A stretch of 64,000 nt of DNA from Candidatus Eremiobacteraceae bacterium (GTDB taxonomy: Bacteria; Vulcanimicrobiota; Vulcanimicrobiia; Eremiobacterales; Eremiobacteraceae), in assembly GCA_035710745.1 (NCBI GenBank), contig DASTCX010000016.1, positions 124,001-188,000 on the forward strand, in the 5' to 3' direction. Numbering within the stretch: the stretch's first letter is position 1; each line of letters begins with the position of its first letter. This document shows, in pieces, positions 1 through 64,000 of the stretch. The position numbers and the translations under genes are program-made. The notes below the pieces were generated by a model. It searched no databases. It had not been told where the DNA came from and saw only the letters and a program-made list of their open reading frames with translations.

Positions 1-2
1 CG

Positions 3-314
3 TGGCTGAAGGACCGCGGCGTCACATCGATCGACGCGTCGTCGAAGGCCAAACTCTTCGCGTCGACGGCTGCGCGCAAGCACGCCGCCGAGTGCATCCA
101 GATCCTCGGCGGATACGGATACACGACCGAGTTCCCCGCCGAGCGCTACTATCGCGACTCGAAGATCACCGAGATCTACGAGGGCACGTCGGAGGTGCAG
201 CGTATCGTCATCGCTCGCGAGCTCATCGGCCGGCTCGACGAGCGCACCGCGAAAGACCGGCCGGCGCCCCGGCTCACCGACGGCGCGGCGAAGGAGCCCG
301 CCACAAAACACTAG
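3..314 (+). CDS. Acyl-CoA dehydrogenase, C-terminal fragment (cut by window edge)
   Basis: The first codon in frame begins at base 3 and the gene runs to TAG at 312-314, so only the last 103 residues are visible; the 5' part lies outside the window. The fragment holds the C-terminal helical domain of FAD-dependent acyl-CoA dehydrogenases: the ILGGYGY motif, then ERYYRD, then the YEGTSEVQRIVIAREL signature near the end. Family members oxidise acyl-CoA thioesters to trans-2-enoyl-CoA and pass electrons to ETF. A charged tail of about 20 residues after the conserved end has no clear role. It lies 57 bases before sucC, separated by one palindromic repeat. Substrate cannot be assigned. Two further acyl-CoA dehydrogenases lie at 12984 and 25773. 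Confidence 0.9.
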   Translation, partial: WLKDRGVTSIDASSKAKLFASTAARKHAAECIQILGGYGYTTEFPAERYYRDSKITEIYEGTSEVQRIVIARELIGRLDERTAKDRPAPRLTDGAAKEPATKH

Positions 315-320
315 GCCAGA

Positions 321-351
321 CCACGGCGGTCGAGCTAAAGCTCGACCGCTA
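321..351 (-). repeat. Intergenic palindromic repeat, copy 1
   Basis: GCGGTCGAGCT and its inverse AGCTCGACCGC flank a 2-base loop. The asymmetric flanks (GTAGC on one side, GCCGTGG on the other) show it lies in the minus orientation. It sits between the acyl-CoA dehydrogenase stop and sucC. Stem variant GAGCT/AGCTC of the family found throughout this window. Confidence 0.85.
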
Positions 352-371
352 CAAAATAATCGGGAGTGTAA

Positions 372-1535
372 ATGAGACTGCTCGAGTATCAAGGCAAAGA
401 ATTGTTCGCCCGAGCGGGCATCCCGGTGCCCAAGGGCAAGGTCGCGTCAACGGTCGAGGAAGCGGTTGCGATCATGCACGCGAACCCGGCGCCGTCCGCC
501 GTCAAAGCGCAAGTGCTCATCGGCGGCCGCGGCAAAGCCGGCGGCATCAAGTTCTGCAGCGACGAGCGCGACGTCGTCGAGCCCACGAAGGCGATCCTCG
601 GCATGCGAATCGCGAACGCCCAAGACCCGGTCGGCGAGATCGTCAAGCGCGTCTGGATCGAGCAGCGCATGGACATCGCCAAGGAGTTGTACCTCTCGAT
701 AACCGTCGATCGCGCATCGAAGCGCCCTATCATCATGGCGTCTGCGATGGGCGGCATGGACGTCGAAGAGGTCGCTGAGAAGCATCCCGAGGCGATCGCG
801 AAGTATCGCGTCGATCCGTCCGTCGGCTATTGGCCGTTCATCGGCCGCCGGCTCGCCCGCGAAGCGGACCTGCCCAAAGAAGTGAGCAACGAGTTCGCGT
901 CGATCGTCGGCAAGCTCTACGCGCTCTTCTTCGACGTCGGGGCATTGCTCGTCGAGATCAATCCGCTCGCCGTGACCAAAGACGGCAAGCTCGTCGCGTC
1001 GGATTCGAAAGTCGACCTCGACGACAATGCGATGTTCCGCCACAAGGAGCTCGCCGCATGGAAGCCCGAGGGCGAACGCGATCCGCTCAAGGAGCGCGCG
1101 ATCGCGGCCGGCCTTGGTGAGAACAACTACGTCCAGCTCGACGGCGACGTCGGCATCATCGGCAACGGCGCCGGCCTCGTCATGGGCACGCTCGACGCCG
1201 TCAAAGCCGCCGGCGGTCAGCCTGCGAACTTCCTCGATATCGGCGGGGGCGCTAAGGCAGACGTCATGCGCGAAGCGGTCAACATCGTCACGTCGAACCC
1301 GAAAGTCCGCTCGCTCTTCATCAATATATTCGGCGGCATCACGCGCGGCGACGAAGTCGCGAAAGGACTCGTCGAGGCGTTGGCAGGCGGCGGCTGGGAT
1401 CGCCGCAAGCTCGTCATACGATTGACGGGCACGAACGAAAAAGAAGGCCGTGAGGTGCTCCGCCAAAACAACATCGAAGCGGTCGAGACCATGAACGAAG
1501 GGGCGAAGCACGCGGTCGCCCTCGCACGAGCATAG
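372..1535 (+). CDS. sucC: Succinyl-CoA ligase (ADP-forming) beta subunit
   Basis: Beta subunit of the TCA-cycle enzyme that interconverts succinyl-CoA and succinate with substrate-level phosphorylation; it works as a complex with SucD. The 387 aa match the family length. An N-terminal ATP-grasp domain begins MRLLEYQGKELF and carries the nucleotide-binding loop VLIGGRGKAGG at about 48-58. The C-terminal ligase domain has LDIGGGA and the NIFGGITR motif used in CoA-ligase beta subunits. The start is an ATG preceded by CGGGAG. sucD follows after 10 bases, and the SD of sucD overlaps the sucC stop, so the two are co-translated. No other TCA-cycle gene is adjacent. Nucleotide specificity (ADP or GDP) is not decided by what can be read. 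Confidence 0.97.
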   Translation: MRLLEYQGKELFARAGIPVPKGKVASTVEEAVAIMHANPAPSAVKAQVLIGGRGKAGGIKFCSDERDVVEPTKAILGMRIANAQDPVGEIVKRVWIEQRMDIAKELYLSITVDRASKRPIIMASAMGGMDVEEVAEKHPEAIAKYRVDPSVGYWPFIGRRLAREADLPKEVSNEFASIVGKLYALFFDVGALLVEINPLAVTKDGKLVASDSKVDLDDNAMFRHKELAAWKPEGERDPLKERAIAAGLGENNYVQLDGDVGIIGNGAGLVMGTLDAVKAAGGQPANFLDIGGGAKADVMREAVNIVTSNPKVRSLFINIFGGITRGDEVAKGLVEALAGGGWDRRKLVIRLTGTNEKEGREVLRQNNIEAVETMNEGAKHAVALARA

Positions 1536-1545
1536 GAGCAAAATC

Positions 1546-2430
1546 TTGTCCATCTTCCTCAACGAACGATCGGAAGTCATCGTCCAAGGCATCACCGGAC
1601 GAGAAGGCCTCTATCACGCCAACCGCATGCGCGCGTACGGCACGAAACTCGTCGGCGGCGTCACGCCGGGCAAGGGCGGCCAGACGGTCGAAGGATTCGC
1701 GGTGTTCGACGGGGTCCGCGAAGCGCGCGCGAAGACCGGCGCGAACGTCAGCGTCATCTTCGTGCCTCCGCCGTTCGCCGCAGATGCGATCCTCGAAGCC
1801 GCCGACGCCGGCGTCGAACTCGTCATCTGCATCACCGAAGGCATCCCCGTCCACGACATGCTCAAAGTGATGGCGTCCGTTCCGTCGACGACGCGCGTCA
1901 TCGGTGCGAACTGCCCGGGCGTCGTCACGCCGGGAGTCGCGCTCGCCGGCATCATGCCCGGACACGTGTTCAGCGACGGAAACGTCGGTTTGATCTCGCG
2001 CAGCGGCACCCTGACGTACGAGATCGTCGATCAGCTGACGCGGTCGGGAATCGGCCAAAGCACGTGCGTCGGAATCGGCGGCGATCCGATCATCGGCACG
2101 GTCTTCGTCGATTGCCTGGAGGCATTCGAACAAGACGGCAAGACCGAAGCGGTGGTCCTCGTCGGTGAGATCGGCGGTACCGATGAAGAAGACGCCGCGC
2201 AGCTCGTCGCGGACAAAAAGTTCACAAAACCGCTCGTGACGTTCATAGGCGGCCGTTCGGCTCCAAAAGGGAAGCGGATGGGCCATGCGGGCGCGATCAT
2301 CACGGGCAGCATGGGCACGCCGGAATCGAAAGTCGCCGCGTTCCAGAAGATCGGCGCGCCCGTCGCCGACAGTCCGGCCGATATCCCCGGACTCGTCGCC
2401 CGGGTCTTGAAACAGCCAGCCAAAGCCTGA
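1546..2430 (+). CDS. sucD: Succinyl-CoA ligase alpha subunit
   Basis: Alpha subunit of succinyl-CoA synthetase, carrying the CoA-binding Rossmann domain and the phosphohistidine. The protein is 294 aa, of normal length. It opens with the CoA-binding GITGREG motif (about 15-21), contains the conserved NCPGVVTPG segment (about 122-130), and has the active-site histidine in RMGHAGAI (H247). The start is TTG at 1546, chosen because AGGAG at 1534-1538 overlaps the sucC stop codon and no ATG fits. A strong hairpin follows 20 bases downstream and probably ends the sucCD transcript. Confidence 0.97.
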   Translation: MSIFLNERSEVIVQGITGREGLYHANRMRAYGTKLVGGVTPGKGGQTVEGFAVFDGVREARAKTGANVSVIFVPPPFAADAILEAADAGVELVICITEGIPVHDMLKVMASVPSTTRVIGANCPGVVTPGVALAGIMPGHVFSDGNVGLISRSGTLTYEIVDQLTRSGIGQSTCVGIGGDPIIGTVFVDCLEAFEQDGKTEAVVLVGEIGGTDEEDAAQLVADKKFTKPLVTFIGGRSAPKGKRMGHAGAIITGSMGTPESKVAAFQKIGAPVADSPADIPGLVARVLKQPAKA

Positions 2431-2450
2431 CCGAAGACCGCATTAGCCCT

Positions 2451-2476
2451 ATCGCGCCGGCACCGTCCGGCGCGAT
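2451..2476 (+). terminator. Hairpin after sucD, possible terminator
   Basis: Perfect 10-bp stem ATCGCGCCGG / CCGGCGCGAT around a 6-base loop, 20 bases past the sucD stop. No U-run follows, so it is either an intrinsic terminator of the U-poor kind or an mRNA 3'-end stabiliser. Confidence 0.5.
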
Positions 2477-2594
2477 GGCATCAATGCGTCATTTCTAGGC
2501 CTCGGATCAAGCCATACAAAGGCACGGCAGAACGTCCAACCGCCGTTCCGTCCGAGAGGACAAATGTGAGATTGCCATGAAAATGCCAGCCTGG

Positions 2595-2623
2595 AAATGC
2601 GCATCCGGGCGGATGCTGCATTT
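2595..2623 (+). other. Hairpin in the leader of the first TonB-dependent receptor
   Basis: GCATCC-GGGC-GGATGC forms a 6-bp stem that AAATGC and GCATTT can extend on either side with small internal loops. It lies about 75 bases before the chosen start codon. No known riboswitch motif, including the cobalamin type, was recognised. It may be a transcript-leader structure or chance. Confidence 0.3.
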
Positions 2624-2696
2624 TCTACGGTTGTCTCCGGACGGCACACGAGCCGCGGAGAAAATCGTCGCCATTCGCTTCAAGGAGAGGTTTGGA

Positions 2697-5600
2697 ATGC
2701 CAAAATTTGGGTTCCTAAGGATCGCTCTCTTGGCGATGCTAGTCGTGCTTTTCCAGGGAACATGGGCACTGGCAGGCACAACCGGCGGCCTCACGGGCTA
2801 CGTCGTCCAACCGGACGGCACAGCGCTCGCGGATGCCAAGGTCACGGCAGCATCACCTTCTGAGTCGGCCACAGCGACCACTGACGCGAGCGGACACTTC
2901 TCGTTCGTCTCGCTCACCCCGGATACGTATACGGTCACGGCCAGCAAAGACGGCTATGACCCGACGAGCCAACCCGGCGTCACGGTCCTCGCGGACTCGA
3001 CGGCGGTCGCTCGCATCACGCTTCACCCGACCGTCAAGGTCCTCGGCCACGTGACGAGCACGGCGCAAGCCGCACTCGTGAAGGCCGGCACGACGGCTGA
3101 CGTCTACTCGATCAATTCGACGACGTCGGCGAAGTCGGCGACCCTCGGCGGCGGCGGCAGCCTCGGCCAGGCGTACGGCGCGATCGCGTCGCAGCCCGGC
3201 GTCGTGGTACCGCCGGGTCAGAGCGGCTGGTTCCAGACGATCCACATCCGCGGCGGCGACTTCGACCAAGTCGGGTACGAATTCGACGGCGTGCCGGTGT
3301 TGCGGTCGTACGACAACTATCCGACGACCTCGGCCTCGACGCTCGGCCAGCAAGAGCTGCAGATCTACACGGGCGGCGCGCCTGCGAACTCCGAGTCGCA
3401 GGGTCTTGCCGGCTACATCAACCAGGTCATCAAGAGCGGCACGTATCCTGGGTTCGCGAACCTGAACCTCGGGATCGGCTCGCCGACGATGTACAACAGC
3501 ATGCAGTTCGAAGCCGGCGGTGCGACGCCGAACCGTAACTTCTCGTACTACGTGGCGTTCGGCAACAGCTCGCAGAACTTCCGCTGGTTCGACAACAACA
3601 ACGGCGCCGGCATCCAGCAGAAGTTCGGCGCAGCGTTCGCGCAATTGCCCTGCCCAGTGTTACCTGGCACGCCGCAATCGGGCGGTGGCAATCCGAATCT
3701 CGCGAACTGCTATGCGACAGGCATTGGCCCCGGCGGGTATGCACTTGGCCCGCCCGTGGACAGCTTCAACGTCGCGCAGGGGTGGGATCATGAGTCGATC
3801 ATGAACCTTCACTTCGGCATCCCGCATCACAACGATTCGGGTAAAGACGACATCCAGTTGCTCTACGACAACACGTACCTGCACAACACATATTACAGCT
3901 CGGCGAGCGACTGGACGGTCCCGGGCAACCCGTTATTCACCAGCTTAAACGGCGGTGGATCGTTCGGGTATCTGAGCGGTCCGGGCATCGGCTGGCAATA
4001 CCTTGGTAAGGTAGGCCAAGCACTGCCTACGAGCATGACTGCGGCCCAGCTCCAGGCGATGGTCAACCCGGTGTTCTTCGCGTACAACCCGGCGAGCCAA
4101 AAGCCGTTTAGCGGCGGCCCGTTCGGGGCGTTCGCTCCGATCCCGACCGACCAGCGCGACGGTACTGCGAACCCCAACTCGATCATCAAGCTGCAGTACC
4201 AGCACAACATCGGTACGGATCAGTACATCCGCGTCTACGGCTTCCAGAACTGGTCGGTGTGGCCGCAGACGTGTCCGAACACAGGTTGGACCAACTACTT
4301 CGGCTACTGTCCGCTCAACTATTACGTCGACACGTATACGAGCGGCGTGAGCGGCCAGTACGCCAACCAGATCAACGACAAGAACCTCATCAACCTCGAA
4401 GTGTCCGATTTCTGGGCTCAGGACTACCGCGCCAACGACACGACGATGCTCAACGACCTCGGTAACTACTTCGGTGGACCCGATCGGCCGTTCGCGTACC
4501 TCGTGAACTCAAAGGCGCCGACATCGGGCATCTGCTACGACGGGTCCGGCAACCCGCAGAGCTGCTACTCCGGTCTCGAGGGAACGATCGGACTCAACGC
4601 AGCGGGCACCGGAGCTGCGAACCTCACGTTGCCGGCGACATGCGGCACGGGTCCGTGCGAGTGGTTCGTCGCTGAGAACGGCCGACGAGGCGGCGGCAAC
4701 TTCGCCAAGCCGAACTTCGGCTGGGTGTCGTTGCAAGATCAATGGAAGCCGTCGCAGCAGTTGCTGTTCAACATCGGTGCGCGGTATACACGCTACTTCT
4801 ACCAGTTGTCCGATACCGGCGGTCCGGCTCGCGACTTCTGGTTCAATGCGTGGAACGCGTCGCACTGCGTGAATCCCGGCGGCGGTCAAGTGCCGTTCAA
4901 TAACGGCCTCGGCGCCTGCCCGGCCGGCACGATTCGGGCGACGATGACGAACCTTCCGAACGACACCGAGACCTTCACGGATCTCGAGCCTCGTGTCGGC
5001 GGGACGTACACGGTCAATCCGGACAACGTCATCCGGTTCAACTACGGCCGCTACAACCAGCCGCCGAACACGGCCTACGAGCAGTACAACCTGCTCCAAC
5101 AGGACCTCGCGTCCTACGACGCGACCAACTTCTGGCCGATCGGTTTCACGACGACGACGCACCACATCACGCCTCCGACAGCGAACAACTACGACGCTTC
5201 GTGGGAGCATCGGTTCGCGGGCAGCGACGTGAGCTTCAAGCTGACGCCGTTCCTGCGCCAAACCCACGGTCAGATCCAGAACTTCTTCTTGGATCAGAAG
5301 ACCGGCTTCGTCTCAGGCCTCAACGCCGGTAATCAGACGTCGGACGGTGTCGAGTTCGAGCTGAGCAAGGGCGACTTCAACCAGAACGGGCTTTCGGGTC
5401 TGTTCTCGTTCACATACACGCACAGCTTCATCCACTACAGCACGCTCGCAAACGGCGGCAGCGTGCTCAGCACCGTCAACGTCGCGATCCAGCAGTACAA
5501 CTCGTTCACGAGCGCGTGCGCGGGAGCGTTACCGTCGAATAACCCGAACTCGCTTTGCGGCACGTTCGGCGGCGCGAACGCTATCGCCACCGAAGGCAGC

Positions 5601-6320
5601 GGAATCGCGAACCCGTACTTCAACGCACCGGCGCAGCCGCTCTTCGATCTGACCGGGAACTACGTGCCCTTCAGCACGATTCCGGGCCTTATCGAGACGG
5701 CGTCGGGCTCGTACGAGACCCCGACCGCAGCTGCGTTGATCCTCAACTTCAAGCACGACAAGTGGGCGATCACGCCGCAGCTGCAGTTCTTCGGCGGCGG
5801 TTATTACGGCTCGCCCTTGAACGCTTACGGAGTCGATCCGTCGGGCTGCGGTTCAGCACTCGGTGGGTCGGTCGCCGGTGATCCGCGGTATCCCTACGGC
5901 GGCAGCGGCACTCCGTACGATGCCCTTACGTGCGGCGGAACAATTGCGGTTCCGAACCCGTACACGCACAAGTTCGACAACTTGGGCGCGTTCCGGGGCC
6001 CGAACCAGATCCTGTTGCACGCGCAGATCTCGTACGAAGTCTCGCAGCGCGTGACGATGTCGCTCAACCTGGCGAACATCGTCAACCAGTGCTCGGGCGG
6101 AACGTCTGAGCCTTGGACGCAAGGCGCTAGCAACAAGGTCTGCGGCTACACGCTGCCGGGCTACAGCGCACCGCTGAAGTATGGCGCATTCGCATCGCAA
6201 AGTGCGGGCGGCATCTTCAACCCTGGCTCGTCGCCGCAGTTCCAGTTGCAGTTCCCGTACCAGCAAAACCCGACGGTACAACCGTTCAACGCGTACCTCA
6301 ACGTCCAGATCAAGCTCTGA
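2697..6320 (+). CDS. TonB-dependent receptor with carboxypeptidase-regulatory-like N-terminal domain (receptor 1)
   Basis: Outer-membrane transporter of the TonB-dependent family, 1207 aa. A signal peptide (cleavage predicted after WALA, residue 26) is followed by a carboxypeptidase-regulatory-like beta-sandwich (about 28-110, with GHFSFVSLTPDTYTVTASKDG), a plug (about 120-260, with HIRGGDFDQVGYEFDGVPV), and a long beta-barrel rich in aromatic/Asn strands. The start is the ATG at 2697 after AAGGAGAGG; an upstream in-frame start at 2577 would place 40 charged residues before the signal peptide. The last residues are VQIKL, ending in Leu rather than the usual aromatic. A strong terminator follows. 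It is paralogous to the receptors at 8226 and 33449. The substrate (large peptide, carbohydrate or chelate) is unknown, and no TonB/ExbBD gene is in the window. Confidence 0.92.
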   Translation: MPKFGFLRIALLAMLVVLFQGTWALAGTTGGLTGYVVQPDGTALADAKVTAASPSESATATTDASGHFSFVSLTPDTYTVTASKDGYDPTSQPGVTVLADSTAVARITLHPTVKVLGHVTSTAQAALVKAGTTADVYSINSTTSAKSATLGGGGSLGQAYGAIASQPGVVVPPGQSGWFQTIHIRGGDFDQVGYEFDGVPVLRSYDNYPTTSASTLGQQELQIYTGGAPANSESQGLAGYINQVIKSGTYPGFANLNLGIGSPTMYNSMQFEAGGATPNRNFSYYVAFGNSSQNFRWFDNNNGAGIQQKFGAAFAQLPCPVLPGTPQSGGGNPNLANCYATGIGPGGYALGPPVDSFNVAQGWDHESIMNLHFGIPHHNDSGKDDIQLLYDNTYLHNTYYSSASDWTVPGNPLFTSLNGGGSFGYLSGPGIGWQYLGKVGQALPTSMTAAQLQAMVNPVFFAYNPASQKPFSGGPFGAFAPIPTDQRDGTANPNSIIKLQYQHNIGTDQYIRVYGFQNWSVWPQTCPNTGWTNYFGYCPLNYYVDTYTSGVSGQYANQINDKNLINLEVSDFWAQDYRANDTTMLNDLGNYFGGPDRPFAYLVNSKAPTSGICYDGSGNPQSCYSGLEGTIGLNAAGTGAANLTLPATCGTGPCEWFVAENGRRGGGNFAKPNFGWVSLQDQWKPSQQLLFNIGARYTRYFYQLSDTGGPARDFWFNAWNASHCVNPGGGQVPFNNGLGACPAGTIRATMTNLPNDTETFTDLEPRVGGTYTVNPDNVIRFNYGRYNQPPNTAYEQYNLLQQDLASYDATNFWPIGFTTTTHHITPPTANNYDASWEHRFAGSDVSFKLTPFLRQTHGQIQNFFLDQKTGFVSGLNAGNQTSDGVEFELSKGDFNQNGLSGLFSFTYTHSFIHYSTLANGGSVLSTVNVAIQQYNSFTSACAGALPSNNPNSLCGTFGGANAIATEGSGIANPYFNAPAQPLFDLTGNYVPFSTIPGLIETASGSYETPTAAALILNFKHDKWAITPQLQFFGGGYYGSPLNAYGVDPSGCGSALGGSVAGDPRYPYGGSGTPYDALTCGGTIAVPNPYTHKFDNLGAFRGPNQILLHAQISYEVSQRVTMSLNLANIVNQCSGGTSEPWTQGASNKVCGYTLPGYSAPLKYGAFASQSAGGIFNPGSSPQFQLQFPYQQNPTVQPFNAYLNVQIKL

Positions 6321-6340
6321 TCTAGGATTCGCAACAACGC

Positions 6341-6384
6341 CAGCGGCCGCCGGCTCAATCCGAGCCGGCGGCCGCTGGCTATTT
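6341..6384 (+). terminator. Intrinsic terminator of receptor 1
   Basis: A perfect 15-bp GC-rich stem (6341-6355 with 6363-6377, core GCGGCCGCCGGC) with a 7-base loop starts 20 bases past the stop and is followed by a short AT-rich run (CTATTTAT). Confidence 0.75.
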
Positions 6385-6390
6385 ATGGAG

Positions 6391-6420
6391 CCGTCGACTT
6401 TTACGGTCGACCGCCGCGGC
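6391..6420 (+). repeat. Intergenic palindromic repeat, degenerate copy
   Basis: CCGTCGAC-TTTTAC-GGTCGACCGCCGCGGC: the stem is the GACC variant with a mismatch in the left arm, and the right flank CCGCCGCGG is intact. It abuts the stop codon of the minus-strand gene at 6420, at a convergent junction. Confidence 0.7.
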
Positions 6421-7189
6421 TAGCCTGATTTGTCGAGCGAGTCGGACACGCGCTCGAAGTGATAGCGCGATACTTGCTCGGCCGAGGCGGTGTCGCCTGA
6501 ACCCGAACGTATCTGGACCACGTCGAGCTTGACGGGGACGAGCTTGGGCGCGTTGTAGACTAAGCTGGTCTCGATCGTCAGCGAGCCGTTGCCGATGCCC
6601 TTCACCGCTTTCGATGTGGATTGATCGAGACGTTATCGCCGCTCGTCGCCGTGACGGTCGTGTCGGTCTGGAACTCCGTCTTGCCGTACGTCATGTCGGT
6701 CGACCACTGCTGCCCCTCGACCAGCGATCGATCCGCGAAGTAGCTCGTGCCGAAGTAGCGCATGAGGCTCGTCATGTCGGCATCATCGGAACCCGATAGC
6801 TTCACGAGTTCGCCGTCCGGCCGCACGATGAACGTCGCATCGAACGGCTTGGCGCCGTTCTCGGCGTCGGTATTTTCTTTGACCTCAGCTTTGAGAAAGC
6901 CGGTGGAATCGACCTCGAGAACGTCGACCGTCATCGTACCGCGGAAACCTGAGGTCCGCCTTGATGATTCGGGCGGCGCGGCCAGACCAGTGGAGGTCGA
7001 TTGGACAACGCCACCGCCAAAGCCGTTCTGATCTTGAGGTGATTGATCGGTCGTGTATTCCGTCGACTCGTCGTCCGAGAAGTTGTAGACGATCTCGCGC
7101 AGCGGCACCGACGCTTGCGCTTGGCTTGAAGACGAAGTCGCCGAACTGTCGAGCAATAGTCCGGCGACGAGAAAAGCAGCGAACATCAT
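6420..7189 (-). pseudogene. Exported protein of unknown function, interrupted by a frameshift (paralogue of next gene)
   Basis: Reading from ATG at 7189 (after GGGAGGG) gives a short hydrophobic N-terminus (MMFAAFLVAGLLL) and about 190 residues that align with the neighbouring gene at 7258-7992. The frame then runs into TGA at 6602-6604. The homologous C-terminal part (YNAPKLVPV ... YHFERVSDSLDK) continues to 6420 in the frame reached by a -1 shift near 6610-6630. One missing base, or two extra bases, restores the whole protein. This is either a real recent inactivation or an assembly error in a single-copy region. Shared features with the paralogue are PLREIVY, a GxMTxDxLxVD strand, PDGEL, YFGTxYF and LVPVxLDV. 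No catalytic motif was recognised. The location between two TonB-dependent receptors suggests an envelope role (inference). Confidence 0.7.
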
Positions 7190-7257
7190 GTGCCCTCCCG
7201 AGCGGGCGTTGCAAGAGGGCGGTATATTCGCCGCTGGTAGATTCGCCCCTCGCGCTA

Positions 7258-7992
7258 TTAGCCCGCCGGCTTTTCGAGGGTGTCCGAAACGCGATCGAAG
7301 TGATAGTGCACCAAGTGCGTCCCTTCGTCGGCGAACCCGGATCCGCCGCCGCTCGAAACGTCCGAACCAGAGCGCGTCATGATGACGTCGAGGCTGACTG
7401 GCACGAGTTTGGCAGCCTCGTATCCGATCTTGCCTTCGATCTCGAATGCGCCGTTGATCACGCCTTTTTCGGCCTTCGTCTCCAGCGATATCGTCGCGAC
7501 GTCGCCGCTCACGCTTGAAACCGTCGTCGTCGTCTTGTAGTCGATCCCGTCGGATGTCGAATACGACGCCCATTGGTTGCCCTGTTGGAGCGTGTTGTCG
7601 CCGAAGTATTTCGTGCCGAGATAGGGCACGATCGTCGCCATATCTTCGTCGACTTTTCCCGCCGTGACGATAAGCTCGCCGTCAGGATGGATGATTATGT
7701 CAGCTTCGGTCGGTGCGCGGTAGTTCAGCGCGTTGGTCGAATCCTTGACGTGTGCTTTGAGATAACCATTAGAGGGGTCGACTTGCAAGATATCGATAGT
7801 CATCGAGCCGTTATATCCGCCGACCGACGTCGACGTGTCCGTGCCCTGGTCGTAGCTTTGCGCCGTCGTAGTGCCAGTCGAGTTGAGCGAATATTTGTAC
7901 ACGATCTCACGCAAGGGGCCCGCGCTCGGTGAAGCGGTCGGCGCGGGTGGCGATGAGTCGGCGAGAAACGCAGCGAGCATGAATGCGAACAT
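7258..7992 (-). CDS. Exported protein of unknown function (intact paralogue)
   Basis: A 244-aa protein with a short hydrophobic N-terminus (MFAFMLAAFLADSS), a Pro/Ala/Ser linker, and a predicted all-beta region. The start at ATG 7992 matches the paralogue's N-terminus; a TTG at 8013 would add seven polar residues. Recognisable blocks are PLREIVYKYS, GSMTIDILQVD, HPDGELIV, YLGTKYF, ISLETKAEKGV, EAAKLVPVSLDV and VHYHFDRVSDTLEK, all shared with the frameshifted copy next to it. The architecture looks like a periplasmic or surface beta-sandwich protein measuring about 220 mature residues. The family is not recognised with certainty. It is oriented opposite to both neighbouring receptors and has 233 bases of divergent upstream DNA with receptor 2. 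Confidence 0.75.
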   Translation of the reverse strand: MFAFMLAAFLADSSPPAPTASPSAGPLREIVYKYSLNSTGTTTAQSYDQGTDTSTSVGGYNGSMTIDILQVDPSNGYLKAHVKDSTNALNYRAPTEADIIIHPDGELIVTAGKVDEDMATIVPYLGTKYFGDNTLQQGNQWASYSTSDGIDYKTTTTVSSVSGDVATISLETKAEKGVINGAFEIEGKIGYEAAKLVPVSLDVIMTRSGSDVSSGGGSGFADEGTHLVHYHFDRVSDTLEKPAG

Positions 7993-8225
7993 GATTAAGG
8001 CCGTCTCCGACAAGGCGAGGCAGTGAAAGACCCAATTTTTCGCGACTTATCCACCACCCCCTCGGCTGGCGTTGCACGCCGCTGGCAGCATATGAGGGAG
8101 GGTCTCTTAATCGTTCAAGTGAAAGACTGTCCCGAAGCGTCGTCCGGCAAGACGGCGGCGCTCATCTCGCGCGCGGTGCGTCTCGGAATCCCGCGCGATT
8201 CATAGCACCACAATGGAGGAAACCC

Positions 8226-11200
8226 ATGTCGATCAAGGGGCTACTCCGTCTCGCGCTTTTGGCACTTCTCGTCGTCGCCTTCCAGGGAACTTGGGCACTG
8301 GCTGGCACGACCGGAAGCATCCAGGGCATCGTGACGGACTCGGATGGCCATCCGATCGCCGGGGCGGCCGTGACGGCGATATCGCCGTCGCAGTCCGCTC
8401 ATAGCGTAACGGACAGCAAGGGCTTTTTCGCCCTGCTCAATCTCTCGCCCGACACGTATGCCGTCACGGCATCGAAGGACGGCTACGATGCGTCGACCCT
8501 GAACGGCCTCACCGTTCAGGCCGACCAAGCGACGCGCGGCGACTTGTCGTTGCGCAGCTCGGCCAAACTGCTCGGTCATGTGACCGCCACCGCGCCGACG
8601 TCGGTCGTCAATAAGACCGTCACCGGCGATCTCTACGCGGTCAACTCGCAAGCGATCAACTCGTATCAAGGAAGCTCGGGCGGCGCTGAGACGCTCTACA
8701 GCCAGAACGGCGTCGTCGGCTCGCTGCCGGGCGTCGTCCGCACGGTCGGATCGGGCGGCGGCTACTTCGGCCAAGGCACGCTGAGTCTGCGCGGCGGCGC
8801 ATACGACCAGATCGGCTTCGAGCTCGACGGCGTGCCGCTCAACCGCGGCTTCGACTTCTACAACAGCACGTCGTTCCTCACGAACGGTCTCGCGAGCCTC
8901 GAGGTCTACACCGGCGGCGAACCGGCGGACGCAGGCCGCGCGATGTCCGGCTACATCAATCAGGTGATGCAGCGCGGCCGTTATCCCGGCGGCGCGGACT
9001 TCACCGTCGTGGCCGGATCACCGACGTTCAATCATACGCTGCAGACCGACGTCTTCGGCGCGACGCCGAACGGCGGCTTCAGCTACTACGTTTCGACGCT
9101 CGCCACGAATGCCGGCTACGATTTCAACAACCGGCAGGATAACAACAACCTGACGCTCTCGGTCCCGGCGAACGATCCCGGTTGCGCCGATTTCGCGCAG
9201 TTGCAGGCCGGTGACGGCGCACAACAGGCGAACTGGCTCAATTGCGGCCGCGCGAACAACCTGCTTGCGGGCATCTCGCAAGGCACGTACGGTTCGAACA
9301 TCTACGGCGCGCAGCGCGACACGGTCGCGAATCTGCACTGGCTGTTCGGCCACAACGGCCTGCAGGACGACCTCCAGGCGCTTTATGTCACAGGCAGCAC
9401 CTTCACGCCGAGCTATGACCAGTACTCGGGTCCGGGCGTCGATCCGGCGTTGTACTGCGAAGAGAGCGCGTGCGCGCTAGGTCCGAACAACCAGATCCTC
9501 TGGCCGACCGGCTCGATCTATCGCGGAGCCGTGAACCAGCCGGATACCGGTCCGTCGGAAACGCTTACGTGGCCGACGGCAAACGGATCTCAGGGTGGGA
9601 TTCCTGCCGGATTCACCGACAACCAGATCACGCAGTACAGCATCGAGAAGCTCGGCTTCACGCGCTCGCTGAGCTCGACGTCGTACGTGCGCCTCTACGG
9701 CTATCAGCTCTACTCGTTCTGGACGCTCAACCAGCCGACGGAAGCGATCGTGGGCGGCACGTTCTACCAGCTCCACGATAACGCGACCGGCATCACGCTG
9801 AACTACCAGAATCAGCTGAGCTCGACGAACTCGATCAGCTTCGATGCTGACTACACCAAAGACCTGACGCTGCGCTACAACTACGGCAACTACTTCCATC
9901 AGCAGCGTACGGCCGGCGAACCCGGTGGTGGCGTCGTCTGCGGCGATCTCGCCGTCTTCTCATCGCTCGGCGCGTGCGGCGGCGCGAACACCAACGTCGC
10001 GATCATCCGCGGTCCGTACGGCTACTGGTCGTCGACGACGCCGATCACATCGGACGCGGTCGTCGCCGACACGTGGAAGCCGAGCGATAAGTGGTCGCTC
10101 GACATCGGCGCGCGCTACGACCAATTCAAGTTCGCGCTCATGCCGCTGCAGATCACGGGTCCGAACGGCCTTGCGGAACAGGCGCAGAACCAATGGGGCA
10201 TGTGCCTCCACGGCTACCATTACGGAGCCGGCGAACCGTGCAACGGCTACCTGACAGGCTACGTGGCCGCAGGCACCGGAGGACTGCCGCAAGACCTTCC
10301 CGGCGCGGCGAACTGGCAGGACGTCTCGGGCGACCTGACGTTCAACGAGTTCAGCCCGCGCTTCGGCGCGACGTACACGCTGTCGTCGAACGACGTGCTC
10401 CGGTTCTCGGTCGGACGCTACGTCCAGCCGCCGAACTCGGCGTTCGAAGAGTACCGCGCGGCGCCGTTCTGGGGTTCCGGCGATACGATCTCGATCCTCA
10501 ACCGCTACTACGACGGACTCGGCTTCCTCGCGGTGCACAACGTGCAGCCTGAGGACAGTACGAACTACGACCTCTCGTTCGAACACGATTTCTCGAACGG
10601 GCTGTCCGCGAAGATCACGCCGTTCTACCGCGACACGCGCGGTCAGATCCTCAACCTGCCCGTCAACCCGCAACAGCCGAGCTTCGTGACCGGGTACAAC
10701 TTCGGCGTCGCGCACATCAGCGGCGTCGAGTTCCTGGCGCGCAAGAACCGGCTTACCGAGAACGGGCTCTCGGCGACGTTCTCTGCGACGTACACGCAGT
10801 CGAAGATCCGATTCACGAAGTCGGCCGCCGGCGTGTCGTTCATCGACCTCATGAACAACAACATCAAGGCCTACAACGCGGACTACGGCACGAAGTACGC
10901 GCTGCTCGATCCGAACGGGTACTACTACCCGTCGTATACACAGTCGCCGCTTGCGACTTCGCCGTCGTACACGGTGCCGTTCGTGTTCACGCTGACGCTC
11001 GACGAGCGGACGCACGGCTTCGACATCACGCCGACGTTCAATTACCAATCCGGTAATCCGTACGGCGACCCCGCGCTCTTCCCGGATCCGCACTGCAACC
11101 CGAATCTCGCGGTGAACCCATCCTCGTGCGTTCCGGTCGGAGTGGGTCAGGTCTACGATGGTGGAGCCGGACCGAATCCATACACGCACACCTTCGACGC

Positions 11201-11525
11201 TCCCGGTTCGCTCAAAGGCCCGTCGTGGCTGGCGATGAACCTGAGCGTCTCGCACGACCTCGGGACCAACTCGAAGGTGAGCTTCCTCGTGACGAACCTC
11301 TTCACGTCTATCCATAACCATGGATATCCGTGGGAGCTGCCGACCGGCGACGGCGTGCTGTCGTACGGCGACAACATCTTCTACAACCTGATCCCGCTCG
11401 GCTATAACGGCCTCACGGGGTTCCCGGATCGCACCCAGTACTTCGGCGACAACTACTACCCGTACTCGCCGTCGGCCGTCGCATCGGCACGCGAGTACGT
11501 GTTCAGCATCTCGACGAAGATCTAA
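8226..11525 (+). CDS. TonB-dependent receptor with carboxypeptidase-regulatory-like domain (receptor 2)
   Basis: A 1099-aa outer-membrane receptor. The ATG at 8226 follows GGAGG. The signal peptide ends in TWALA and closely matches that of receptor 1. It is followed by the regulatory-like beta-sandwich (ALLNLSPDTYAVTASKDGYD), then a plug with LSLRGGAYDQIGFELDGVPL and the SGYINQV segment shared with receptor 1, then the barrel. The C-terminus is FSISTKI, again ending Lys-Ile. Receptors 1 and 2 are clear paralogues, but their barrel loops differ, suggesting different ligands. Cysteines occur in loop regions (for example CEESACA), so loop disulfides are possible. An intrinsic terminator follows. 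Confidence 0.92.
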   Translation: MSIKGLLRLALLALLVVAFQGTWALAGTTGSIQGIVTDSDGHPIAGAAVTAISPSQSAHSVTDSKGFFALLNLSPDTYAVTASKDGYDASTLNGLTVQADQATRGDLSLRSSAKLLGHVTATAPTSVVNKTVTGDLYAVNSQAINSYQGSSGGAETLYSQNGVVGSLPGVVRTVGSGGGYFGQGTLSLRGGAYDQIGFELDGVPLNRGFDFYNSTSFLTNGLASLEVYTGGEPADAGRAMSGYINQVMQRGRYPGGADFTVVAGSPTFNHTLQTDVFGATPNGGFSYYVSTLATNAGYDFNNRQDNNNLTLSVPANDPGCADFAQLQAGDGAQQANWLNCGRANNLLAGISQGTYGSNIYGAQRDTVANLHWLFGHNGLQDDLQALYVTGSTFTPSYDQYSGPGVDPALYCEESACALGPNNQILWPTGSIYRGAVNQPDTGPSETLTWPTANGSQGGIPAGFTDNQITQYSIEKLGFTRSLSSTSYVRLYGYQLYSFWTLNQPTEAIVGGTFYQLHDNATGITLNYQNQLSSTNSISFDADYTKDLTLRYNYGNYFHQQRTAGEPGGGVVCGDLAVFSSLGACGGANTNVAIIRGPYGYWSSTTPITSDAVVADTWKPSDKWSLDIGARYDQFKFALMPLQITGPNGLAEQAQNQWGMCLHGYHYGAGEPCNGYLTGYVAAGTGGLPQDLPGAANWQDVSGDLTFNEFSPRFGATYTLSSNDVLRFSVGRYVQPPNSAFEEYRAAPFWGSGDTISILNRYYDGLGFLAVHNVQPEDSTNYDLSFEHDFSNGLSAKITPFYRDTRGQILNLPVNPQQPSFVTGYNFGVAHISGVEFLARKNRLTENGLSATFSATYTQSKIRFTKSAAGVSFIDLMNNNIKAYNADYGTKYALLDPNGYYYPSYTQSPLATSPSYTVPFVFTLTLDERTHGFDITPTFNYQSGNPYGDPALFPDPHCNPNLAVNPSSCVPVGVGQVYDGGAGPNPYTHTFDAPGSLKGPSWLAMNLSVSHDLGTNSKVSFLVTNLFTSIHNHGYPWELPTGDGVLSYGDNIFYNLIPLGYNGLTGFPDRTQYFGDNYYPYSPSAVASAREYVFSISTKI

Positions 11526-11550
11526 GCGTCGAGTGACATAACGACGACGT

Positions 11551-11587
11551 CGGACCGGTCGAGCGCTCGGCCGGTCCGGCGGTTTTT
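11551..11587 (+). terminator. Intrinsic terminator of receptor 2
   Basis: CGGACCGG at 11551 pairs with CCGGTCCG at 11571, followed by GCGG and five T residues (11583-11587). It lies 26 bases past the receptor stop. Confidence 0.8.
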
Positions 11588-11741
11588 GAGGCAGGGCCTC
11601 GATAGCGTAGCGCGGAACCCACGGTAGTCTTGCGCGAGGTGCGGCGCTGACGAAGCTCACGCGCCATTTCTTATGCCCTCGGCGCTTCCGTCAGCCGCAC
11701 TAGTCCTGGCTCAGTGCTTCGGTAGGAGAACCAGCAACCCG

Positions 11742-12899
11742 ATGAATCCACGCCTTGGCATCGCTTGCCTTGCGGCGTTCGCGGTCACCGCGCTCGTCGT
11801 CGCAGGGGTAGGCTGTTCGAAAGGTTACGGCACCGGCACTGTGCCCGTTCCGTCGCCGAGCCCGAGCGGCACGGCAGGCCCCGACACGATCTACGTCCAG
11901 AACTCGAACCAGATCCTCGCGGTCCGTAAGTACACGAACGCGGCGAAAGCGAACGGCTTCGTACTTCCGGACGCGCGGCTCGACACGGGCAACATCAGCA
12001 ATCCGGACGTCGTCTACGATCCCGTCAGCGATACGCTGTGGTTCCCCGAAGCGGGCTCGCCGAACACGAAGATCCTCATGTGGACGGCTGCGTCGACGAA
12101 GAACGACGAGAACGCGAACGTCGTCATCCCGTTCCCCAACGGCGAAGGCACCGCGTCGTTCGATCCCGTCCATCATCTCTTGTTCGTCGGCGTCGATACC
12201 GGCCCGACGGTCGCCGTTTTCGCGAATCCCGAGACCATGACGGACTCCGCGACGCCCGCCGCGACTATCACGCTCGGCATCACCGATCCCGACGGCAACC
12301 GTCCGCAGGAGATGCTCTACGACCCCGGCACCGATCGCCTCTTCGTCAGCGATAACGGCGTCAGCGTCGCCGCGTTCAACAACTTCGGCACGAACGCCGA
12401 GAACGCGGTCACGTCGATGACGAACCCGACGATCAACGCCGATCAGACGATGACCGGATTCTTCAGCCCAGACGGCCTCGCGTACGCGCCGCCGCCGAAC
12501 GACCAGCTGTACGTCGGCGAGCAGCGCAGTCCGGGTGACGTCGTCGTCATCAAAGGCGCGAGCACGTTCAACGGTCCGATCTCCCACTCGCAGATGATCT
12601 CCGGACTATCAAAGCCGGGCGGCATGCAGTACGAGAACATCCGTGATCTGCTCTTCATCTACGACACGTCGCCGATCTACGTGCTCAAGAACGCGCTCAC
12701 GATCCACGGTACGATCAATTCGCTCATCGCGAACGGCAGCGCCCACGTGATCAACGACGGCAGCTCGGTACAGAACGAAGGTTTCGGCATCGCGCTCGTC
12801 ACCGACCCGATACCCCCGTCTCCCTCGCCGTCGCCGTCGATATCGCCCTCACCGTCGCCGTCGCCGAGCGCCGCGATACTCTTCCATCACCACCACTAG
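11742..12899 (+). CDS. Putative lipoprotein with beta-propeller-like repeats and Ser-Pro/His tail
   Basis: A 385-aa protein from ATG 11742, with AGGAG 13 bases upstream; a start at 11673 would put a polar stretch before the signal. The signal peptide ends VAGVGC, an imperfect lipobox with Gly at -3, so lipidation is likely but not certain. A short PSPSPS spacer follows. The body has repeated strands of the YDPxxDxLWF / FDPVHHLLFVG / YDPGTDRLFVSD type, typical of six- or seven-bladed propellers (NHL/YncE-like). The C-terminus is low-complexity Ser-Pro followed by four histidines. It sits alone between receptor 2 and a convergent acyl-CoA dehydrogenase. No enzyme motif is visible; a surface binding role is the likely reading. 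Confidence 0.8.
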   Translation: MNPRLGIACLAAFAVTALVVAGVGCSKGYGTGTVPVPSPSPSGTAGPDTIYVQNSNQILAVRKYTNAAKANGFVLPDARLDTGNISNPDVVYDPVSDTLWFPEAGSPNTKILMWTAASTKNDENANVVIPFPNGEGTASFDPVHHLLFVGVDTGPTVAVFANPETMTDSATPAATITLGITDPDGNRPQEMLYDPGTDRLFVSDNGVSVAAFNNFGTNAENAVTSMTNPTINADQTMTGFFSPDGLAYAPPPNDQLYVGEQRSPGDVVVIKGASTFNGPISHSQMISGLSKPGGMQYENIRDLLFIYDTSPIYVLKNALTIHGTINSLIANGSAHVINDGSSVQNEGFGIALVTDPIPPSPSPSPSISPSPSPSPSAAILFHHHH

Positions 12900-12915
12900 G
12901 GGACAACTCCCGAAT

Positions 12916-12931
12916 CTGAGCGCGCGCTCAG
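12916..12931. other. Perfect 16-bp palindrome at a convergent junction
   Basis: CTGAGCGCGCGCTCAG, immediately before a repeat copy, between two converging genes. It may act as a hairpin at the transcript end. Confidence 0.4.
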
Positions 12932-12937
12932 GAAACG

Positions 12938-12972
12938 ACCGCGGCGGTCGACCATAAAGGTCGACCGCTCCC
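12938..12972 (-). repeat. Intergenic palindromic repeat
   Basis: Minus orientation, stem variant GGTCGACC with ATAAA between the arms, complete GGGAGC and CCGCGG flanks. Located between the converging lipoprotein and acyl-CoA dehydrogenase genes. Confidence 0.88.
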
Positions 12973-12983
12973 GTTCCTTAGGC

Positions 12984-14132
12984 CTAGAAGCCGAGTTGGC
13001 GGCCGATGACCATGCGCTGCACTTCGTTCGTGCCCTCGCCGATCTCGTTCACTTTGCAGTCGCGCCAGTAGCGAGAGACCGGATACTCGTCCATGAACCC
13101 ATACCCGCCGTGGATCTGGACGGCCGAGTTCGCACAACGACGCGACACTTCACCTGAATAGAGTTTCGCCATCGCGGCGGCCTGCGCGAAGTCGCGGCCT
13201 TGATCTTTCAGCCACGCCGCCTTGAGAACCGCGGTCCGCGCGAGGTCGATCTCGACCGCCATATCGACGAGCTGGAACTGCACCGCCTGGAACTTCGAGA
13301 TCGGCTGTCCGAACTGGCGGCGATCCTTCGCGTAGCGTGCAGACGCGTCGTAGCACGCTTGCGCGAGACCGACAGACAGCGCACCGACGCTGATGCGTCC
13401 GCCGTCGAGCGTGTCGAGGAACTGCTTGAATCCGTTGCCGCGCCGTCCGAGGAGATTCTCTTCCGGAACTTGCGCGTTCTGGAACGACAGCTCGCGCGTG
13501 TCGGATGCCCGCCAACCCATCTTCTTATACGGCTTCGCTCGCGTGTAGCCCGCCGTGTCTTGAGGCACGATGATGTTCGATATCTCGGGCTTACCGTTCG
13601 AACCGGATGCGGTGACGGCTGTGATGGTCACGCCGGCGCTGATCGGCGTGCCGGCGTTTGTGATGAAGCACTTCGTTCCGTTGATCACCCACTCGCCGCT
13701 GCTCAGCGCCGCGGTCGTCTTCGTCGCGCCCGCATCGGAGCCGGCTTGCGGCTCGGTAAGACCGAACGCCCACAAGCTTTCGCCGCGTGCGAGGGGCGTA
13801 AGGTAGCGTTCCTTTTGCGCCTCGGTGCCGAACATGAAGATCGGCGACGCGCCGAGCGATACGTGCGCGGCCATCGTGATGCCGACCGACGCGTCGCCGC
13901 GCCCGATCTCCATCACCGCGAGCGCGTACGATATGGTATCCGCGCCGGCGCCGCCGTAACGCTCTGGAAAAGGGAGACCCAACAGGCCGAGAGCGCCCAT
14001 TTTCTTGACGACATCGAGCGGAAATTCCGAGTTCGCATCCCAGTGCTCGGCATGCGGCGCGATCTCCGCCTCTGCGAACTCGCGACAGAGTTTTTGCACG
14101 TCGAGCTGATCGTTCGTCAGGTCGAAATCCAT
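12984..14132 (-). CDS. Acyl-CoA dehydrogenase
   Basis: FAD-dependent flavoenzyme of acyl-CoA or branched-chain amino acid catabolism, 382 aa from ATG 14132 (MDFDLTNDQ, the family's common opening); ATG 14156 with a GGCGGGGA upstream is an alternative start. The N-terminal helical domain is followed by the middle beta domain (GLTEPQAGSDAGA, FITNAG) and the C-terminal helical domain (GGYGFMDEYPVSRYWRD, then EGTNEVQRMVIGR). The catalytic Glu position in the EGTNE motif is the one used by short/branched-chain and isovaleryl types, so substrate remains open. It is divergent from ftsE with 67 bases between starts and convergent with the lipoprotein gene. Confidence 0.93.
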   Translation of the reverse strand: MDFDLTNDQLDVQKLCREFAEAEIAPHAEHWDANSEFPLDVVKKMGALGLLGLPFPERYGGAGADTISYALAVMEIGRGDASVGITMAAHVSLGASPIFMFGTEAQKERYLTPLARGESLWAFGLTEPQAGSDAGATKTTAALSSGEWVINGTKCFITNAGTPISAGVTITAVTASGSNGKPEISNIIVPQDTAGYTRAKPYKKMGWRASDTRELSFQNAQVPEENLLGRRGNGFKQFLDTLDGGRISVGALSVGLAQACYDASARYAKDRRQFGQPISKFQAVQFQLVDMAVEIDLARTAVLKAAWLKDQGRDFAQAAAMAKLYSGEVSRRCANSAVQIHGGYGFMDEYPVSRYWRDCKVNEIGEGTNEVQRMVIGRQLGF

Positions 14133-14199
14133 CGAGGCGGAGCATTGGCCAAGCATCCGAGGGGTCCCCGCCGAACCCGGCGAACCTCGTCTCGCGCGC

Positions 14200-14889
14200 A
14201 TGATCGTTTTCCAGAACGTGAGCCTCGTCTATCCGAACGGCGTCCACGCGCTCACGAACGTCGACCTGACGGTTTCTCGCGGCGAGTTCATCTTTTTGGT
14301 CGGGAGCACCGGTCAAGGGAAGTCGACGCTGCTCAAGTGCGTCTACCGCGAAGTCTCGCCGACGACCGGCGACGTCAGCGTCGACGGGCGCCTTCTCTCC
14401 GGAATGCCGCGCGGTCAGATACCGATGCTCCGCCGCAAAGTCGGCGTCGTGTTCCAAGACTTCCGCCTGCTCCACCAAAAGACGGTCTGGGAGAACGTCG
14501 CGTACGCGCTCCAAGTGACGGGCGCCGGTTCGCGCGACGTGCTGCGTCGCGTGCCCCGGATGCTCGACCTCGTCGGCATCGCGCACAAGAGCAAGATGTT
14601 CCCGCACGAATTGTCCGGCGGCGAACAGCAGCGTACCGCGATCGCGCGATCGCTCGTCAACAATCCGCTCATCCTCCTGTGCGACGAGCCGACCGGCAAC
14701 CTCGATCCGGAGACGTCGGGCGAGATCATGGCGCTTCTCGCGCGCATCAACGCCAAGGGCACGACGGTCGTCGTCGCGACGCACAACCAAGCGATCGTCG
14801 ACCGCATGCGCCGTCGTGTCGTGCGTCTCGTCAACGGACGCATCGCGCACGACGAAGAGCAAGGACGCTACCACGTTGGATTGGGGTAA
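14200..14889 (+). CDS. ftsE: Cell-division ABC transporter ATPase FtsE
   Basis: ATPase of the FtsEX complex, which couples ATP hydrolysis at the divisome to activation of periplasmic murein hydrolases. The 229 aa match the family length. Walker A is GSTGQGKS (35-42, with Thr/Gln in place of the more common Ser/Ala), signature LSGGEQQR at about 138-145, and Walker [13 protein letters not shown] at about 158-169. The opening YPNGVHAL segment is typical of FtsE. ftsX overlaps by 14 bases and an EnvC-like factor follows, so the complex and its activator are encoded together. The upstream SD is weak. Confidence 0.95.
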   Translation: MIVFQNVSLVYPNGVHALTNVDLTVSRGEFIFLVGSTGQGKSTLLKCVYREVSPTTGDVSVDGRLLSGMPRGQIPMLRRKVGVVFQDFRLLHQKTVWENVAYALQVTGAGSRDVLRRVPRMLDLVGIAHKSKMFPHELSGGEQQRTAIARSLVNNPLILLCDEPTGNLDPETSGEIMALLARINAKGTTVVVATHNQAIVDRMRRRVVRLVNGRIAHDEEQGRYHVGLG

Positions 14890-15760
14890 AGTCCGCTTTT
14901 TCTGGGCGGAAGTCGCCCAAAATTTCACGCGCAACCTGACCATGGCCGTGACGGCGATCGGGACCGTCGCGATCGCGATCGTCCTGCTCGGAGTCTTCCT
15001 TTTCCTACGGCAATCGTTCGATCTGGCGATCGCGACCGTCGCCGGCCAGATCAGCGTACGCGCGTACCTCAAGGACAGCACGCCCCAAGATGAGATAGAC
15101 TCGATGATGCAGGCGCTGCGCGCCGATCCGCGCGTCGCGTCGGTCCGTTTCATCGACAAAAAGCACGCGATGGCAGACCTGCGCAAACAGATGCGCGGTC
15201 AGATGAACCTCGACGTTATCAACGTCAATCCCCTTCCGGACACGGTCGAGATCGTTCCGCGCGATCCGTACGACGCACCGGCGATCGCGTCGGCCGTCGA
15301 GCTGAAGCCGATCGTCGCGAAGGTGAATGATGGCGGCAACGTCACCAACGAGCTGCTCAAGGTCGACGCGGTGTTCAGCGCGGCCGGCCTCGCGATCGTC
15401 GCGATGCTCATCCTCGCGACCGTCCTCCTCATCTACAACACGATCCGGCTCACCGTCTTCGCGCGTCAGCGCGAGATCCACATCATGCAGCTCGTCGGCG
15501 CGACGCGCTGGACCGTCCGCTGGCCATTCGTGTTCGAAGGCATCCTCTCGGGAGCGATCGGCGCGATCTTCGGTCTCATCGTCTTGTCGATCGCTTACCG
15601 TACGCTCGTGCCGAAGATCGAGCTCAATCTTCCTTTCTTGCCGCTCAAGCTCGAGAGCGTCCCCGCAGGGCATCTCGCGCTCGAGCTGCTGCTCGTCGGA
15701 ACGATCGTCGGGATGCTCGCGAGCCTCGTCTCGGTCGGCCGCTACTTGCGCACGACGTGA
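14876..15760 (+). CDS. ftsX: Cell-division membrane protein FtsX
   Basis: Transmembrane partner of FtsE, 294 aa. The start is TTG at 14876, inside ftsE, giving LDWGKVRFFWAEV; AAGGA lies 11 bases upstream, and starting at 14816 would add a tail with no family similarity. There is one N-terminal membrane segment (about 24-46), a periplasmic domain of about 110 residues with conserved hydrophobic patches that bind the hydrolase activator, then three more membrane segments toward the C-terminus with the ARQREIHIMQLVGAT cytoplasmic motif. The next gene begins with GTGA overlapping its stop. Confidence 0.95.
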   Translation: MDWGKVRFFWAEVAQNFTRNLTMAVTAIGTVAIAIVLLGVFLFLRQSFDLAIATVAGQISVRAYLKDSTPQDEIDSMMQALRADPRVASVRFIDKKHAMADLRKQMRGQMNLDVINVNPLPDTVEIVPRDPYDAPAIASAVELKPIVAKVNDGGNVTNELLKVDAVFSAAGLAIVAMLILATVLLIYNTIRLTVFARQREIHIMQLVGATRWTVRWPFVFEGILSGAIGAIFGLIVLSIAYRTLVPKIELNLPFLPLKLESVPAGHLALELLLVGTIVGMLASLVSVGRYLRTT

Positions 15761-17025
15761 GGATGAACCGATTGCGCACGGCGCTCGCCGCCTTGATGGT
15801 CGCCGCCGTATTGCCGATCGCGCTCGGCGGCGACCGCGCGATCGCATCGACGCCGACACCGGTGCCGTTGTCGGTCCGGATCAAGCAGAAGCAGGCGATC
15901 ATCGAGGCGACGCGGCGCAAGCTTGAAGCGAGCCAGCGGAACCTCCATCAAGCGCGCTACAAGGTGCTGACGATCTCGCAGGCGCTCGACGAGACGCAAC
16001 AGAGCATCGCTCGCGTCGACGACGACCTCACGCACCTCTCCGGCACGATCGGTGCGACCGAGAAGCGCCTCAAGGTGCGTAAGACGCAACTTGCCGCCGT
16101 CCAATCGAGCCTCGACCTGCATCGCCAATCGCTCGACTACCGGCTCGTCGACGTCTACGAATACGGACCGACCACGTATCTCGAAGCGCTGCTCGACTCG
16201 TCGTCCTTCGTCGACTTCATCCAGCGCTGGGATTACATCCACTACATCATCAAAGCCGACAGCGATCTCATCAACCTCATCAATAAGGATGAGGCCGCGT
16301 ACGAACGCGTCGTCGCCGCGCTCGAGCAGACGGAGAACCAGCTGAGCGAGCAGCAGCTCGAGCAGCAGCGCGCACGACAGCAGCTCGGCGCGCTCGCCGA
16401 CGAGCGCCAGCAGCTCCTCTCCGTCGCGCAAGCGCAGCGCAACGTCGTCGCGCAGCAGGTGTACGAGCTCGAGAACCTGACCGCCGCGGAAGAGGCGCGC
16501 TTGCAGGCGCTCATAGTCGAGAAACAGCGCGAGGATGCGCTTGCCGTCGAGCACGCGAAACTCGCCGCGTGCCAGGCGCGCAGGGCTGCAGCGGTCGCCG
16601 CAGGACTGCCGGCGCCGAAATGCATTCCCGGCCTCGGTGGCCCTGTCCAGTTCGCATGGCCCGTGCGCGGTCCGATCACATCGCCGTTCGGGATGCGCGT
16701 CGACCCGGTGACCGGTCAGTATCAGCTCCACTCCGGCATCGACATCGGCGCGGACTACGGCGTGCCGATCACGGCGTCGGCGGACGGAAACGTGATCTAC
16801 GCCGGATGGTACGGCGGCTACGGCAACGCGATCATCATCGATCACGGCGGCGGCTGGTCGACGCTCTACGCACATTGCTCCGCGATGTACGTCTCGGCTA
16901 ACCAGCCCGTGCGTCAGGGTCAAGTCATCGGCGCCATCGGCGCGACCGGCTGGGCGACCGGACCGCATCTGCACTTCGAGATCCGCCGCAACGGCGTACC
17001 GCTCGACCCGCTCTCTAAGCTTTAG
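15757..17025 (+). CDS. EnvC-like murein hydrolase activator / M23 peptidase
   Basis: Periplasmic factor of FtsEX-controlled septal peptidoglycan splitting, 422 aa. A signal peptide (about 1-29) is followed by a long coiled coil (about 35-265, rich in Gln/Glu/Arg heptads) and a C-terminal LytM/M23 domain. Unlike E. coli EnvC, whose LytM domain is degenerate, the zinc ligands look intact here: H325 and D329 in HSGID, and H404/H406 in HLHFE. So it may itself be an active endopeptidase. The start is GTG 15757 overlapping the ftsX stop; ATG 15763 is equally possible. Its place directly after ftsEX supports a FtsX-bound role. Confidence 0.9.
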   Translation: MRMNRLRTALAALMVAAVLPIALGGDRAIASTPTPVPLSVRIKQKQAIIEATRRKLEASQRNLHQARYKVLTISQALDETQQSIARVDDDLTHLSGTIGATEKRLKVRKTQLAAVQSSLDLHRQSLDYRLVDVYEYGPTTYLEALLDSSSFVDFIQRWDYIHYIIKADSDLINLINKDEAAYERVVAALEQTENQLSEQQLEQQRARQQLGALADERQQLLSVAQAQRNVVAQQVYELENLTAAEEARLQALIVEKQREDALAVEHAKLAACQARRAAAVAAGLPAPKCIPGLGGPVQFAWPVRGPITSPFGMRVDPVTGQYQLHSGIDIGADYGVPITASADGNVIYAGWYGGYGNAIIIDHGGGWSTLYAHCSAMYVSANQPVRQGQVIGAIGATGWATGPHLHFEIRRNGVPLDPLSKL

Positions 17026-17190
17026 GGGAAAGCGACCGCTCCGGAGGACGCGTGAGCCGCGCTAAACCTTGCGGAGCTTGCTGACGTTACAATAGATATG
17101 AGCCAGGCCGCGATTGGGTAGCCCTTGAAATAAAGACCTCTCCCGACCCCGATGCTTGTCCCGCATTCGTGAAAGGAAACCCCGCTTACC

Positions 17191-18600
17191 GTGCCCGTCA
17201 AAGTCCGCATCTTCACCGTCTTCATCCTCGTCGTAGCCGTCCTCGCGGCCGTCTGGTTCGGATACGTCCGTCGATCCGCCGACGAAAACCCGGTGCATCG
17301 CATGCTCGTCGCCTACGAGGCGAACGGGTTCGGCAGCGATGGCGCCGACGGCGGCGCTCAGTCGCTCACCGATGAGCAAGACGTCGCCATCCTCGACTAC
17401 AGCTACGAGAAGCTGCAAGAGTCGTACTACAAACCGGTCGACTCGAGCGTCCTCGTGCACGGCGAACTGAACGGGCTGACCTCATACCTCAAGGCGCAGC
17501 ATGTCGCCGCCGCATTCGGCGCGGGCGCCGATCCGAGCGAAGACGGCGCCAATTCACTGCTCCGCTCCGCGTTCGCGACGTACGGCGCCAAGTACGGTGA
17601 CGACAATCTCACCTTCGCGGCCGTCTCGGGCATGCTGAACTCGCTCGGCGACCCGTACACCGTGTTCCTCGATCCGCGCGACAACCGGTCGCTCACCGAG
17701 CTCATCGACGGCGGGAACTTCGGCGGCATCGGCATTTACATCGGGCAGGACGACAAGTCGAAGCAGACGGTCATCATCGAGCCGATCACCGGAACGCCCG
17801 CCGATCGCGCGGGGCTCAAAGCCGGCGACATCATCGTTTCGGTCGACGGTCACGCGACCAAAGGCCTTCAGCTCGATCCGGTCATGAACCTGATCCGCGG
17901 CAAGGCCGGCACGACCGCGCACCTGCTCGTGCAGCGCCAAGGTCAAGCGCCGCATACGTACGCGGTGACGCGCGAAGAGATCCACGTGCCGTCGGTCGCC
18001 TACCGGATGCTCGACCAGGATGTCGGCTACATCCAACTGTTCGATTTCGGCGACACGTCGGCTGAAGAAGTGAACACCGCACTTGCCAAGCTTTCGGGTC
18101 AAGGTGCGAAAGCGTTCGTCCTCGACCTGCGCAACAACGGCGGCGGGCTGCTGAACGCGGCAGTCGACATCTCATCGAAGTTCATCGCCGACGGCCCGAT
18201 CGTGTCGATCATCGATCGCAGTGGCCGCATCGAGACGCGCGACGCGAACGGCGACGCGATTTCGCGCAAACCGCTCGTCGTGCTCGTCAACCAGTTCTCG
18301 GCGAGCGCCTCGGAGATCACCGCCGGCGCCATCCAAGACACGAAAGTCGGGGCGCTCATCGGCGTCAAGACGTTCGGCAAAGGCGTCGTCCAGACGATCT
18401 ACCCCTTGCCGGGCTTGAGCGCCATCAAGATCACGACTGCTCGCTACGTGACGCCTGCCGGGCGCGACATCAACAAGAAGGGCATCGTTCCCAACATAGT
18501 CGTCCCGATGGATCCGCGGCTCGTCGGCATCCCGACGCGCGACGTCCAGTTGCGAGCCGCCCTCGAGGACATCAAGAAACAGCTCGCGCTCGCGCACTAG
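17191..18600 (+). CDS. ctpA: Carboxyl-terminal processing protease, S41 family (first of two)
   Basis: Periplasmic serine protease that trims C-termini or degrades envelope proteins, 469 aa from GTG 17191 (AAAGGA 14 bases upstream). The N-terminal membrane anchor or signal is RIFTVFILVVAVLAAVW. A PDZ domain (about 180-265, GIGIYIGQ ... AGLKAGDIIVSVDG) precedes the S41 catalytic domain with the Ser/Lys dyad S372 in SASASE and K397 in FGKGVVQ. The C-terminal extension runs to ALAH. A second homologue follows 13 bases later. In the 165-base upstream gap, TTGCGG (17069) and TAGATA (17093) with an 18-base spacer form a weak promoter candidate. Genetic linkage with FtsEX/EnvC suggests a role in hydrolase turnover (inference). 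Confidence 0.93.
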   Translation: MPVKVRIFTVFILVVAVLAAVWFGYVRRSADENPVHRMLVAYEANGFGSDGADGGAQSLTDEQDVAILDYSYEKLQESYYKPVDSSVLVHGELNGLTSYLKAQHVAAAFGAGADPSEDGANSLLRSAFATYGAKYGDDNLTFAAVSGMLNSLGDPYTVFLDPRDNRSLTELIDGGNFGGIGIYIGQDDKSKQTVIIEPITGTPADRAGLKAGDIIVSVDGHATKGLQLDPVMNLIRGKAGTTAHLLVQRQGQAPHTYAVTREEIHVPSVAYRMLDQDVGYIQLFDFGDTSAEEVNTALAKLSGQGAKAFVLDLRNNGGGLLNAAVDISSKFIADGPIVSIIDRSGRIETRDANGDAISRKPLVVLVNQFSASASEITAGAIQDTKVGALIGVKTFGKGVVQTIYPLPGLSAIKITTARYVTPAGRDINKKGIVPNIVVPMDPRLVGIPTRDVQLRAALEDIKKQLALAH

Positions 18601-18613
18601 AGGTCTTCGACAC

Positions 18614-19951
18614 GTGAAAAGTCGCCGATATACCGCGGCGTTCGCCGCCGCACTGCTCGTCACGGCCCTCGGCTGGGCTGTCTCAGCGAACGCCGACGAC
18701 GTCAACCGCGCGATGCTCGACTTCGCGTTCTCGCGCGCGCAGACGCAGTTCTATAAGCCGACGTCGGATCAAGCGCTGCTCGACGGCGCCGTCTCCGGCA
18801 TGCGCCTCGCGGTCGCGGCGAAGCACGGCGACCCGAGCAAACTGCCGGCGCTGCGGTCGCGCAACAATCAGGCCGCCGATACGATCCAGCTCAACGACGA
18901 ACTGGCCTTCGCATCGGTTCGTTTCGACAAGACGGTGGGCGAGAAAGAGCTCAGCTACGCGGCGATCAAGGGCATGATGGAGTCGCTTCACGACCGGTGG
19001 ACCGTCTTCATGGACCCGAAAGAATATCGCGGCCTCAACGAGGGGCTCGACGGCGGGAACTTCCCGGGCGTCGGCGTCTTGATCGTCATCGATCAGGCGA
19101 CGCAATCGCCGCAGGTCGTCCAAACGATCGACGGCGGTCCAGCGGCGAAGGCCGGCGTCGAGACGGGCGACATCTTGACCGCCGTCAACGGCAAACCGAC
19201 GAAGGGCCTTTCGCTCGATCAAGACAGCGGCTTGCTGCGCGGCAAGGAAGGGACGCCCGTCGATCTGACGGTGTCGCGCAAGAGCAGCGCCGCGCCGCTC
19301 ACCTTCCATGTCTTGCGCGCGACGATCCATGAGCCGAGCGTCATCGGCACGGTCATCGACGGCGACATCGGCTACGTGCGCGTCTCCGTCTTCGGATCGA
19401 CCACCGGTCAAGAGATGTCGGACGCGCTGTCGAAGCTCGATGCGCAAGGCGTCAAAGGCTATGTGCTCGACCTGCGCAACAACGGCGGCGGTTATCTCGA
19501 CGCGGCGATCGACGTCTCGTCGAAGTTCATCCCCGACGGTCCCATCGTCTCGATCGACAGCCGCACGCAGCCGCTGACGACGTTCGATGCGGACGCGACG
19601 TCGATCGCGATGCGCCCACTGGCCGTGCTCGTCAACGGATTTACCGCGAGCGCATCGGAGATTACGTCGGGTGCCATCCAGGACTCCGGCGCCGGCGTCA
19701 TCGTCGGCACGCGCACGTTCGGCAAGGGCGTCGTGCAGACGATCTATCCGATGCCGGACGGCAGCGCCGTGAAGATCACGACCGCGCGCTACCTGACGCC
19801 GAAGGGCCGCGACATCAACTCGATCGGTATCGCGCCAGATATCGTCGTGCCGGATGTGAAGCCGAGCGATCTTGGCAACCCGCAGACCGACGCGCAGTTG
19901 CAGCGAGCGGCCGCGTATATCGAGTCCAAGATCCCACCCTCTCAATCGTAG
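18614..19951 (+). CDS. Carboxyl-terminal processing protease, S41 family (second of two)
   Basis: Paralogue of the preceding protease, 445 aa, start GTG 18614. It has a cleavable-looking signal peptide (ending VSANA) rather than an anchor, so it may be soluble in the periplasm while its neighbour is tethered. The PDZ domain (GVGVLIVID ... AGVETGDILTAVNG) is followed by the S41 domain with S346 in TASASE and K371 in FGKGVVQ. Catalytic-core sequence is very similar between the two, whereas the N-terminal 150 residues differ more, consistent with tandem duplication followed by change of substrate recognition. It is followed by three tandem palindromic repeats. Confidence 0.93.
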   Translation: MKSRRYTAAFAAALLVTALGWAVSANADDVNRAMLDFAFSRAQTQFYKPTSDQALLDGAVSGMRLAVAAKHGDPSKLPALRSRNNQAADTIQLNDELAFASVRFDKTVGEKELSYAAIKGMMESLHDRWTVFMDPKEYRGLNEGLDGGNFPGVGVLIVIDQATQSPQVVQTIDGGPAAKAGVETGDILTAVNGKPTKGLSLDQDSGLLRGKEGTPVDLTVSRKSSAAPLTFHVLRATIHEPSVIGTVIDGDIGYVRVSVFGSTTGQEMSDALSKLDAQGVKGYVLDLRNNGGGYLDAAIDVSSKFIPDGPIVSIDSRTQPLTTFDADATSIAMRPLAVLVNGFTASASEITSGAIQDSGAGVIVGTRTFGKGVVQTIYPMPDGSAVKITTARYLTPKGRDINSIGIAPDIVVPDVKPSDLGNPQTDAQLQRAAAYIESKIPPSQS

Positions 19952-19970
19952 AGGCCCTGGCGGTATCCTA

Positions 19971-20104
19971 GGGAGCGGTCGAGATTTATCTCGACCGCCG
20001 CGGCCTTTCCTAAACAAAAAGGGAGCGGTCGAGATTTATCTCGACCGCCGCGGCCTTTCCTAAACAAAAAGGGAGCGGTCGAGATTTATCTCGACCGCCA
20101 CGGT
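19971..20104 (+). repeat. Three tandem palindromic repeats, exact 50-bp units
   Basis: Units start at 19971, 20021 and 20071. The first two are identical 50-mers: GGGAGCGGTCGAGATTTATC, then the complementary arm TCGACCGC, CGCGG, and a CTTTCCTAAACAAAAA tail. The third breaks off after the CACGG flank. A half copy in inverse orientation (GGTCGACCGCCCC) lies at about 20120-20135. There are no spacers between units, so this is not a CRISPR array. Located between two co-directional genes. Confidence 0.92.
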
Positions 20105-20153
20105 CTGACCTCAGCCGCGAAGGTCGACCGCCCCCGCCGTTAAACCAATAGGC

Positions 20154-22091
20154 ATGGCGCAACCCGTTTGGTCGCCCACGGCCGAGCATATCGAAAACGC
20201 GAACATCACCGCCTTCATGCGATCCGAGAAGATCGGCTCGCTTGAAGCGCTCTGGGATTTCGCTCGCGCCGACATCGCCGGTTTCTACGATCGGCTGCTG
20301 CGCTTCATCGGGCTGTCGTGGTTCGAGCCGTACGAGCAGGTCCTCGACCTGACGCGCGGTGCGCCATTCGCGCGGTGGTTCTCGAGCGGCCGATACAACG
20401 CGTCGCACAACTGCTTGGACAAATACGTCGACGCAGGCCGCGGCGATAGCGAAGCGCTCGTCTGGGAAGGCGAAGACGGCGCGATCCGCTCGTACACGTT
20501 CGCCCAGCTGCTCGCCGAAGTGTGCCGGCTGGCGGGCGCGTTGCGCTCGCTCGGTGTCGAGTCGGGCGACGCGGTCGGCATCTACATGCCGCTGCTTCCC
20601 GAGACGGCGATCGCGCTGCTCGCGATCGGTCGCATCGGCGCGATCGCCGTGCCTGCGTTTTCGGGCTACGGCGCGCCCGCGCTCGCGACACGCCTCGCGG
20701 ATTCCGGCGCGAAGGTGCTCATCACCGCGGACGGCGTGCCGCGCCGCGGCAAGATCGTCGACATGAAGTCGAACGCGGATGCGGCGCTTCGCGATGCGCC
20801 GAGCGTGCGCAACGTCGTCGTCGTGCGCAGGACGCGAGCCGACGTGCCGTGGACGCGAGGCCGCGACATCGATTGGGAAGACGCGCTGCGCGATCAGCCG
20901 GGAGAACTCGACGCGGTGCGAACGGCCGCTAACGACCCGTATCTCTTGCTCTACACGTCAGGGTCTACCGGAAAGCCGAAAGGCGCGGTCCACGGCCACG
21001 CCGGCTTTCCCGTCAAGGTGCAGGTCGACCAATTCCTGTGTTTCGACGTCAAACCGGCCGACCGCATGCTCTGGTTCACCGACATGGGATGGATGATGGG
21101 GCCGTTCCTCGTGCTTGGTGCACTCGGTCTCGGCGCGACAATCGTGCTCTACGAGGGGACGCCCGACTATCCGGCGCCCGACCGGCTGTGGAACGTCGTC
21201 GCGCGTCATCGCGCGACGCACCTCGGCATCGCGCCGACGGCCATCCGCAGCCTCATGGTGCATGGCGACGACCAGCCGGCGCGCCACGATCTGTCGTCGC
21301 TGCGCGTCCTCGGATCGAGCGGCGAGGCGTGGAATCCAGAGCCCTACAAATGGTTCTCGCATCACGTCGGGCGCGACCGCTGCCCGATCATCAACTATTC
21401 GGGCGGTACGGAAGTGAGCGGCGGCATCCTCGGCTGTTTTCCGATCCGGCCGCTGGTCCCGTGCGCGTTCCACGGACCTGTTCCCGGCATGGATGCCGAC
21501 GTCGTCGAGGCGGACGGCCGCTCGGTGCGCGGTGAAGTCGGCGAGCTCGTCATGCGCCAAACGTGGCCGGGCATGACGCAAGGGTTTTGGCATGACGACG
21601 AGCGCTATCTCTCGACGTACTGGTCGCGCTTCCCCGACGTCTGGGTGCACGGCGATTGGGCGAGCGTCGACGCTGACGGCTATTGGTACATCCACGGGCG
21701 TTCGGACGACACGATCAACGTCGCGGGCAAGCGGGTTGGGCCGGCCGAGTACGAGAGCGCGCTCGTCGCGCATCGCTCGGTGAAGGAAGCCGCCGCGATC
21801 GCGGTGCCGGACGACCTCAAAGGCGAATCCGTCGTGTGTCTCGTCATCCTGCGCCCTGGCGAGAAAGAGAGCGAAGACCTCCGCACGGAGCTCGGCCGAA
21901 CGGTCGCGCAGTCGCTCGGCAAGGCGCTCGCGCCGAAAGCGATCCGCTTCGTCGACGATCTGCCGCGGACGCGTAACGCGAAGATGATGCGTCGAGTCGC
22001 GCGAGCGCGCTACCTCAGACGCTCGGAGCTCGGCGATCTGTCTGCCCTCGAGAATCCGGCGTCGCTCGAGGCCATCGACGCAGCGCGATGA
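20154..22091 (+). CDS. Acetyl-CoA synthetase-like acyl-CoA ligase
   Basis: AMP-forming ligase that activates a short carboxylic acid to its CoA thioester, 645 aa, similar in length to acetyl-CoA synthetase. It has an acetyl-CoA-synthetase-type N-terminal cap, then the phosphate-binding loop YTSGSTGKPKG from about residue 267, the adenine-binding segment with NYSGGTEVSGG, and the hinge GRSDDTINVAGKR. The C-terminal catalytic lysine is K610 in NAKMMRR; the usual context is SGK, so Asn-Ala here is a deviation at the acetylation-controlled site. The stop overlaps the metH start (ATGA), an unusual pairing. The substrate could be acetate, propionate or acetoacetate; sequence alone does not decide. 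Confidence 0.9.
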   Translation: MAQPVWSPTAEHIENANITAFMRSEKIGSLEALWDFARADIAGFYDRLLRFIGLSWFEPYEQVLDLTRGAPFARWFSSGRYNASHNCLDKYVDAGRGDSEALVWEGEDGAIRSYTFAQLLAEVCRLAGALRSLGVESGDAVGIYMPLLPETAIALLAIGRIGAIAVPAFSGYGAPALATRLADSGAKVLITADGVPRRGKIVDMKSNADAALRDAPSVRNVVVVRRTRADVPWTRGRDIDWEDALRDQPGELDAVRTAANDPYLLLYTSGSTGKPKGAVHGHAGFPVKVQVDQFLCFDVKPADRMLWFTDMGWMMGPFLVLGALGLGATIVLYEGTPDYPAPDRLWNVVARHRATHLGIAPTAIRSLMVHGDDQPARHDLSSLRVLGSSGEAWNPEPYKWFSHHVGRDRCPIINYSGGTEVSGGILGCFPIRPLVPCAFHGPVPGMDADVVEADGRSVRGEVGELVMRQTWPGMTQGFWHDDERYLSTYWSRFPDVWVHGDWASVDADGYWYIHGRSDDTINVAGKRVGPAEYESALVAHRSVKEAAAIAVPDDLKGESVVCLVILRPGEKESEDLRTELGRTVAQSLGKALAPKAIRFVDDLPRTRNAKMMRRVARARYLRRSELGDLSALENPASLEAIDAAR

Positions 22092-25000
22092 CTCCGCGTA
22101 ATCCTTTCCTGACCGCTCTAGACGAGCGCGTGCTCGTGTTCGACGGTTCGATGGGTGCGACGCTTTCCGCGCTCGGGCTCACCGCTGCCGACTACGGCGG
22201 CAAGGAAGGCTGCATCGATCACCTATCGCTGACGAAGCCCGAAACGATCCTCGCGCTCCATCGAGGCTTCTTGGACGTCGGCGCGGATGCGCTCGAGACG
22301 AATACGTTTCAGGCGTCGCGGCTCAAGCTTGCGGAGTTCGGTCTTGGCGATCAGGTGCGCGAGCATAACATCGCCGCTGCTCGCCTCGCGCGTCGCGCCG
22401 TCGAGGAGTTCGAACACGACAATGTAGTAGGCCGAGCGAAGCTCGGCGATCTCTTCGTCGTTGGTTCGTTGGGCCCGACCGGGATGCTGCCATCCGCAGA
22501 CGACCCGACATTATCGACCATCAGTTATCACGAGCTGTTCGACGTCTATCGCGAGCAGGCGGACGCGTTGCTCGAAGGCGGCGTCGATGCGTTCATCATC
22601 GAGACGCAGCAGGATATCTTGGAGACACGCGCTGCGGTGAACGCGTGCGCTGCTGCTGCCGCGGGTCACACCGCCCGCACCGGCGCGCCGCGCGCCGCAG
22701 TCATGGCGTCCGTATCGCTCGACACGCGAGGACGCATGTTGCTCGGGACCGATATCGCCGCAGTATGCGCGATCCTCGAAGCGCTGCCGTGCGACGTCGT
22801 CGGCCTCAACTGCAGCACCGGGCCGGAATACATGCGCGACGCGATCCGGTACCTGTGCGAGCACTCGTCGAAATTCGTCTCGTGCATCCCGAACGCCGGC
22901 ATTCCGCGCAACGAGGGCGGTCGCGCCGTCTTCCCGCTCGGGCCCGAGCCGATGCGCGATGAACTCGCTTCGTTCGTCAAAGATTTCGGCGTCAATATCG
23001 TCGGCGGATGCTGCGGTACCGGACCCGAACACATCCGGCTGCTCGTCGAAGCGGTGCACGCGTTGAAGCCGCGGACGCCGCGCGCTCATTCCGGCCGCGA
23101 CGAAGAGGTCGCGAGCGCGATGACCGCGCTGGCGCTGGCGCAAGAACCGCGGCCGATGATCGTCGGCGAACGTCTCAATACGCAAGGGAGCCGCAAGGTG
23201 AAGCGGCTTCTGCTCGACGGCGACTTCGACGGTCTCGTCGCCGTCGCGCGCGATCAAGTCGCAGGCGGAGCTCATTGTCTCGACCTCTGCACCGCCCTCA
23301 CCGAGCGTGAGGGCGAAGACGAGACGATGGCGACGCTCGTCAAGCGTCTCGAGCTCTCGGTCGAAGCGCCGCTCATCATCGACAGCACGGAAGCGAAGGT
23401 CATCAAGCGTGCGCTCGAGACGAATCCGGGCCGGGCCGTCATCAACTCGGTGAACCTCGAGAGCGGCCGCAAACGGATCGACGACGTGCTTCCGCTCGCG
23501 CTCGAGCACGGCGCCGCAGTCATCGCGCTGACAATCGAGCAGTCGATCGGCATGGCCAAAACGGTCGATGCGAAGGTCAAGGTCGCCCGTCAGATCGAGG
23601 CGATCTGCTGCGGCGAGTACGGCTTGCCGCGCGGCCGGCTAGTCTTCGACGTGCTGACGTTCACCCTCGCGACCGGCGAGGCCGAGTTCATCGACGCCGG
23701 CGTCAATACTATTGAAGGGATCCGCGCCGTGAAATCGGCGCTGCCTGGCGTGCTCACGGTGCTTGGCGTGAGCAATATCTCGTTCGGCTTGAACGCGGCG
23801 GCCCGCGCCGTCGTCAACAGCGTCTTCCTCTACCATTGCGTCGAGGCGGGTCTCGATCTCGCGATCGTCAACCCGAAAGACATCACGCCGTACGCGCTCA
23901 TCATGCCCGATGAGCGGTCGCTCGCCGAAGACCTCATCTTCAATCGACGGCCCGATGCGCTGGCGCGCGTCATAACGCGGTACGAGGGCGTCCGCGCCGG
24001 ATCGAGCGACGGCGCGGCAGCAGCGGAGGAAGACGACTCTGCGTTGCCGGTCAACGAACGGATCCACCGGCGGATACTCCATCGACGCAAGGACGGTATC
24101 GAAGCGTTGCTCGATGAGGCGCTCAAGATGCAGACGCCGGTCGAACTGCTCAACGGATGCCTGCTCGGTGCGATGAAAGATGTCGGCGACAAATTCGGCG
24201 CGGGCGAGCTCATCTTGCCGTTCGTGCTCCAGTCCGCCGAGGTGATGAAGAAGGCCGTCGCCTATCTCGAGCGCTTCCTCGAGAAGGACGATGCGCGGAC
24301 GAAGGGCGTCGTCGTGCTCGCCACCGTCTTCGGCGACGTCCACGACATCGGGAAGAACCTCGTCCACACGATCCTCGCGAACAACGGCTACACCGTGCAC
24401 GATCTCGGCAAGCAAGTGCCGCTCCATGCGATCATCGAGAAGGCGACCGAGGTGAACGCCGACGCGATCGGCCTTTCCGCCCTGCTCGTCTCGACGTCGA
24501 AGCAGATGCCGCTATGCGTCCAGGAGCTGCATCGCGAAGGCTTGCGCTATCCCGTCATCTGCGGCGGTGCGGCGATCAATCGCGCCTACGTGTCGCGCAT
24601 CGGGTTCGTCGAGGAAGACCGGTACTACGATCCGGGTGTCTTCTACGCGAAAGATGCCTTCGAAGGGCTCGCGATCATGGATCGCCTCCGCGAACCGGGC
24701 GAGCGCGAGCGCCTGCGATCCGAGACGGAATCGGATGCCCGAGCGGCCGTGGCTAAACGGGCGGCGCGGTCGGCGTCGCGTGTCGGAGACGGTGAGGTCG
24801 CACGGCGTTCGGGCATCCGTCGGGACGGCGCGATTCCCAAGCCGCCGTTTTGGGGCGCGCGCGAGATGCGCGATATCCGTCTCGCGGACGTCTTCCGATG
24901 CATGGATCTGCGTTCACTCTATCGGTTGCAGTGGGGCGCGAAGAGCGCGAAGGGCGAACAGTGGCGCCGTTTGCTTCGCGAGGAGTTTCGTCCGCGGCTT

Positions 25001-25612
25001 GACCGCATGCGGGCCGAAGCGCTTGAAACGGGCTGGATCGCGCCGCGGGCTTTGTATGGATACTTCCCTGCGGCCGCTGACGGCGACGAACTCGTCATCT
25101 TCCAGCCAAACGACGCGACCGTCGAACTCGCGCGCTTCGCTTTCCCGCGGCAGCCCGACAGCCCGTATCTTTGCATCGCCGATTATTTCGCGACGATCGA
25201 TGGCGAGCGCCGCGACGTCGTCGGCTTCCAGGCCGTCACGGTCGGGTCGCGCGCGTCCGAACGGTATGCGGGATTGCACGAGCGTGGTGAGTACGCGGAA
25301 GCGCTTTACGTGCACGGGCTCGGCGTCGAAGCAGCCGAAGGGTTAGCCGAACTCGTCCACCGACGGATCCGCCGCGAGCTCGGGCTCGTGCCGGGGCAGG
25401 GGCGCCGCTACTCATGGGGCTATCCGGCGTGCCCGAACGTCGAGGATCACGCGATCTTTTTCAACATCATGCCGTGTGAGAAGATCGGCCTCGAGATGAC
25501 CGAGGGCTTCGCGCTCGTGCCCGAACAGTCGACGGTGGCAATCGTCGTACACCATCCGGAAGCGACGTACTTCTCCGCCCTCGGCGCCGGCGTCACCGTC
25601 GGAGCGATGTAA
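22088..25612 (+). CDS. metH: Cobalamin-dependent methionine synthase
   Basis: Transfers the methyl group of 5-methyltetrahydrofolate to homocysteine through methylcobalamin. At 1174 aa it is slightly shorter than the E. coli enzyme but all modules are present. The homocysteine domain (1-320) has zinc ligands C242 in GLNCS and C308/C309 in GGCCGTGPEH. Next come the pterin domain (about 350-640, with ERLNTQGS and INSVN), the cobalamin cap and Rossmann domain (lower-ligand H752 in DVHDIGKN), and the AdoMet activation domain (about 870-1174, with R1107 starting RYSWGYPACPN). A basic linker (about 880-915) joins cobalamin and activation domains. Start ATG 22088 overlaps the preceding ligase gene. 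No cobalamin riboswitch was seen upstream. Confidence 0.97.
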   Translation: MTPRNPFLTALDERVLVFDGSMGATLSALGLTAADYGGKEGCIDHLSLTKPETILALHRGFLDVGADALETNTFQASRLKLAEFGLGDQVREHNIAAARLARRAVEEFEHDNVVGRAKLGDLFVVGSLGPTGMLPSADDPTLSTISYHELFDVYREQADALLEGGVDAFIIETQQDILETRAAVNACAAAAAGHTARTGAPRAAVMASVSLDTRGRMLLGTDIAAVCAILEALPCDVVGLNCSTGPEYMRDAIRYLCEHSSKFVSCIPNAGIPRNEGGRAVFPLGPEPMRDELASFVKDFGVNIVGGCCGTGPEHIRLLVEAVHALKPRTPRAHSGRDEEVASAMTALALAQEPRPMIVGERLNTQGSRKVKRLLLDGDFDGLVAVARDQVAGGAHCLDLCTALTEREGEDETMATLVKRLELSVEAPLIIDSTEAKVIKRALETNPGRAVINSVNLESGRKRIDDVLPLALEHGAAVIALTIEQSIGMAKTVDAKVKVARQIEAICCGEYGLPRGRLVFDVLTFTLATGEAEFIDAGVNTIEGIRAVKSALPGVLTVLGVSNISFGLNAAARAVVNSVFLYHCVEAGLDLAIVNPKDITPYALIMPDERSLAEDLIFNRRPDALARVITRYEGVRAGSSDGAAAAEEDDSALPVNERIHRRILHRRKDGIEALLDEALKMQTPVELLNGCLLGAMKDVGDKFGAGELILPFVLQSAEVMKKAVAYLERFLEKDDARTKGVVVLATVFGDVHDIGKNLVHTILANNGYTVHDLGKQVPLHAIIEKATEVNADAIGLSALLVSTSKQMPLCVQELHREGLRYPVICGGAAINRAYVSRIGFVEEDRYYDPGVFYAKDAFEGLAIMDRLREPGERERLRSETESDARAAVAKRAARSASRVGDGEVARRSGIRRDGAIPKPPFWGAREMRDIRLADVFRCMDLRSLYRLQWGAKSAKGEQWRRLLREEFRPRLDRMRAEALETGWIAPRALYGYFPAAADGDELVIFQPNDATVELARFAFPRQPDSPYLCIADYFATIDGERRDVVGFQAVTVGSRASERYAGLHERGEYAEALYVHGLGVEAAEGLAELVHRRIRRELGLVPGQGRRYSWGYPACPNVEDHAIFFNIMPCEKIGLEMTEGFALVPEQSTVAIVVHHPEATYFSALGAGVTVGAM

Positions 25613-25623
25613 TCTTCGTATTT

Positions 25624-25760
25624 GGGAGCGGTCGAGCTTTAGCTCGACCGGTGGCGCCTTGAAATGTTGCGGTCGAGGCGGTCGACCGTAAAGGTCGACC
25701 GCTCCACTTCAAACGTTTCAGGAAATACCGCGGCGGTCGAGATAAATCTCGACCGCTCCC
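25624..25760. repeat. Cluster of three palindromic repeats in mixed orientation
   Basis: 25624-25651 is plus-oriented (stem GAGCT/AGCTC); 25676-25706 is minus-oriented (GACC/GGTC); 25728-25760 is minus-oriented (GAGAT/ATCTC). All three known stem variants occur within 137 bases at the convergent metH / acyl-CoA dehydrogenase junction, where they could form a bidirectional transcript end. Confidence 0.9.
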
Positions 25761-25772
25761 TATCAACCCTTG

Positions 25773-26966
25773 CTACTTACCTAGGATTTGGCGGGCGATG
25801 ACGATGCGCTGGATCTGCTGCGTTCCTTCGTAGATCTGCGTGATCTTCGCATCGCGCATCATGCGCTCGACCGGATACTCGGTCATGTAGCCGTAGCCGC
25901 CGAGCAGCTGGACGGCGTCGGTCGACACCTTCATAGCGACGTCGCCGCATTTGAGCTTGCATAGCGCGCCCCAATACGTGACATCGTCGGCGCCTTCGTC
26001 GCACTTGCGCGCAGCTTCGTACAGCAGAAGGCGAGCGGACTGCACGTCGAGGTCCATGTCCGCGACCATCCACTGAAGACCTTGCTGCTTCGACAACGGT
26101 TTGCCGAACGCGACGCGATCCTTCAGATATGCGGCGGCGAAATCGAGCGCGCCCTGCGCGATGCCAAGGCCTTGCGCTGCGACTCCCGGCCGCGATTTGT
26201 CGAGCGTCTTCATCGCGATCTTGAAGCCTTCGCCTTCGGAACCGAGGAGACGATCGACCGGGATGCGGCAGTTGTCGAGCACGACCTCGTTGGTCGGCGA
26301 ACCCTTGATGCCCATCTTGTGCTCGACCTTGCCGAGCTTGAAGCCGGGATCGTCGGTGCGGCAGATGAACGCGGAGATACCCTTCGGTCCGAGCTCTTTG
26401 TCCGTCATCGCGAAGACGATGCAGATGTCGGCGACCGCGACATTCGTGATGAAGACTTTCGTGCCGTTGAGCACGTATGAATCGCCGTCGCGGACGGCCG
26501 TCGTCCGCATGTTCGCCGCATCCGAGCCCGACGTCGGCTCGGTGAGCGCGTACGAGGTCATGAGCTCGCCGGTGGCCATCTTGGGCAGATATTTCTTCTT
26601 CTGCGCATCGGTGCCCGCGATCATGATCGGCAGCGCGCCAAGTTCCTGTACGGCGATGATCAACGCTGAGGAAGCGCATGCTTTCGCGACCTCCTCGACG
26701 ACCTTCACATAGATAAGGAAGCTGCCGAGTCCGCCGTACTCTTCAGGGAAGGGCACGCCGAAGAGGTCGTTCTGCGCGAAGAGGTCGCGGATATCTTTCG
26801 GATACTCGCCTTTCGCGTCGATCTCGGCGGCCCGCGGCGCGACTTTGTCGCGCACGAGCTTGCGGACCGTGTCCAATATCATCTGCTCGGCTTCGAGCAG
26901 CTCGGCATTACGTTCTGGTGCTAGCATGTACGATTTTTCGGGAATCAGAAGGCCGGAGCCTGTCAT
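25773..26966 (-). CDS. Acyl-CoA dehydrogenase
   Basis: FAD-dependent acyl-CoA dehydrogenase, 397 aa from ATG 26966 (GAGG 12 bases upstream); ATG 26927 would remove 13 residues without harming the fold. The N-terminal domain is followed by the YALTEPTSGSDAA flavin-binding segment, VFITN, and the C-terminal GGYGYMTEYPVERMMRD and YEGTQQIQRIVIARQ motifs, all typical of short-chain (butyryl-CoA-like) dehydrogenases. TGFALTEP-type flavin contacts are conserved. It lies alone, with a convergent metH downstream. No ETF genes are adjacent. Confidence 0.94.
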   Translation of the reverse strand: MTGSGLLIPEKSYMLAPERNAELLEAEQMILDTVRKLVRDKVAPRAAEIDAKGEYPKDIRDLFAQNDLFGVPFPEEYGGLGSFLIYVKVVEEVAKACASSALIIAVQELGALPIMIAGTDAQKKKYLPKMATGELMTSYALTEPTSGSDAANMRTTAVRDGDSYVLNGTKVFITNVAVADICIVFAMTDKELGPKGISAFICRTDDPGFKLGKVEHKMGIKGSPTNEVVLDNCRIPVDRLLGSEGEGFKIAMKTLDKSRPGVAAQGLGIAQGALDFAAAYLKDRVAFGKPLSKQQGLQWMVADMDLDVQSARLLLYEAARKCDEGADDVTYWGALCKLKCGDVAMKVSTDAVQLLGGYGYMTEYPVERMMRDAKITQIYEGTQQIQRIVIARQILGK

Positions 26967-27006
26967 CCAGGCGCCGGCCTCGCGTCGGTCATTCGTTCGA
27001 ACCGGT

Positions 27007-27918
27007 CTAGTGCGCGTTCAACGCTAAGGACAGCTGCTGGCGCGCCCCCACGAGCTCCTGGACGGCCTTCGCCCGGAAGCCGTCGTAGTCGTGCTGATCC
27101 TTTTGAAGCATGTCGATCGCACGCTCGACGTAACGGCTCACGTACGAGATGTTCTGATCGCTGTTGAACTGCCCTCGCGTGAAGAACGTCTCGAGGTCTT
27201 CATCACCCGGGGCCGCATGGGTCGGGAGCACGCTGTCGCGGTCGCGATCTGAATCGTGTTCGAGCGCAGACGTGAGGTCGGTCTGCGCGTGTTCGATGTC
27301 GGTCACTGCCGCCGCGCGGTGACCGTGATAATCGTGCGCGTCATGTTGGAGCATGTCGACCGCGCGGTTGAGGTACAGTCGCGAGTAGCGAAGATTGTCG
27401 TCGCTCGCGCCGCCGCCCATCGTGCCGCCGTGCGCCGAGAAGTACTGCAGCGCATCGGTCAGCTGGTCGCGCGCCGCGCCGAGCGCCGCGATCGCCTTCA
27501 CCCGGAAGCCGCCGTAGTCGTGCGCGTCCTGCTGGAGCATCGTGATCGAACGCTCGACTATCGTCCGCGTGTGCTCGATATTCTCGTTGCTCGCGAACTG
27601 GCCGCGTTCGAACGCCGCGATGTCCGTGTCCTGCGGTCTGGCCGTCGTCGGGATGACCCTATCGTCCGGGTCTTTGTCGTACTGGAGCGCGGACGTCAGA
27701 TCAACCTTCGCGGTGTTCAGGTCGCCGATCGCGGCGACGCGATGTCCGCCGTAGTCGCTCTGGTCGTGCGACAGCATGTCGAGCGAACGTTCGATGTATG
27801 CTCGCGTGTAGCGCAGGTTTTGGTCGCTGGTCATATTCGTGTCGGCGGACGCCCTGCCCGTCGACGCGATCAGCGTCGCCAGCGCGGCGACGCCCACGAT
27901 TGCCGCCTTGAAGTTCAT
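27007..27918 (-). CDS. Exported helical-repeat protein with duplicated two-unit module, function unknown
   Basis: A 303-aa secreted protein from ATG 27918, preceded by GGAGG; a start at 27975 would add 19 polar residues before the signal. The signal peptide ends GRASA (about 25). The mature part contains four helical units of 48 residues at 34-81, 113-160, 175-222 and 256-303, each with N-x3-[ST]/V-R, an R-[AS]-[IV]-x-ML stretch, D-x2-DY-x-G-x-R, and a C-terminal [LT]-x-AL. Linkers 1-2 and 3-4 resemble each other (both end RGQF), so the whole protein is a duplication of a two-unit module. Conserved Asp/His/Tyr could bind metal or ligand. The family is not recognised. It is probably monocistronic, just downstream of the hspR end. 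Confidence 0.85.
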   Translation of the reverse strand: MNFKAAIVGVAALATLIASTGRASADTNMTSDQNLRYTRAYIERSLDMLSHDQSDYGGHRVAAIGDLNTAKVDLTSALQYDKDPDDRVIPTTARPQDTDIAAFERGQFASNENIEHTRTIVERSITMLQQDAHDYGGFRVKAIAALGAARDQLTDALQYFSAHGGTMGGGASDDNLRYSRLYLNRAVDMLQHDAHDYHGHRAAAVTDIEHAQTDLTSALEHDSDRDRDSVLPTHAAPGDEDLETFFTRGQFNSDQNISYVSRYVERAIDMLQKDQHDYDGFRAKAVQELVGARQQLSLALNAH

Positions 27919-27997
27919 GTCGATATCCTCCGTGCCGTATTGAAACGGATCGCGAATGGCCCTGGGGTTGCCCATGGGAGAAACTCGAATTATCTTG

Positions 27998-28016
27998 CCC
28001 GCTTAGAGGGCGGGCG
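27998..28016 (-). terminator. Hairpin downstream of hspR, weak terminator candidate
   Basis: GCCCGC and GCGGGC form a 6-bp stem with a 7-base loop, 24 bases after the hspR stop on the minus strand. The following AAGATAATT is AT-rich but lacks a U-run. Confidence 0.35.
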
Positions 28017-28039
28017 AAACAGTGGCCGGGGCGCGGGGG

Positions 28040-28303
28040 TCAGAGGCGACGCTGGAGGTCTTCGATTTCGTCGAGCAGGCGGAGCACGACGTCGACGCCC
28101 GCGAGGTTGACGCCGCAGATCGTGGTCAGGCGCTGGATGCTCGAAAGGCGGCCGATATCGTCCACGGTGTAGAAGCGGACCTCGTTTATGACCGTCGGCC
28201 GCAATAGACCCGCGCGCTCGTAACGAACGAGCGTTTCGGGCGTGACGTCGAACTGTGCAGCGACCGCGGTGATCGCGTAAAGCTCCTGCGTATTGGAATC
28301 CAT
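28040..28303 (-). CDS. hspR: HspR-like MerR-family repressor
   Basis: An 87-aa MerR-family regulator placed last in the heat-shock cluster. It has the winged helix-turn-helix (VAAQFDVTPETLVRYERAGLL), the wing EVRFYTVDDI, and the IQRLTTICGVNLAGV segment that marks HspR-like repressors, followed by a short coil. HspR proteins repress dnaK operons by binding HAIR inverted repeats, with DnaK as co-repressor. ATG 28303 overlaps the dnaJ stop by one base (TGATG), so the two are coupled. No full HAIR element (CTTGAGT-N7-ACTCAAG) was found in the window; only a half site occurs, near 31854. The C-terminus is shorter than that of actinobacterial HspR. Confidence 0.85.
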   Translation of the reverse strand: MDSNTQELYAITAVAAQFDVTPETLVRYERAGLLRPTVINEVRFYTVDDIGRLSSIQRLTTICGVNLAGVDVVLRLLDEIEDLQRRL

Positions 28304-29307
28304 CAGCGCGCCTTCGCGAGTTCGGCGAGCTCTTTGAAGAGCTCGCGCTCGCGCTCCGTCAGCATCGTCGGGACCTGCGCCGACAATCGCACGTACAAGT
28401 CGCCGGACCCGCCGCCCGGCTTCGGCATACCCTTGCCGGGAATGCGCAGCACGCGTCCGTTTTGCGATGCGCTCGGCACCTTGACGTCGATGCGGCCGGT
28501 CATCGTCGGCACGGTCACTTCGCCGCCGAGGACGAGCGTGTAGACGCTCACCGGCTGATCGACGTGCAGGTCGTCGCCGCGCCGCTCGAACGCCGGATCG
28601 GCGCCGACGCGGGCGATGAGGTAGAGGTCGCCGCTCGGCGCGCCGCCGACGCCAGGGCCGCCCTGGCCCGTGAGCCGGATCCGCTGACCGTCGCGGACGC
28701 CGGCCGGAATCGTCACGTCGAGAGTCTTGATCGTCGGAATCGTGCCGGCGCCTCGGCATTGATGACAAAGTTTGTTGTCGACGGTTCCCGTGCCGTGGCA
28801 GCGTGGACACACCGTCTCCGTCTGAAGCGAGATCGATCTGACACCGCCGGAGAACGCGTCGCGAAGCGAGAGCGGCAGCTCCGACTCGACGTCGGACCCG
28901 CGCATGCCGCGCGTCCTGCGACCGCCTGACGGCGAGCGGCCGAGCCCGCCGAAAAACGTCTGGAAGAACTCGGAGAATCCCGAATCGCCGAGGTCGTCGA
29001 AATCGAAATGGACGTCGCCGGCAGACGGTCCGTTCGGTGCCGAATATCGCGCGCCCGGCGCGGTTCGCGCGCGCTGCTGCCAGTCCGAGCCGAGCGAGTC
29101 ATAGGTCTTGCGCTTTTCGGCGTCACCTAAGACTTCGTAGGCTTCGGAGATGTCTTTGAACTTCTCTTCGGCCTGCTTCTTGCGCGTCGGGTTGACGTCC
29201 GGATGCCACTCGCGCGCGAGCTTACGATATGCGGACTTGACCTCTTTGGCGTTCGCCGTCTTCGGCACGCCGAGGATCTTGTAGTAGTCCTTGTATTGTA
29301 CCGGCAT
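28303..29307 (-). CDS. dnaJ: DnaJ co-chaperone with reduced zinc-finger domain
   Basis: J-domain co-chaperone that delivers clients to DnaK and stimulates its ATPase, 334 aa. The J-domain at 1-70 contains WHPDVNP. A Gly/Phe/Asp linker follows (about 80-125), then a cysteine region with only two CxxCxGxG motifs (CPRCHGTG and CHQCRGAG) instead of the canonical four. That can hold one zinc site instead of two. The C-terminal substrate-binding domains (LDVTIPAGVRDG, then GDLYL and GDLYV repeats) are complete. It is intermediate between DnaJ and CbpA types. It lies between grpE and hspR on the minus strand, with a repeat 5' of its start. Confidence 0.93.
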   Translation of the reverse strand: MPVQYKDYYKILGVPKTANAKEVKSAYRKLAREWHPDVNPTRKKQAEEKFKDISEAYEVLGDAEKRKTYDSLGSDWQQRARTAPGARYSAPNGPSAGDVHFDFDDLGDSGFSEFFQTFFGGLGRSPSGGRRTRGMRGSDVESELPLSLRDAFSGGVRSISLQTETVCPRCHGTGTVDNKLCHQCRGAGTIPTIKTLDVTIPAGVRDGQRIRLTGQGGPGVGGAPSGDLYLIARVGADPAFERRGDDLHVDQPVSVYTLVLGGEVTVPTMTGRIDVKVPSASQNGRVLRIPGKGMPKPGGGSGDLYVRLSAQVPTMLTERERELFKELAELAKAR

Positions 29308-29315
29308 TTATTAAG

Positions 29316-29350
29316 GCCGCGGCGGTCGAGCTAAAGCTCGACCGCTACAT
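29316..29350 (-). repeat. Intergenic palindromic repeat inside the chaperone operon
   Basis: Minus orientation, stem GAGCT/AGCTC, flanks CCGCGG and GTAGC. It fills most of the 55-base gap between grpE and dnaJ, so a transcript of the operon would carry it as a hairpin in sense orientation. Confidence 0.88.
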
Positions 29351-29362
29351 TCAAAGACGGCA

Positions 29363-29911
29363 TTAGTCGCGCTTGGAGACGATCACTTGCGCTGGGCGAA
29401 GCACGTCGTCGCCGATGCGATAGCCGCGGCGCGCTTCGTCGAGGACGGTGCTGTCGGGAACCGAGCCGTCGGGGGCGGTGCCGACCGCCTCGGAGACGGC
29501 GGGATCGAACGGTTTTCCGAGCGTCTCGATAGCCCGCACGTTTTCACTTTGGAGGACGGCCTCGAACTGCTTGACCGTCGCGAGCAGTCCATCGACGATC
29601 TGCTCCGGCGGCGTGCCGCGCGTGCGGAACTGCAGTGCGCGCTGGAGGTTGTCGAGCGCCGGCAGGAGCTTGCGCAAGACCTCGCGGCGTCCGGCATCGG
29701 AGCGCGTCTGGTAGTCTCGCTCGGTCCGCCGTTTGTAGTTGTCGAAATCGGCCAGCGCGCGCAAGTAAAGCGCGCGCTGGTCGTCCGCCTGCTTGCGAAG
29801 CGCGGCGAGCTCTTCGTCGCGCTTCCCGTCGTCGCTCGGCGCGTCGTCGATGCCGGGCATCGCAGCCCCGGACAGGGAGTCGAACTCGTCGTACGGATTC
29901 GTCTCGGCCAT
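29363..29911 (-). CDS. grpE: Nucleotide exchange factor GrpE
   Basis: Releases ADP from DnaK, 182 aa. The acidic N-terminal tail is followed by a long helix (about 30-95, with YLRALADFDNYKRRTERD), then the beta domain with GKPFDPAVSEAVG and the closing PAQVIVSK. The start ATG 29911 is 7 bases after the dnaK stop; the SD AAGGAG is formed by the last codons of dnaK, indicating translational coupling. A start at 29998 inside dnaK would add 29 arginine-rich residues and is rejected. Normal length for the family. Confidence 0.95.
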   Translation of the reverse strand: MAETNPYDEFDSLSGAAMPGIDDAPSDDGKRDEELAALRKQADDQRALYLRALADFDNYKRRTERDYQTRSDAGRREVLRKLLPALDNLQRALQFRTRGTPPEQIVDGLLATVKQFEAVLQSENVRAIETLGKPFDPAVSEAVGTAPDGSVPDSTVLDEARRGYRIGDDVLRPAQVIVSKRD

Positions 29912-29918
29912 GCCGGGC

Positions 29919-31793
<1,875 letters not shown>

Positions 31794-31824
31794 GTTATTC
31801 GATAGCTCCTAATGTGAGATTCCT

Positions 31825-31853
31825 GGGAGCGGTCGAGATTTATCTCGACCGGC
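31825..31853 (+). repeat. Intergenic palindromic repeat between htrA and dnaK
   Basis: GGGAGC flank, stem GGTCGAGAT/ATCTCGACC, right flank shortened to GGCC. It is plus-oriented, so antisense to the chaperone operon. It could partially terminate or stabilise a htrA-dnaK transcript. Confidence 0.85.
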
Positions 31854-31859
31854 CTTGAG

Positions 31860-33059
31860 TTAACCTTGTTGTACGCTGAACTGGTTCTCGTCGCCCAGCG
31901 TGACGTCGACGGGCTGCAAGTTGCCCTGGCGCCAGACGAGCAGCGAGACCTTCTGTCCGACTTTCATGTTCTTGACGGCGTTCGTCACGTCTTCGGGCTT
32001 GTTGACGGCCTGATGGTTCAGCTGGACGATGACATCGCCCGCTTGGAGGCCGACCTGATCGGCCGGGCTTCCAGGAACGACGTTGCCGACGACGACGCCG
32101 TTCTTGCCGCCATAGTTGAGGTAGTTGCGGATCTGCGTCGTCAGCGCGCCGAGCTGCACGCCGATGAACGGATGCGTTTTCGCGACATACGTTCCGCTCT
32201 GGATCTCCGCGAGGATCGGCTGTGCGTTCGACATCGGTATCGCGAAGCCGATGTTCTGCGCGCCGGCATCGACGACGGCGTTGATGCCGACGACGTGGCC
32301 CGTATCATCGATGAGCGGGCCGCCGGAATTGCCGGGGTTGATCGGCGTCGTTATCTGGATCATGTCAGGATAGTGGATCGCCGGGAGGCCTTGGCCGCTG
32401 GCGGTGATGCCGGTGCGATGGACGCTCGCGACGATGCCGAAGCTGACGGAGTTCTGAAGTTCGATCGGCTCGCCGATCGCGAGGACGAACTGGCCCTGCT
32501 GGAGCTGCTTCGAGTCGCCGATCGGCAGCGCCGGCGGCAGATCATTGCCGTGGATCTTCAAGATCGCGAGGTCGTCTTGGATGTCGGTGCCGACGACTTG
32601 CGCATCGACTTTGCGGCCGCTCGCCAGCAGCACTTCGACTTTGTCGGCTTTGAACACGACGTGGCCGTTCGTAGCGACGTACGCCGTGTCGCCGTCGCGC
32701 TTGATGACGAAGCCGGAACCGGAGCCCTGCTGCGTGTACGGCTGGCTCTCCGGCATCTGATTGCCGAAGAACTGGCGGAAGAACGGGTCGTTCATGAACG
32801 GGAACTGCTGCACGCCGTGCACCGTCGACTTGATGAGGACGACGGATGGCTCTGCGTTCTTCACCGCAGCGATGATGCGCTGTTCGAGGTCGGGATCGCC
32901 GACATTGTGGATCGCCGACGCCGAAGCCGTATACGACTGATCGGTCGTGCTGTTGTTGAGTATCTTGCCAGGCACGCAAGCGACGATGACCGCGCCGACG
33001 AGCACGCCGAGAAGGCCGACGAGGAGAAATCCGATTGAGGTGCGGGTTGAGGGTTGCAT
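31860..33059 (-). CDS. HtrA/DegP-family serine protease
   Basis: Periplasmic, membrane-anchored quality-control protease, 399 aa. A membrane segment at about 8-29 is followed by the trypsin-like domain with catalytic triad H133 (ATNGHVV), D163 (DIQDDLAIL) and S245 (NPGNSGGP). A single C-terminal PDZ domain (about 298-390, VVGNVVPGSPADQVGLQAGDV) makes it a DegS/HtrA-type with one PDZ. Start ATG 33059 has AGGAG 11 bases upstream. It is the first gene behind a heat-shock promoter overlapped by a CIRCE operator at 33250-33276, with a leader of about 190 bases. Association with dnaK-grpE-dnaJ-hspR links envelope and cytosolic proteostasis. Confidence 0.95.
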   Translation of the reverse strand: MQPSTRTSIGFLLVGLLGVLVGAVIVACVPGKILNNSTTDQSYTASASAIHNVGDPDLEQRIIAAVKNAEPSVVLIKSTVHGVQQFPFMNDPFFRQFFGNQMPESQPYTQQGSGSGFVIKRDGDTAYVATNGHVVFKADKVEVLLASGRKVDAQVVGTDIQDDLAILKIHGNDLPPALPIGDSKQLQQGQFVLAIGEPIELQNSVSFGIVASVHRTGITASGQGLPAIHYPDMIQITTPINPGNSGGPLIDDTGHVVGINAVVDAGAQNIGFAIPMSNAQPILAEIQSGTYVAKTHPFIGVQLGALTTQIRNYLNYGGKNGVVVGNVVPGSPADQVGLQAGDVIVQLNHQAVNKPEDVTNAVKNMKVGQKVSLLVWRQGNLQPVDVTLGDENQFSVQQG

Positions 33060-33249
33060 TGCGGGTATCTACTCCTGACGCGTGTTGGGCCGCGCGGTCG
33101 CCGGCTCAGGAAGCCGGTGCCGTGGCAGCCGAGGCCCTTATGACTTGTACCTATCTTTGGAGGCGAAGAAAGGTTCCGCTTCCGGGTGGCATACCAATTC
33201 TCGTTCCGCGGAACGGGATAGCGACGGGCTAGGCCGCGGGGACGTTCGA

Positions 33250-33276
33250 TTAGCACTATAGCATTGAGAGTGCTAA
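33250..33276 (-). promoter_or_regulatory. CIRCE operator (HrcA-binding inverted repeat)
   Basis: TTAGCACTA-N9-GAGTGCTAA: nine-base arms separated by exactly nine bases, matching the CIRCE consensus TTAGCACTC-N9-GAGTGCTAA with one mismatch. It covers the spacer and -10 box of the htrA promoter, the arrangement expected for repression by HrcA. hrcA itself is not in this window. Confidence 0.93.
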
Positions 33277-33283
33277 CCGTCAA
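33255..33283 (-). promoter_or_regulatory. Sigma-70-type promoter for htrA (and probably the chaperone cluster)
   Basis: On the minus strand: TTGACG (33283-33278), a 17-base spacer, TATAGT (33260-33255). Both boxes are one to two changes from consensus and spacing is optimal. Transcription would start near 33248, giving an htrA leader of about 190 bases. Confidence 0.88.
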
Positions 33284-33372
33284 GAAGCGGGCCGATCCGA
33301 TTCACGTTAAGGGTCGCACAGGGGTTCCGTAGTACAGGAGCCTTGTTCGCTGCGCAAAACTCTCTTTAGGCG

Positions 33373-33388
33373 TGTGACATCCGTCACA
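33373..33388. promoter_or_regulatory. CRP-type palindrome upstream of receptor 3
   Basis: TGTGA-CATCCG-TCACA is an exact match to the half-site core and spacing recognised by CRP/CRP-family regulators, 60 bases before the receptor 3 start codon. No CRP-family gene is in the window, so the binding protein is inferred only from the site. Confidence 0.55.
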
Positions 33389-33448
33389 TGTCGCAGTTGG
33401 CATTGGGGCGTCCCAGGCGATGACCCGGGGGCCCGAATTGGAGGAGGC

Positions 33449-36148
33449 ATGTTCACTAAGATCCTTCGCGGCGGCTTAGGCGCAGCGGTGGTTCTCGCAC
33501 TTGTGCTCTGCCAGGAAAATTTGGCACTGGCGGGTTCTACAGGTCAGATCACCGGCCGGGTCGTCGACGCGAGCACGAACGCGCCGATCGCAGGCGCGAA
33601 CGTCACCGCCGTATCTCCGACGGGGAGCTACAAAGCGGTGACGAGCTCAAACGGCTACTATGCGATGGTCAACATCTATCCTGACACCTATCGCGTCAGC
33701 GTGACCGCCGAGGGCTACACGTCGGCGCTTTCGGACGGCAACACAGTCAACCAGGGCTCGACGACCGCCGTCGACTTCACCTTGACGAAGTCAGCGACCG
33801 TGCTCGGTCACGTGACCGTTCGCGGCGTGACGACGGTCGTGCAGCCGAGCGTTCCGGCCGACCAGTACGTTCTGACGGCGTCGGCCGCTGATGCGACCAA
33901 TGGGTCGGGCGGGTCGATGTCGCTCTATCAGACGCCCGGCATCATCGCGACCCTTCCCGGCGTGACGCTCGACGCGGGCGGATACTCGCATATCCGGGGA
34001 AGCCGCTTCGACGAAGTCGGCTACGAGTACGACGGCTTGACGACGGTTGAGCCGATCACCGGGACTTTCTCGACGAACCTCGTCGAAGATGGAGCATCGC
34101 GGCTTCAAGTCTCGACAGGCGGGTATTCGGCGGACGGCGGCAGCGCGATCTCCGGCGTCGTCAACACGGTTGTCGGCGTCGGAACGTATCCGCCGCGCGG
34201 CAGCATTACAGCGCTCATTCAAGCGCCGACGTACTACCACGGCTTGAACTTCGACTACGGAAGCGCGACGCCCGACGGCCGCTTTTCGTGGTACGTCGCG
34301 GCGGTCACATGGAACTCCGGTTACGATTGGGGCAACCGCGGCACGTTCTACCCGAGCGTTGAGAACTTCGAGTCGGCGGCCGGCGTCGGCGATCTCGGCA
34401 GCGTCGTGCCGAGCCGCGACCAAGTCGTCAACCTCCACTACAAGTTCGGTCAGAATATGGGCTGGGATCTTCAGTATCTCGGCACGACAGGCATCGAGCA
34501 CTACAACAACATCATATTGCCCGCGTTCTTTCCGAGCAGTAATCCGCTCGACGGGCCGCCCGCAGTGAACCCGCAGCCGTTCAACGGTTACTGCGATAAT
34601 GGATTCCCGCTGTACCCGGGCCAGACGACATGCAACGAGATACCCCCGCCGGGCTCGACCGAGCACGACGACCAGGGTTACTTCATCGACAAGGTCCAGC
34701 TGTCGCACAACTTCTCATCGAACTCGTCGCTTTCGGTCCACTACGCTCGAGTCGGATCGTACGTGACGTTCTGGTTCCCGTTCGGCGGCGGCTCGTTCGA
34801 CGATTTGTACGAGAACAGGCATTCGGACCAGCAAGAGTTCGAGGGCGACTACACGATCCAGGCCGGATCGGAGCATCTGCTCAAACTCGGCGCCGACCAT
34901 ATCTACAGCACCAACTTCTTGTATGCGCTCTTCGCGTCGGTCCCCGTCGGGAGCGGATTGTTCGGCGAGGGTGAAGTGGTCCCGACGAATAACGGCGACA
35001 ACTCGTACTGGATTGCCGACACGTTCAAGCCGGGCGATAGGCTGACGGTCGACATCAGCGGGCGGCGCGACACGCGGACGTTCTATAGGGTCGCCGGACC
35101 CACGTTCACGGACGCGGCTAACCAGCTGCGCGGCGGCATCGCCTACCAGCTCGGTCAGAACACCGTGCTCCGCGCGACGGACGGCAACTTCGCAAGCCTG
35201 CCGAACATGTCGCGCGCAGAGCGGATCTTCACGTTCGCTCCGCCGTTCTTCAACATCAACCAGCCGACGATTACCCGCGAAGCACAGCCGGACGTGCCCG
35301 AGAGCCACTCGTACGATTTCCAGATCGAGCAGGACCTCGGCCATGGCCTCGCGTTCAAGGGCGGACCGTTCTGGCGGCGCACCGACAACCTCATCCTGAC
35401 GTTCCGACAGCCGAATCAGCCGGCTTCGCTGCCGCAAGCGGTTGGCCCGTACGACGTCAACGGGATTGAGACGGAGCTTCAGTTCGACCACGCCGGCGAC
35501 TTCAGCGGCTACCTCAACTACACGCACACGAGGGCGCTCGCTGCGGTGACGGGCGACTTCGAGCCGTCGTTGCCGCCGGGAGCGCAGTTCTTCAAGGCGT
35601 TGTTCCCGGCGTCGTTTGTGCCGCCGAATGCCGCGAATCTCGTCCTCGAGTGGAAGCATGGGAAATGGGATATCAACCCCGTGATCGACTACTCGTCGGG
35701 ATTCCCATACGGCACGGGTCTATTCACCTACAACAACTTCAACTGCCCGACCGGATCAGGCGTGGGCAACCCGAACGCGCCGTGCGGCGCGATCGTGAAG
35801 AATCCGAACGCTTACATCGACACCGACTCGTCTACCGGTCTGTGCGATGGTCCGACGTTCTGCCACAAGCCAATCGACCCGGGCGAGAGCCTGTTTGCCG
35901 ATGGCCGCGTCTGCTGCACGTCGCTCGTCGCCAACCTCAACATATACTACAACGTAAACCCCCTGACGACGGTCGGCGTCCAGATAGAGAACCTAAACCG
36001 CGACTACCGTCCGACCGCGCTCGAGCAAAACTTCACGTTCTTCTCAGGCGGCAACAACGGCTATCTCAACTACGGAACCGATCCGTACTTCGCCAGCGCG
36101 ATGAACGGGTCCGAGGAGTTCCTATTCACGGTCGTCCAGAAGATCTGA
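33449..36148 (+). CDS. TonB-dependent receptor with carboxypeptidase-regulatory-like domain (receptor 3)
   Basis: An 899-aa outer-membrane receptor from ATG 33449, directly after GGAGGAGG. An upstream GTG (33374) would add 25 non-hydrophobic residues. The signal peptide ends ENLALA, then comes the regulatory-like beta-sandwich with IYPDTYRVSVTAEGY, a plug with YSHIRGSRFDEVGYEYDG, and a barrel about 200-300 residues shorter than in receptors 1 and 2. The C-terminus is FTVVQKI, again Lys-Ile. Cysteine pairs occur in extracellular-type loops (CDNGFPLYPGQTTC; RVCC). A CRP-type palindrome lies in the leader or promoter and a strong terminator follows. Ligand unknown. Confidence 0.92.
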   Translation: MFTKILRGGLGAAVVLALVLCQENLALAGSTGQITGRVVDASTNAPIAGANVTAVSPTGSYKAVTSSNGYYAMVNIYPDTYRVSVTAEGYTSALSDGNTVNQGSTTAVDFTLTKSATVLGHVTVRGVTTVVQPSVPADQYVLTASAADATNGSGGSMSLYQTPGIIATLPGVTLDAGGYSHIRGSRFDEVGYEYDGLTTVEPITGTFSTNLVEDGASRLQVSTGGYSADGGSAISGVVNTVVGVGTYPPRGSITALIQAPTYYHGLNFDYGSATPDGRFSWYVAAVTWNSGYDWGNRGTFYPSVENFESAAGVGDLGSVVPSRDQVVNLHYKFGQNMGWDLQYLGTTGIEHYNNIILPAFFPSSNPLDGPPAVNPQPFNGYCDNGFPLYPGQTTCNEIPPPGSTEHDDQGYFIDKVQLSHNFSSNSSLSVHYARVGSYVTFWFPFGGGSFDDLYENRHSDQQEFEGDYTIQAGSEHLLKLGADHIYSTNFLYALFASVPVGSGLFGEGEVVPTNNGDNSYWIADTFKPGDRLTVDISGRRDTRTFYRVAGPTFTDAANQLRGGIAYQLGQNTVLRATDGNFASLPNMSRAERIFTFAPPFFNINQPTITREAQPDVPESHSYDFQIEQDLGHGLAFKGGPFWRRTDNLILTFRQPNQPASLPQAVGPYDVNGIETELQFDHAGDFSGYLNYTHTRALAAVTGDFEPSLPPGAQFFKALFPASFVPPNAANLVLEWKHGKWDINPVIDYSSGFPYGTGLFTYNNFNCPTGSGVGNPNAPCGAIVKNPNAYIDTDSSTGLCDGPTFCHKPIDPGESLFADGRVCCTSLVANLNIYYNVNPLTTVGVQIENLNRDYRPTALEQNFTFFSGGNNGYLNYGTDPYFASAMNGSEEFLFTVVQKI

Positions 36149-36172
36149 CAAAGAGGTTCCCTCAGCAAGAAC

Positions 36173-36208
36173 GGGCCGGCGAGCGATCGCCGGCCCTTTT
36201 CTTTTCCT
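36173..36208. terminator. Strong, probably bidirectional terminator
   Basis: GGGCCGGCGA (36173-36182) and TCGCCGGCCC (36187-36196) form a perfect 10-bp stem with a GCGA tetraloop, followed by TTTTCTTTTCC. It ends receptor 3 on the plus strand and lies just beyond the stop of the minus-strand efflux operon, where the upstream AAGAAC run gives a partial U-tract. Confidence 0.88.
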
Positions 36209-36220
36209 TCGAGCGGTGAA

Positions 36221-36929
<709 letters not shown>

Positions 36930-36937
<8 letters not shown>

Positions 36938-38138
36938 AGCGCAAGCACTCGATCGGGTTCAAGTACGAAGCGCGTACCGCCGGATAGATTCCGAAGATGA
37001 TGCCGACGCCGACCGAGAAGGTCAGCGAGACTGCGATGATCGGCAGCCACGAGAACGAGACGACGGTGCCCGTGAGCTGCGCGATGAACGTGTGGATGAC
37101 GAGTTCGGCCAGGAGCACTCCTCCGATGAGCCCGATCGTTCCGCCGATCGCGCACAGAAGCAGGGCTTCGGTCAGGAACTGCCCGAGGATGTCCGACCGG
37201 CTCGCGCCGATCGCCTTGCGGATGCCGATCTCCCTCGTCCGCTCGGTCACCGAGACGAGCATGATGTTCATGATGCCGACGCCGCCGACGAGCAGCGAGA
37301 TGCCCGCGACGATGCCGATGACTCCGGTGAGAACCGTGAAGACCTTGCTGATGCCGTCGTTGAGCGTCTTGATGTCGCGCTCTTCATACTGCGCACGTTC
37401 ACCATGGATCTTCTGGAGCGCGGCGATGGCCGCGTTTCCGATGCGCGTCACGTCGCCGGGGCCGCTCGCGATCACCGAAAGTGCGAAGACGTACGTGTAC
37501 CCGAGTTCCGGTATGAGCGTGTACGGCACGAGCACCGTCACCTGGCCGCTGTTCGTCTGGAGCAGGCCGGTGGACTGCGGCTTTTTTTGCACGCCGACGA
37601 CGACGTAGTAGCTGCCGTTGAGGCGGACCGCTCGGCCGACCGCCGGCACGCCGTCGCCGAAAAGCTTCGAACGCGCCGAGTCGGACAGAATGCAGACCCG
37701 GTGATGCGCGTCGACGTCGTCTTGCGTGAAGCGCCGCCCTTCGGCCAGCGGCGTCGTATCGAACCCGATGCCGGCGCCGGTCGTGAAGACCTGGAGCGTC
37801 TCATCGGTGTGCCGCACTCGCGTTTCCATCTGGATCGCGAGCACGGGCTGCACGTCGACCGCGTCCGGCACGAGCAGTTTGACGCGGCGTGCATCTGCGT
37901 AGCGTATCGCGGCGTTCTGCGGGTCCGGCTGCTGCTGCTTCGGCACGATCAAAGCGCTCGACTGCGAGTACGGCGACAACAGGTTCTGCACCGACTTCGT
38001 CGTCGAATCGCCGACCGCGAGGATCGCGATGACCGCGCCGACCCCGATGATGATGCCGAGCATCGTCAAGAGCGAACGCGTCCGGTTGTTCCAGACGAAC
38101 TCGACCGCTTCGGCGAAGAACTCGAGGATCTTATTCAT
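36930..38138 (-). CDS. MacB-type ABC permease (first of two)
   Basis: A 402-aa inner-membrane subunit with the MacB architecture: an N-terminal membrane helix ([20 protein letters not shown]) after a short amphipathic segment, a large periplasmic domain (about 45-270), then three membrane helices with the [16 protein letters not shown] coupling motif and the closing [10 protein letters not shown]. It overlaps both neighbours by 8 bases (ATGAATAA at its start). Paralogous to the next gene; the two probably form a heterodimer served by the single ATPase, unlike classical MacB, where permease and ATPase are fused. Confidence 0.92.
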
Positions 38139-39330
38139 GCCGCAGGCACTCGATCGGCTCGAGCTTGCTCGCGCGCACGGCAGGCCAGGTGCCGAAGAAG
38201 AGGCCGATCGCGAGCGACGAGCCCAGCGCGAGGGCGATGATCGGCAGCCAGCTGATGCCGGCGGAAACCCCGGCGAAGGTGACGTCCAAGACCGAACTGC
38301 CCGCGGCAGCGGCCGCGACGCCGACGATCGTTCCGATGCCGCCGCCGATAAGCGTGATCGCGACGGCTTCGGTGAGGAACTGCCAGAGGATGTCGCCGCG
38401 CGACGCGCCGATCGCCTTGCGGATCCCGATCTCGCGCGTCCGCTCCATGACCGATACGAGCATGATGTTCATGACGCCGATGCCGCCGACGACGAGCGCG
38501 ATCGCGCCGATCGCCGAGATGCCGATCGCGACGAACGCGATGACTTGGAGGAACGTCGCGCCTTGCTGCGAGCTATCGAAGGATTGGAAGGTGGCGTTCG
38601 GATGGAGGCGCTTGAGAACGGCCTCGGCGTCGTCGATCGCCTGTGCGGAGGTCGACCCAGGAGCGGCGTAGAGCTGAAGGCCTTGGATCTGCGAATCCGG
38701 CAGCCGGTGATACGTCGTGTAGGGGATGTTCAGCGCGTCGCTGCCGCCGATGACCGAGTTGAAGACTCCGGCGCTGATGTTCGCATAGACCCCGACGACG
38801 AGAAAGCGGCGCCCCGCGATGCGCACGTACTTGCCGAGCGCAGGCGCGTTGCCGAACAGCTTCTGTTTGAGCCCCCAGTAGAGGTTGCAGACGGCGCGCG
38901 CGCCGTCGACGTCATCCGAATTGAAGCGTCGCCCCTCGGCCATCACGAGCTTGTCGGTCACGTAGTCGGTGTCCGAAGCGAGTTCGTAGACGTCTTTCGA
39001 ATGGCCGTTGCGCACCGAATAGTAGTTATCGTAGACGGGGAACACTTTCGCGCAGCGCGTGCACGCCGCCAAGACGTTTTGGTAGTCGCTCCACGTGACC
39101 TGAACCGCGTTGACGCGGCGCGAGCTTTGATCGGGGAACAAGAACAGTCCCTGATCGCCGAAAACGCCGAGCGTCTGTCCTATCGACGACTTCGCGCTTT
39201 GCCCGAGCGCGAAGATCGAGATGACGGCAGCGGTGCCGATGACGATGCCGATCATCGTGAGCACCGACCGCGCCCTATTCGCCCAGAGCGTGTTGAGCGC
39301 CGCGAGGAAGTACTCGCCGAAGAACTTCAC
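38131..39330 (-). CDS. MacB-type ABC permease (second of two)
   Basis: A 399-aa permease homologous to its downstream neighbour: NRARSVLTMIGIVIGTAAVI membrane helix, periplasmic domain with a Cys pair (CTRC) not present in the partner, and C-terminal helices with [16 protein letters not shown] and [11 protein letters not shown]. Start GTG 39330 overlaps the membrane-fusion protein stop (GTGA). The CxxC-like CTRC in the periplasmic domain could form a disulfide. Part of a tripartite efflux pump together with the fusion protein and the TolC-like channel. Confidence 0.92.
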   Translation of the reverse strand: MKFFGEYFLAALNTLWANRARSVLTMIGIVIGTAAVISIFALGQSAKSSIGQTLGVFGDQGLFLFPDQSSRRVNAVQVTWSDYQNVLAACTRCAKVFPVYDNYYSVRNGHSKDVYELASDTDYVTDKLVMAEGRRFNSDDVDGARAVCNLYWGLKQKLFGNAPALGKYVRIAGRRFLVVGVYANISAGVFNSVIGGSDALNIPYTTYHRLPDSQIQGLQLYAAPGSTSAQAIDDAEAVLKRLHPNATFQSFDSSQQGATFLQVIAFVAIGISAIGAIALVVGGIGVMNIMLVSVMERTREIGIRKAIGASRGDILWQFLTEAVAITLIGGGIGTIVGVAAAAAGSSVLDVTFAGVSAGISWLPIIALALGSSLAIGLFFGTWPAVRASKLEPIECLRHE

Positions 39331-40898
39331 GGGCCGCTGCTGCCCGTCGGGGCCGGCGACGCGGCCGTCGCGTTCACTTTCGAGCCGTCTTTGAGCGAAG
39401 AGACGTTCGTCGTGGCGACGATGTCGCCGGACTTCAGGCCTTTCGAGATCGCGACGTCAGTGTCGTTCTTGATGCCCTCCGTCACCTGCGTCTTCTTGGC
39501 CGCGGTGCCGCTGACGACGAACGCGTAGTGCTTGGCGCCGTCGTCGAGGATCGCGCTCAGCGGCACGACGAGTGCGTTCGACGCCTTACCCGTGACGATG
39601 TCGACGTCGCACGACATGCCGTCGCGCAGGAACGGATACGTCTTGCTCAGGGCGATCGTCGTCTCGACGTTTTTCGCCGAATTGCCCGCCTGGTTTTGGG
39701 CGACGACGACCGGCGCGATGCGCACGACGGTGCCGACGAGCGAGTAGCCCGGGAAGTCCTCTCCGGTGATGAAGGCGTGCTGCCCGAGTTTGACGCTGAT
39801 GACGTCCTGCTCGTCGACTTGCGCCTTGACGACCATCGGTCCGCTGCCGGCGATGGTGAAAAGCGTTTGGCCGGGCGTCACCTGATCGCCGACCGAGAGA
39901 TCCGCCGTGCCGCCGAGCGGCGAGGTGACGTTGCCGAGCGTCTGGACGACGCCGCCGAACGGCGCACGGACCTCGGTGTCCGCGAGCTGTTCCTCATCGT
40001 ATTGCAGCTGGGCTGCGGCGGACGCTTCGCCGGCCTGCGCCGACGCGACGTCGACCGCCGCGGTGTTCTGACCCGCTTGGATCTGCGCTGCGGAAAGCGC
40101 GGCCCGAGCGCTGTCGACGGCGTGACGGTCGGCGGCGATCTTCGCATCTTGTTGACCGACGCTGTCGTTCAATTGCTGCTTCGTCAGCGTGTATTGGCGC
40201 AGCGCCGAATCGTACGCCGCTTGCGCCTGTTCGTATGCCGCTTGGTCCTTGTTCAATTGCAGATGCGCGATCGCGTCCATCTTGTAGAGCGCGACGTCGC
40301 CGTCGTATTGCTCTTTCGCCGTGCGAAGATTCGTCTCGGCGTCCTTGAGCTGCGACACTTGCTGCGCGAGCTGCGACTGGCCGGAAAGCCCGAGCGAAGC
40401 GAAACCCGCCGCGGAGACCTGGCCTTCGCGCTTCGCGTTGATGTCGGATTGCAGCTGCGATTGCGCGGACAGCAAGTTCTCTTGGGCTTGCGCCACGCTC
40501 TGCACGTTCGTATCGCCCGCGACCGCAGCCGTCTGCTGCGCTTTCCTGAGCGCCGCGAGCGCTTGCGCCTCGGCGGCTTCGTCCGCGCTCACCTTTGCCG
40601 AGACCGCTCGATCGTCGAGCTTCATCAAGAGGTCGCCCGCGCGCACGCGGCCGCCTTCGCGGACGAGGATGCGCTCGATCGTCGAGGCGGTTTGCGCCGC
40701 GATCGTCGCCGTCTGCGGCAGCGACAACGTTCCGTTCTCGGGCAGCTTGTTGACGAGCGTGCCCGGTTTCACTGCGACCGTCGTGACCGCGACCGGAGCC
40801 GGCCCGTGCTTCGCGACGACGCTGATGATGATGATCAGCACGATAGCGCCGCCGACGATAGCCGGGCCGAACCACTTGGGCCTTTGTTTAAGGTCCAT
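39327..40898 (-). CDS. Periplasmic membrane-fusion (adaptor) protein
   Basis: Links the inner-membrane ABC permease to the outer-membrane channel, 523 aa. An N-terminal membrane helix (about 12-29) is followed by a first lipoyl half (IERILVREGGRVRAGDLLMKLDD), an unusually long alpha-helical hairpin (about 105-330, Ala/Gln-rich), the second lipoyl half (TEVRAPFGGVVQTLG), and beta-barrel and membrane-proximal domains. The long hairpin suggests a TolC partner with extended reach. Start ATG 40898, with GGTGGAG upstream overlapping the end of the TolC-like gene; a start at 41387 would run into that gene and is rejected. Ser/Pro-rich C-terminal tail. Confidence 0.92.
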   Translation of the reverse strand: MDLKQRPKWFGPAIVGGAIVLIIIISVVAKHGPAPVAVTTVAVKPGTLVNKLPENGTLSLPQTATIAAQTASTIERILVREGGRVRAGDLLMKLDDRAVSAKVSADEAAEAQALAALRKAQQTAAVAGDTNVQSVAQAQENLLSAQSQLQSDINAKREGQVSAAGFASLGLSGQSQLAQQVSQLKDAETNLRTAKEQYDGDVALYKMDAIAHLQLNKDQAAYEQAQAAYDSALRQYTLTKQQLNDSVGQQDAKIAADRHAVDSARAALSAAQIQAGQNTAAVDVASAQAGEASAAAQLQYDEEQLADTEVRAPFGGVVQTLGNVTSPLGGTADLSVGDQVTPGQTLFTIAGSGPMVVKAQVDEQDVISVKLGQHAFITGEDFPGYSLVGTVVRIAPVVVAQNQAGNSAKNVETTIALSKTYPFLRDGMSCDVDIVTGKASNALVVPLSAILDDGAKHYAFVVSGTAAKKTQVTEGIKNDTDVAISKGLKSGDIVATTNVSSLKDGSKVNATAASPAPTGSSGP

Positions 40899-40900
40899 AT

Positions 40901-42235
40901 TCACTCCACCAGCGTTCCGGTCGCGAATTTGAGGCGGTCGGCGGCGAGCGCGTAAGCGACTTGCGCGTCGAGCAGCTGTTTCGCGGCCTGTAGATACGTC
41001 TGTTCCGCAGTCGTCACGTCGATCTGGCTGCCGAGTCCGACCTTGTACTGTACTTGTGCGATTTTCGCCGCTTGCAAGGCGACGCTCGCGTTCTGCGTCG
41101 CGAGCCCCAAGTTTTGATCGTCGACGATGAGGCGGCGCACCGCCTGATCGACGTCGATCATCGCTTGGCGCTTCGCCGTGCTGTACGCGGCGGTCTGCGA
41201 ATCGATGTTCGCATGCGCGCCGTTGTGTTGCGCGTGCAGCGATCCCCAGTCGAGGAGCGGCAGCAAAAGTTGCGACGTCAATCCGATCGTATAGAAGTGC
41301 GTGGGACCGCAATGCGGATCGAACTGGTGGATCTGACACGTCGCTTCGTTGAATGGAAATGCGGTCGGGATCACCTGGTTTCCCCACGCGCCCTGGAGCG
41401 CGACGGTCGGCCGGTTCGGCGCGTCGATGAGCCCGTTTTCGAGCACCGCGATGTCGAGAGCGTCTTTCGCGATGGCGAGTTCAGGACTGTGCGCCAACGC
41501 GACCGCGTCGAGCGCTTGTTGATCGGTCGACGGCATCGGCGGCGCCGGTATAGAGGCGGGCACGGCGAACGCCTGCGACGTATCTGCGCCGATCGTCTGC
41601 GAAAGATTCTCCCGCGCATCCTCGGCGTCGGCCGTCGCGGACGCGAGACTCTCTTCGCTCGTCGTGCGCTGCACTTGTGCCTTGAGCCGGTCGATGCCGG
41701 CGACGAGGCCGGACTTATAGTTCGCGTCGGCTATCGCGTAGAGCGCCTGCTGATACCCGAGGTCCGCCTTTGCAAGGCCGACGAGCTGGACGTCCTGGGC
41801 ATACACGTAGAACGACGTCTCGACGTTGAGCAGGGTCTGCTCTTTGACGAACCGATAGTTCTGCTGCGCTTGATCGTACGCGTGCCGCGCAGCGTCCGCC
41901 GTCAACTCGTTCTGGAGGTTGAAGACCGACTGCGAACCGGCGACCTCCGCGGTGTTCTGCGAGACGTTCGGCTGGACCGGAACGCCGATCTGCGCGAAGT
42001 TGCCCGCATAGTTGGCAGAGCGCGACATCGAGCTTTGGGCGATACCCTGGATGTTCGGCAGTTGCGCAGAGCGATCGGAAGCGAGCGTCGCCCCGGCTTG
42101 CACCCATTGCGCCTTCGCCGCGAGCACTTGCTCGTTGTGCGACTCCGCGAACTGGACCGCTTGAGCGAGCGTCATCGGCGCGGCGGCCGCCGGGGCGGCC
42201 GCCAACATCGTCGCTGCGAGAGCGAAAGCTAGCAC
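40901..42235 (-). CDS. TolC-family outer-membrane efflux protein
   Basis: A 444-aa channel subunit, start GTG 42235 four bases after the YIP1-like stop. The signal peptide ends PAAAA. Two repeats of the outer-membrane-factor fold follow: long coiled helices with TLAQAVQFAESHN at the start of repeat 1 and ALDAVALAHSPELAIAKDALD at the start of repeat 2, and barrel segments FYTIGLTSQLLLPLLDWG. One Cys pair (ATCQIH, PHCGPT) flanks a short loop in repeat 2. The neighbouring adaptor and permeases complete a tripartite pump. Family identification is secure; the substrate is not. Confidence 0.92.
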   Translation of the reverse strand: MLAFALAATMLAAAPAAAAPMTLAQAVQFAESHNEQVLAAKAQWVQAGATLASDRSAQLPNIQGIAQSSMSRSANYAGNFAQIGVPVQPNVSQNTAEVAGSQSVFNLQNELTADAARHAYDQAQQNYRFVKEQTLLNVETSFYVYAQDVQLVGLAKADLGYQQALYAIADANYKSGLVAGIDRLKAQVQRTTSEESLASATADAEDARENLSQTIGADTSQAFAVPASIPAPPMPSTDQQALDAVALAHSPELAIAKDALDIAVLENGLIDAPNRPTVALQGAWGNQVIPTAFPFNEATCQIHQFDPHCGPTHFYTIGLTSQLLLPLLDWGSLHAQHNGAHANIDSQTAAYSTAKRQAMIDVDQAVRRLIVDDQNLGLATQNASVALQAAKIAQVQYKVGLGSQIDVTTAEQTYLQAAKQLLDAQVAYALAADRLKFATGTLVE

Positions 42236-42239
42236 GCAC

Positions 42240-42959
42240 CTACCTCGCGACGGCTGAAGCGAGGCCGGCGCCGATGAGGCTGTAGACGACGACCGTCACG
42301 ATGGCGGCGCCGCGTTTCATCGAAAGCGTGCGTTCGAGGCCGATGACGGCGACGACGTACAACCACAGGTAGTCGAGGTTGTACGTGTTGAGGAACGTGG
42401 CGAGCTTCACGTTGTCGTGAAAGAACATGCCGAGCGACGGCAACGCGTACTGATCGAGCGGCGACGAGATCGCATCGGGTCCGCGCGCCGCGAGGATGAC
42501 GGCATTGACGAGCGCGCCGACGAACGCGATGATCCCGAGGTTCACCGAAACGACCCACGCCAGACTGAACTTCGCTCCGGCTCCGCTGATAGCGCCGCCG
42601 ATCGCATACACGACGGCCGAGATCACCCAGATGAGCCATGTAACGATGAGCACGCCGACGATCGCGAAGACCGGGATGATCCCCGCCGTCGATCCCATCG
42701 CTTGACGGGCCTGGGCTTGTTGATCGGCGCTCATCGTCGACAATTGCTGCTGCTGAGCGATGTGGGCGACTTTCATGATCTCGGGCATCGAGATCAATGT
42801 CGCGGCGAGGAGCAGGACGATGCCGATCAGCGCCGCCCAACCCCAGGTCGGCGTTTCGCGAAGCTGGTCGAACGCCGTTGCAGGCGACCACAGTATGGAG
42901 AGGTAGGCTGAGAGGCCGTTGGACTTCTGCGGTGCCGCGGTCGTTGTCGAAGCCATCAT
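42240..42959 (-). CDS. YIP1-family polytopic membrane protein
   Basis: A 239-aa inner-membrane protein with about five hydrophobic segments (about 40-58, 95-125, 135-160, 195-212, 218-237), and an N-terminal cytoplasmic stretch with SILWSPATAFDQLRETPTW, the opening motif of the bacterial Yip1 domain. Function in bacteria is undefined. Location between an exported protein and a TolC-type gene in the gntR operon suggests a role in membrane sensing or transporter assembly (inference). Confidence 0.8.
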   Translation of the reverse strand: MMASTTTAAPQKSNGLSAYLSILWSPATAFDQLRETPTWGWAALIGIVLLLAATLISMPEIMKVAHIAQQQQLSTMSADQQAQARQAMGSTAGIIPVFAIVGVLIVTWLIWVISAVVYAIGGAISGAGAKFSLAWVVSVNLGIIAFVGALVNAVILAARGPDAISSPLDQYALPSLGMFFHDNVKLATFLNTYNLDYLWLYVVAVIGLERTLSMKRGAAIVTVVVYSLIGAGLASAVAR

Positions 42960-42969
42960 GCTTCCTTTC

Positions 42970-43695
42970 TCAGTTGGTGCGCACGCGGGCGATCGTCACT
43001 TGTTGGGTCGGGACGTCGACCTCGTCGACGACGAGCGACGTCGGATCATACCAGACGACGAACTCGGTGTTGCCGCTCTGAGATGAGCCGTCGACCGTCA
43101 AAGGGACGTCGGGAGCCGGTAGTCCGGGCGGGCGCGGCGGCGTCGCGGTTGCGTTGATCGTGCAGTAGAACGTCTCGGCACCAGACGGCGCATAGACGGT
43201 GAATATGTTCAGCGCCTGCGCGCGTATTTGAGCAGGAAGGAAGAGAAAGCCGGTCGCCAATGCGCCGTCGACGACGACCATTCGCGTCGTGCCGGTTTCG
43301 ACCCGGAAGTCGGTGGAGCCGGGGACCGTATCGACCGTGAACCGTGCGCCGCCCGAGTAGAAGGCGACACGTGCCGTGACGGCCACGTCGGACGTCACCG
43401 GAAAGGTCGATACGTAGGCGGTGGGCGACAGATCGCCGGCGTCGAGCGATTCGTCGACCGTTTCGGTGACGCCGCCGAACGTCTCGACCTCGTGGATCGT
43501 GATGCTCGGCGCTGCGCGCTTCACGGTCACGATCGTGCTGCCGACGCCGGCGCCTCCGCGAGTGACCGAGTACTTGTACGATCCGTCGCTAGGCGCGAGG
43601 GCGGCCGCCAGGGCGTTCGTCGAAGCGGTCGCCAAGGCGAGCGCGCACGCGAGCAAGCCGAACACGAGTACCTTTGCCATCCGTGACTGGGTCAT
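42970..43695 (-). CDS. Exported protein of unknown function in the efflux operon
   Basis: 241 aa from ATG 43695 with GGAGG 8 bases upstream. The signal peptide is about MTQSRMAKVLVFGLLACALA to NALA. The mature protein is beta-rich with GSYKYSVTRGGAGVGSTIVTV, an ETFGGVTETVDESLDA segment and FYCTINATATPPRPPG, and reads like a lipid-binding or DUF3108-type periplasmic beta-barrel that measures an alkyl or polymer substrate (weak inference). No catalytic signature. It lies 4 bases before the SPFH stop and 10 bases before the YIP1-like start, so it is part of the operon. Confidence 0.78.
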   Translation of the reverse strand: MTQSRMAKVLVFGLLACALALATASTNALAAALAPSDGSYKYSVTRGGAGVGSTIVTVKRAAPSITIHEVETFGGVTETVDESLDAGDLSPTAYVSTFPVTSDVAVTARVAFYSGGARFTVDTVPGSTDFRVETGTTRMVVVDGALATGFLFLPAQIRAQALNIFTVYAPSGAETFYCTINATATPPRPPGLPAPDVPLTVDGSSQSGNTEFVVWYDPTSLVVDEVDVPTQQVTIARVRTN

Positions 43696-43699
43696 CGAG

Positions 43700-44773
43700 C
43701 TAACCTCCGGCAGCGATCGTTGCGGCGATGGTGCCCGCATTCTCCGCGGCGCTACGCGACGCTTGCGCGCCGGAGCCGGGTGCGCTGGGCGTGCCCGAGC
43801 TCGACGATGACGAGGTGCCGCCGCTTTCAGGTTGGTTCGGGCCGATGCGTCCGCCGAGTGCGGCGAGACCTGTGATGGCGCCAAGGCCCATCGTCTCGAC
43901 GGCGGTGCTCGGCACGACGATCATCGCGCCTTTCTCCTTGAGGCCTTCGTAGAGCATGTTCATCGCACGCAAGTGGAGTGCGATCTCGTTGCCGGCATAG
44001 TTCTTCGCCGCTTCGAGGAACGACAGCGAGATCTCGCGCTCGGCGTCGCCGAGGATGACGCGCGCTTGCCGTTCCCGCTCGGCCTGCGCTTGCCGCGACA
44101 TCGCATCCTGCAGATTGTCGGGGATCTTGATGTCGCGGATCTCGACCGACTGCACGGTGACGCCCCACGGTGTCGTCCGCCCGTCGATCGTGTGTTGCAG
44201 TTTCTCGTCGACCGCCTGGCGATTCGATAGCAGATCGGCGAGCGTCGTCGTTCCGATGATATCGCGCAGTGCGGTCTGCGCCGCCCATCCAATGGCATCG
44301 CGGTACGATGCGACTTCGAGCGACGCTTTCTTCGCATCCCATGCGACCCAGAAGAGAACCGCGTCGACGTCGACCGGCACGGTGTCTTTCGTCAGGCTCT
44401 CTTCGGCCGTGAACGTGCTCGTCTGCACGCGCTGGTCGATCCAGGCCGCGATCGTGTCGATCGCGGGTATGAGGAGGAAGATCCCCGGGCCGGCGACGGT
44501 GCGGAAGTGGCCGAAGCGGAGGACGACGACTTTCTCCCACGCTTGCGCGATCTGGAGCGTCACGAGCACGACGATCGCGACGACCACACCGATGATGACG
44601 GGAAATCCGCTGTCGGTGACCGTCGTCATCGTCACGCCCGCGGCAAAGGCGATCACGGCGATGAGCCACGATAAAGGGTTGCCGAAATGGACGGCCGTCG
44701 GGCCCGCCACGGTGGCGCCGGACGGTCCGGACGTGGGAGCGCCGCTCTTCGTACTCGCTGTGACTATGGGCAT
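43700..44773 (-). CDS. SPFH/stomatin-like membrane scaffold protein
   Basis: A 357-aa band-7 family protein. There are two adjacent membrane helices (about 34-52 and 57-75), then the SPFH domain (about 80-260): VVLRFGHFRTVAGPGIFLLIPAID, VDVDAVLFWVAWD, RDIIGTTTLADLLSNR, and the ERERQARVILGDAERE helix. The C-terminal tail is Gly/Ser-rich. Such proteins form membrane scaffolds near stress-response and transport systems. Start ATG 44773 with AGGAGG 12 bases upstream. Second gene of the operon, 26 bases after gntR. The two-helix hairpin resembles the slipin/YqiK subgroup more than HflK/C. Confidence 0.92.
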   Translation of the reverse strand: MPIVTASTKSGAPTSGPSGATVAGPTAVHFGNPLSWLIAVIAFAAGVTMTTVTDSGFPVIIGVVVAIVVLVTLQIAQAWEKVVVLRFGHFRTVAGPGIFLLIPAIDTIAAWIDQRVQTSTFTAEESLTKDTVPVDVDAVLFWVAWDAKKASLEVASYRDAIGWAAQTALRDIIGTTTLADLLSNRQAVDEKLQHTIDGRTTPWGVTVQSVEIRDIKIPDNLQDAMSRQAQAERERQARVILGDAEREISLSFLEAAKNYAGNEIALHLRAMNMLYEGLKEKGAMIVVPSTAVETMGLGAITGLAALGGRIGPNQPESGGTSSSSSSGTPSAPGSGAQASRSAAENAGTIAATIAAGG

Positions 44774-44799
44774 GATGCTTTCATCCTCCTTAGGATGTG

Positions 44800-45180
44800 C
44801 TAACTCTGGTCCTCGCGCGCGACGCGCGAGATCGTCTCGATGAGCTCATCTGCTTTGAACCCGAACGCTTTGGCCTCGCCGAGCGCGCGGCGCGAGATGT
44901 CTCGGATGCGCGTGCGCTGCGCCGCGACGTCCGAGGCTTGTCGTCGCCTGTCGCTGATGAAGGTGCCTCGGCCTCGACGGCTCGTGAGCACGCCCTCACG
45001 CTCGAGATCGGAGTACGCCCGGTTGACTGTATTCGGATTGATCTCGAGGTCGACGGCGACTTCGCGCACGGTCGGAAGCTGATCGCCGGGCGATAGCTCG
45101 CCTCGAGCGATCGCGTGAAGCACTTGCTCTTTGATCTGGAGGTATACCGGGACGCCGCTTGCGCCGTCGAGGTGGAACAT
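44800..45180 (-). CDS. GntR-family regulator, YtrA type
   Basis: 126 aa: an N-terminal GntR winged helix (VPVYLQIKEQVLHAIARGEL; PTVREVAVDLEINPNTVNRAY; RRGRGTFI) with a short C-terminal dimerisation helix pair and no effector domain, the mark of the YtrA subfamily. YtrA-type regulators usually repress their own operon, which encodes ABC efflux components and is induced by envelope-active antibiotics. Here it is the first of nine genes running to 36221. A strong promoter and repeated TAGGACA motifs lie directly upstream, fitting autorepression. Start ATG 45180. Confidence 0.92.
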   Translation of the reverse strand: MFHLDGASGVPVYLQIKEQVLHAIARGELSPGDQLPTVREVAVDLEINPNTVNRAYSDLEREGVLTSRRGRGTFISDRRRQASDVAAQRTRIRDISRRALGEAKAFGFKADELIETISRVAREDQS

Positions 45181-45199
45181 TCTTTGAATTTCGTTCGTG

Positions 45200-45229
45200 T
45201 GTCCTATTGTCCTAGTTGTTTAATACAAT
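45200..45229 (-). promoter_or_regulatory. Candidate operator for the GntR regulator
   Basis: Read on the minus strand, two direct copies of TAGGACA begin 8 bases apart (45214 and 45206), preceded by ATTGTATTAAACAA. They cover the expected transcription start and early leader of gntR, where a YtrA-type repressor would bind. Assignment is by position and repetition only. Confidence 0.5.
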
Positions 45230-45256
45230 GATAGCGGAGAGGAAGCGCCTTGTCAA
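45228..45256 (-). promoter_or_regulatory. Sigma-70-type promoter of the gntR operon
   Basis: On the minus strand: perfect TTGACA (45256-45251), a 17-base spacer and TATCAT (45233-45228). Transcription would start near 45221, about 40 bases before the gntR ATG. Confidence 0.88.
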
Positions 45257-45272
45257 GCGAAACTCTCGGGTG

Positions 45273-45773
45273 ATGTGGGCCTTCGAGATGTATCTCGTCG
45301 CGGTCGCGGCCGCTCTTGCCTTAACCGGACCTTCACCTCGACCGTTCGAGAAGCACCGGCGACACACGACCCGGACTCGCTCGCGGGCCGTCGCCGGTCG
45401 AGTGACGTGGGATTTGCTCAAGCTCGGCCTGCGCCACGACCTGCTTCGCGACTTCCTGGTCGAGACGAAGTCTGAACGGCCGGCATTTATCGATAGGCAC
45501 TTGGTGGACGCAGGCCAAGGTCTGCGGATCGGACCGACTTCAGTCGACGTCGACTTCTTAGGAGCGCCGATCGTCCGGGCGCGCGTCGTCAATGAAACCG
45601 ATCGCTATGTGGATGCGCTCGTCGTCGTCTCGGTCGAAGATGCGAATGGTGGATCGGCGCACGCGTCAACGTGGATCGAGCGGCTCGCGCCGCATGCCGA
45701 TCGAGCAGTCGAGCTGTTCTGTCCGAACGCGCTCGCACCGGCGTCCGTCCACTGGTACGTGACGCCTCTGTAA
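45273..45773 (+). CDS. Hypothetical anchored protein with beta-sandwich-like C-terminus
   Basis: 166 aa from ATG 45273 (GTG 45270 also possible). Earlier in-frame starts at 45216/45228 fall inside the gntR promoter and are unlikely. There is an N-terminal hydrophobic segment (MYLVAVAAALALTG), a basic linker, and a C-terminal domain with alternating strands: GAPIVRARVVNETDRYVDALVVVSV, shown here in parts as VRARVVNETDRY and ALVVVSVED. This pattern resembles FxLYD/DUF4352-type extracellular beta-sandwiches. Divergent from gntR and 69 bases before rnj. SD is weak and the reading frame is the only long one here, so existence is moderately supported. Confidence 0.5.
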   Translation: MWAFEMYLVAVAAALALTGPSPRPFEKHRRHTTRTRSRAVAGRVTWDLLKLGLRHDLLRDFLVETKSERPAFIDRHLVDAGQGLRIGPTSVDVDFLGAPIVRARVVNETDRYVDALVVVSVEDANGGSAHASTWIERLAPHADRAVELFCPNALAPASVHWYVTPL

Positions 45774-45799
45774 CACTCGCTACGTCGCATCGCACGAGG

Positions 45800-45826
45800 C
45801 ATCGCGCAAGGCTTGTGCGTGATGCC
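45800..45826 (+). other. Hairpin in the rnj leader
   Basis: GCATC ... GATGC closes a bulged stem with CGC and GCG pairing inside, 17 bases before the rnj start. RNase J/E leaders often hold structures that autoregulate; here this is only suggestive. Confidence 0.3.
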
Positions 45827-45842
45827 CGCGTAACATCTACAC

Positions 45843-47573
45843 GTGCTTCACGAGTATTTTCCACCGTCGGTCCAATCCGGCGAATCGTCTACCGTTCCCA
45901 AACCGCCTTCCGAGCCCTACCTGCGCGCGATCCCGCTAGGCGGCTGCGGCGAAGTCGGGCGCAACATGACCGCCTACGAGACGAACGACGATATCGTCGT
46001 CGTGGATGCCGGCGTCCAATTCCCCGAAGAAGAGATGCTGGGCGTCGACCTCGTCATCAACGATCTTTCGTATCTGCTCGAGCGGAAGAAGAAAGTCCGG
46101 GCGCTGCTCCTCACCCACGCGCACGAAGATCACGTCGGCGGCGTGCCATATTTCCTCGCGCAGCTCGACGTGCCCGTATACGGCACCGACGTGACGCTTG
46201 CGCTCCTGCGCGGCAAGCTGAAAGAGCATAAGCTCGTCGGCCGAACCGAGACGATCGTCGTCGAGCCGGGCGACGAGGTCCAGCTCGGATCGATGACCGC
46301 GCGCTTCATCCACATCACGCACTCGATCTTCGGCAATTGTTCGCTTGCACTGCGTACGCCGCTCGGCGTCGTCGTCCACACGGGCGACTTCAAGTTCGAC
46401 CAGACTCCGATCGACGGACGCCCGACCGACATGGCGACCTTCGCGCGCTATGGGGACGAAGGCGTCCTTCTGCTCGCGTCCGACTCGACGAACGCAGAGA
46501 TCCCTGGCCACACGCCGTCCGAGCGTGTCGTCGGCGAGACGTTCGCGGATATCTTCGCACGCTGCGAGGGGCGCATCATCGTGACGATGTTCGCCTCGAA
46601 CGTCCCCCGTCTTCAGCAGACGGTCGACGCCGCAGCGCGACACGACCGAAAGGTCTGTTTCGTCGGACGAAGCATGATGAACGTCGCGAACATCGCGATC
46701 GAGCACGGCTATCTGCGGCTCGAACATGGCCAACAGATCCGCGAACACGAGCTCGACGCATATCCGCCCGACCGCATCGTCATCTGCACGACCGGAAGCC
46801 AAGGCGAACCCACATCGGCGCTCGTCCGGATGGCGGCGCGCGACCACAAGCGCGTTCGCCTCGTCCGCGGCGATACGGTCATCGTGTCGGCGACGCCGAT
46901 CCCGGGCAACGAACGAAGCGTCGGCCGGACCATCAACAACCTCTTCAAGCTCGGGGTGAACGTCATCTATGGAAAAGAGCGGATGGCGCACGTCTCCGGC
47001 CACGGTTGCCAAGAAGAGCTGCTTCTCATGCTCAACCTGACGCGGCCGAAATATTTCATGCCCGTGCATGGCGAATATCGCATGCTCGTCCAACATGCGC
47101 GCTTGGCGCAGAAGACGGGCATCGAACCGGCCGACGTCTACGTCGTCGAGAACGGCGACGTGCTCCAGTTCACGCGCTCGGGCGTCGAACGCGTCGGGAA
47201 GACCTTTGGCGGGCCCGTCTTCGTCGACGGCCTCGGGGTCGGCGACGTCGGCCAAGTCGTGCTCCGCGACCGGCGCCATCTTTCCGAGGACGGCATGATC
47301 ATCTTGACGGTGACGATCGATTCGTCGGACGGAAAGGTGCTGGCGGGTCCGGATGTGACGTCGCGCGGTTTCACGTACGATTCGACGACCGACGGCGACG
47401 GCATCATCGACGAGGTCAAGCGTCGTGCGGCGGAGATCATCGAGGACGGCGCACGCCGCGGGCTGACCGAATGGACCGCGATCCGCGAGCACCTGCACAA
47501 AGGAGTGCAGAAGTTCGTTTTCGACCGGACGAAGCGCCGGCCGATGATCTTGCCCGTCGTCATGGAGGTCTAG
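45843..47573 (+). CDS. rnj: Ribonuclease J
   Basis: Metallo-beta-lactamase-fold RNase with 5'-3' exo- and endonuclease activity in mRNA decay and rRNA maturation, 576 aa. A 24-residue N-terminal extension precedes LRAIPLGGCGEVGRNM. Zinc ligands include H92, H94, D96 and H97 in THAHEDHVGG, H in ITHSIFG, and the GDFKFD aspartate. The beta-CASP region has DSTNAE, MFASNVPR and GSQGEP, and PVHGEYRM is present near 400. The C-terminal domain begins after residue 450 and ends VMEV. The start is GTG 45843; no convincing SD is present. The following permease gene begins 4 bases downstream with its SD (GGAGG) inside the rnj end. Confidence 0.95.
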   Translation: MLHEYFPPSVQSGESSTVPKPPSEPYLRAIPLGGCGEVGRNMTAYETNDDIVVVDAGVQFPEEEMLGVDLVINDLSYLLERKKKVRALLLTHAHEDHVGGVPYFLAQLDVPVYGTDVTLALLRGKLKEHKLVGRTETIVVEPGDEVQLGSMTARFIHITHSIFGNCSLALRTPLGVVVHTGDFKFDQTPIDGRPTDMATFARYGDEGVLLLASDSTNAEIPGHTPSERVVGETFADIFARCEGRIIVTMFASNVPRLQQTVDAAARHDRKVCFVGRSMMNVANIAIEHGYLRLEHGQQIREHELDAYPPDRIVICTTGSQGEPTSALVRMAARDHKRVRLVRGDTVIVSATPIPGNERSVGRTINNLFKLGVNVIYGKERMAHVSGHGCQEELLLMLNLTRPKYFMPVHGEYRMLVQHARLAQKTGIEPADVYVVENGDVLQFTRSGVERVGKTFGGPVFVDGLGVGDVGQVVLRDRRHLSEDGMIILTVTIDSSDGKVLAGPDVTSRGFTYDSTTDGDGIIDEVKRRAAEIIEDGARRGLTEWTAIREHLHKGVQKFVFDRTKRRPMILPVVMEV

Positions 47574-47577
47574 GGCC

Positions 47578-48477
47578 TTGGCGGTCGCCGCGCCGGCGTT
47601 CGCCACAAGCGAAGCGGGCGTCGCGCGCATCGGCGTTTGGCACGACACGTGGCGGCGCTTTCGGCGGAGCGCGTCGGCGATGGTCGGCCTCGTCCTCGTC
47701 GCGGTGATCGTCGTCGCGGCTCTTGCCGCGCCCGTGCTTTCGGGGCACGTCGATCCGCTCGCGCAAAATCTCAGCGCGACGACCTTGCCGCCATCGGTCC
47801 ATCACCTCGCGGGAACGGACAAGCTCGGCCGCGACATCTTCGTGCGCTTGTTGGCCGGTGCGCGTCTATCGCTCGAGATCGGATTCGTCTCGGTCGGCAT
47901 CGGCCTGGTGACCGGCACGACGCTCGGCGTCATCTCCGGATTCTGGGGCGGCGCCGTCGACTCGATCATCATGGCCGCCGTCGACGTCATGCTCGCGTTC
48001 CCGAGCATCATCCTCGCGATCGCGATCTCCGCGATCCTCGACCAGCGAGTCGGCGACGTCGTGAAGCTGTTCTTCGCGGTCGGCATCGTCGGCATTCCGG
48101 TCTACGCCCGGATCGCGCGAGCGTCCGTGCTCCACGTCAAGCATCTCGAGTATGTCGAAGCCGCGCGGGCCATCGGCAACGCGGCTCCAGCGATCCTCTT
48201 GAAGTACGTCCTGCCGAACATACTCGCGCCGCTCGTCGTGCAGGCGACGCTCGGCGTCGGCACGGCGGAACTCGATTCCGCCGGATTGTCGTTCCTCGGG
48301 CTCGGGATCCAGCCGCCGACCGCCGAGTGGGGTTCGATGCTGAACGACGCCCGCGACTACTGGCTCAACGCGCCGTGGGCGCTCGTCTTCCCCGGCATCG
48401 CGATCTCGCTGACGGTTCTGGGCTTCAACCTGCTCGGCGACGGCATCCGCGACGCGCTCGACCCCCGCTCGGCCTAG
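47578..48477 (+). CDS. Peptide/nickel ABC transporter permease, DppC/OppC type, orphan
   Basis: A 299-aa inner-membrane permease, start TTG 47578 with GGAGG 9 bases upstream inside rnj. An N-terminal segment (about 10-55, with RRFRRSASAMVGLVLV) is typical of DppC. GTDKLGRDIFVRLLAGARLSLEIG is present in parts (GTDKLGRD, RLSLEIG), then five membrane helices and the EAA loop EAARAIGNAAPAILLKYVLPN. It closes with GDGIRDALDPR, as in the family. No DppB, ATPase or binding-protein gene is adjacent, so its partners must be elsewhere. Position directly after rnj is unusual. Confidence 0.92.
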   Translation: MAVAAPAFATSEAGVARIGVWHDTWRRFRRSASAMVGLVLVAVIVVAALAAPVLSGHVDPLAQNLSATTLPPSVHHLAGTDKLGRDIFVRLLAGARLSLEIGFVSVGIGLVTGTTLGVISGFWGGAVDSIIMAAVDVMLAFPSIILAIAISAILDQRVGDVVKLFFAVGIVGIPVYARIARASVLHVKHLEYVEAARAIGNAAPAILLKYVLPNILAPLVVQATLGVGTAELDSAGLSFLGLGIQPPTAEWGSMLNDARDYWLNAPWALVFPGIAISLTVLGFNLLGDGIRDALDPRSA

Positions 48478-48488
48478 CCTAGGAAAAA

Positions 48489-48553
48489 GGGAGCGGTCGA
48501 GATTTATCTCAGAAAAAAGGGAGCGGTCGAGATTTATCTCGACCGCCGCGGTC
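48489..48553 (+). repeat. One partial and one complete palindromic repeat in tandem
   Basis: 48489-48510 has only the flank and stem to ATCTC; 48519-48553 is complete (stem GAGAT/ATCTC, flank GCCGCGG). Both are preceded by runs of A (AGGAAAAA, AGAAAAAA). Located at a convergent junction between the permease and the minus-strand exported protein. Confidence 0.9.
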
Positions 48554-48574
48554 TTGCACCGTCGCGAAAAGCGT

Positions 48575-49219
48575 TCAGAGCTTCAGCACCATATCCACCG
48601 GCCGAGTCGTCGGCGCGAACGGTGGATGCACGAGGATACCGTCCGCCGCGACGTCGTCATCGATCTCGAAGACATCGAGATACGTCACGGTCTGGCCGGG
48701 CGACACATCCGTCTGATTCAAGTCGTGGCCGGCAGTGTCGTAGAACTGGCCGTCGTTGACATGCACACCACCCTTGACCATACTTGTTTGGACGTCGTAC
48801 ATCGCGACCTGCGCGGCTGTGAGGTTTTTCAATTGCATCGTCGCCATCACGAAATGCGCACCCGGATCGGGAGCATTCCCCTGAAACGACATCGATTTCT
48901 TGACCGAGACAAGCCGGACCGCGACCGTCCCATCGCTCGCGAATCCGCCGCCGACTCGATCGACCATGTGCTGCTGCGAGTAGCGGTCGCCGGCGCTCGC
49001 ATACAGCGTGCGCTTCGAGACGTCGAACGAGGCGCCGCCGCCGAGCGCGTGCGCGATGTCGTCGACGCTCGCGTACCAGACGCCGCCGACCTGCACGGCG
49101 CGTATGTCGTGCGACTTCCCGGCGATCACGAAGTGAAGCACGTTCGCACCCAAAGCGATCGCGGCTCCCGCGAAAGCGCAAACGATCACCGCTATGGCCA
49201 CTCTTGAAAATCTGCTCAT
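48575..49219 (-). CDS. Exported protein with copper-amine-oxidase-N-like and DUF4352-like regions
   Basis: 214 aa from ATG 49219 (GAGGACGAC upstream); a start at 49408 would run into ftsK and add an Arg-rich tail. N-terminal membrane anchor or signal (about 7-28). The first domain, IRAVQVGGVWYASVDDIAHALG to RTLYAS, looks like the stalk domain of copper amine oxidases (Cu_amine_oxidN1), which binds cell-wall polymers. The second half has FVMATMQLKNLTAAQVAMYD and PGQTVTYLDVFEI, a DUF4352/FxLYD-like sandwich. Divergent from ftsK. Function unknown; a surface or wall-associated role is the best guess. Confidence 0.75.
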   Translation of the reverse strand: MSRFSRVAIAVIVCAFAGAAIALGANVLHFVIAGKSHDIRAVQVGGVWYASVDDIAHALGGGASFDVSKRTLYASAGDRYSQQHMVDRVGGGFASDGTVAVRLVSVKKSMSFQGNAPDPGAHFVMATMQLKNLTAAQVAMYDVQTSMVKGGVHVNDGQFYDTAGHDLNQTDVSPGQTVTYLDVFEIDDDVAADGILVHPPFAPTTRPVDMVLKL

Positions 49220-49310
49220 GTCGTCGTCCTCAACGCATCGATGCACGTAGAGGGTTCCCCACGCTACGCAGGCCGCATTCCGGCGGCCATCGAACGTGCG
49301 TGCGCACGGG

Positions 49311-51578
49311 ATGAAACGCGCGAAAGCGGCTGCTAAGTCGCGCCGGGTCGATCCGCTTCCGAGACTGACGCTCAACCTCGAGATCGTCGGCGTGGCTCTT
49401 CTTGCCATCGCCGCCTACGTCGCGCTCGCGCTGTGGGCGCCGAAGAGCGCCGGCTGGTTCGGTCCGGGACTCGCCTCGACGATCGGCGTTTGGTTCGGAG
49501 CGGCGGCTTGGATCTCGGTAGCGGGCCTGGTCGTCGTCGCTATCATCATCTTCCTGGAGATCCACGTCGTCCGCATCATGGCGTTCATGGCCGCCTGCGC
49601 GGCCGGCGAGTTTCTCGCTCTTGACGCCGCGCTTGGGATGTCGTCTCGGGGCGGAGCCGCCGGAAACGCCATTGCTTGGGGTCTCTCGCACGTCTTCGGT
49701 GCCGGCGGCGCAGACATCGCGATCGTCTTCGCCATCATCGCCTTCGTCGTCGCTCCTACCGGAGTCTCGATGAAGAAGACAATGGCGGCCGGTGCGGTTT
49801 GGGGAGCAGGCGCCATCGCCCGGCTCAGATCTGCGTATGGGGCCATCGTCGCACAGAGCGCCACCGCTCGCGAAGCCGATATCGAAGTTTCGAAGCTTCC
49901 GGCGATCCGTCGCGAGCCGCCGCAACCCGAGCGCGTCGACAAAGCCGTGATGGTCGAAGACCCGGCTGACGTCGCACTCGCCGAAATCGTGCCTGAGGCG
50001 GTCGTCGAGCGACCGGCGGCGACGCCCGTCGCGGAGCGCGGGATGCCGGAGCCGGTCACGACATTCGAGGCAGTGGAGAAATCCGCTCCGCCAAAGCCCG
50101 CGCGCGCTGCCGCGACGCCGCGGAGCGACAACGGCGACGCACCTATGCGCCTTACACCGGCGGGATACCGATTGCCGGATTTCGCCCTGTTCAACCCGCC
50201 GGAGAAAAGGGCGCACAGCGAAACGAGCGCGGCGAAGCTGCTCGAGGACACACTCGCATCGTTCGGCGTCGGCGTCACGGTCACGCACATCGAGCGAGGT
50301 CCGACCGTCTCACGTTACGAGCTGACGCCCGAGCGCGGCGTCAAGGTCAGCGCGATCAAGGCGCTTTCGGACAACATCCAGCTCGCGCTCGCTGCGCAAA
50401 GCGTTCGGATCGAAGCGCCGATCCCCGGCAAGGCGGCTGTCGGCGTCGAGGTCCCCAATTCGGCGGTCTCGATCGTCGCTATCCGCGAGATCCTCGACTA
50501 TCTTCCCAAGGGCGACAACAAACTTTCGATCGGATTCGGAAAGGATATCACCGGCCGGCCGATCGTCGCCGACCTCGGTCGCATGCCGCACCTTCTCGTC
50601 GCTGGCGCGACCGGCGCCGGCAAGAGCGTCTGCCTCAACGTCATCATCGCCTCGCTCATAGCGACCTGCACGCCCGACGCGGTCCAGCTCCTCCTCATCG
50701 ATCCTAAGCGCGTCGAGCTCATCGAATACAACGGCATCCCGCATCTGATCCGCGATTGCATCGTCGATCCGAAGCTCGCCGCCGGCGCGCTCTACGAGCT
50801 GACGAAAGAGATGGATACGCGCTACGAGCGCTTCGCGCGAGCGGGCGTGCGCAAGATCGAAGAGTACAACCTCGAGAATCCAGACGATCGCATGCCGTAC
50901 ATCGTCGTCGTCATCGACGAGCTCGCCGACCTCATGCTCGTCGCGCCGACGCGCGTCGAGACGAGCATCTGCCGGATCGCGCAGCTCGCCAGAGCGACCG
51001 GCATCCATCTCGTGGTCGCCACGCAGCGTCCGTCCGTCGATGTCATCACCGGTCTCATCAAAGCGAACATCCCATCGCGCATCGCGTTCGCGGTCTCGTC
51101 GCAAGTCGACTCGCGGACGATTCTCGACATGGCCGGTGCAGAACGGCTCCTCGGCCGCGGCGACATGCTCTTCTTGCCGATGGACGCGCCGAAACCGGTG
51201 CGCGTGCAAGGCGCGCTCGTCACGAGCGCGGAGATCGAGCGGCTTTGCGAATTCTGGCGCGCGCAAGACGATCCGGAGAACCGCATCGAGTTCGAAGTCG
51301 ACGAAGTGGAAGAAGACGGCACGGGTCCGGCCGACGAGCTCGCATTCGATGCTGCGAAAGTCATCGTCGAACGTCAGATGGCGAGCGTCGCCTTGCTGCA
51401 GGCGGAGCTCAAGATCGGCCATCCGCGGGCGGTGCGGCTCATGAAGATACTCGAGGAGTATCGCGTCGTCGGACCGTCCGAAGGAACGAAGCCGCGCAAG
51501 ATCCTTGTGGGGACGGGCGACGTCGACACGCTTGCGACGATTCTCGCACCCCGCCGCTCCGAGCAGACGCTGCTGTAG
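49311..51578 (+). CDS. ftsK: DNA translocase FtsK/SpoIIIE
   Basis: Pumps chromosomal DNA through the closing septum and helps dimer resolution, 755 aa from ATG 49311 (GTG 49296 is an alternative). The N-terminus has about four membrane helices (about 20-145), then a Pro/Ala/Glu-rich linker, the alpha domain (ERGPTVSRYELTPERG), and the RecA-like motor with Walker A GATGAGKS, DPKRVEL, Walker B VVVIDELADLM and ATQRPSVDVITG. A C-terminal winged-helix gamma domain (VERQMASVALLQAELKIG) reads polar DNA sequences. It ends with RSEQTLL. Size is close to SpoIIIE rather than E. coli FtsK, with a short linker. Confidence 0.95.
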   Translation: MKRAKAAAKSRRVDPLPRLTLNLEIVGVALLAIAAYVALALWAPKSAGWFGPGLASTIGVWFGAAAWISVAGLVVVAIIIFLEIHVVRIMAFMAACAAGEFLALDAALGMSSRGGAAGNAIAWGLSHVFGAGGADIAIVFAIIAFVVAPTGVSMKKTMAAGAVWGAGAIARLRSAYGAIVAQSATAREADIEVSKLPAIRREPPQPERVDKAVMVEDPADVALAEIVPEAVVERPAATPVAERGMPEPVTTFEAVEKSAPPKPARAAATPRSDNGDAPMRLTPAGYRLPDFALFNPPEKRAHSETSAAKLLEDTLASFGVGVTVTHIERGPTVSRYELTPERGVKVSAIKALSDNIQLALAAQSVRIEAPIPGKAAVGVEVPNSAVSIVAIREILDYLPKGDNKLSIGFGKDITGRPIVADLGRMPHLLVAGATGAGKSVCLNVIIASLIATCTPDAVQLLLIDPKRVELIEYNGIPHLIRDCIVDPKLAAGALYELTKEMDTRYERFARAGVRKIEEYNLENPDDRMPYIVVVIDELADLMLVAPTRVETSICRIAQLARATGIHLVVATQRPSVDVITGLIKANIPSRIAFAVSSQVDSRTILDMAGAERLLGRGDMLFLPMDAPKPVRVQGALVTSAEIERLCEFWRAQDDPENRIEFEVDEVEEDGTGPADELAFDAAKVIVERQMASVALLQAELKIGHPRAVRLMKILEEYRVVGPSEGTKPRKILVGTGDVDTLATILAPRRSEQTLL

Positions 51579-51584
51579 CTCTTT

Positions 51585-51607
51585 GGGAGCGGTCGACCGC
51601 CGCGGCC
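51585..51607 (+). repeat. Palindromic repeat with the hairpin centre deleted
   Basis: GGGAGCGGTCGACCGCCGCGG: both flanks are kept but the inner arm-loop-arm (about 14 bases) is missing between two TCGA copies, as a slippage or recombination product at the hairpin would leave. Located between ftsK and mqnE, 6 bases past the ftsK stop. Confidence 0.8.
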
Positions 51608-51663
51608 GTTCGATACCGGACACCCCTAGAGGTCGGCCGGGGCATGCGTGGAACCGCTCGGAA

Positions 51664-52755
51664 ATGGCGTCCCCAACGCTCGAGTCGATCGCCGAGAAGG
51701 TTCGCGCGCACGCGCCGTTGACCCGAGAAGAAGGCGTCTTCCTATACAAGGAAGCGCCGTTTCACGCCGTCGGCAAGCTCGCGAACGAGCTTCGGACCGA
51801 GAAGAACGGGAAGCGCGCGTACTACGTCTTCAAACGCTACCTCAACACGACGAACGTCTGCTATGCGGGCTGCAAGTTCTGTTCGTTCGCCGCGCACGAG
51901 AAAGAAGAGCGCGCGTACCGGATGTCGGTCGACGAGATCATCGAGAAGGCGTGCGCCGAGCCGAACGACTACGACGAGTTGCACATCGTCGGCGGGCACG
52001 ATCCGAAGCAGACGAGCCTCGACTTCTGGATACCGATGATCGAGCAGCTCCACGCGCGCATCCCGCACGTCCAGCTCGCGTTGTTCACCGCTGCCGAGAT
52101 CGACTACATGTGCAAGCGGGCGCGCTGCTCGTACGAGGAAGGCCTGACGCGCATGCGCGATGCCGGTCTCACGTCGCTCAACGGCGGCGGCGCGGAGATT
52201 CTCGTCAAACGCGTGCGCGATATCGTCTGCCCGCATAAGGCGTCGGCCGAAGAGTGGCTCGAAGTCCACCGCGTCGCGCATAGGCTCGGCATCATGACGA
52301 ACTGCACCATGCTCTACGGCCACGTCGAGACGGTCGAAGAACGGGTCGAACATCTCGCGCTGCTGCGCGAGCTCCAAGCCGAGACCGGCGGCTTCAAGTG
52401 TTTCGTGCCGCTCGCGTTCCATCCCGAGGAGAATGAGCTCGAGGAATACGGCTGGACGCAGGGCATCGACGATCTCAAGACCATCGCCGTGTCGCGCCTC
52501 ATGCTCGACAACATCGATCACATCAAAGCGTACTGGATCTCGTACGGCATCAAGCTCGCGCAGCTCGGACTCCATTTCGGCGCCGACGATATCGACGGCA
52601 CCGTCAACAACGAGCAGCACATCTATCGCGACGCCGGCAGCAAGACCGATCAAAGCACGCCTGCGGAGCAACTGCGCCGTGCGATCGAAGAGGCGGGCTT
52701 CGTGCCTGCTCGGCGGAACCTGCTCTACAAAATGATGGAGCCTGCGACCGCATGA
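51664..52755 (+). CDS. mqnE: Aminofutalosine synthase
   Basis: Radical SAM enzyme of the futalosine menaquinone pathway; joins the radical from SAM to the enolpyruvate group of 3-[(1-carboxyvinyl)oxy]benzoate, the MqnA product. 363 aa from ATG 51664; the preceding frame is open but without family similarity. The [4Fe-4S] cysteines are C66, C70 and C73 in NVCYAGCKFC. LNGGGAEIL (MqnE-type Gly-Gly-Gly versus Pro-Gly-Ala-Gly in MqnC), HPEENELEE and DDIDGTVNNE are characteristic. It heads a compact mqnE-mqnA-mqnC operon with overlapping genes. Confidence 0.93.
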   Translation: MASPTLESIAEKVRAHAPLTREEGVFLYKEAPFHAVGKLANELRTEKNGKRAYYVFKRYLNTTNVCYAGCKFCSFAAHEKEERAYRMSVDEIIEKACAEPNDYDELHIVGGHDPKQTSLDFWIPMIEQLHARIPHVQLALFTAAEIDYMCKRARCSYEEGLTRMRDAGLTSLNGGGAEILVKRVRDIVCPHKASAEEWLEVHRVAHRLGIMTNCTMLYGHVETVEERVEHLALLRELQAETGGFKCFVPLAFHPEENELEEYGWTQGIDDLKTIAVSRLMLDNIDHIKAYWISYGIKLAQLGLHFGADDIDGTVNNEQHIYRDAGSKTDQSTPAEQLRRAIEEAGFVPARRNLLYKMMEPATA

Positions 52756-53600
52756 CCCGCGAGCCGCTGCGCTGCGGGCGCATCTCCTACACGAACGACC
52801 TGCCGATCTACGCCGCGTTTGACGCCGGAGCCGTCGAGTGCCCGGCGACGCTTGTGTCCGGGGTGCCGACGCGGCTCAACCGGATGCTCGTCGAGGGCGA
52901 GCTCGACGTCAGCCCGATCAGTTCGTTCTTCTGCGCCGAACATGCGGGCGAGCTGCTCGTCCTGCCGGGCGTCTGCATCGGCTCGCGCGACGCGGTGCGT
53001 TCTATCTATTGTATATCGTCGACGCCGCCGCGCTCGCTCGCCGGCGTTCCGATAGCCGTGACCGGCGAGAGCAGCACCGGGCGCAACCTCTTCGCGACGA
53101 TTTGTGCGGAGAGCTACGGCTTCGCGCCCAGGTACGTCGAAGCCGACGACCCCTTCGAGGCGTATCGTAAGGACGGCTCGCCGTGCCTGCTCATCGGCGA
53201 CAAGGCGATCGATGCCTATCTCGCGGCCGGCAGTGGCGACTCGTACGATGTCGGCGAGCTGTGGCATGGATTGACCGGCAAGCAAATGGTCTACGCCGTG
53301 TGGGCCGTGCGCCGCGAGGCGGCGGAACGCCGCCCCGACGAAGTCGACGCGCTCTCGCGCTCGCTCATCGACGCGGCCGCGTGGGGGATGGCGAACATCG
53401 ATCGGGTGATCGCCGACGCACAGGCGCGCATCGGCCGTCCCGACGGTTTCTACGCCGACTACTACCGCACGCTCGATTTCTATTTCAACGAGAGCGCGCG
53501 GCTCGGCCTCGAGACGTTCTACGGACTCGCGGCGAAACACGGGCTGCTCGCTCGCGTAAGCGGATTGAAGATGTTCACGAAGGATTTGGCCCGTGTCTGA
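52752..53600 (+). CDS. mqnA: Chorismate dehydratase
   Basis: Dehydrates chorismate to 3-[(1-carboxyvinyl)oxy]benzoate, the first step of the futalosine route. 282 aa with a periplasmic-binding-protein-like two-lobe fold: CGRISYTNDLPIY, then VSPISSFFCAE, VTGESSTGRNLF and CLLIGDKAIDA, and LWHGLTGKQMVYAVW toward the C-terminus. All are expected blocks of MqnA rather than MqnD. ATG 52752 overlaps the mqnE stop (ATGA); mqnC starts 8 bases before its own end. Cytoplasmic; no signal peptide. Confidence 0.93.
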   Translation: MTREPLRCGRISYTNDLPIYAAFDAGAVECPATLVSGVPTRLNRMLVEGELDVSPISSFFCAEHAGELLVLPGVCIGSRDAVRSIYCISSTPPRSLAGVPIAVTGESSTGRNLFATICAESYGFAPRYVEADDPFEAYRKDGSPCLLIGDKAIDAYLAAGSGDSYDVGELWHGLTGKQMVYAVWAVRREAAERRPDEVDALSRSLIDAAAWGMANIDRVIADAQARIGRPDGFYADYYRTLDFYFNESARLGLETFYGLAAKHGLLARVSGLKMFTKDLARV

Positions 53601-54678
53601 CGTCAACGCGCTGCTCGACCGCGCCGCCGAGGGCGGACGGCTGACATACGATGAGGGCCTTCGCGTCTACCGCGAAGCGTCGCTCTATGATATCGGTGCA
53701 GCCGCGCACCGAAGGCGCACGGCGCTCTATCCGGGCGACGACGTCTCGTACGTGATCGACACGACGATCAACTATACGAACATCTGCGACGTCCACTGCA
53801 CGTTCTGCGCGTTCTTCCGGCCCGAAGGACATGCCGAAGGCTACACGATGTCGATCGACGAGGTGTTGAACCGCGTTCGATGGGCGGCAGACCAGGGCGC
53901 GACCCAGATCATGATCCAGGGCGGCGTCAATCCGCAGATCCCGATCTCGTACTACATCGAGCTGTTCGAAGCGGTCGGTACCCAGTTCCCGCACGTCGAT
54001 ATCCATTCGCTCTCGACGAGCGAGATATGCGGGATCGCGAAGCGCGAATCGATGACGGTCGAAGACGTGCTCAAGACGCTGCGCGCCGCGGGCTTGAAGT
54101 CGCTGCCGGGCGCCGGCGCGGAGATCCTCGTCGAGCGCGTCCGCAAGCGCATCTCAGCGCGCAAGATCGATGATGACCGGTGGATCGAGGTCATGCGCGT
54201 CGCGCAACGGCTCGGGATGCCGACGACCGCGACGATGATGTTCGGATCGATCGAGACGGATGCGGAGCGCATCCAGCACCTCGACGTCCTTCGCGAGCTT
54301 CAGGACGAGACCCACGGATTCACCGCGTTCATCCCTTGGTATTATGTGCCGTTCAAGACGCCGCTCCGCGGCAAAGAGTCCAACGGCCTCGAGTATCTGC
54401 GCGTGCTCGCGATCAGCCGCCTATACCTCGACAACTTCGCCCATCTGCAGTCGTCGTGGCTGACGCCCGGGATGAAGCTCGGTCAGCTCGGCCTCATGTT
54501 CGGCTGCGACGATATGGGCGGCACGATCCTCGAGGAGAAGGTCGTGACGCTCGCGGGCAGCACGAACACTGCACACCGCTCCGATCTCGAGCGCGCGATC
54601 CGCGCCGCGGGCTACAAGCCGGTCATCCGCGACACGTACTTCAACAAGCGCGACTACCCGCTCGCTACATCGGCGTAA
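53593..54678 (+). CDS. mqnC: Cyclic dehypoxanthinyl futalosine synthase
   Basis: Radical SAM cyclase that forms cyclic DHFL, the spiro intermediate of menaquinone synthesis. 361 aa, GTG start at 53593. The cluster cysteines are C65, C69 and C72 in TNICDVHCTFCAF. Family marks are the QGGVNP loop, SLPGAGAEIL, and MKLGQLGLMFGCDDMGGT near 285-302. mqnB (futalosine hydrolase) and mqnD (1,4-dihydroxy-6-naphthoate synthase) are not in the window, so the pathway is split. Followed by three palindromic repeats at a convergent junction. Confidence 0.94.
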   Translation: MSDVNALLDRAAEGGRLTYDEGLRVYREASLYDIGAAAHRRRTALYPGDDVSYVIDTTINYTNICDVHCTFCAFFRPEGHAEGYTMSIDEVLNRVRWAADQGATQIMIQGGVNPQIPISYYIELFEAVGTQFPHVDIHSLSTSEICGIAKRESMTVEDVLKTLRAAGLKSLPGAGAEILVERVRKRISARKIDDDRWIEVMRVAQRLGMPTTATMMFGSIETDAERIQHLDVLRELQDETHGFTAFIPWYYVPFKTPLRGKESNGLEYLRVLAISRLYLDNFAHLQSSWLTPGMKLGQLGLMFGCDDMGGTILEEKVVTLAGSTNTAHRSDLERAIRAAGYKPVIRDTYFNKRDYPLATSA

Positions 54679-54700
54679 ACAAGGGCGAACGAAAGATACG

Positions 54701-54835
54701 GGGAGCGGTCGAGATTTATCTCGACCGCCGCGGTCCTTCAAAACAATTCAAGGGGAGCGGTCGAGATTTATCTCGACCGCCGCGGTTTCTCCAATGCAAG
54801 GCCGTCTCCGGTCGAGCTGAAGCTCGACCGCTCCC
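54701..54835. repeat. Three palindromic repeats, two plus and one minus orientation
   Basis: 54701-54736 and 54753-54786 are plus-oriented with stem GAGAT/ATCTC; 54809-54835 is minus-oriented with stem GAGCT/AGCTC and GA in the loop. They fill the junction between mqnC and the converging unknown gene. Confidence 0.9.
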
Positions 54836-54855
54836 TTTTCGGGGCACGCCGCGCG

Positions 54856-55413
54856 CTACGGCTTCGAGGCGATTCGCAGGAAATCGATGAGGCTGTCGAC
54901 CGGCGGCGGTAGGTCCTTGCGGTGGATCATCGCCGTCATGTAGGCGTCTTTGGTCGCGTTCGGCGCGAAGGCGGCGAGCCGTTTGAGAAAAGCCCGCAAG
55001 TTCAGCTCGCTCGAGTAACCGGCGTCGGGACCGAGCGCCTTGCGAAAGTTGAACGACTGCGCGAGCAGATACCAAACCTCGGAAACGCCGTCTACACGAA
55101 GGGCGACGACGTGGTCGAGGTTCTGGTTCGTCGCCGTCGCCTCTTTGCCGCCCGATTGCCTCACGACCGGCATTCCGATCGCAGCGGTCGCGACGAGGGT
55201 TCCATAGTCGAGCGTTCGCGAGGCGTCCTTGATGACGACGATCTGGTCGTGCCGGATCTGTGCTCCTGACAATGCCGAAATCGCCCCGGAAGCGACATCG
55301 CGCGACCCCTCGCCACCACGCAAGCTGATCGAAAGCGCGCTCGCCTTATCGTCGAACGTCAGCAGATCGATGCGCGCATTCGGAGGCGGGGCGTAGGACT
55401 GGGGTTCGCTCAC
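54856..55413 (-). CDS. Uncharacterised protein, paralogue of the next gene (SFNFRK family)
   Basis: 185 aa, predicted cytoplasmic, no signal peptide. A beta-rich N-terminal half (NARIDLLTFDD ... LSISLRGGEG ... SALSGAQIRHDQI) is followed by an alpha-helical half with VWYLLAQSFNFRKALG, ELNLRAFLKRLAAFAP, and LPPPVDSLIDFL. The same blocks occur in the neighbour at 55410 (E-x-WYL-x-A-x-SFNFRK-x-LG, NLR-x2-L-x-RL, FAP, LPPP-x2-SL), showing tandem duplication. ATG 55413 overlaps the stop of the neighbour. The family and function are not recognised; the pattern could be a small adaptor or regulatory domain. Confidence 0.8.
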   Translation of the reverse strand: MSEPQSYAPPPNARIDLLTFDDKASALSISLRGGEGSRDVASGAISALSGAQIRHDQIVVIKDASRTLDYGTLVATAAIGMPVVRQSGGKEATATNQNLDHVVALRVDGVSEVWYLLAQSFNFRKALGPDAGYSSELNLRAFLKRLAAFAPNATKDAYMTAMIHRKDLPPPVDSLIDFLRIASKP

Positions 55414-55928
55414 CGCGAGACGACCTTGAAGAACTCCATAAGGCTGCCGAGCGGCGGCGGCAGCGGCAGATCGGCGAGAAGCGCGGTGACGAAGCCGTCT
55501 TGAACCGCTTGGGGGGCGAAGGTCGTCAATCGTTCGAGCAGCAAGCGCAAGTTCTGCTCGAGCGCGTTACCCGCTTGGGAGCCGAGGCTTTTCCGGAAAT
55601 TGAACGAGTCGGCGACGAGATACCATAGCTCGCCGACCTTCGCGGCACGAATCGCTATGACGTATTGACGCACCTCGGTCTTCGTCTCGCCTTCCTTGCC
55701 CATCATCACTTCGACGAGCGACGGCGACACGAGCGGCGCCGGATGGAGCCCTTCGCTGCGGATCTCGGCTCCATGGATCGCCGAGATGGAGGCCGGCGAC
55801 ACGATGCGCTCGGATCCGCCGTCGTCGAGCTGCACGCGCAGCTGGTTGTCGCCGAACTCCATGCTCGCGATGCGCGCGTTCGCCGGCAGCGAGATCTGGA
55901 AGTCGTCCGTCTCCGTCATGTCGACCAT
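55410..55928 (-). CDS. Uncharacterised protein, SFNFRK family (upstream paralogue)
   Basis: 172 aa with the same two-part layout as its neighbour: ANARIASMEFGDNQLRVQL at the N-terminus (given in parts: NARIASMEF, NQLRVQL), SAIHGAEIRSEG in the middle, then LWYLVADSFNFRKSLG, LEQNLRLLLERLTTFAP and LPPPLGSLMEFF. ATG 55928 may be replaced by ATG 55919 (METDDF-like). It overlaps the stop of the upstream lipoprotein gene by 13 bases and the start of the next paralogue by 4, forming a tight operon. Not recognised; likely same function class as its paralogue with diverged loop (55-90). Confidence 0.8.
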   Translation of the reverse strand: MVDMTETDDFQISLPANARIASMEFGDNQLRVQLDDGGSERIVSPASISAIHGAEIRSEGLHPAPLVSPSLVEVMMGKEGETKTEVRQYVIAIRAAKVGELWYLVADSFNFRKSLGSQAGNALEQNLRLLLERLTTFAPQAVQDGFVTALLADLPLPPPLGSLMEFFKVVSR

Positions 55929-56578
55929 GGCTCCGATACGAAGTTGAACACATGCTGGTCGGGATAAAGACCGCCCACCTTGGCCTTCGTGAGCGCGCTC
56001 ATGAGGGTAAGCCCGTCGGCGCTCGCCTGCGTTATCGAGATGACGTTGAACGGCGCCAGCGGATCGTTCGGGTTTGCGGCCGCCAACTCGATGATGAGCC
56101 CGTCGGTGTAGTCGTAGTAGTCGCGCGTCCGCGTGTCAGTCGTCCCGACAACGACGTCGTACGCATCGCGACGACCGGTGCGCTTCGCCTTGTGCGCTTT
56201 GAACGCCGCCTTCATCGCGTCTTCTTGGATGCCGAGCGAGATGCCGAACGGGCCGACGTAGGTCGCGTCGTCGGCGACCGTGATCGCGACGACCTTGTCG
56301 TTCTCGAGCAGCACTTGTCCGAAGCCGTACGTCATGACGTACGCGGACACGTTATTGGTCAGCGAGAAAGGTGCTTGCGTCTTCGCATCGCCGAGGATCG
56401 ACTCGACCTGATCCTTGGTCATCCCGGGATGGACGCCGGCCTTGTAGCCGTTCGTCTGCGGCGCCTGCGGCCCGCACGCGACGAGCGACGCGCTCAACGC
56501 GCAGGCGATCGCGAGTGGGAGCAGCAGGCGGCCCGGGAGCCCGCGACGGCGATCATCCGCTTGCCAAAGTGGCGCCAC
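55916..56578 (-). CDS. Lipoprotein with BamE/SmpA-like motif
   Basis: 220 aa from GTG 56578, chosen because it places the lipobox SLVAC with Cys at residue 35 after a basic n-region; a TTG at 56674 would add 32 residues before the signal. After the lipid anchor comes KAGVHPGMTKDQVESILGDA, the G-M-[TS]-x2-QV-x2-[IL]-L-G motif shared by SmpA/OmlA/BamE-like lipoproteins, with beta strands MTYGFGQVLLENDKVVAI. A second similar element, GPFGISLGIQEDAMKAAF, may be a repeat of the same fold. First gene of a three-gene minus-strand set; mnmA lies upstream. Role in outer-membrane assembly is possible but unproven. Confidence 0.75.
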   Translation of the reverse strand: MAPLWQADDRRRGLPGRLLLPLAIACALSASLVACGPQAPQTNGYKAGVHPGMTKDQVESILGDAKTQAPFSLTNNVSAYVMTYGFGQVLLENDKVVAITVADDATYVGPFGISLGIQEDAMKAAFKAHKAKRTGRRDAYDVVVGTTDTRTRDYYDYTDGLIIELAAANPNDPLAPFNVISITQASADGLTLMSALTKAKVGGLYPDQHVFNFVSEPWST

Positions 56579-56686
56579 AACGACCCCGTACCTGATTGCG
56601 CCGGGGCCATCCTTCTTGGAAGGCGCATTTGCGAAGCGAGCTGTGACCGCCGGCAACCCGATCGCCGGAGCCAATCCGGCACGCCT

Positions 56687-57835
56687 TTAGGCCTCGATGA
56701 TGCCGCTCGCTACCACTTCGTCGGCGGCCGTATCGTAAAGCACGAGAAGCTGACCGGGCGAAACGACGGGTGCGGGTTCGCGCAGCCTGACGACGAGCCG
56801 GTCGCCTTCGAGCGTCGCGTCGGCAGCCAATGCCTTGCTTCGATATCTGCAGACGGCGAGAAGACCGGCGCCGCGCTGCGACGCCTCGAACAGCTCCGGC
56901 CGAAGGACGTTCGCTCGACTGCACGCGATTTCAACGCGCTCGAGATCCTCGCGTCGTCCGATGACGACGGCGTTCGCCCGACGATCCGTCTTCACGACGT
57001 ACCACGGTCCATCGCCGAGACCCGAAGCGGCTATCCCTCGCCGCTGACCGACGGTATAGCCGAGCAGCCCATCATGCGCGCCGACCTGACGACCGTCGAC
57101 CGTGACGAGCGGACCGGCGACTGCACCGTCGGGATGCCTTTCGAGGATGAACTTACGATAGTCGCCGTCGACGAAGCAGAGATCCATCGAGTCGGGTTTG
57201 TCAGCGATCGCGATCTCGAGTTCGCGTGCGGCGGCGCGCGTCGACTCCTTCGTCCGTTCGCCGAGCGGCGCGATGACCGACGCGAGCTGATCCGCGCGAA
57301 GACCGGCGAGCATGTACGACTGATCTTTCGTACGGTCGACTGCACGACGTAGATGCGGGCCATCCTCCTCGTTCGTGATGCGCGCGTAGTGGCCGGTGAT
57401 CATCGTCGTCGCGCCGACAGCGCGCGCGAATTCGAGCAGCGCGCCGAACTTGACAAGGTTGTTGCAGGCGACGCACGGATTGGGCGTGCGGCCGGCAAGA
57501 TATTCGTCGCAGAAATAGTCGACGACCGCGCGGTGAAAGGCGCCCTCGAAGTTGACGACGTGGTGGGGGATGCCCAGCGACGAAGCGACCGACCGCGCGT
57601 CTTCATAGGCCGTTGGGCCGCAGCACTGACGCGTCTTCTCGGCGATGTCGTCGTTGCCGGGCGTGAACAACCGCATCGTGACGCCGACCGCTCGAGTGCC
57701 GGCTTTGACGGCGAGCGCGGTCGCGACGGCGCTGTCGACACCGCCGCTCATCGCGGCGAGCGCCGTCGTTCCGGGTTGCGCGGCGAAGGTGGCACGCAAG
57801 TAATCGATGTCGGAGGTCACAGATTCGGTTTCCAC
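56687..57835 (-). CDS. mnmA: tRNA-specific 2-thiouridylase
   Basis: Inserts sulfur at U34 (wobble) of Lys, Glu and Gln tRNAs. 382 aa, GTG start at 57835. The PP-loop is SGGVDS (30-35). Catalytic cysteines are C124 in NPCVACNNLVKF and C220 in MDLCFVDGDYRKF; an additional C121 three residues earlier is present. GHYAR and GHDGLLGYTVGQRRG-type segments (KPDSMD; YTVGQRRGI) match the family. It is divergent from the rodZ-like gene across a 148-base control region holding a 7-bp dyad. The lipoprotein gene follows in the same direction. Confidence 0.95.
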   Translation of the reverse strand: METESVTSDIDYLRATFAAQPGTTALAAMSGGVDSAVATALAVKAGTRAVGVTMRLFTPGNDDIAEKTRQCCGPTAYEDARSVASSLGIPHHVVNFEGAFHRAVVDYFCDEYLAGRTPNPCVACNNLVKFGALLEFARAVGATTMITGHYARITNEEDGPHLRRAVDRTKDQSYMLAGLRADQLASVIAPLGERTKESTRAAARELEIAIADKPDSMDLCFVDGDYRKFILERHPDGAVAGPLVTVDGRQVGAHDGLLGYTVGQRRGIAASGLGDGPWYVVKTDRRANAVVIGRREDLERVEIACSRANVLRPELFEASQRGAGLLAVCRYRSKALAADATLEGDRLVVRLREPAPVVSPGQLLVLYDTAADEVVASGIIEA

Positions 57836-57869
57836 GTGAAATCGTGTGCCGCTTGAGCGCTTGGCTGCT

Positions 57870-57890
57870 GTAGTCCCGCTGGAGGACTAC
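57870..57890. promoter_or_regulatory. Dyad symmetry in the mnmA/rodZ divergent region
   Basis: GTAGTCC-N7-GGACTAC is a perfect 7-bp inverted repeat 35 bases upstream of mnmA; TATAAC at 57902 lies nearby on the plus strand, without a matching -35 box. Could be an operator or a leader hairpin. Confidence 0.4.
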
Positions 57891-57983
57891 CGATGGAGGG
57901 ATATAACTTCTTCGTCCCGGCACGCGCTTCTTCTCGCAGCGCCCGTACGCGGACATGACGCACGATCTTGGGGCGTCGGACAC

Positions 57984-58736
57984 ATGGCAGACATCGGATC
58001 ACAGCTCAAGACGGCGCGCGAACGGCTCGGCATGACGACGGTCCAGGCCGCGCAGCGCCTCCACATGCGCGCGATGTTCGTCGACGCCATCGAACGCGAA
58101 GAATGGAAGACCATCGGCGAGCCGGTCTACGTCCGCGGCTTCATCCGCAACTACGCGCGGCTGCTCGGACTCGACCCCGCCGCATGTGTCACGACGTTCA
58201 ACGCATCGGATTTCGTCGAGGCCGCGACGGCCGAAGTCGCGCTCGACTTCGATCAGCCGGCGCGCAACCGCTTCAGATATCCGTGGCTGCTCGCCGGGAT
58301 GTCGGCGCTGGCTGCTTTTCTCGTCATCAAGGTCGTGTGGACGATGGTGGTCCCCAGCGCAGCCGGACACACGGAGCTTCGCCCACCCGCAGCCTCGGCG
58401 ATGGTCGCGACGAACGCGCAGGCACTCGTGCCCGGACCGAACGCAGCGGCGAAGGGGTCGCAGAGCGGCGTCGATCTGCGCCTCGAGCTGACGCAATCGT
58501 GCTGGCTTTCCGTCATCGTCGACGGCAAACGCGTCGTCTATCAGACGCTGCCGGCGGGCACGGTCAAAGAATTTCACGGCGTCCGCGAGATCACGCTACG
58601 CGCCGGCAATGCCGGCGGAGTTATGGCGACCATCGACGGGCAGCATCTCGGCACGCTTGGCGGTCCGGGGCAGGTCGAAGACCGTGTTTTCGCAGTGAAG
58701 ACGCCCCCGGTCGGCCAAGAAGGGGTGCATGAGTGA
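57984..58736 (+). CDS. RodZ-like membrane-anchored helix-turn-helix protein
   Basis: 250 aa from ATG 57984. An N-terminal Xre-type HTH (IGSQLKTARERLGMTTVQAA, then EREEWKTIGEPVYVRGFIRNYARLLGLDP) is followed by one membrane helix (about 98-116) and a periplasmic beta domain (about 155-250, LELTQSCWLSVIVDGKRVVYQTL and FHGVREITLRAGNAG), the DUF4115 type. This is the RodZ layout, linking the MreB cytoskeleton to cell-wall elongation. The first gene of a seven-gene plus-strand run. yajQ overlaps by 8 bases. Confidence 0.9.
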   Translation: MADIGSQLKTARERLGMTTVQAAQRLHMRAMFVDAIEREEWKTIGEPVYVRGFIRNYARLLGLDPAACVTTFNASDFVEAATAEVALDFDQPARNRFRYPWLLAGMSALAAFLVIKVVWTMVVPSAAGHTELRPPAASAMVATNAQALVPGPNAAAKGSQSGVDLRLELTQSCWLSVIVDGKRVVYQTLPAGTVKEFHGVREITLRAGNAGGVMATIDGQHLGTLGGPGQVEDRVFAVKTPPVGQEGVHE

Positions 58737-59217
58737 CTTTTCGTTCGATGTCGTCTCTAAGGTAGAGAAACAAGCGCTCGAGGACGCCGTCAACCAGGCG
58801 GCCCGCGAGGTCGCGACGCGCTTCGACCTCAAGAATTCCAAATCGTCGATCGAGCAGACCGGCGAGGACATCACGATCGTCGCCGACGACGAGATGAAGC
58901 TCCGCAATGTCGTCGACATCCTCCAGACCAAATGCGTCAAGCGCGGCGTGTCGCTCAAGGCGCTGCGTTTCGAAAAACCGGAGCCGGCTTCAGGGGGCAC
59001 GCTCCGCCAAGTCGTCAAGGTCGAGCAAGGCATCCCGACCGACAAGGCCAAGAAGCTCGTCCAATCGATCAAAGAGTCGAAGCTCAAGGTCTCGACGCAG
59101 ATCCAAGACGAGCAGCTGCGCGTCTCGAGCAAGTCGAAGGACGATCTGCAGAAAGTCATAACGCTCATCAAGTCGATGGAATTGGACTATCCGGTCCAGT
59201 TCGTGAACTACCGCTAG
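58729..59217 (+). CDS. YajQ-family nucleotide-binding protein
   Basis: 162 aa, two ferredoxin-like domains. Opening SFDVVSKVEKQALEDAVNQA and the middle DFKNSKSS-like RFDLKNSKSSIE are the family hallmarks, with GGTLRQVVKVEQGIP in the second half. YajQ proteins bind nucleotides including cyclic di-GMP in some species. Start ATG 58729 overlaps the rodZ-like gene; GTG of rimO overlaps its TAG stop. Confidence 0.93.
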   Translation: MSDFSFDVVSKVEKQALEDAVNQAAREVATRFDLKNSKSSIEQTGEDITIVADDEMKLRNVVDILQTKCVKRGVSLKALRFEKPEPASGGTLRQVVKVEQGIPTDKAKKLVQSIKESKLKVSTQIQDEQLRVSSKSKDDLQKVITLIKSMELDYPVQFVNYR

Positions 59218-60593
59218 TGGCCGTCGCATCGAGGCCCGATCGAGTCTTTCTCGCAAGTCTCGGCTGTGCGAAGAACCTCGTCGACAGCGAGGTCATGCTC
59301 GGCCGTCTCGCATCGGACGGGTGGGCGCTGACGACCGACGCCGACGACGCGGATGCGATCGTCGTCAACACGTGCTCGTTCATCGACCCCGCGAAGGCGG
59401 AGTCGACCGACGAGATACTCCGCTACGCCGGCGCGAAGCGAAGCGGGCAGCTCCTCATCGTCGCCGGCTGTCTCGCGCAGCGCTACGGCGCCGAACTGCG
59501 CGAGCTCGTTCCTGAGATCGACGCCGTCGTCGGTACCGGCGCGTTTCCGAAGATCCGCGAGATAATCGAAGAGGCGCGCAGCGGCGCGCGTCCGCTTCAT
59601 CTCGAGGATCGCGACGCGTACATCGACCGGCTCGGCTTTCTGCCGCGCGTCGTCACGACGCCGCGCGCTACCGCGTACTTGAAAGTCTCGGAAGGCTGCA
59701 ACCATATCTGCGCGTTCTGCATCATCCCGACGCTGCGCGGCATCGGCAAGAGCCGGACGATCGAATCGCTCGTCGCCGAAGCGGAGTCGCTCGTCGCCGG
59801 CGGCGCGCAAGAGCTCGTCATCGTCGCGCAAGACACGTCGGATTTCGGACGCGACATCGGCATGAAAGACGGCCTCGCGCAACTCATCGAGGCGTTCGAG
59901 TCGATCGACGGCCTGCGCTGGGTGCGGCTGCTCTATCTCTACCCGACGTCGGTGACGAAGCGCATCGTCGACTCGATGCGCGCATCGACGAAGGTCGTGC
60001 CGTACGTCGACATGCCGCTCCAGCACTCGCATCCCGACGTGCTCAAAGCGATGCGGCGTCCGCCCCAGCCACAGCGGTATCTCGAATTGTTCGACGAGAT
60101 CAGAACCGCGTTGCCGGGCGCGACGATCCGGAGCACGTTCATCGTCGGCTTCCCAGGCGAGACGGACGAGCACTTCGAGCATCTGCTCTCGTTCATCGCC
60201 GGAGCAAAACTCGATCGTGCGGGTTTCTTCGAATACTCGCGCGAGGAAGGCACGGCCGCCTATGCGATGCAGAACCGCGTCGCGACGCGCGTCAAACGCG
60301 AGCGGATCGCCCGGGCGCGCGATCTGCAGCGAACGATATCGAACGCGAACGACGCGGCGCGGATCGGCGAGCGGCTCGACGTGCTCATCGAACAGCGACG
60401 GTTAATGCCCGCGTCATCGAATATTCGAGCGGCGCTCGGGACACGGCTCGTGTCTGTCGGCCGCTCTATGCGCGAAGCGCCAAGCGTTGACGGAAACGTC
60501 TACATCGCGGGCGAGCACGCTGTCGGTTCATTTGTGGATTGCACCATCAACGGGCATACTGAATTCGACCGATACGGGACGCTTGCCGGGTAA
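59217..60593 (+). CDS. rimO: Ribosomal protein S12 methylthiotransferase
   Basis: Radical SAM enzyme that methylthiolates Asp88 of ribosomal protein uS12, 458 aa. Start GTG 59217 overlaps the yajQ stop (TAGTG). N-terminal UPF0004 domain cysteines are C17 (SLGCAKNLVDSE, the RimO signature; MiaB has a different one), C53 and C85. The radical SAM triad is C161/C165/C168 in EGCNHICAFC. The TRAM domain at the C-terminus ends RYGTLAG. Normal length. Confidence 0.96.
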   Translation: MAVASRPDRVFLASLGCAKNLVDSEVMLGRLASDGWALTTDADDADAIVVNTCSFIDPAKAESTDEILRYAGAKRSGQLLIVAGCLAQRYGAELRELVPEIDAVVGTGAFPKIREIIEEARSGARPLHLEDRDAYIDRLGFLPRVVTTPRATAYLKVSEGCNHICAFCIIPTLRGIGKSRTIESLVAEAESLVAGGAQELVIVAQDTSDFGRDIGMKDGLAQLIEAFESIDGLRWVRLLYLYPTSVTKRIVDSMRASTKVVPYVDMPLQHSHPDVLKAMRRPPQPQRYLELFDEIRTALPGATIRSTFIVGFPGETDEHFEHLLSFIAGAKLDRAGFFEYSREEGTAAYAMQNRVATRVKRERIARARDLQRTISNANDAARIGERLDVLIEQRRLMPASSNIRAALGTRLVSVGRSMREAPSVDGNVYIAGEHAVGSFVDCTINGHTEFDRYGTLAG

Positions 60594-60646
60594 GGGGGGC
60601 CTGCGAGCGCGTTGTCCAAGCCTGTTTCCTCCATAGGGAAGGCGAT

Positions 60647-61957
60647 TTGAGCGAAGAGACGACCGACGAGCGGCTCGGTGACGAGCAGCCTGCGGATGAG
60701 CAGGCGCCCGACGACACCGCCGCACCCGAATCGACACCGCAACCCCTGCCCCGCCCCCGCAAGCGTACGATAGGACTTGCCGTCGCGCTCGCGCTGCTGT
60801 GCATCTTCGCGACCGCGGTGACCGCATACGTCACGGTGAAGGGCGGTATCCGGCAAGCGCTCGAGGGGGTTTTCGCCCCAGACCTGCCGTCTGTTTTCGG
60901 TAAAGACCAGATCCGCGTCTTGGTCATGGGTATCGACGACAGCTGGACCGACACCGACGAAGTCTATACGTCGCAATCCCGCTCCGACACGAACATCGCC
61001 GTATCGATCGACTTGCATTCGCATCAGATCGGCGTCGTCTCCATCCCGCGCGACCTCTGGGTGGACATCCCGAAGGACGGCTACGGCAAGCTCAACGAGG
61101 CGATCGCCGACGGCGGGCCGGAGCGAACCGAAGCGACGCTCGAAAAGAACCTCGGCACGCCGCCCTTCGACTACTACATGGTCCTCAACATCAACGCGAC
61201 GAAGGAAGTCGTCGACGCGATCGGCGGCCTCGACGTCGACGTCGAAAAGGACATGGACTACGACGACAACTGGGGGCACCTGCACATCCATTTGAAGAAG
61301 GGGCTCCACCATCTCGACGGCGATCAAGTCGTCGGTTACATTCGATACCGCCACGACGCCGAAGGCGACTTCGGCCGTATGCGCCGGCAGCGCCAAGTGG
61401 TCTCGCTGTTGGTGAAGCGGATGAAGGATCCGTCGATCGTGACGAAGATCATTCCGCTCATCGGCGTCGTCCGCCAAAATGTCCGCACGAACTTGTCCTT
61501 CGACCAAATGCGCGCGCTTGCGATTGGCCTGCAAGACGTGACGCCGCAGATGGTCCACGAGGCCGAAGTACCGGCGAACGTCGGGTGGACCGACGGCGAG
61601 TCCGTCTTGTTCGCAGACCAGTCGCAAGCACAATCGATCGTCCATAAATATCTCGTGGTCGGCTTCAGCAATACGTTCGATCCCTCGACCGTGCATGTGA
61701 GGGTCGAGAACGGGTCCGGTACGCCCGGCGCAGCGTCGGCGATGGCGGACTATCTGCGTCGCCGCGGCTTCACGATCGTCGAGACGGGCAACGCGTCGAC
61801 GTTCAACAATCCGAGGACGAAGATCACGGGCGCCGACCAAAAGGTCGTAGCGGAAGTCGTCAAGGACATGCCGGTGCACAATCCGGCGATCGCGGTCGGA
61901 ACGGTTCAGGGCGGCGACGTCGACATCGTCGTCGGTCAGGACTACAGGACGCAATAA
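60647..61957 (+). CDS. LytR-CpsA-Psr (LCP) family glycopolymer transferase
   Basis: 436 aa from TTG 60647 (AGGGAAGG upstream). Acidic N-tail, one membrane helix (about 42-63), then the LCP domain: MGIDDSWT, R112/D114 in SRSDTN, R135 in SIPRDLWVD, and RYRHDAEGDFGRMRRQRQV. A LytR_C domain (about 350-430, VRVENGSGTPGAA) completes the protein. LCP enzymes move polymer from lipid carriers onto peptidoglycan; in a diderm the acceptor may be capsule or a wall-linked glycan. The deacetylase follows 10 bases later. Confidence 0.93.
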   Translation: MSEETTDERLGDEQPADEQAPDDTAAPESTPQPLPRPRKRTIGLAVALALLCIFATAVTAYVTVKGGIRQALEGVFAPDLPSVFGKDQIRVLVMGIDDSWTDTDEVYTSQSRSDTNIAVSIDLHSHQIGVVSIPRDLWVDIPKDGYGKLNEAIADGGPERTEATLEKNLGTPPFDYYMVLNINATKEVVDAIGGLDVDVEKDMDYDDNWGHLHIHLKKGLHHLDGDQVVGYIRYRHDAEGDFGRMRRQRQVVSLLVKRMKDPSIVTKIIPLIGVVRQNVRTNLSFDQMRALAIGLQDVTPQMVHEAEVPANVGWTDGESVLFADQSQAQSIVHKYLVVGFSNTFDPSTVHVRVENGSGTPGAASAMADYLRRRGFTIVETGNASTFNNPRTKITGADQKVVAEVVKDMPVHNPAIAVGTVQGGDVDIVVGQDYRTQ

Positions 61958-61967
61958 CGGCCCCGGC

Positions 61968-62786
61968 GTGAAGCGTTTTCTGATCGCCGCGGCGATAGTC
62001 GCGGTCGTTCTCGGCCTGGTCGTCGGCCTGCGGCGCTGGATACACCACGCGCAACTCGAGCTCGTACCCGTCCTCATCGTACCGGGCGAAGATGCGCACA
62101 CCATCGTCGATCCGCCGCCTGGAGCGATCGCGACGCGCATGATGCTCGACCTGCGCGAGATTGTCTCGCGGCCGTCGCGTCCGCGGCTCGCCGTGCTGAC
62201 GTTCGATGACGGGCCGTATCCGGTCGAGACGCCGGCGCTGGCCGACGAGCTCGCCCGGCTCCATCTCCCCGCCGAATTTTTCCTCATCGGCCGCGACGCT
62301 CTGCAACAGCCGGCGATCGCGCGCCGACTCGGCAGCGGCGGCAACGAGACCGGCAACCACAGCATGACGCACCCCGAGATGTCGTCGCTCGCGTACGACG
62401 CGCAGCGCGCCGAGATCGAGCAAGGTGCGGTCGCGGTGAGCGCTACGACCGGACAGCGCGTCGTCTATTTCAGGCCGCCGCACGGCAACTACGACGAAAA
62501 CACCATCAAGGCGGCGCTCGACCTGCGGGAGACGGTCGCGCTCTGGAACGACGATCCAGGCGATTGGCGCACGCTGTCGCCGGATGCGATAGCCAAGCTC
62601 GCGGTCGAGCAGGCCCGTGCGCCAGTCGTCATCTTGCTCCACGACGGGAAAGACTCGACCATCGGTGCGCTGCCCGCGATCGTCGGCGCATTCCGCCGCG
62701 CCGGTTATCGATTCGTGACGTTGAGCGAACTGCAAAGAGAGGTGCCCGTCGACGAGATCAACGATCCGATAAGGGTGACGCTGTGA
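61968..62786 (+). CDS. Polysaccharide deacetylase, NodB homology domain
   Basis: 272 aa, GTG start 61968. One N-terminal membrane segment (about 4-21), then the NodB domain: D80/D81 in TFDDGP (catalytic base and metal), H131 and H135 in NHSMTH (metal), RPPHG near 169, and LLHDG toward the end. Probably removes acetyl groups from peptidoglycan or an exopolysaccharide in the periplasm. Pairing with the LCP enzyme suggests joint work on one wall polymer (inference). The next small gene overlaps by four bases (GTGA). Confidence 0.93.
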   Translation: MKRFLIAAAIVAVVLGLVVGLRRWIHHAQLELVPVLIVPGEDAHTIVDPPPGAIATRMMLDLREIVSRPSRPRLAVLTFDDGPYPVETPALADELARLHLPAEFFLIGRDALQQPAIARRLGSGGNETGNHSMTHPEMSSLAYDAQRAEIEQGAVAVSATTGQRVVYFRPPHGNYDENTIKAALDLRETVALWNDDPGDWRTLSPDAIAKLAVEQARAPVVILLHDGKDSTIGALPAIVGAFRRAGYRFVTLSELQREVPVDEINDPIRVTL

Positions 62787-62995
62787 AACGACAGATCATC
62801 AAGACGAAGCCGGTTCGGCCGTATCGCGTCGCGCGCATCATCATAGCGGCGTTCGTCATCGCGATCGTCGCAGCGCTCGCCTTCGAGCTATGGACGAGGG
62901 CGCATGCGGCGCACGCATTAGCGGCCCACGCGGTCTTGCTGCTGCAGGACTCGCCGACAGCGGTCTCAAATCCGCCAAGCCCCGCCGTCCTGTAG
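62783..62995 (+). CDS. Small single-span membrane protein, unknown
   Basis: 70 aa from GTG 62783, whose GTGA overlaps the deacetylase stop, a common coupling signal. Basic N-terminus (KRQIIKTKPVRPYRVAR), one membrane helix (IIIAAFVIAIVAALAFEL), and an Ala/His-rich short tail ending SPAVL. Too small for confident family assignment. Its fixed position between the wall enzyme and hpf suggests a subunit or chaperone of the LCP/deacetylase pair. Confidence 0.7.
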   Translation: MKRQIIKTKPVRPYRVARIIIAAFVIAIVAALAFELWTRAHAAHALAAHAVLLLQDSPTAVSNPPSPAVL

Positions 62996-63010
62996 TTGAA
63001 GGGGATGCCG

Positions 63011-63544
63011 ATGCAGATCTACATCAAGGGTCACGGGCTGCACGTCACCGATGCGCTGCGAACCTACGCCGAAGAGAAGATCGGTCATCTCGACCACTAT
63101 TTCGATCACATCATCGACGCGCATATCACGATGCGTACCGAACGCAGCGCGCAGATCGTCGACGTGACGCTTCACGTCCGTCACTACATCATCAAAGCGG
63201 AAGAACGATCGGGCGATATGTACGCGTCGATCGATCTCGTCCGCGACCGCCTCGAGCAACAGATCCGCAAGTATAAAACGCGCTTGATCGACCGCCACCA
63301 TCGCGGCAACGGTAAGCTCGAGAGCGAGACCGGATCGGCGCCACCGCCCGACACCGACGAATCGCCGCGCATCGTCCGCTCGAAACGCTTCAACGTCAAG
63401 CCGATGAACGCAGAAGATGCGGCGCACCAGATGGAGCTGCTCGATCACAGCTTCTTCGTCTTCGTGAACGAAGAGACCGAACAGCTCAACATCCTCTACC
63501 GTCGGAAGGGCGGCGATCTCGGCATCATCGTGCCGGTGACCTGA
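63011..63544 (+). CDS. hpf: Ribosome hibernation promoting factor, long form
   Basis: 177 aa. Binds the decoding centre and dimerises ribosomes into 100S particles in stationary phase. N-terminal HPF/RaiA domain (MQIYIKGHGLHVTDAL to about 100) and a C-terminal dimerisation domain (IVRSKRFNVKPMNAEDAAHQMELL, given in parts: RSKRFNVKPMNAEDA; HSFFVFVNEETEQLNILYRR) mark the long form. Start ATG 63011 is chosen for GGGG spacing of 6 and the family opening; ATG 63005 and TTG 62996 are alternatives. Followed by three palindromic repeats. Confidence 0.95.
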   Translation: MQIYIKGHGLHVTDALRTYAEEKIGHLDHYFDHIIDAHITMRTERSAQIVDVTLHVRHYIIKAEERSGDMYASIDLVRDRLEQQIRKYKTRLIDRHHRGNGKLESETGSAPPPDTDESPRIVRSKRFNVKPMNAEDAAHQMELLDHSFFVFVNEETEQLNILYRRKGGDLGIIVPVT

Positions 63545-63561
63545 AACGCCAGGAGGGTATG

Positions 63562-63686
63562 TAGCGGTCGAGCTTCAGCTCGACCGCCGCGGCCTATGCA
63601 AGAAGGGGAGCGGTCGAGATTCATCTCGACCGCCGCGGCTTATGCAAGAAGGGGAGCGGTCGAGATTCATCTCGACCGCCGCGGCC
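63562..63686 (+). repeat. Three tandem palindromic repeats after hpf
   Basis: Copies begin at 63562 (stem GAGCT/AGCTC), 63606 and 63652 (stem GAGAT/ATCTC), all with TTCA in the loop region instead of TTTA. The two later copies are joined by the same TATGCAAGAAGGG spacer, giving a period of about 46 bases. All plus-oriented. Confidence 0.92.
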
Positions 63687-64000
63687 TTTCTAAGCGGCGG
63701 GTAAGCGCAGTCCGACTAGCGAAACCGCCCTCGAGATTATGTTCCTTCATCTTATCATCGTCGCCGCGCTCCTATCGAACGGTTCGCACTGCGGCCGAGT
63801 CGCGGGAAGCCACGCGGCGCTCGTCTACCGGATCCCAGCCGACGCTCAGGCGTCGCGCTTGCCCACGCACGCGCGGGCGACGCGGCCCTCTGCCCACCGA
63901 ACCTCGATTGACGAGACCCTCGCGACGCCCCGGCATCGCTTTAGCCTCACGACGCAACTCCGGCGCTGAGACGCGGTTTCGGCCCGCAAAGGCCGCCGCT
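63687..64000. other. Right-hand end: no convincing gene
   Basis: About 310 bases with no gene that can be supported well. One short frame at 63739-63969 is described separately. hpf is often followed by secA in bacteria, but no secA sequence is visible before the window ends. Confidence 0.5.
63739..63969 (+). CDS. Doubtful small exported protein
   Basis: 76 aa with a hydrophobic start (MFLHLIIVAALLSNG) that would work as a signal, then a basic, low-complexity Arg/Ala/Thr stretch with no family resemblance. No SD is evident. Could be a non-coding frame. Confidence 0.25.
   Translation: MFLHLIIVAALLSNGSHCGRVAGSHAALVYRIPADAQASRLPTHARATRPSAHRTSIDETLATPRHRFSLTTQLRR

What the first reader, a model, noticed from the sequence alone, without database searches (positions are those of the whole stretch)
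321..63686. A family of about 20 oriented palindromic repeats with covarying stems
Twenty copies (321, 6391, 12938, 19971, 20021, 20071, 25624, 25676, 25728, 29316, 31825, 48489, 48519, 51585, 54701, 54753, 54809, 63562, 63606, 63652) share AGCGGTCGA-xx-TTTA-yy-TCGACCGC-CGCGG. Two adjacent stem positions change in step: GA pairs with TC, GC with GC, CC with GG. The loop varies freely (TTTA, TTCA). Compensated change argues that the hairpin itself is selected. Flank asymmetry gives each copy a direction. This looks like an uncharacterised REP-like or terminator-like element family of the lineage.
Basis: seen in the sequence. Interest (0 to 1): 0.85.

Follow-up and report, generated by a model that had tools for sequence, protein, structure and literature searches.

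The report
RAYT-linked REP repeats in Eremiobacterota
The window carries about 20 of the roughly 500 or more copies of a tiny hairpin-shaped mobile DNA (a REP element) in an uncultured Eremiobacterota-type bacterium, and the genome also holds two sister transposase genes, each flanked by its own version of the hairpin, so this is a known kind of genomic parasite in a lineage where I found no earlier report of it.

Summary
The repeats are real. The window holds 18 full hairpins and 2 damaged ones, against 0.28 expected by chance. They are REP elements (repetitive extragenic palindromes). The genome has 432 exact copies of the main core plus about 100 of a third type, and none in the reversed control. 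There are three main subfamilies. The loop does not vary freely: it is TT(T/C)A. The genome encodes exactly two REP-associated tyrosine transposases (RAYTs), both outside the window. One is flanked by inverted B copies and the other by inverted A copies; the sister species shows the same pairing, and the tree puts the gene duplication before the species split. Nine of ten other RAYT loci in the family also carry their own inverted palindromes. Copies sit just past stop codons: clusters equal 69% of convergent gaps against 7% of divergent ones. They lack a U-run, so they are not intrinsic terminators. Orthologous sites differ between species. Verdict: a new REP/RAYT (REPtron) case of a known kind. 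Unusual: GGAG feet, abundant head-to-tail pairs, mixed-type tails-facing pairs.

The parts
321..353 (-). REP subfamily B (TGTAG foot, GC:GC stem top, TTTA loop; tail CCGTGG)
6386..6419 (+). REP subfamily C-like, imperfect stem (TGGAG foot, 5-base loop)
12939..12972 (-). REP subfamily C (CC:GG stem top, TTTAT loop, GGGAG foot)
19971..20003 (+). REP subfamily A, first of three direct copies at 50-bp period
20021..20053 (+). REP subfamily A, second direct copy
20071..20103 (+). REP subfamily A, third direct copy (tail CCACGG)
22424..22447 (+). Unrelated REP family D (GTAGTAG + GCCGAGC-GAA-GCTCGGC), inside the metH-like ORF 22088-25612; no cognate RAYT seen
25624..25656 (+). REP with B stem but GGGAG foot (hybrid), in a tails-facing pair with the next copy
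25673..25706 (-). REP subfamily C, tails-facing partner of 25624
25728..25760 (-). REP subfamily A
29317..29349 (-). REP subfamily B
31825..31857 (+). REP subfamily A, tail lost
48489..48510 (+). 3'-truncated REP A (foot, left arm, loop and start of right arm only)
48519..48551 (+). REP subfamily A
51585..51605 (+). Internally deleted REP (GGGAG-CGGTCGACCG-CCGCGG)
54701..54733 (+). REP subfamily A
54753..54785 (+). REP subfamily A, tails-facing partner of the next copy (A-B heterodimer)
54803..54835 (-). REP with B stem (TTCA loop) and GGGAG foot
63560..63592 (+). REP subfamily B (TTCA loop)
63606..63638 (+). REP subfamily A (TTCA loop)
63652..63684 (+). REP subfamily A (TTCA loop)

Best explanation
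These are REP elements: non-autonomous, single-strand mobile hairpins dispersed by two paralogous RAYTs (HUH/Y1 transposases) encoded elsewhere in the same genome. The proposed mechanism is this. The transposase binds the hairpin as folded single-stranded DNA, reading the 5' foot (GTAG or GGAG), the TTYA loop and the top of the stem. The foot guides cleavage at a nearby CT, probably the CT fixed at +8/+9 after the stem (CCGCGGYCT). A unit of roughly 50 bases is then moved or re-copied, usually into the space just after a stop codon. Each RAYT paralog spreads its own subfamily: RAYT-B the TGTAG/GC hairpins and RAYT-A the GGGAG/GA hairpins. Shown here: the subfamilies, the cognate flanking in two species, the RAYT family membership, the gene-end placement, the species-to-species turnover and the fixed CT. 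Inferred: binding, cleavage, which protein moves subfamily C, and any host role.
For: Copy number: 432 exact A/B cores and about 100 C cores in G000, absent from the 12 genomes of the other genera of the family. Exactly two RAYTs, both above the NCBIfam cut-off for 'REP-associated tyrosine transposase' (89 and 95 bits against 80); the only significant solved-structure hit is TnpAREP 4er8 (E 0.00084). Both have the DHxH motif, WQ and YVLANP with an upstream Y. RAYT genes are flanked by inverted copies: B type at L009 (plus one A copy), A type at L010, and the same for their orthologs in G001 (L023, L013/L090). The tree gives A (99/98) and B (99/96) paralog clades predating the species split. 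The foot tracks the stem type, one element per cluster: A 57 GGAG/3 GTAG, B 2/43, Fisher p = 2.4e-23. The loop rule TT(T/C)A matches the T-T-N-A rule measured for Marinomonas TnpAREP (PMC8266576). CT at +8: 69 of 108 A copies, 18 of 34 A singletons, next best offset 6. Of 23 orthologous sites, 8 lack the repeats in G001 and only 4 have the same composition. Other genera have their own RAYT-flanking palindromes, one with 187 genomic copies.
Against: No direct sign of transposition in progress. No RAYT is flanked by subfamily C or D. Feet are GGAG in A and C rather than the canonical GT(A/G)G. Empty sites are not precise excisions: length differences are about 52 to 76 bases at single copies, and one cluster is replaced by other sequence. 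The 3'-end placement could also reflect selection rather than targeting.
Confidence: 0.93

Rival explanations
1. Intrinsic (Rho-independent) transcription terminators that look alike because they were copied around.
For: Copies sit a median 17-23 bases past stop codons and clusters equal 69% of convergent gaps.
Against: No U-run after the stem in either orientation (3 and 5 of 257). Copies occur in tandem sets of up to 7. Their positions are not conserved between sister species. Both RAYT genes are flanked by them.
Confidence: 0.04
2. RNA-level elements kept for mRNA 3'-end stability or Rho/RNase blocking, with mobility long dead.
For: Hairpins are very stable and 3'-biased; in same-direction gaps single-orientation clusters point with the upstream gene 36 to 14 (p = 0.003).
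Against: Orthologous genes often lack the repeat or carry another subfamily in the sister species, so most copies are not conserved as gene parts. The RAYT genes are intact and orthologous. This could be a secondary role, not the origin.
Confidence: 0.15
3. Protein-binding DNA sites (for example for a nucleoid protein, gyrase or a terminus/segregation factor) rather than mobile DNA.
For: REPs of enterobacteria are known to bind host proteins (established knowledge; also stated in PMC2817692).
Against: It would not explain RAYT genes flanked by cognate subfamilies, tandem ~51-base arrays, truncated copies or species-specific expansion. Both orientations occur (194 against 238).
Confidence: 0.05

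Closest known systems
REP/RAYT systems (REPtrons), Bertels group 3 / TnpAY1 subclass 2.5 (Stenotrophomonas, Marinomonas, Pseudomonas, Xanthomonas)
   Same: Short perfect hairpin with a 5' tetranucleotide foot; RAYT of about 150 aa with DHxH, WQ, Y(I/V)xANP; gene flanked by inverted cognate REPs; hundreds of intergenic copies; several RAYTs with several REP types (PMC2817692, PMC8266576, PMC6006769). The loop rule equals that of Marinomonas REPMb.
   Different: Host is an uncultured Eremiobacterota-type bacterium. Feet GGGAG and TGGAG in two subfamilies (canonical foot is GT(A/G)G). Longer stem (9-10 bp). YVLANP instead of YI(V/I)ANP. Head-to-tail neighbours outnumber inverted ones.
GTAG-tagged REP superfamily of Di Nocera et al. 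(PMC3733652)
   Same: Tagged hairpins, downstream-of-gene placement, dimers with the tags outside, heterodimers, REPtrons.
   Different: That survey found head-tail dimers absent or rare in most genomes; here 71 of 106 neighbour pairs are head-tail. Its abstract and the text excerpts I read name no Eremiobacterota/WPS-2.
REPINs of Pseudomonas fluorescens and E. coli BIMEs
   Same: Two REPs facing tail to tail at a fixed spacing; E. coli BIMEs also alternate two REP types (y and z).
   Different: Here the tails-facing pairs are almost always of two different subfamilies (23 of 24 typed), whereas P. fluorescens REPINs pair like with like (own knowledge).

Membership tests
REP elements (repetitive extragenic palindromes) | High-copy (over 100) short imperfect or perfect palindrome, 20-40 bp | tested here: met
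   432 exact A/B cores in 2.97 Mb; 22-23 base core plus foot
REP elements (repetitive extragenic palindromes) | Mostly extragenic | tested here: met
   14 of 151 clusters overlap called genes (own simple gene caller)
REP elements (repetitive extragenic palindromes) | 5' foot tetranucleotide GT(A/G)G | tested here: inconclusive
   Met by subfamily B (66 of 77 GTAG); A and C have GGAG (142 of 156); B and A both flank RAYTs
RAYT (REP-associated tyrosine transposase) | HUH motif plus catalytic Tyr, Y1 transposase fold family | tested here: met
   PF01797 above cut-off, NF047646 above cut-off, DHVH/DHIH and RGY(Y/H)ER aligned
RAYT (REP-associated tyrosine transposase) | Gene flanked by two cognate REPs in inverted orientation | tested here: met
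   L009, L010, L013, L023
RAYT (REP-associated tyrosine transposase) | Low copy number, not self-mobilising | tested here: met
   One copy of each paralog per genome
RAYT (REP-associated tyrosine transposase) | Cleaves single-stranded REP at CT | not testable with these tools
   Only indirect: a CT is fixed at +8/+9 of the 3' flank
RAYT group 3 / subclass 2.5 | DH(L/F)H, WQ, YI(V/I)ANP, about 151 aa, short REPs | tested here: inconclusive
   DH(V/I)H, WQ, YVLANP, 153-158 aa; close but not tested by a tree with reference groups
Intrinsic terminators | G+C-rich hairpin followed by a U-run | tested here: not met
   3 and 5 of 257 with 5 or more T in 8 bases
Rfam RNA families | Match to a curated RNA family | tested here: not met
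   No match in the window at gathering score

The most novel reading that the evidence does not exclude
A RAYT gene duplication split one REP type into at least two, and the split was written into just two places of the hairpin: the second foot base (T or G) and the loop-closing base pair (C:G or A:T). The tails-facing, mixed-type dimers would then mean that the two transposases act together, each cutting one end of a shared composite element.
Probability: 0.2. Interest if true: 0.65.

Novelty: new member of a known kind. Interest (0 to 1): 0.42.

Why it matters
It shows REP/RAYT systems in an uncultured lineage (Eremiobacterota / WPS-2, now Vulcanimicrobiota in NCBI names) where my literature search found no report, with RAYTs in 10 of the 14 genomes of this family and almost every RAYT flanked by palindromes of its own. 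The pair of RAYT paralogs with two matched hairpin types in two species is a ready natural experiment on how these domesticated transposases recognise their hairpins.

Tried and rejected
Terminator reading: rejected for lack of a U-run. Rfam: nothing. A third RAYT for subfamily C or D: not found by PF01797 or by protein search down to E 10 in either species. A covariation-proof reading: the pair count exceeds shuffles, but the number of pairs with a both-sided change does not (3 against 1.8, 87/500), so it rests on the two apical pairs, which are subfamily markers. First regular expressions missed the 23-base class and mislabelled types and were replaced. The first RAYT alignment read minus-strand loci in the wrong direction and was redone. 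The RAYT protein on plasmids: only two weak hits.

Full report
What is there. The window lies in a 2.97 Mb, 41-contig genome (G000, 98% complete). The nearest held genome with a name, G001, appears to be Candidatus Eremiobacteria CRAIB_MAG119: its RAYT contig has the same length, 29,810 bases, as JANWLL010000039.1 and the same RAYT locus. NCBI now lists the phylum as Vulcanimicrobiota. The core GGTCGAGNTTNANCTCGACC occurs 432 times in G000 and 269 times in G001, and in none of 59 other relatives. The reversed-pattern control gives 0 in both genomes.

Anatomy. In 1.17 Mb read in detail I found 257 elements in 151 clusters. Three types dominate: A (108) = GGGAG foot, stem top GA:TC, loop TTTA or TTCA; B (77) = TGTAG foot, GC:GC, loop mostly TTTA; C (48) = TGGAG or GGGAG foot, CC:GG, five-base loop TTYA+N. 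Foot and stem type go together almost without exception (A 57:3, B 2:43, one element per cluster, p = 2.4e-23). Lower stem pairs 1-7 are nearly fixed; pairs 8 and 9 carry the differences. In 30 distinct 22-base cores the covariation score is 0.215 against 0.073 in shuffles (0/500), and sliding the partners destroys it, but both-sided changes sit almost only in pairs 8 and 9. The tail CCGCGGY is followed by a CT at +8/+9 in 69 of 108 A copies and in 18 of 34 A singletons; the next best CT offset among those singletons has 6.

Arrangement. Neighbours within 200 bp are direct (71), tails-facing (34) or feet-facing (1), with a start-to-start spacing near 51 bp for both main kinds. Tails-facing pairs are mixed-type in 23 of 24 typed cases (label shuffles: 10.1 same-type expected, 1 seen, 1 of 5000 shuffles as low); direct pairs favour the same type (35 against 21.3). 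Left-truncated stubs abutting a new foot are common, and the window shows one at 48489.

Gene context. With a simple self-trained gene caller (1056 genes, 91% coding), clusters number 62 in convergent gaps (of 90 gaps), 59 in same-direction gaps (of 303), 10 in divergent gaps (of 143), 14 overlapping genes and 6 at contig edges. They begin a median 17-23 bases after the stop codon. Known REPs show the same downstream bias (PMC3733652). There is no U-run, so they are not intrinsic terminators.

The transposases. PF01797 finds exactly two genes, and protein search finds no third. Both pass the NCBIfam REP-associated tyrosine transposase cut-off. RAYT-B (L009, G000:C25:17291-17764) is flanked by inverted B copies, with one extra A copy downstream; RAYT-A (L010, G000:C31, about 20,723-21,181) by inverted A copies with TTCA or TCTA loops. 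In G001 the orthologs keep the same partners (L023: B; L013/L090: A). Paralogs are 61% identical and orthologs 82-83%; the tree places the duplication before the species split. Of the ten RAYT loci from other genera of the family whose flanks I scanned, nine have inverted palindromes with their own sequences, for example GTAG-GGCGGACC-TTTAT-GGTCCGCC in G012 with 187 genomic copies; L014, whose contig starts close to the gene, shows palindromes on one side only. This repeats the RAYT-REP co-evolution described by Nunvar et al. (PMC2817692).

Turnover. At 88.5% nucleotide identity, 23 G000 clusters have an anchored orthologous site in G001: 8 lack the repeat there, 11 carry a different set and 4 the same set. 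One clean case is an insertion of 53 bases with an A repeat in G001 right after a stop codon that is uninterrupted in G000; another is a seven-repeat cluster right after a stop codon in G000 that is absent in G001.

How it most likely works. The closest biochemistry is TnpAREP of Stenotrophomonas and Marinomonas (PMC8266576): strand-specific binding of the folded hairpin, foot-guided choice of a CT cleavage site, and in Marinomonas a TTTA loop in which only the third base may vary. The loop here obeys exactly that rule. In the published guide model the last two foot bases (AG) select CT, so both GTAG and GGAG should still select CT, which is what sits at +8/+9. Steps shown here: sequences, cognate pairing, family membership, turnover. 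Steps inferred: binding, cleavage, strand transfer, division of labour between the two RAYTs, and any host benefit.

Novelty. The kind is known. I found no paper in the held library linking REP/RAYT to this phylum, but subscription journals and supplementary tables were not searched, and RAYT surveys may hold such sequences. The less usual features are the GGAG feet, the dominance of direct pairs (rare elsewhere according to PMC3733652) and the mixed-type rule for tails-facing pairs.

Noticed in passing
window 22424-22447: A copy of an unrelated GTAG-tagged hairpin family (D: GTAGTAG-GCCGAGC-GAA-GCTCGGC; 76 copies in G000, 28 in G001, 0 in 12 other family genomes) lies inside the metH-like gene 22088-25612; no RAYT flanked by it was found.
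   Followed up: partly
G000 subfamily C, e.g. window 12939-12972: Subfamily C (about 100 copies) has no RAYT flanked by it in either species; it may be moved in trans or be a relict of a lost RAYT.
   Followed up: partly
window 51585-51605: Internally deleted REP that kept a shorter perfect palindrome (AGCGGTCGACCGC), as if the loop were lost between the two TCGA words.
   Followed up: no
G000:C3:199005-199340 (L039): Seven REPs in a row directly after a stop codon, absent at the orthologous site in G001.
   Followed up: yes
L021 (G012:C59): A related genus has tandem arrays of its own REP at about 34-bp period beside its RAYT, so head-to-tail arrays may be common in this family.
   Followed up: no
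window 2577-6320, 8226-11525, 33374-36148: Several large CarboxypepD_reg proteins, two of them TonB-dependent receptor-like, close together, unrelated to the repeats.
   Followed up: no

Follow-up and report, generated by a model that had tools for sequence, protein, structure and literature searches.

A predicted HrcA operator interlocked with the promoter of an htrA-dnaK-grpE-dnaJ-hspR-like operon in Eremiobacteraceae

Control of dnaK operons by HrcA acting at its CIRCE operator is textbook biology, and a switch that responds to GroEL and heat has its precedents in B. subtilis and Campylobacter. In B. subtilis, and in Geobacter with its hrcA-grpE-dnaK-dnaJ operon (PMC545781), a CIRCE with 9-bp spacing lies at the promoter of the operon carrying grpE, dnaK and dnaJ, and hrcA and groESL belong to the same regulon. 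Actinobacteria divide the work differently: HspR and its HAIR operator control dnaK within a dnaK-grpE-dnaJ-hspR operon (Streptomyces; Bifidobacterium, PMC9004370), CIRCE controls groES/groEL, and hrcA sits elsewhere, beside a second dnaJ. Campylobacter and Helicobacter encode both HspR and HrcA and have dual promoters with CIRCE over the core promoter, where Campylobacter HrcA binds (PMC7464140).

The locus described here resembles each of these systems in part. It lies in a 64-kb stretch of DNA, hereafter the window, from a bacterium of the Eremiobacteraceae, a family in the class now named Vulcanimicrobiia and the phylum Vulcanimicrobiota; the nearest public contig belongs to a 'Candidatus Eremiobacteria' MAG with 96% identity in HtrA. 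The 9-bp CIRCE spacing, the position at a dnaK operon promoter and a regulon that includes hrcA and groESL are shared with B. subtilis and Geobacter, but here hrcA lies outside the operon, htrA comes first, an hspR-like gene comes last and CIRCE overlaps the promoter spacer and -10. The gene order from dnaK onward is that of the actinobacterial operon, as is the placement of hrcA with a second dnaJ elsewhere, except that htrA has been added in front and CIRCE serves dnaK, with HAIR not found. CIRCE over the core promoter, and an hspR-like gene and hrcA in one genome, recall Campylobacter and Helicobacter, from whose HrcA-HspR promoters this one differs in that no HAIR-like site was detected.

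The operator, its promoter and its repressor

A CIRCE operator and a sigma70-type promoter are interlocked upstream of htrA. The CIRCE consensus TTAGCACTC-N9-GAGTGCTAA, allowing up to three mismatches, matches the window once, at 33250-33276, where TTAGCACTA-N9-GAGTGCTAA departs from it at a single position; 100 shuffled windows gave no match. The promoter, at 33255-33283 on the minus strand, consists of a -35 TTGACG (33283-33278), a 17-nt spacer and a -10 TATAGT (33260-33255). Its hexamers agree with consensus at 10 of 12 positions, TG precedes the -10, and a promoter scan found no other sigma70-like site on the minus strand within 27900-33500. The lone CIRCE deviation falls on the innermost base of an arm, and that same base completes the -10 hexamer. 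The initial annotation had proposed both elements at these coordinates, with the operator lying across the spacer and -10 of a minus-strand TTGACG-N17-TATAGT; the sequence bears out the position, the geometry and the CIRCE itself, for which no match was expected by chance.

The same genome encodes HrcA and carries two further CIRCEs. Across 2.97 Mb in 41 contigs, matches with three or fewer mismatches occur at three places only, and a reversed-pattern control gave none. A genome lacking hrcA would have spoken against the operator, as the initial annotation recognised; that objection falls away, because a clear HrcA is encoded on another contig (C17:1196-2338; 313 bits against the TIGR00331 cut-off of 197). 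The CIRCE there ends at the hrcA start codon, and a second dnaJ follows hrcA. The third CIRCE, C4:54538-54564, precedes groES-groEL directly downstream of a TTGTCA-N17-TATAAT promoter. With HrcA, the operators at htrA-dnaK, hrcA-dnaJ and groESL make up what is, as predicted from their sequences, a complete classical HrcA regulon.

Both elements are conserved throughout the window's family. An htrA orthologue occurs in 13 of the 14 family genomes sampled, the window's included (58-100% identity), and adjoins dnaK except at contig ends (G066, G073). All 13 loci keep the promoter and a CIRCE, the latter 160-222 bp upstream of the htrA start. Mean pairwise identity over the 34-bp promoter/operator is 87% among them, against only 27-29% for the 34 bp on either side. 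A chance resemblance to CIRCE can be practically discounted, since none is expected and the site was kept in 13 of 13 loci while its flanks diverged. The 33250-33276 site is a real and very probably functional CIRCE operator. One family member, G102, gave no htrA-dnaK locus and no second CIRCE, probably owing to a fragmentary assembly. Another, G073, carries tandem CIRCE/promoter copies before htrA (L123, 1199-1225 and 1288-1314, 89 bp apart), apparently a recent duplication.

Conservation also bears on which gene the operator serves. CIRCE is palindromic and stands in an intergenic region shared with a divergent outer-membrane receptor-like gene (33449 onward), so that gene might be its target. 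The conserved promoter faces htrA, however, and the divergent neighbour varies, with a related gene in some relatives only, whereas the pairing of CIRCE and htrA is constant. Service to the divergent gene is accordingly very improbable.

The sequence between the promoter and htrA shows no such conservation. Transcription is predicted to start near 33248, giving an untranslated minus-strand leader of about 189 nt (33060-33248) ahead of the htrA ATG at 33059. This leader is neither conserved nor unusually structured, and a thermosensor within it is unsupported, its fold being no stronger than that of shuffles (z 0.40). A 14-bp palindrome in the leader, CGTTCCGCGGAACG (33202-33215), was rejected as a second operator; it is incomplete even in the sister species. 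Separately, a perfect CRP/FNR-like palindrome, TGTGACATCCGTCACA (33373-33388), lies upstream of the divergent gene at 33449, whose product has carboxypeptidase-regulatory-domain and receptor-like character.

A dnaK operon with htrA in front

The promoter is followed on the minus strand by five closely spaced genes. htrA (31860-33059) encodes a trypsin-like serine protease with one PDZ domain. Behind it come dnaK, for Hsp70 (29919-31793), grpE (29363-29911), a gene for a J-protein of the dnaJ/cbpA type whose zinc-finger region is shortened (28303-29307) and a gene for an HspR-like regulator of the MerR family (28040-28303). Gaps of 66, 7 and 55 nt separate the first four, and the start of the fifth overlaps the dnaJ stop. 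No terminator-like site was found on the minus strand within the cluster, and the consensus scan of 27900-33500 matched no second minus-strand promoter between htrA and the hspR-like gene. Because the gaps are short and neither a terminator-like site nor another promoter match intervenes, the 'htrA promoter' is to be read as the promoter of the dnaK operon, and the anatomy of the cluster points to one apparent transcription unit.

This anatomy changes what is unusual about the site. The chaperone cluster noted behind htrA in the initial annotation is present, but it is a complete dnaK operon, which that annotation had left out; its portrayal of htrA as an unusual, direct and separate HrcA target is not supported, with dnaK immediately behind and grpE, dnaJ and the hspR-like gene following. 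The novelty of htrA control shrinks because dnaK is the operon's core and dnaK operons are classical targets of HrcA. The site is a lineage-specific variant of classical control, not a new kind of control. What is new is the composition of the operon, with a protease first and an HspR-like gene last, and its lineage-specific control module.

The htrA-dnaK gap is where a different reading would have to find its promoter. If dnaK were transcribed separately from this gap, as it seemingly is in sister families that have a dnaK promoter and leader of their own there, htrA would be the sole HrcA target in the cluster. The gap does contain a perfect hairpin (31830-31851, minus strand, z -2.9), and its 66 bp could hide a promoter that the consensus scan missed. 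Yet it holds no promoter match, the hairpin lacks a T-tract, and members of the window's family have a gap reduced to about 40-160 bp and are missing the leader element of the sister families. Separate transcription would also make dnaK the sole major chaperone operon without recognisable heat-shock control, and we consider it improbable. Strong hairpins unrelated in sequence occur in the gap of most relatives, not all; the one at 31830-31851 may act in the processing or stability of the mRNA. An Rfam scan of the window and its relatives returned nothing at gathering scores.

We have high confidence in an HrcA-repressed promoter that drives htrA-dnaK-grpE-dnaJ-hspR-like as a predicted heat-shock operon of five genes. 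When it occupies CIRCE, HrcA would cover the spacer and -10 of a strong sigma70-type promoter and so exclude RNA polymerase. Heat, or GroEL occupied with unfolded protein, would inactivate HrcA and allow the promoter to fire, and an extracytoplasmic protease and the cytosolic Hsp70 machine would then both be made from a single transcript. HrcA would likewise control its own hrcA-dnaJ operon and groESL.

The HspR-like gene

The last gene of the operon raises the prospect of a second regulator. Among models for MerR-type proteins, those for HspR come closest to its product, at 61.9 bits for NF047375, below the curated cut-off of 105. The protein carries the Pfam MerR_2 domain and is encoded directly after a J-protein, both of which fit a CbpA-CbpM pair; no CbpM model was among its NCBIfam matches, and no sequence relative was found among solved structures. 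It may add feedback or partner the J-protein.

Gene content and operator sequence point in different directions on feedback. Within the window's family, 10 of the 11 relatives read have an hspR-like gene at the end of the operon; the exception, G066, shows none in the sequence covered. The operon ends without one in all 10 sister-family loci, and the gene therefore occurs together with CIRCE. This distribution would suit dual repression in the style of Campylobacter and Helicobacter, by HrcA at CIRCE and by feedback from the HspR-like protein, as would the cooperation of HspR and HrcA at shared C. jejuni promoters (PMC7464140). Against it, none of the 13 loci has a match to the HAIR operator CTTGAGT-N7-ACTCAAG with fewer than four mismatches around the promoter, and there is none before dnaK. 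Genome-wide HAIR matches are fewer than those of the reversed-pattern control, and a two-mismatch match, at L008, was dismissed as lying inside an unrelated coding region. Upstream conservation is limited to the promoter and CIRCE, and the protein falls under the HspR model cut-off. Since no HAIR operator was found, we do not claim feedback by the HspR-like protein; dual repression is conceivable but doubtful, and repression by HrcA at CIRCE is the reading that we carry forward.

The same operon in sister families

The operon is more widespread than its CIRCE: genomes across the class retain the order htrA-dnaK-grpE-dnaJ, including those with no CIRCE there, and htrA-dnaK adjacency is common to the class, whereas CIRCE and the hspR-like gene co-occur at this operon in one family. 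A survey of 61 genomes of the class found HrcA in 58. No CIRCE was found near htrA or dnaK in two sister families, f2 and f3. A literature search of partial coverage found no report of CIRCE at an htrA-dnaK operon, and 63 HtrA-encoding loci from other phyla, which are not a fair sample, contained no CIRCE at up to three mismatches.

HrcA appears to have other targets in these relatives. In the f2 and f3 genomes examined, CIRCEs stand at hrcA-dnaJ, groESL, clpB and hsp20, with lon behind hsp20 in f3; those at clpB (L193, L197), hsp20-lon (L106, L108) and hsp20 (L199, L201, L202) all lie at position 1501 of their loci. Elsewhere, clpB and hsp20(-lon) are often controlled by HspR. The CIRCEs at these genes indicate a wide HrcA regulon in the class. 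In more distant families of the phylum, the CIRCEs looked at sit at groESL.

In place of an operator, the sister families have a candidate leader RNA before dnaK. All 37 f2/f3 leaders examined between htrA and dnaK contain TAAGCGGCAAGGC or a close variant, then a variable stretch, then TGGTCC or TGGTGC before dnaK. The element reads TAAGCGGCAAGGC ... AGCTGGTCC ... TCGG, about 40-220 nt before the dnaK ATG (L156, L157, L163, L171-L190). Sequences flanking the blocks pair with each other (native mean -15.4 kcal/mol; 0 of 2000 permutations as good, 19 genera), and the outer stem covaries. The 13-nt leader block was located in 80 of 117 genomes of the class, mostly as a single copy at the dnaK locus; it is essentially absent from the window's family, with one match in 14 genomes, away from dnaK. 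The combined pattern is confined to f2 and f3, one isolated match aside. Rfam assigned these leaders to no family at gathering score, and the weak E-value matches look like chance; the enterobacterial 'dnaK motif', which overlaps the dnaK-satP promoter region, comes from unrelated bacteria (PMC11109978). By eye, the alignment has a GGAAC-N15/16-GTATNAT-like (ECF-type) promoter ahead of most f2 leaders, which suggests an alternative sigma factor.

We lean towards the view that the htrA-dnaK-grpE-dnaJ operon was rewired within the class. Most lineages would express dnaK through a structured leader RNA that belongs to no named class, probably from an alternative-sigma promoter; in the window's family, an HrcA/CIRCE promoter would precede htrA and the operon would end with an HspR-like gene, bringing an extracytoplasmic protease into the HrcA regulon. 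The comparison of the same operon genes under a leader RNA and under a protein operator offers a testable case of regulatory rewiring, and it also exposes a candidate new dnaK leader RNA. If our reading is right, one HrcA switch would govern both HtrA and the cytosolic Hsp70 machine in a phylum that is mostly uncultured, and a single signal would couple protein quality control in the envelope with that in the cytoplasm.
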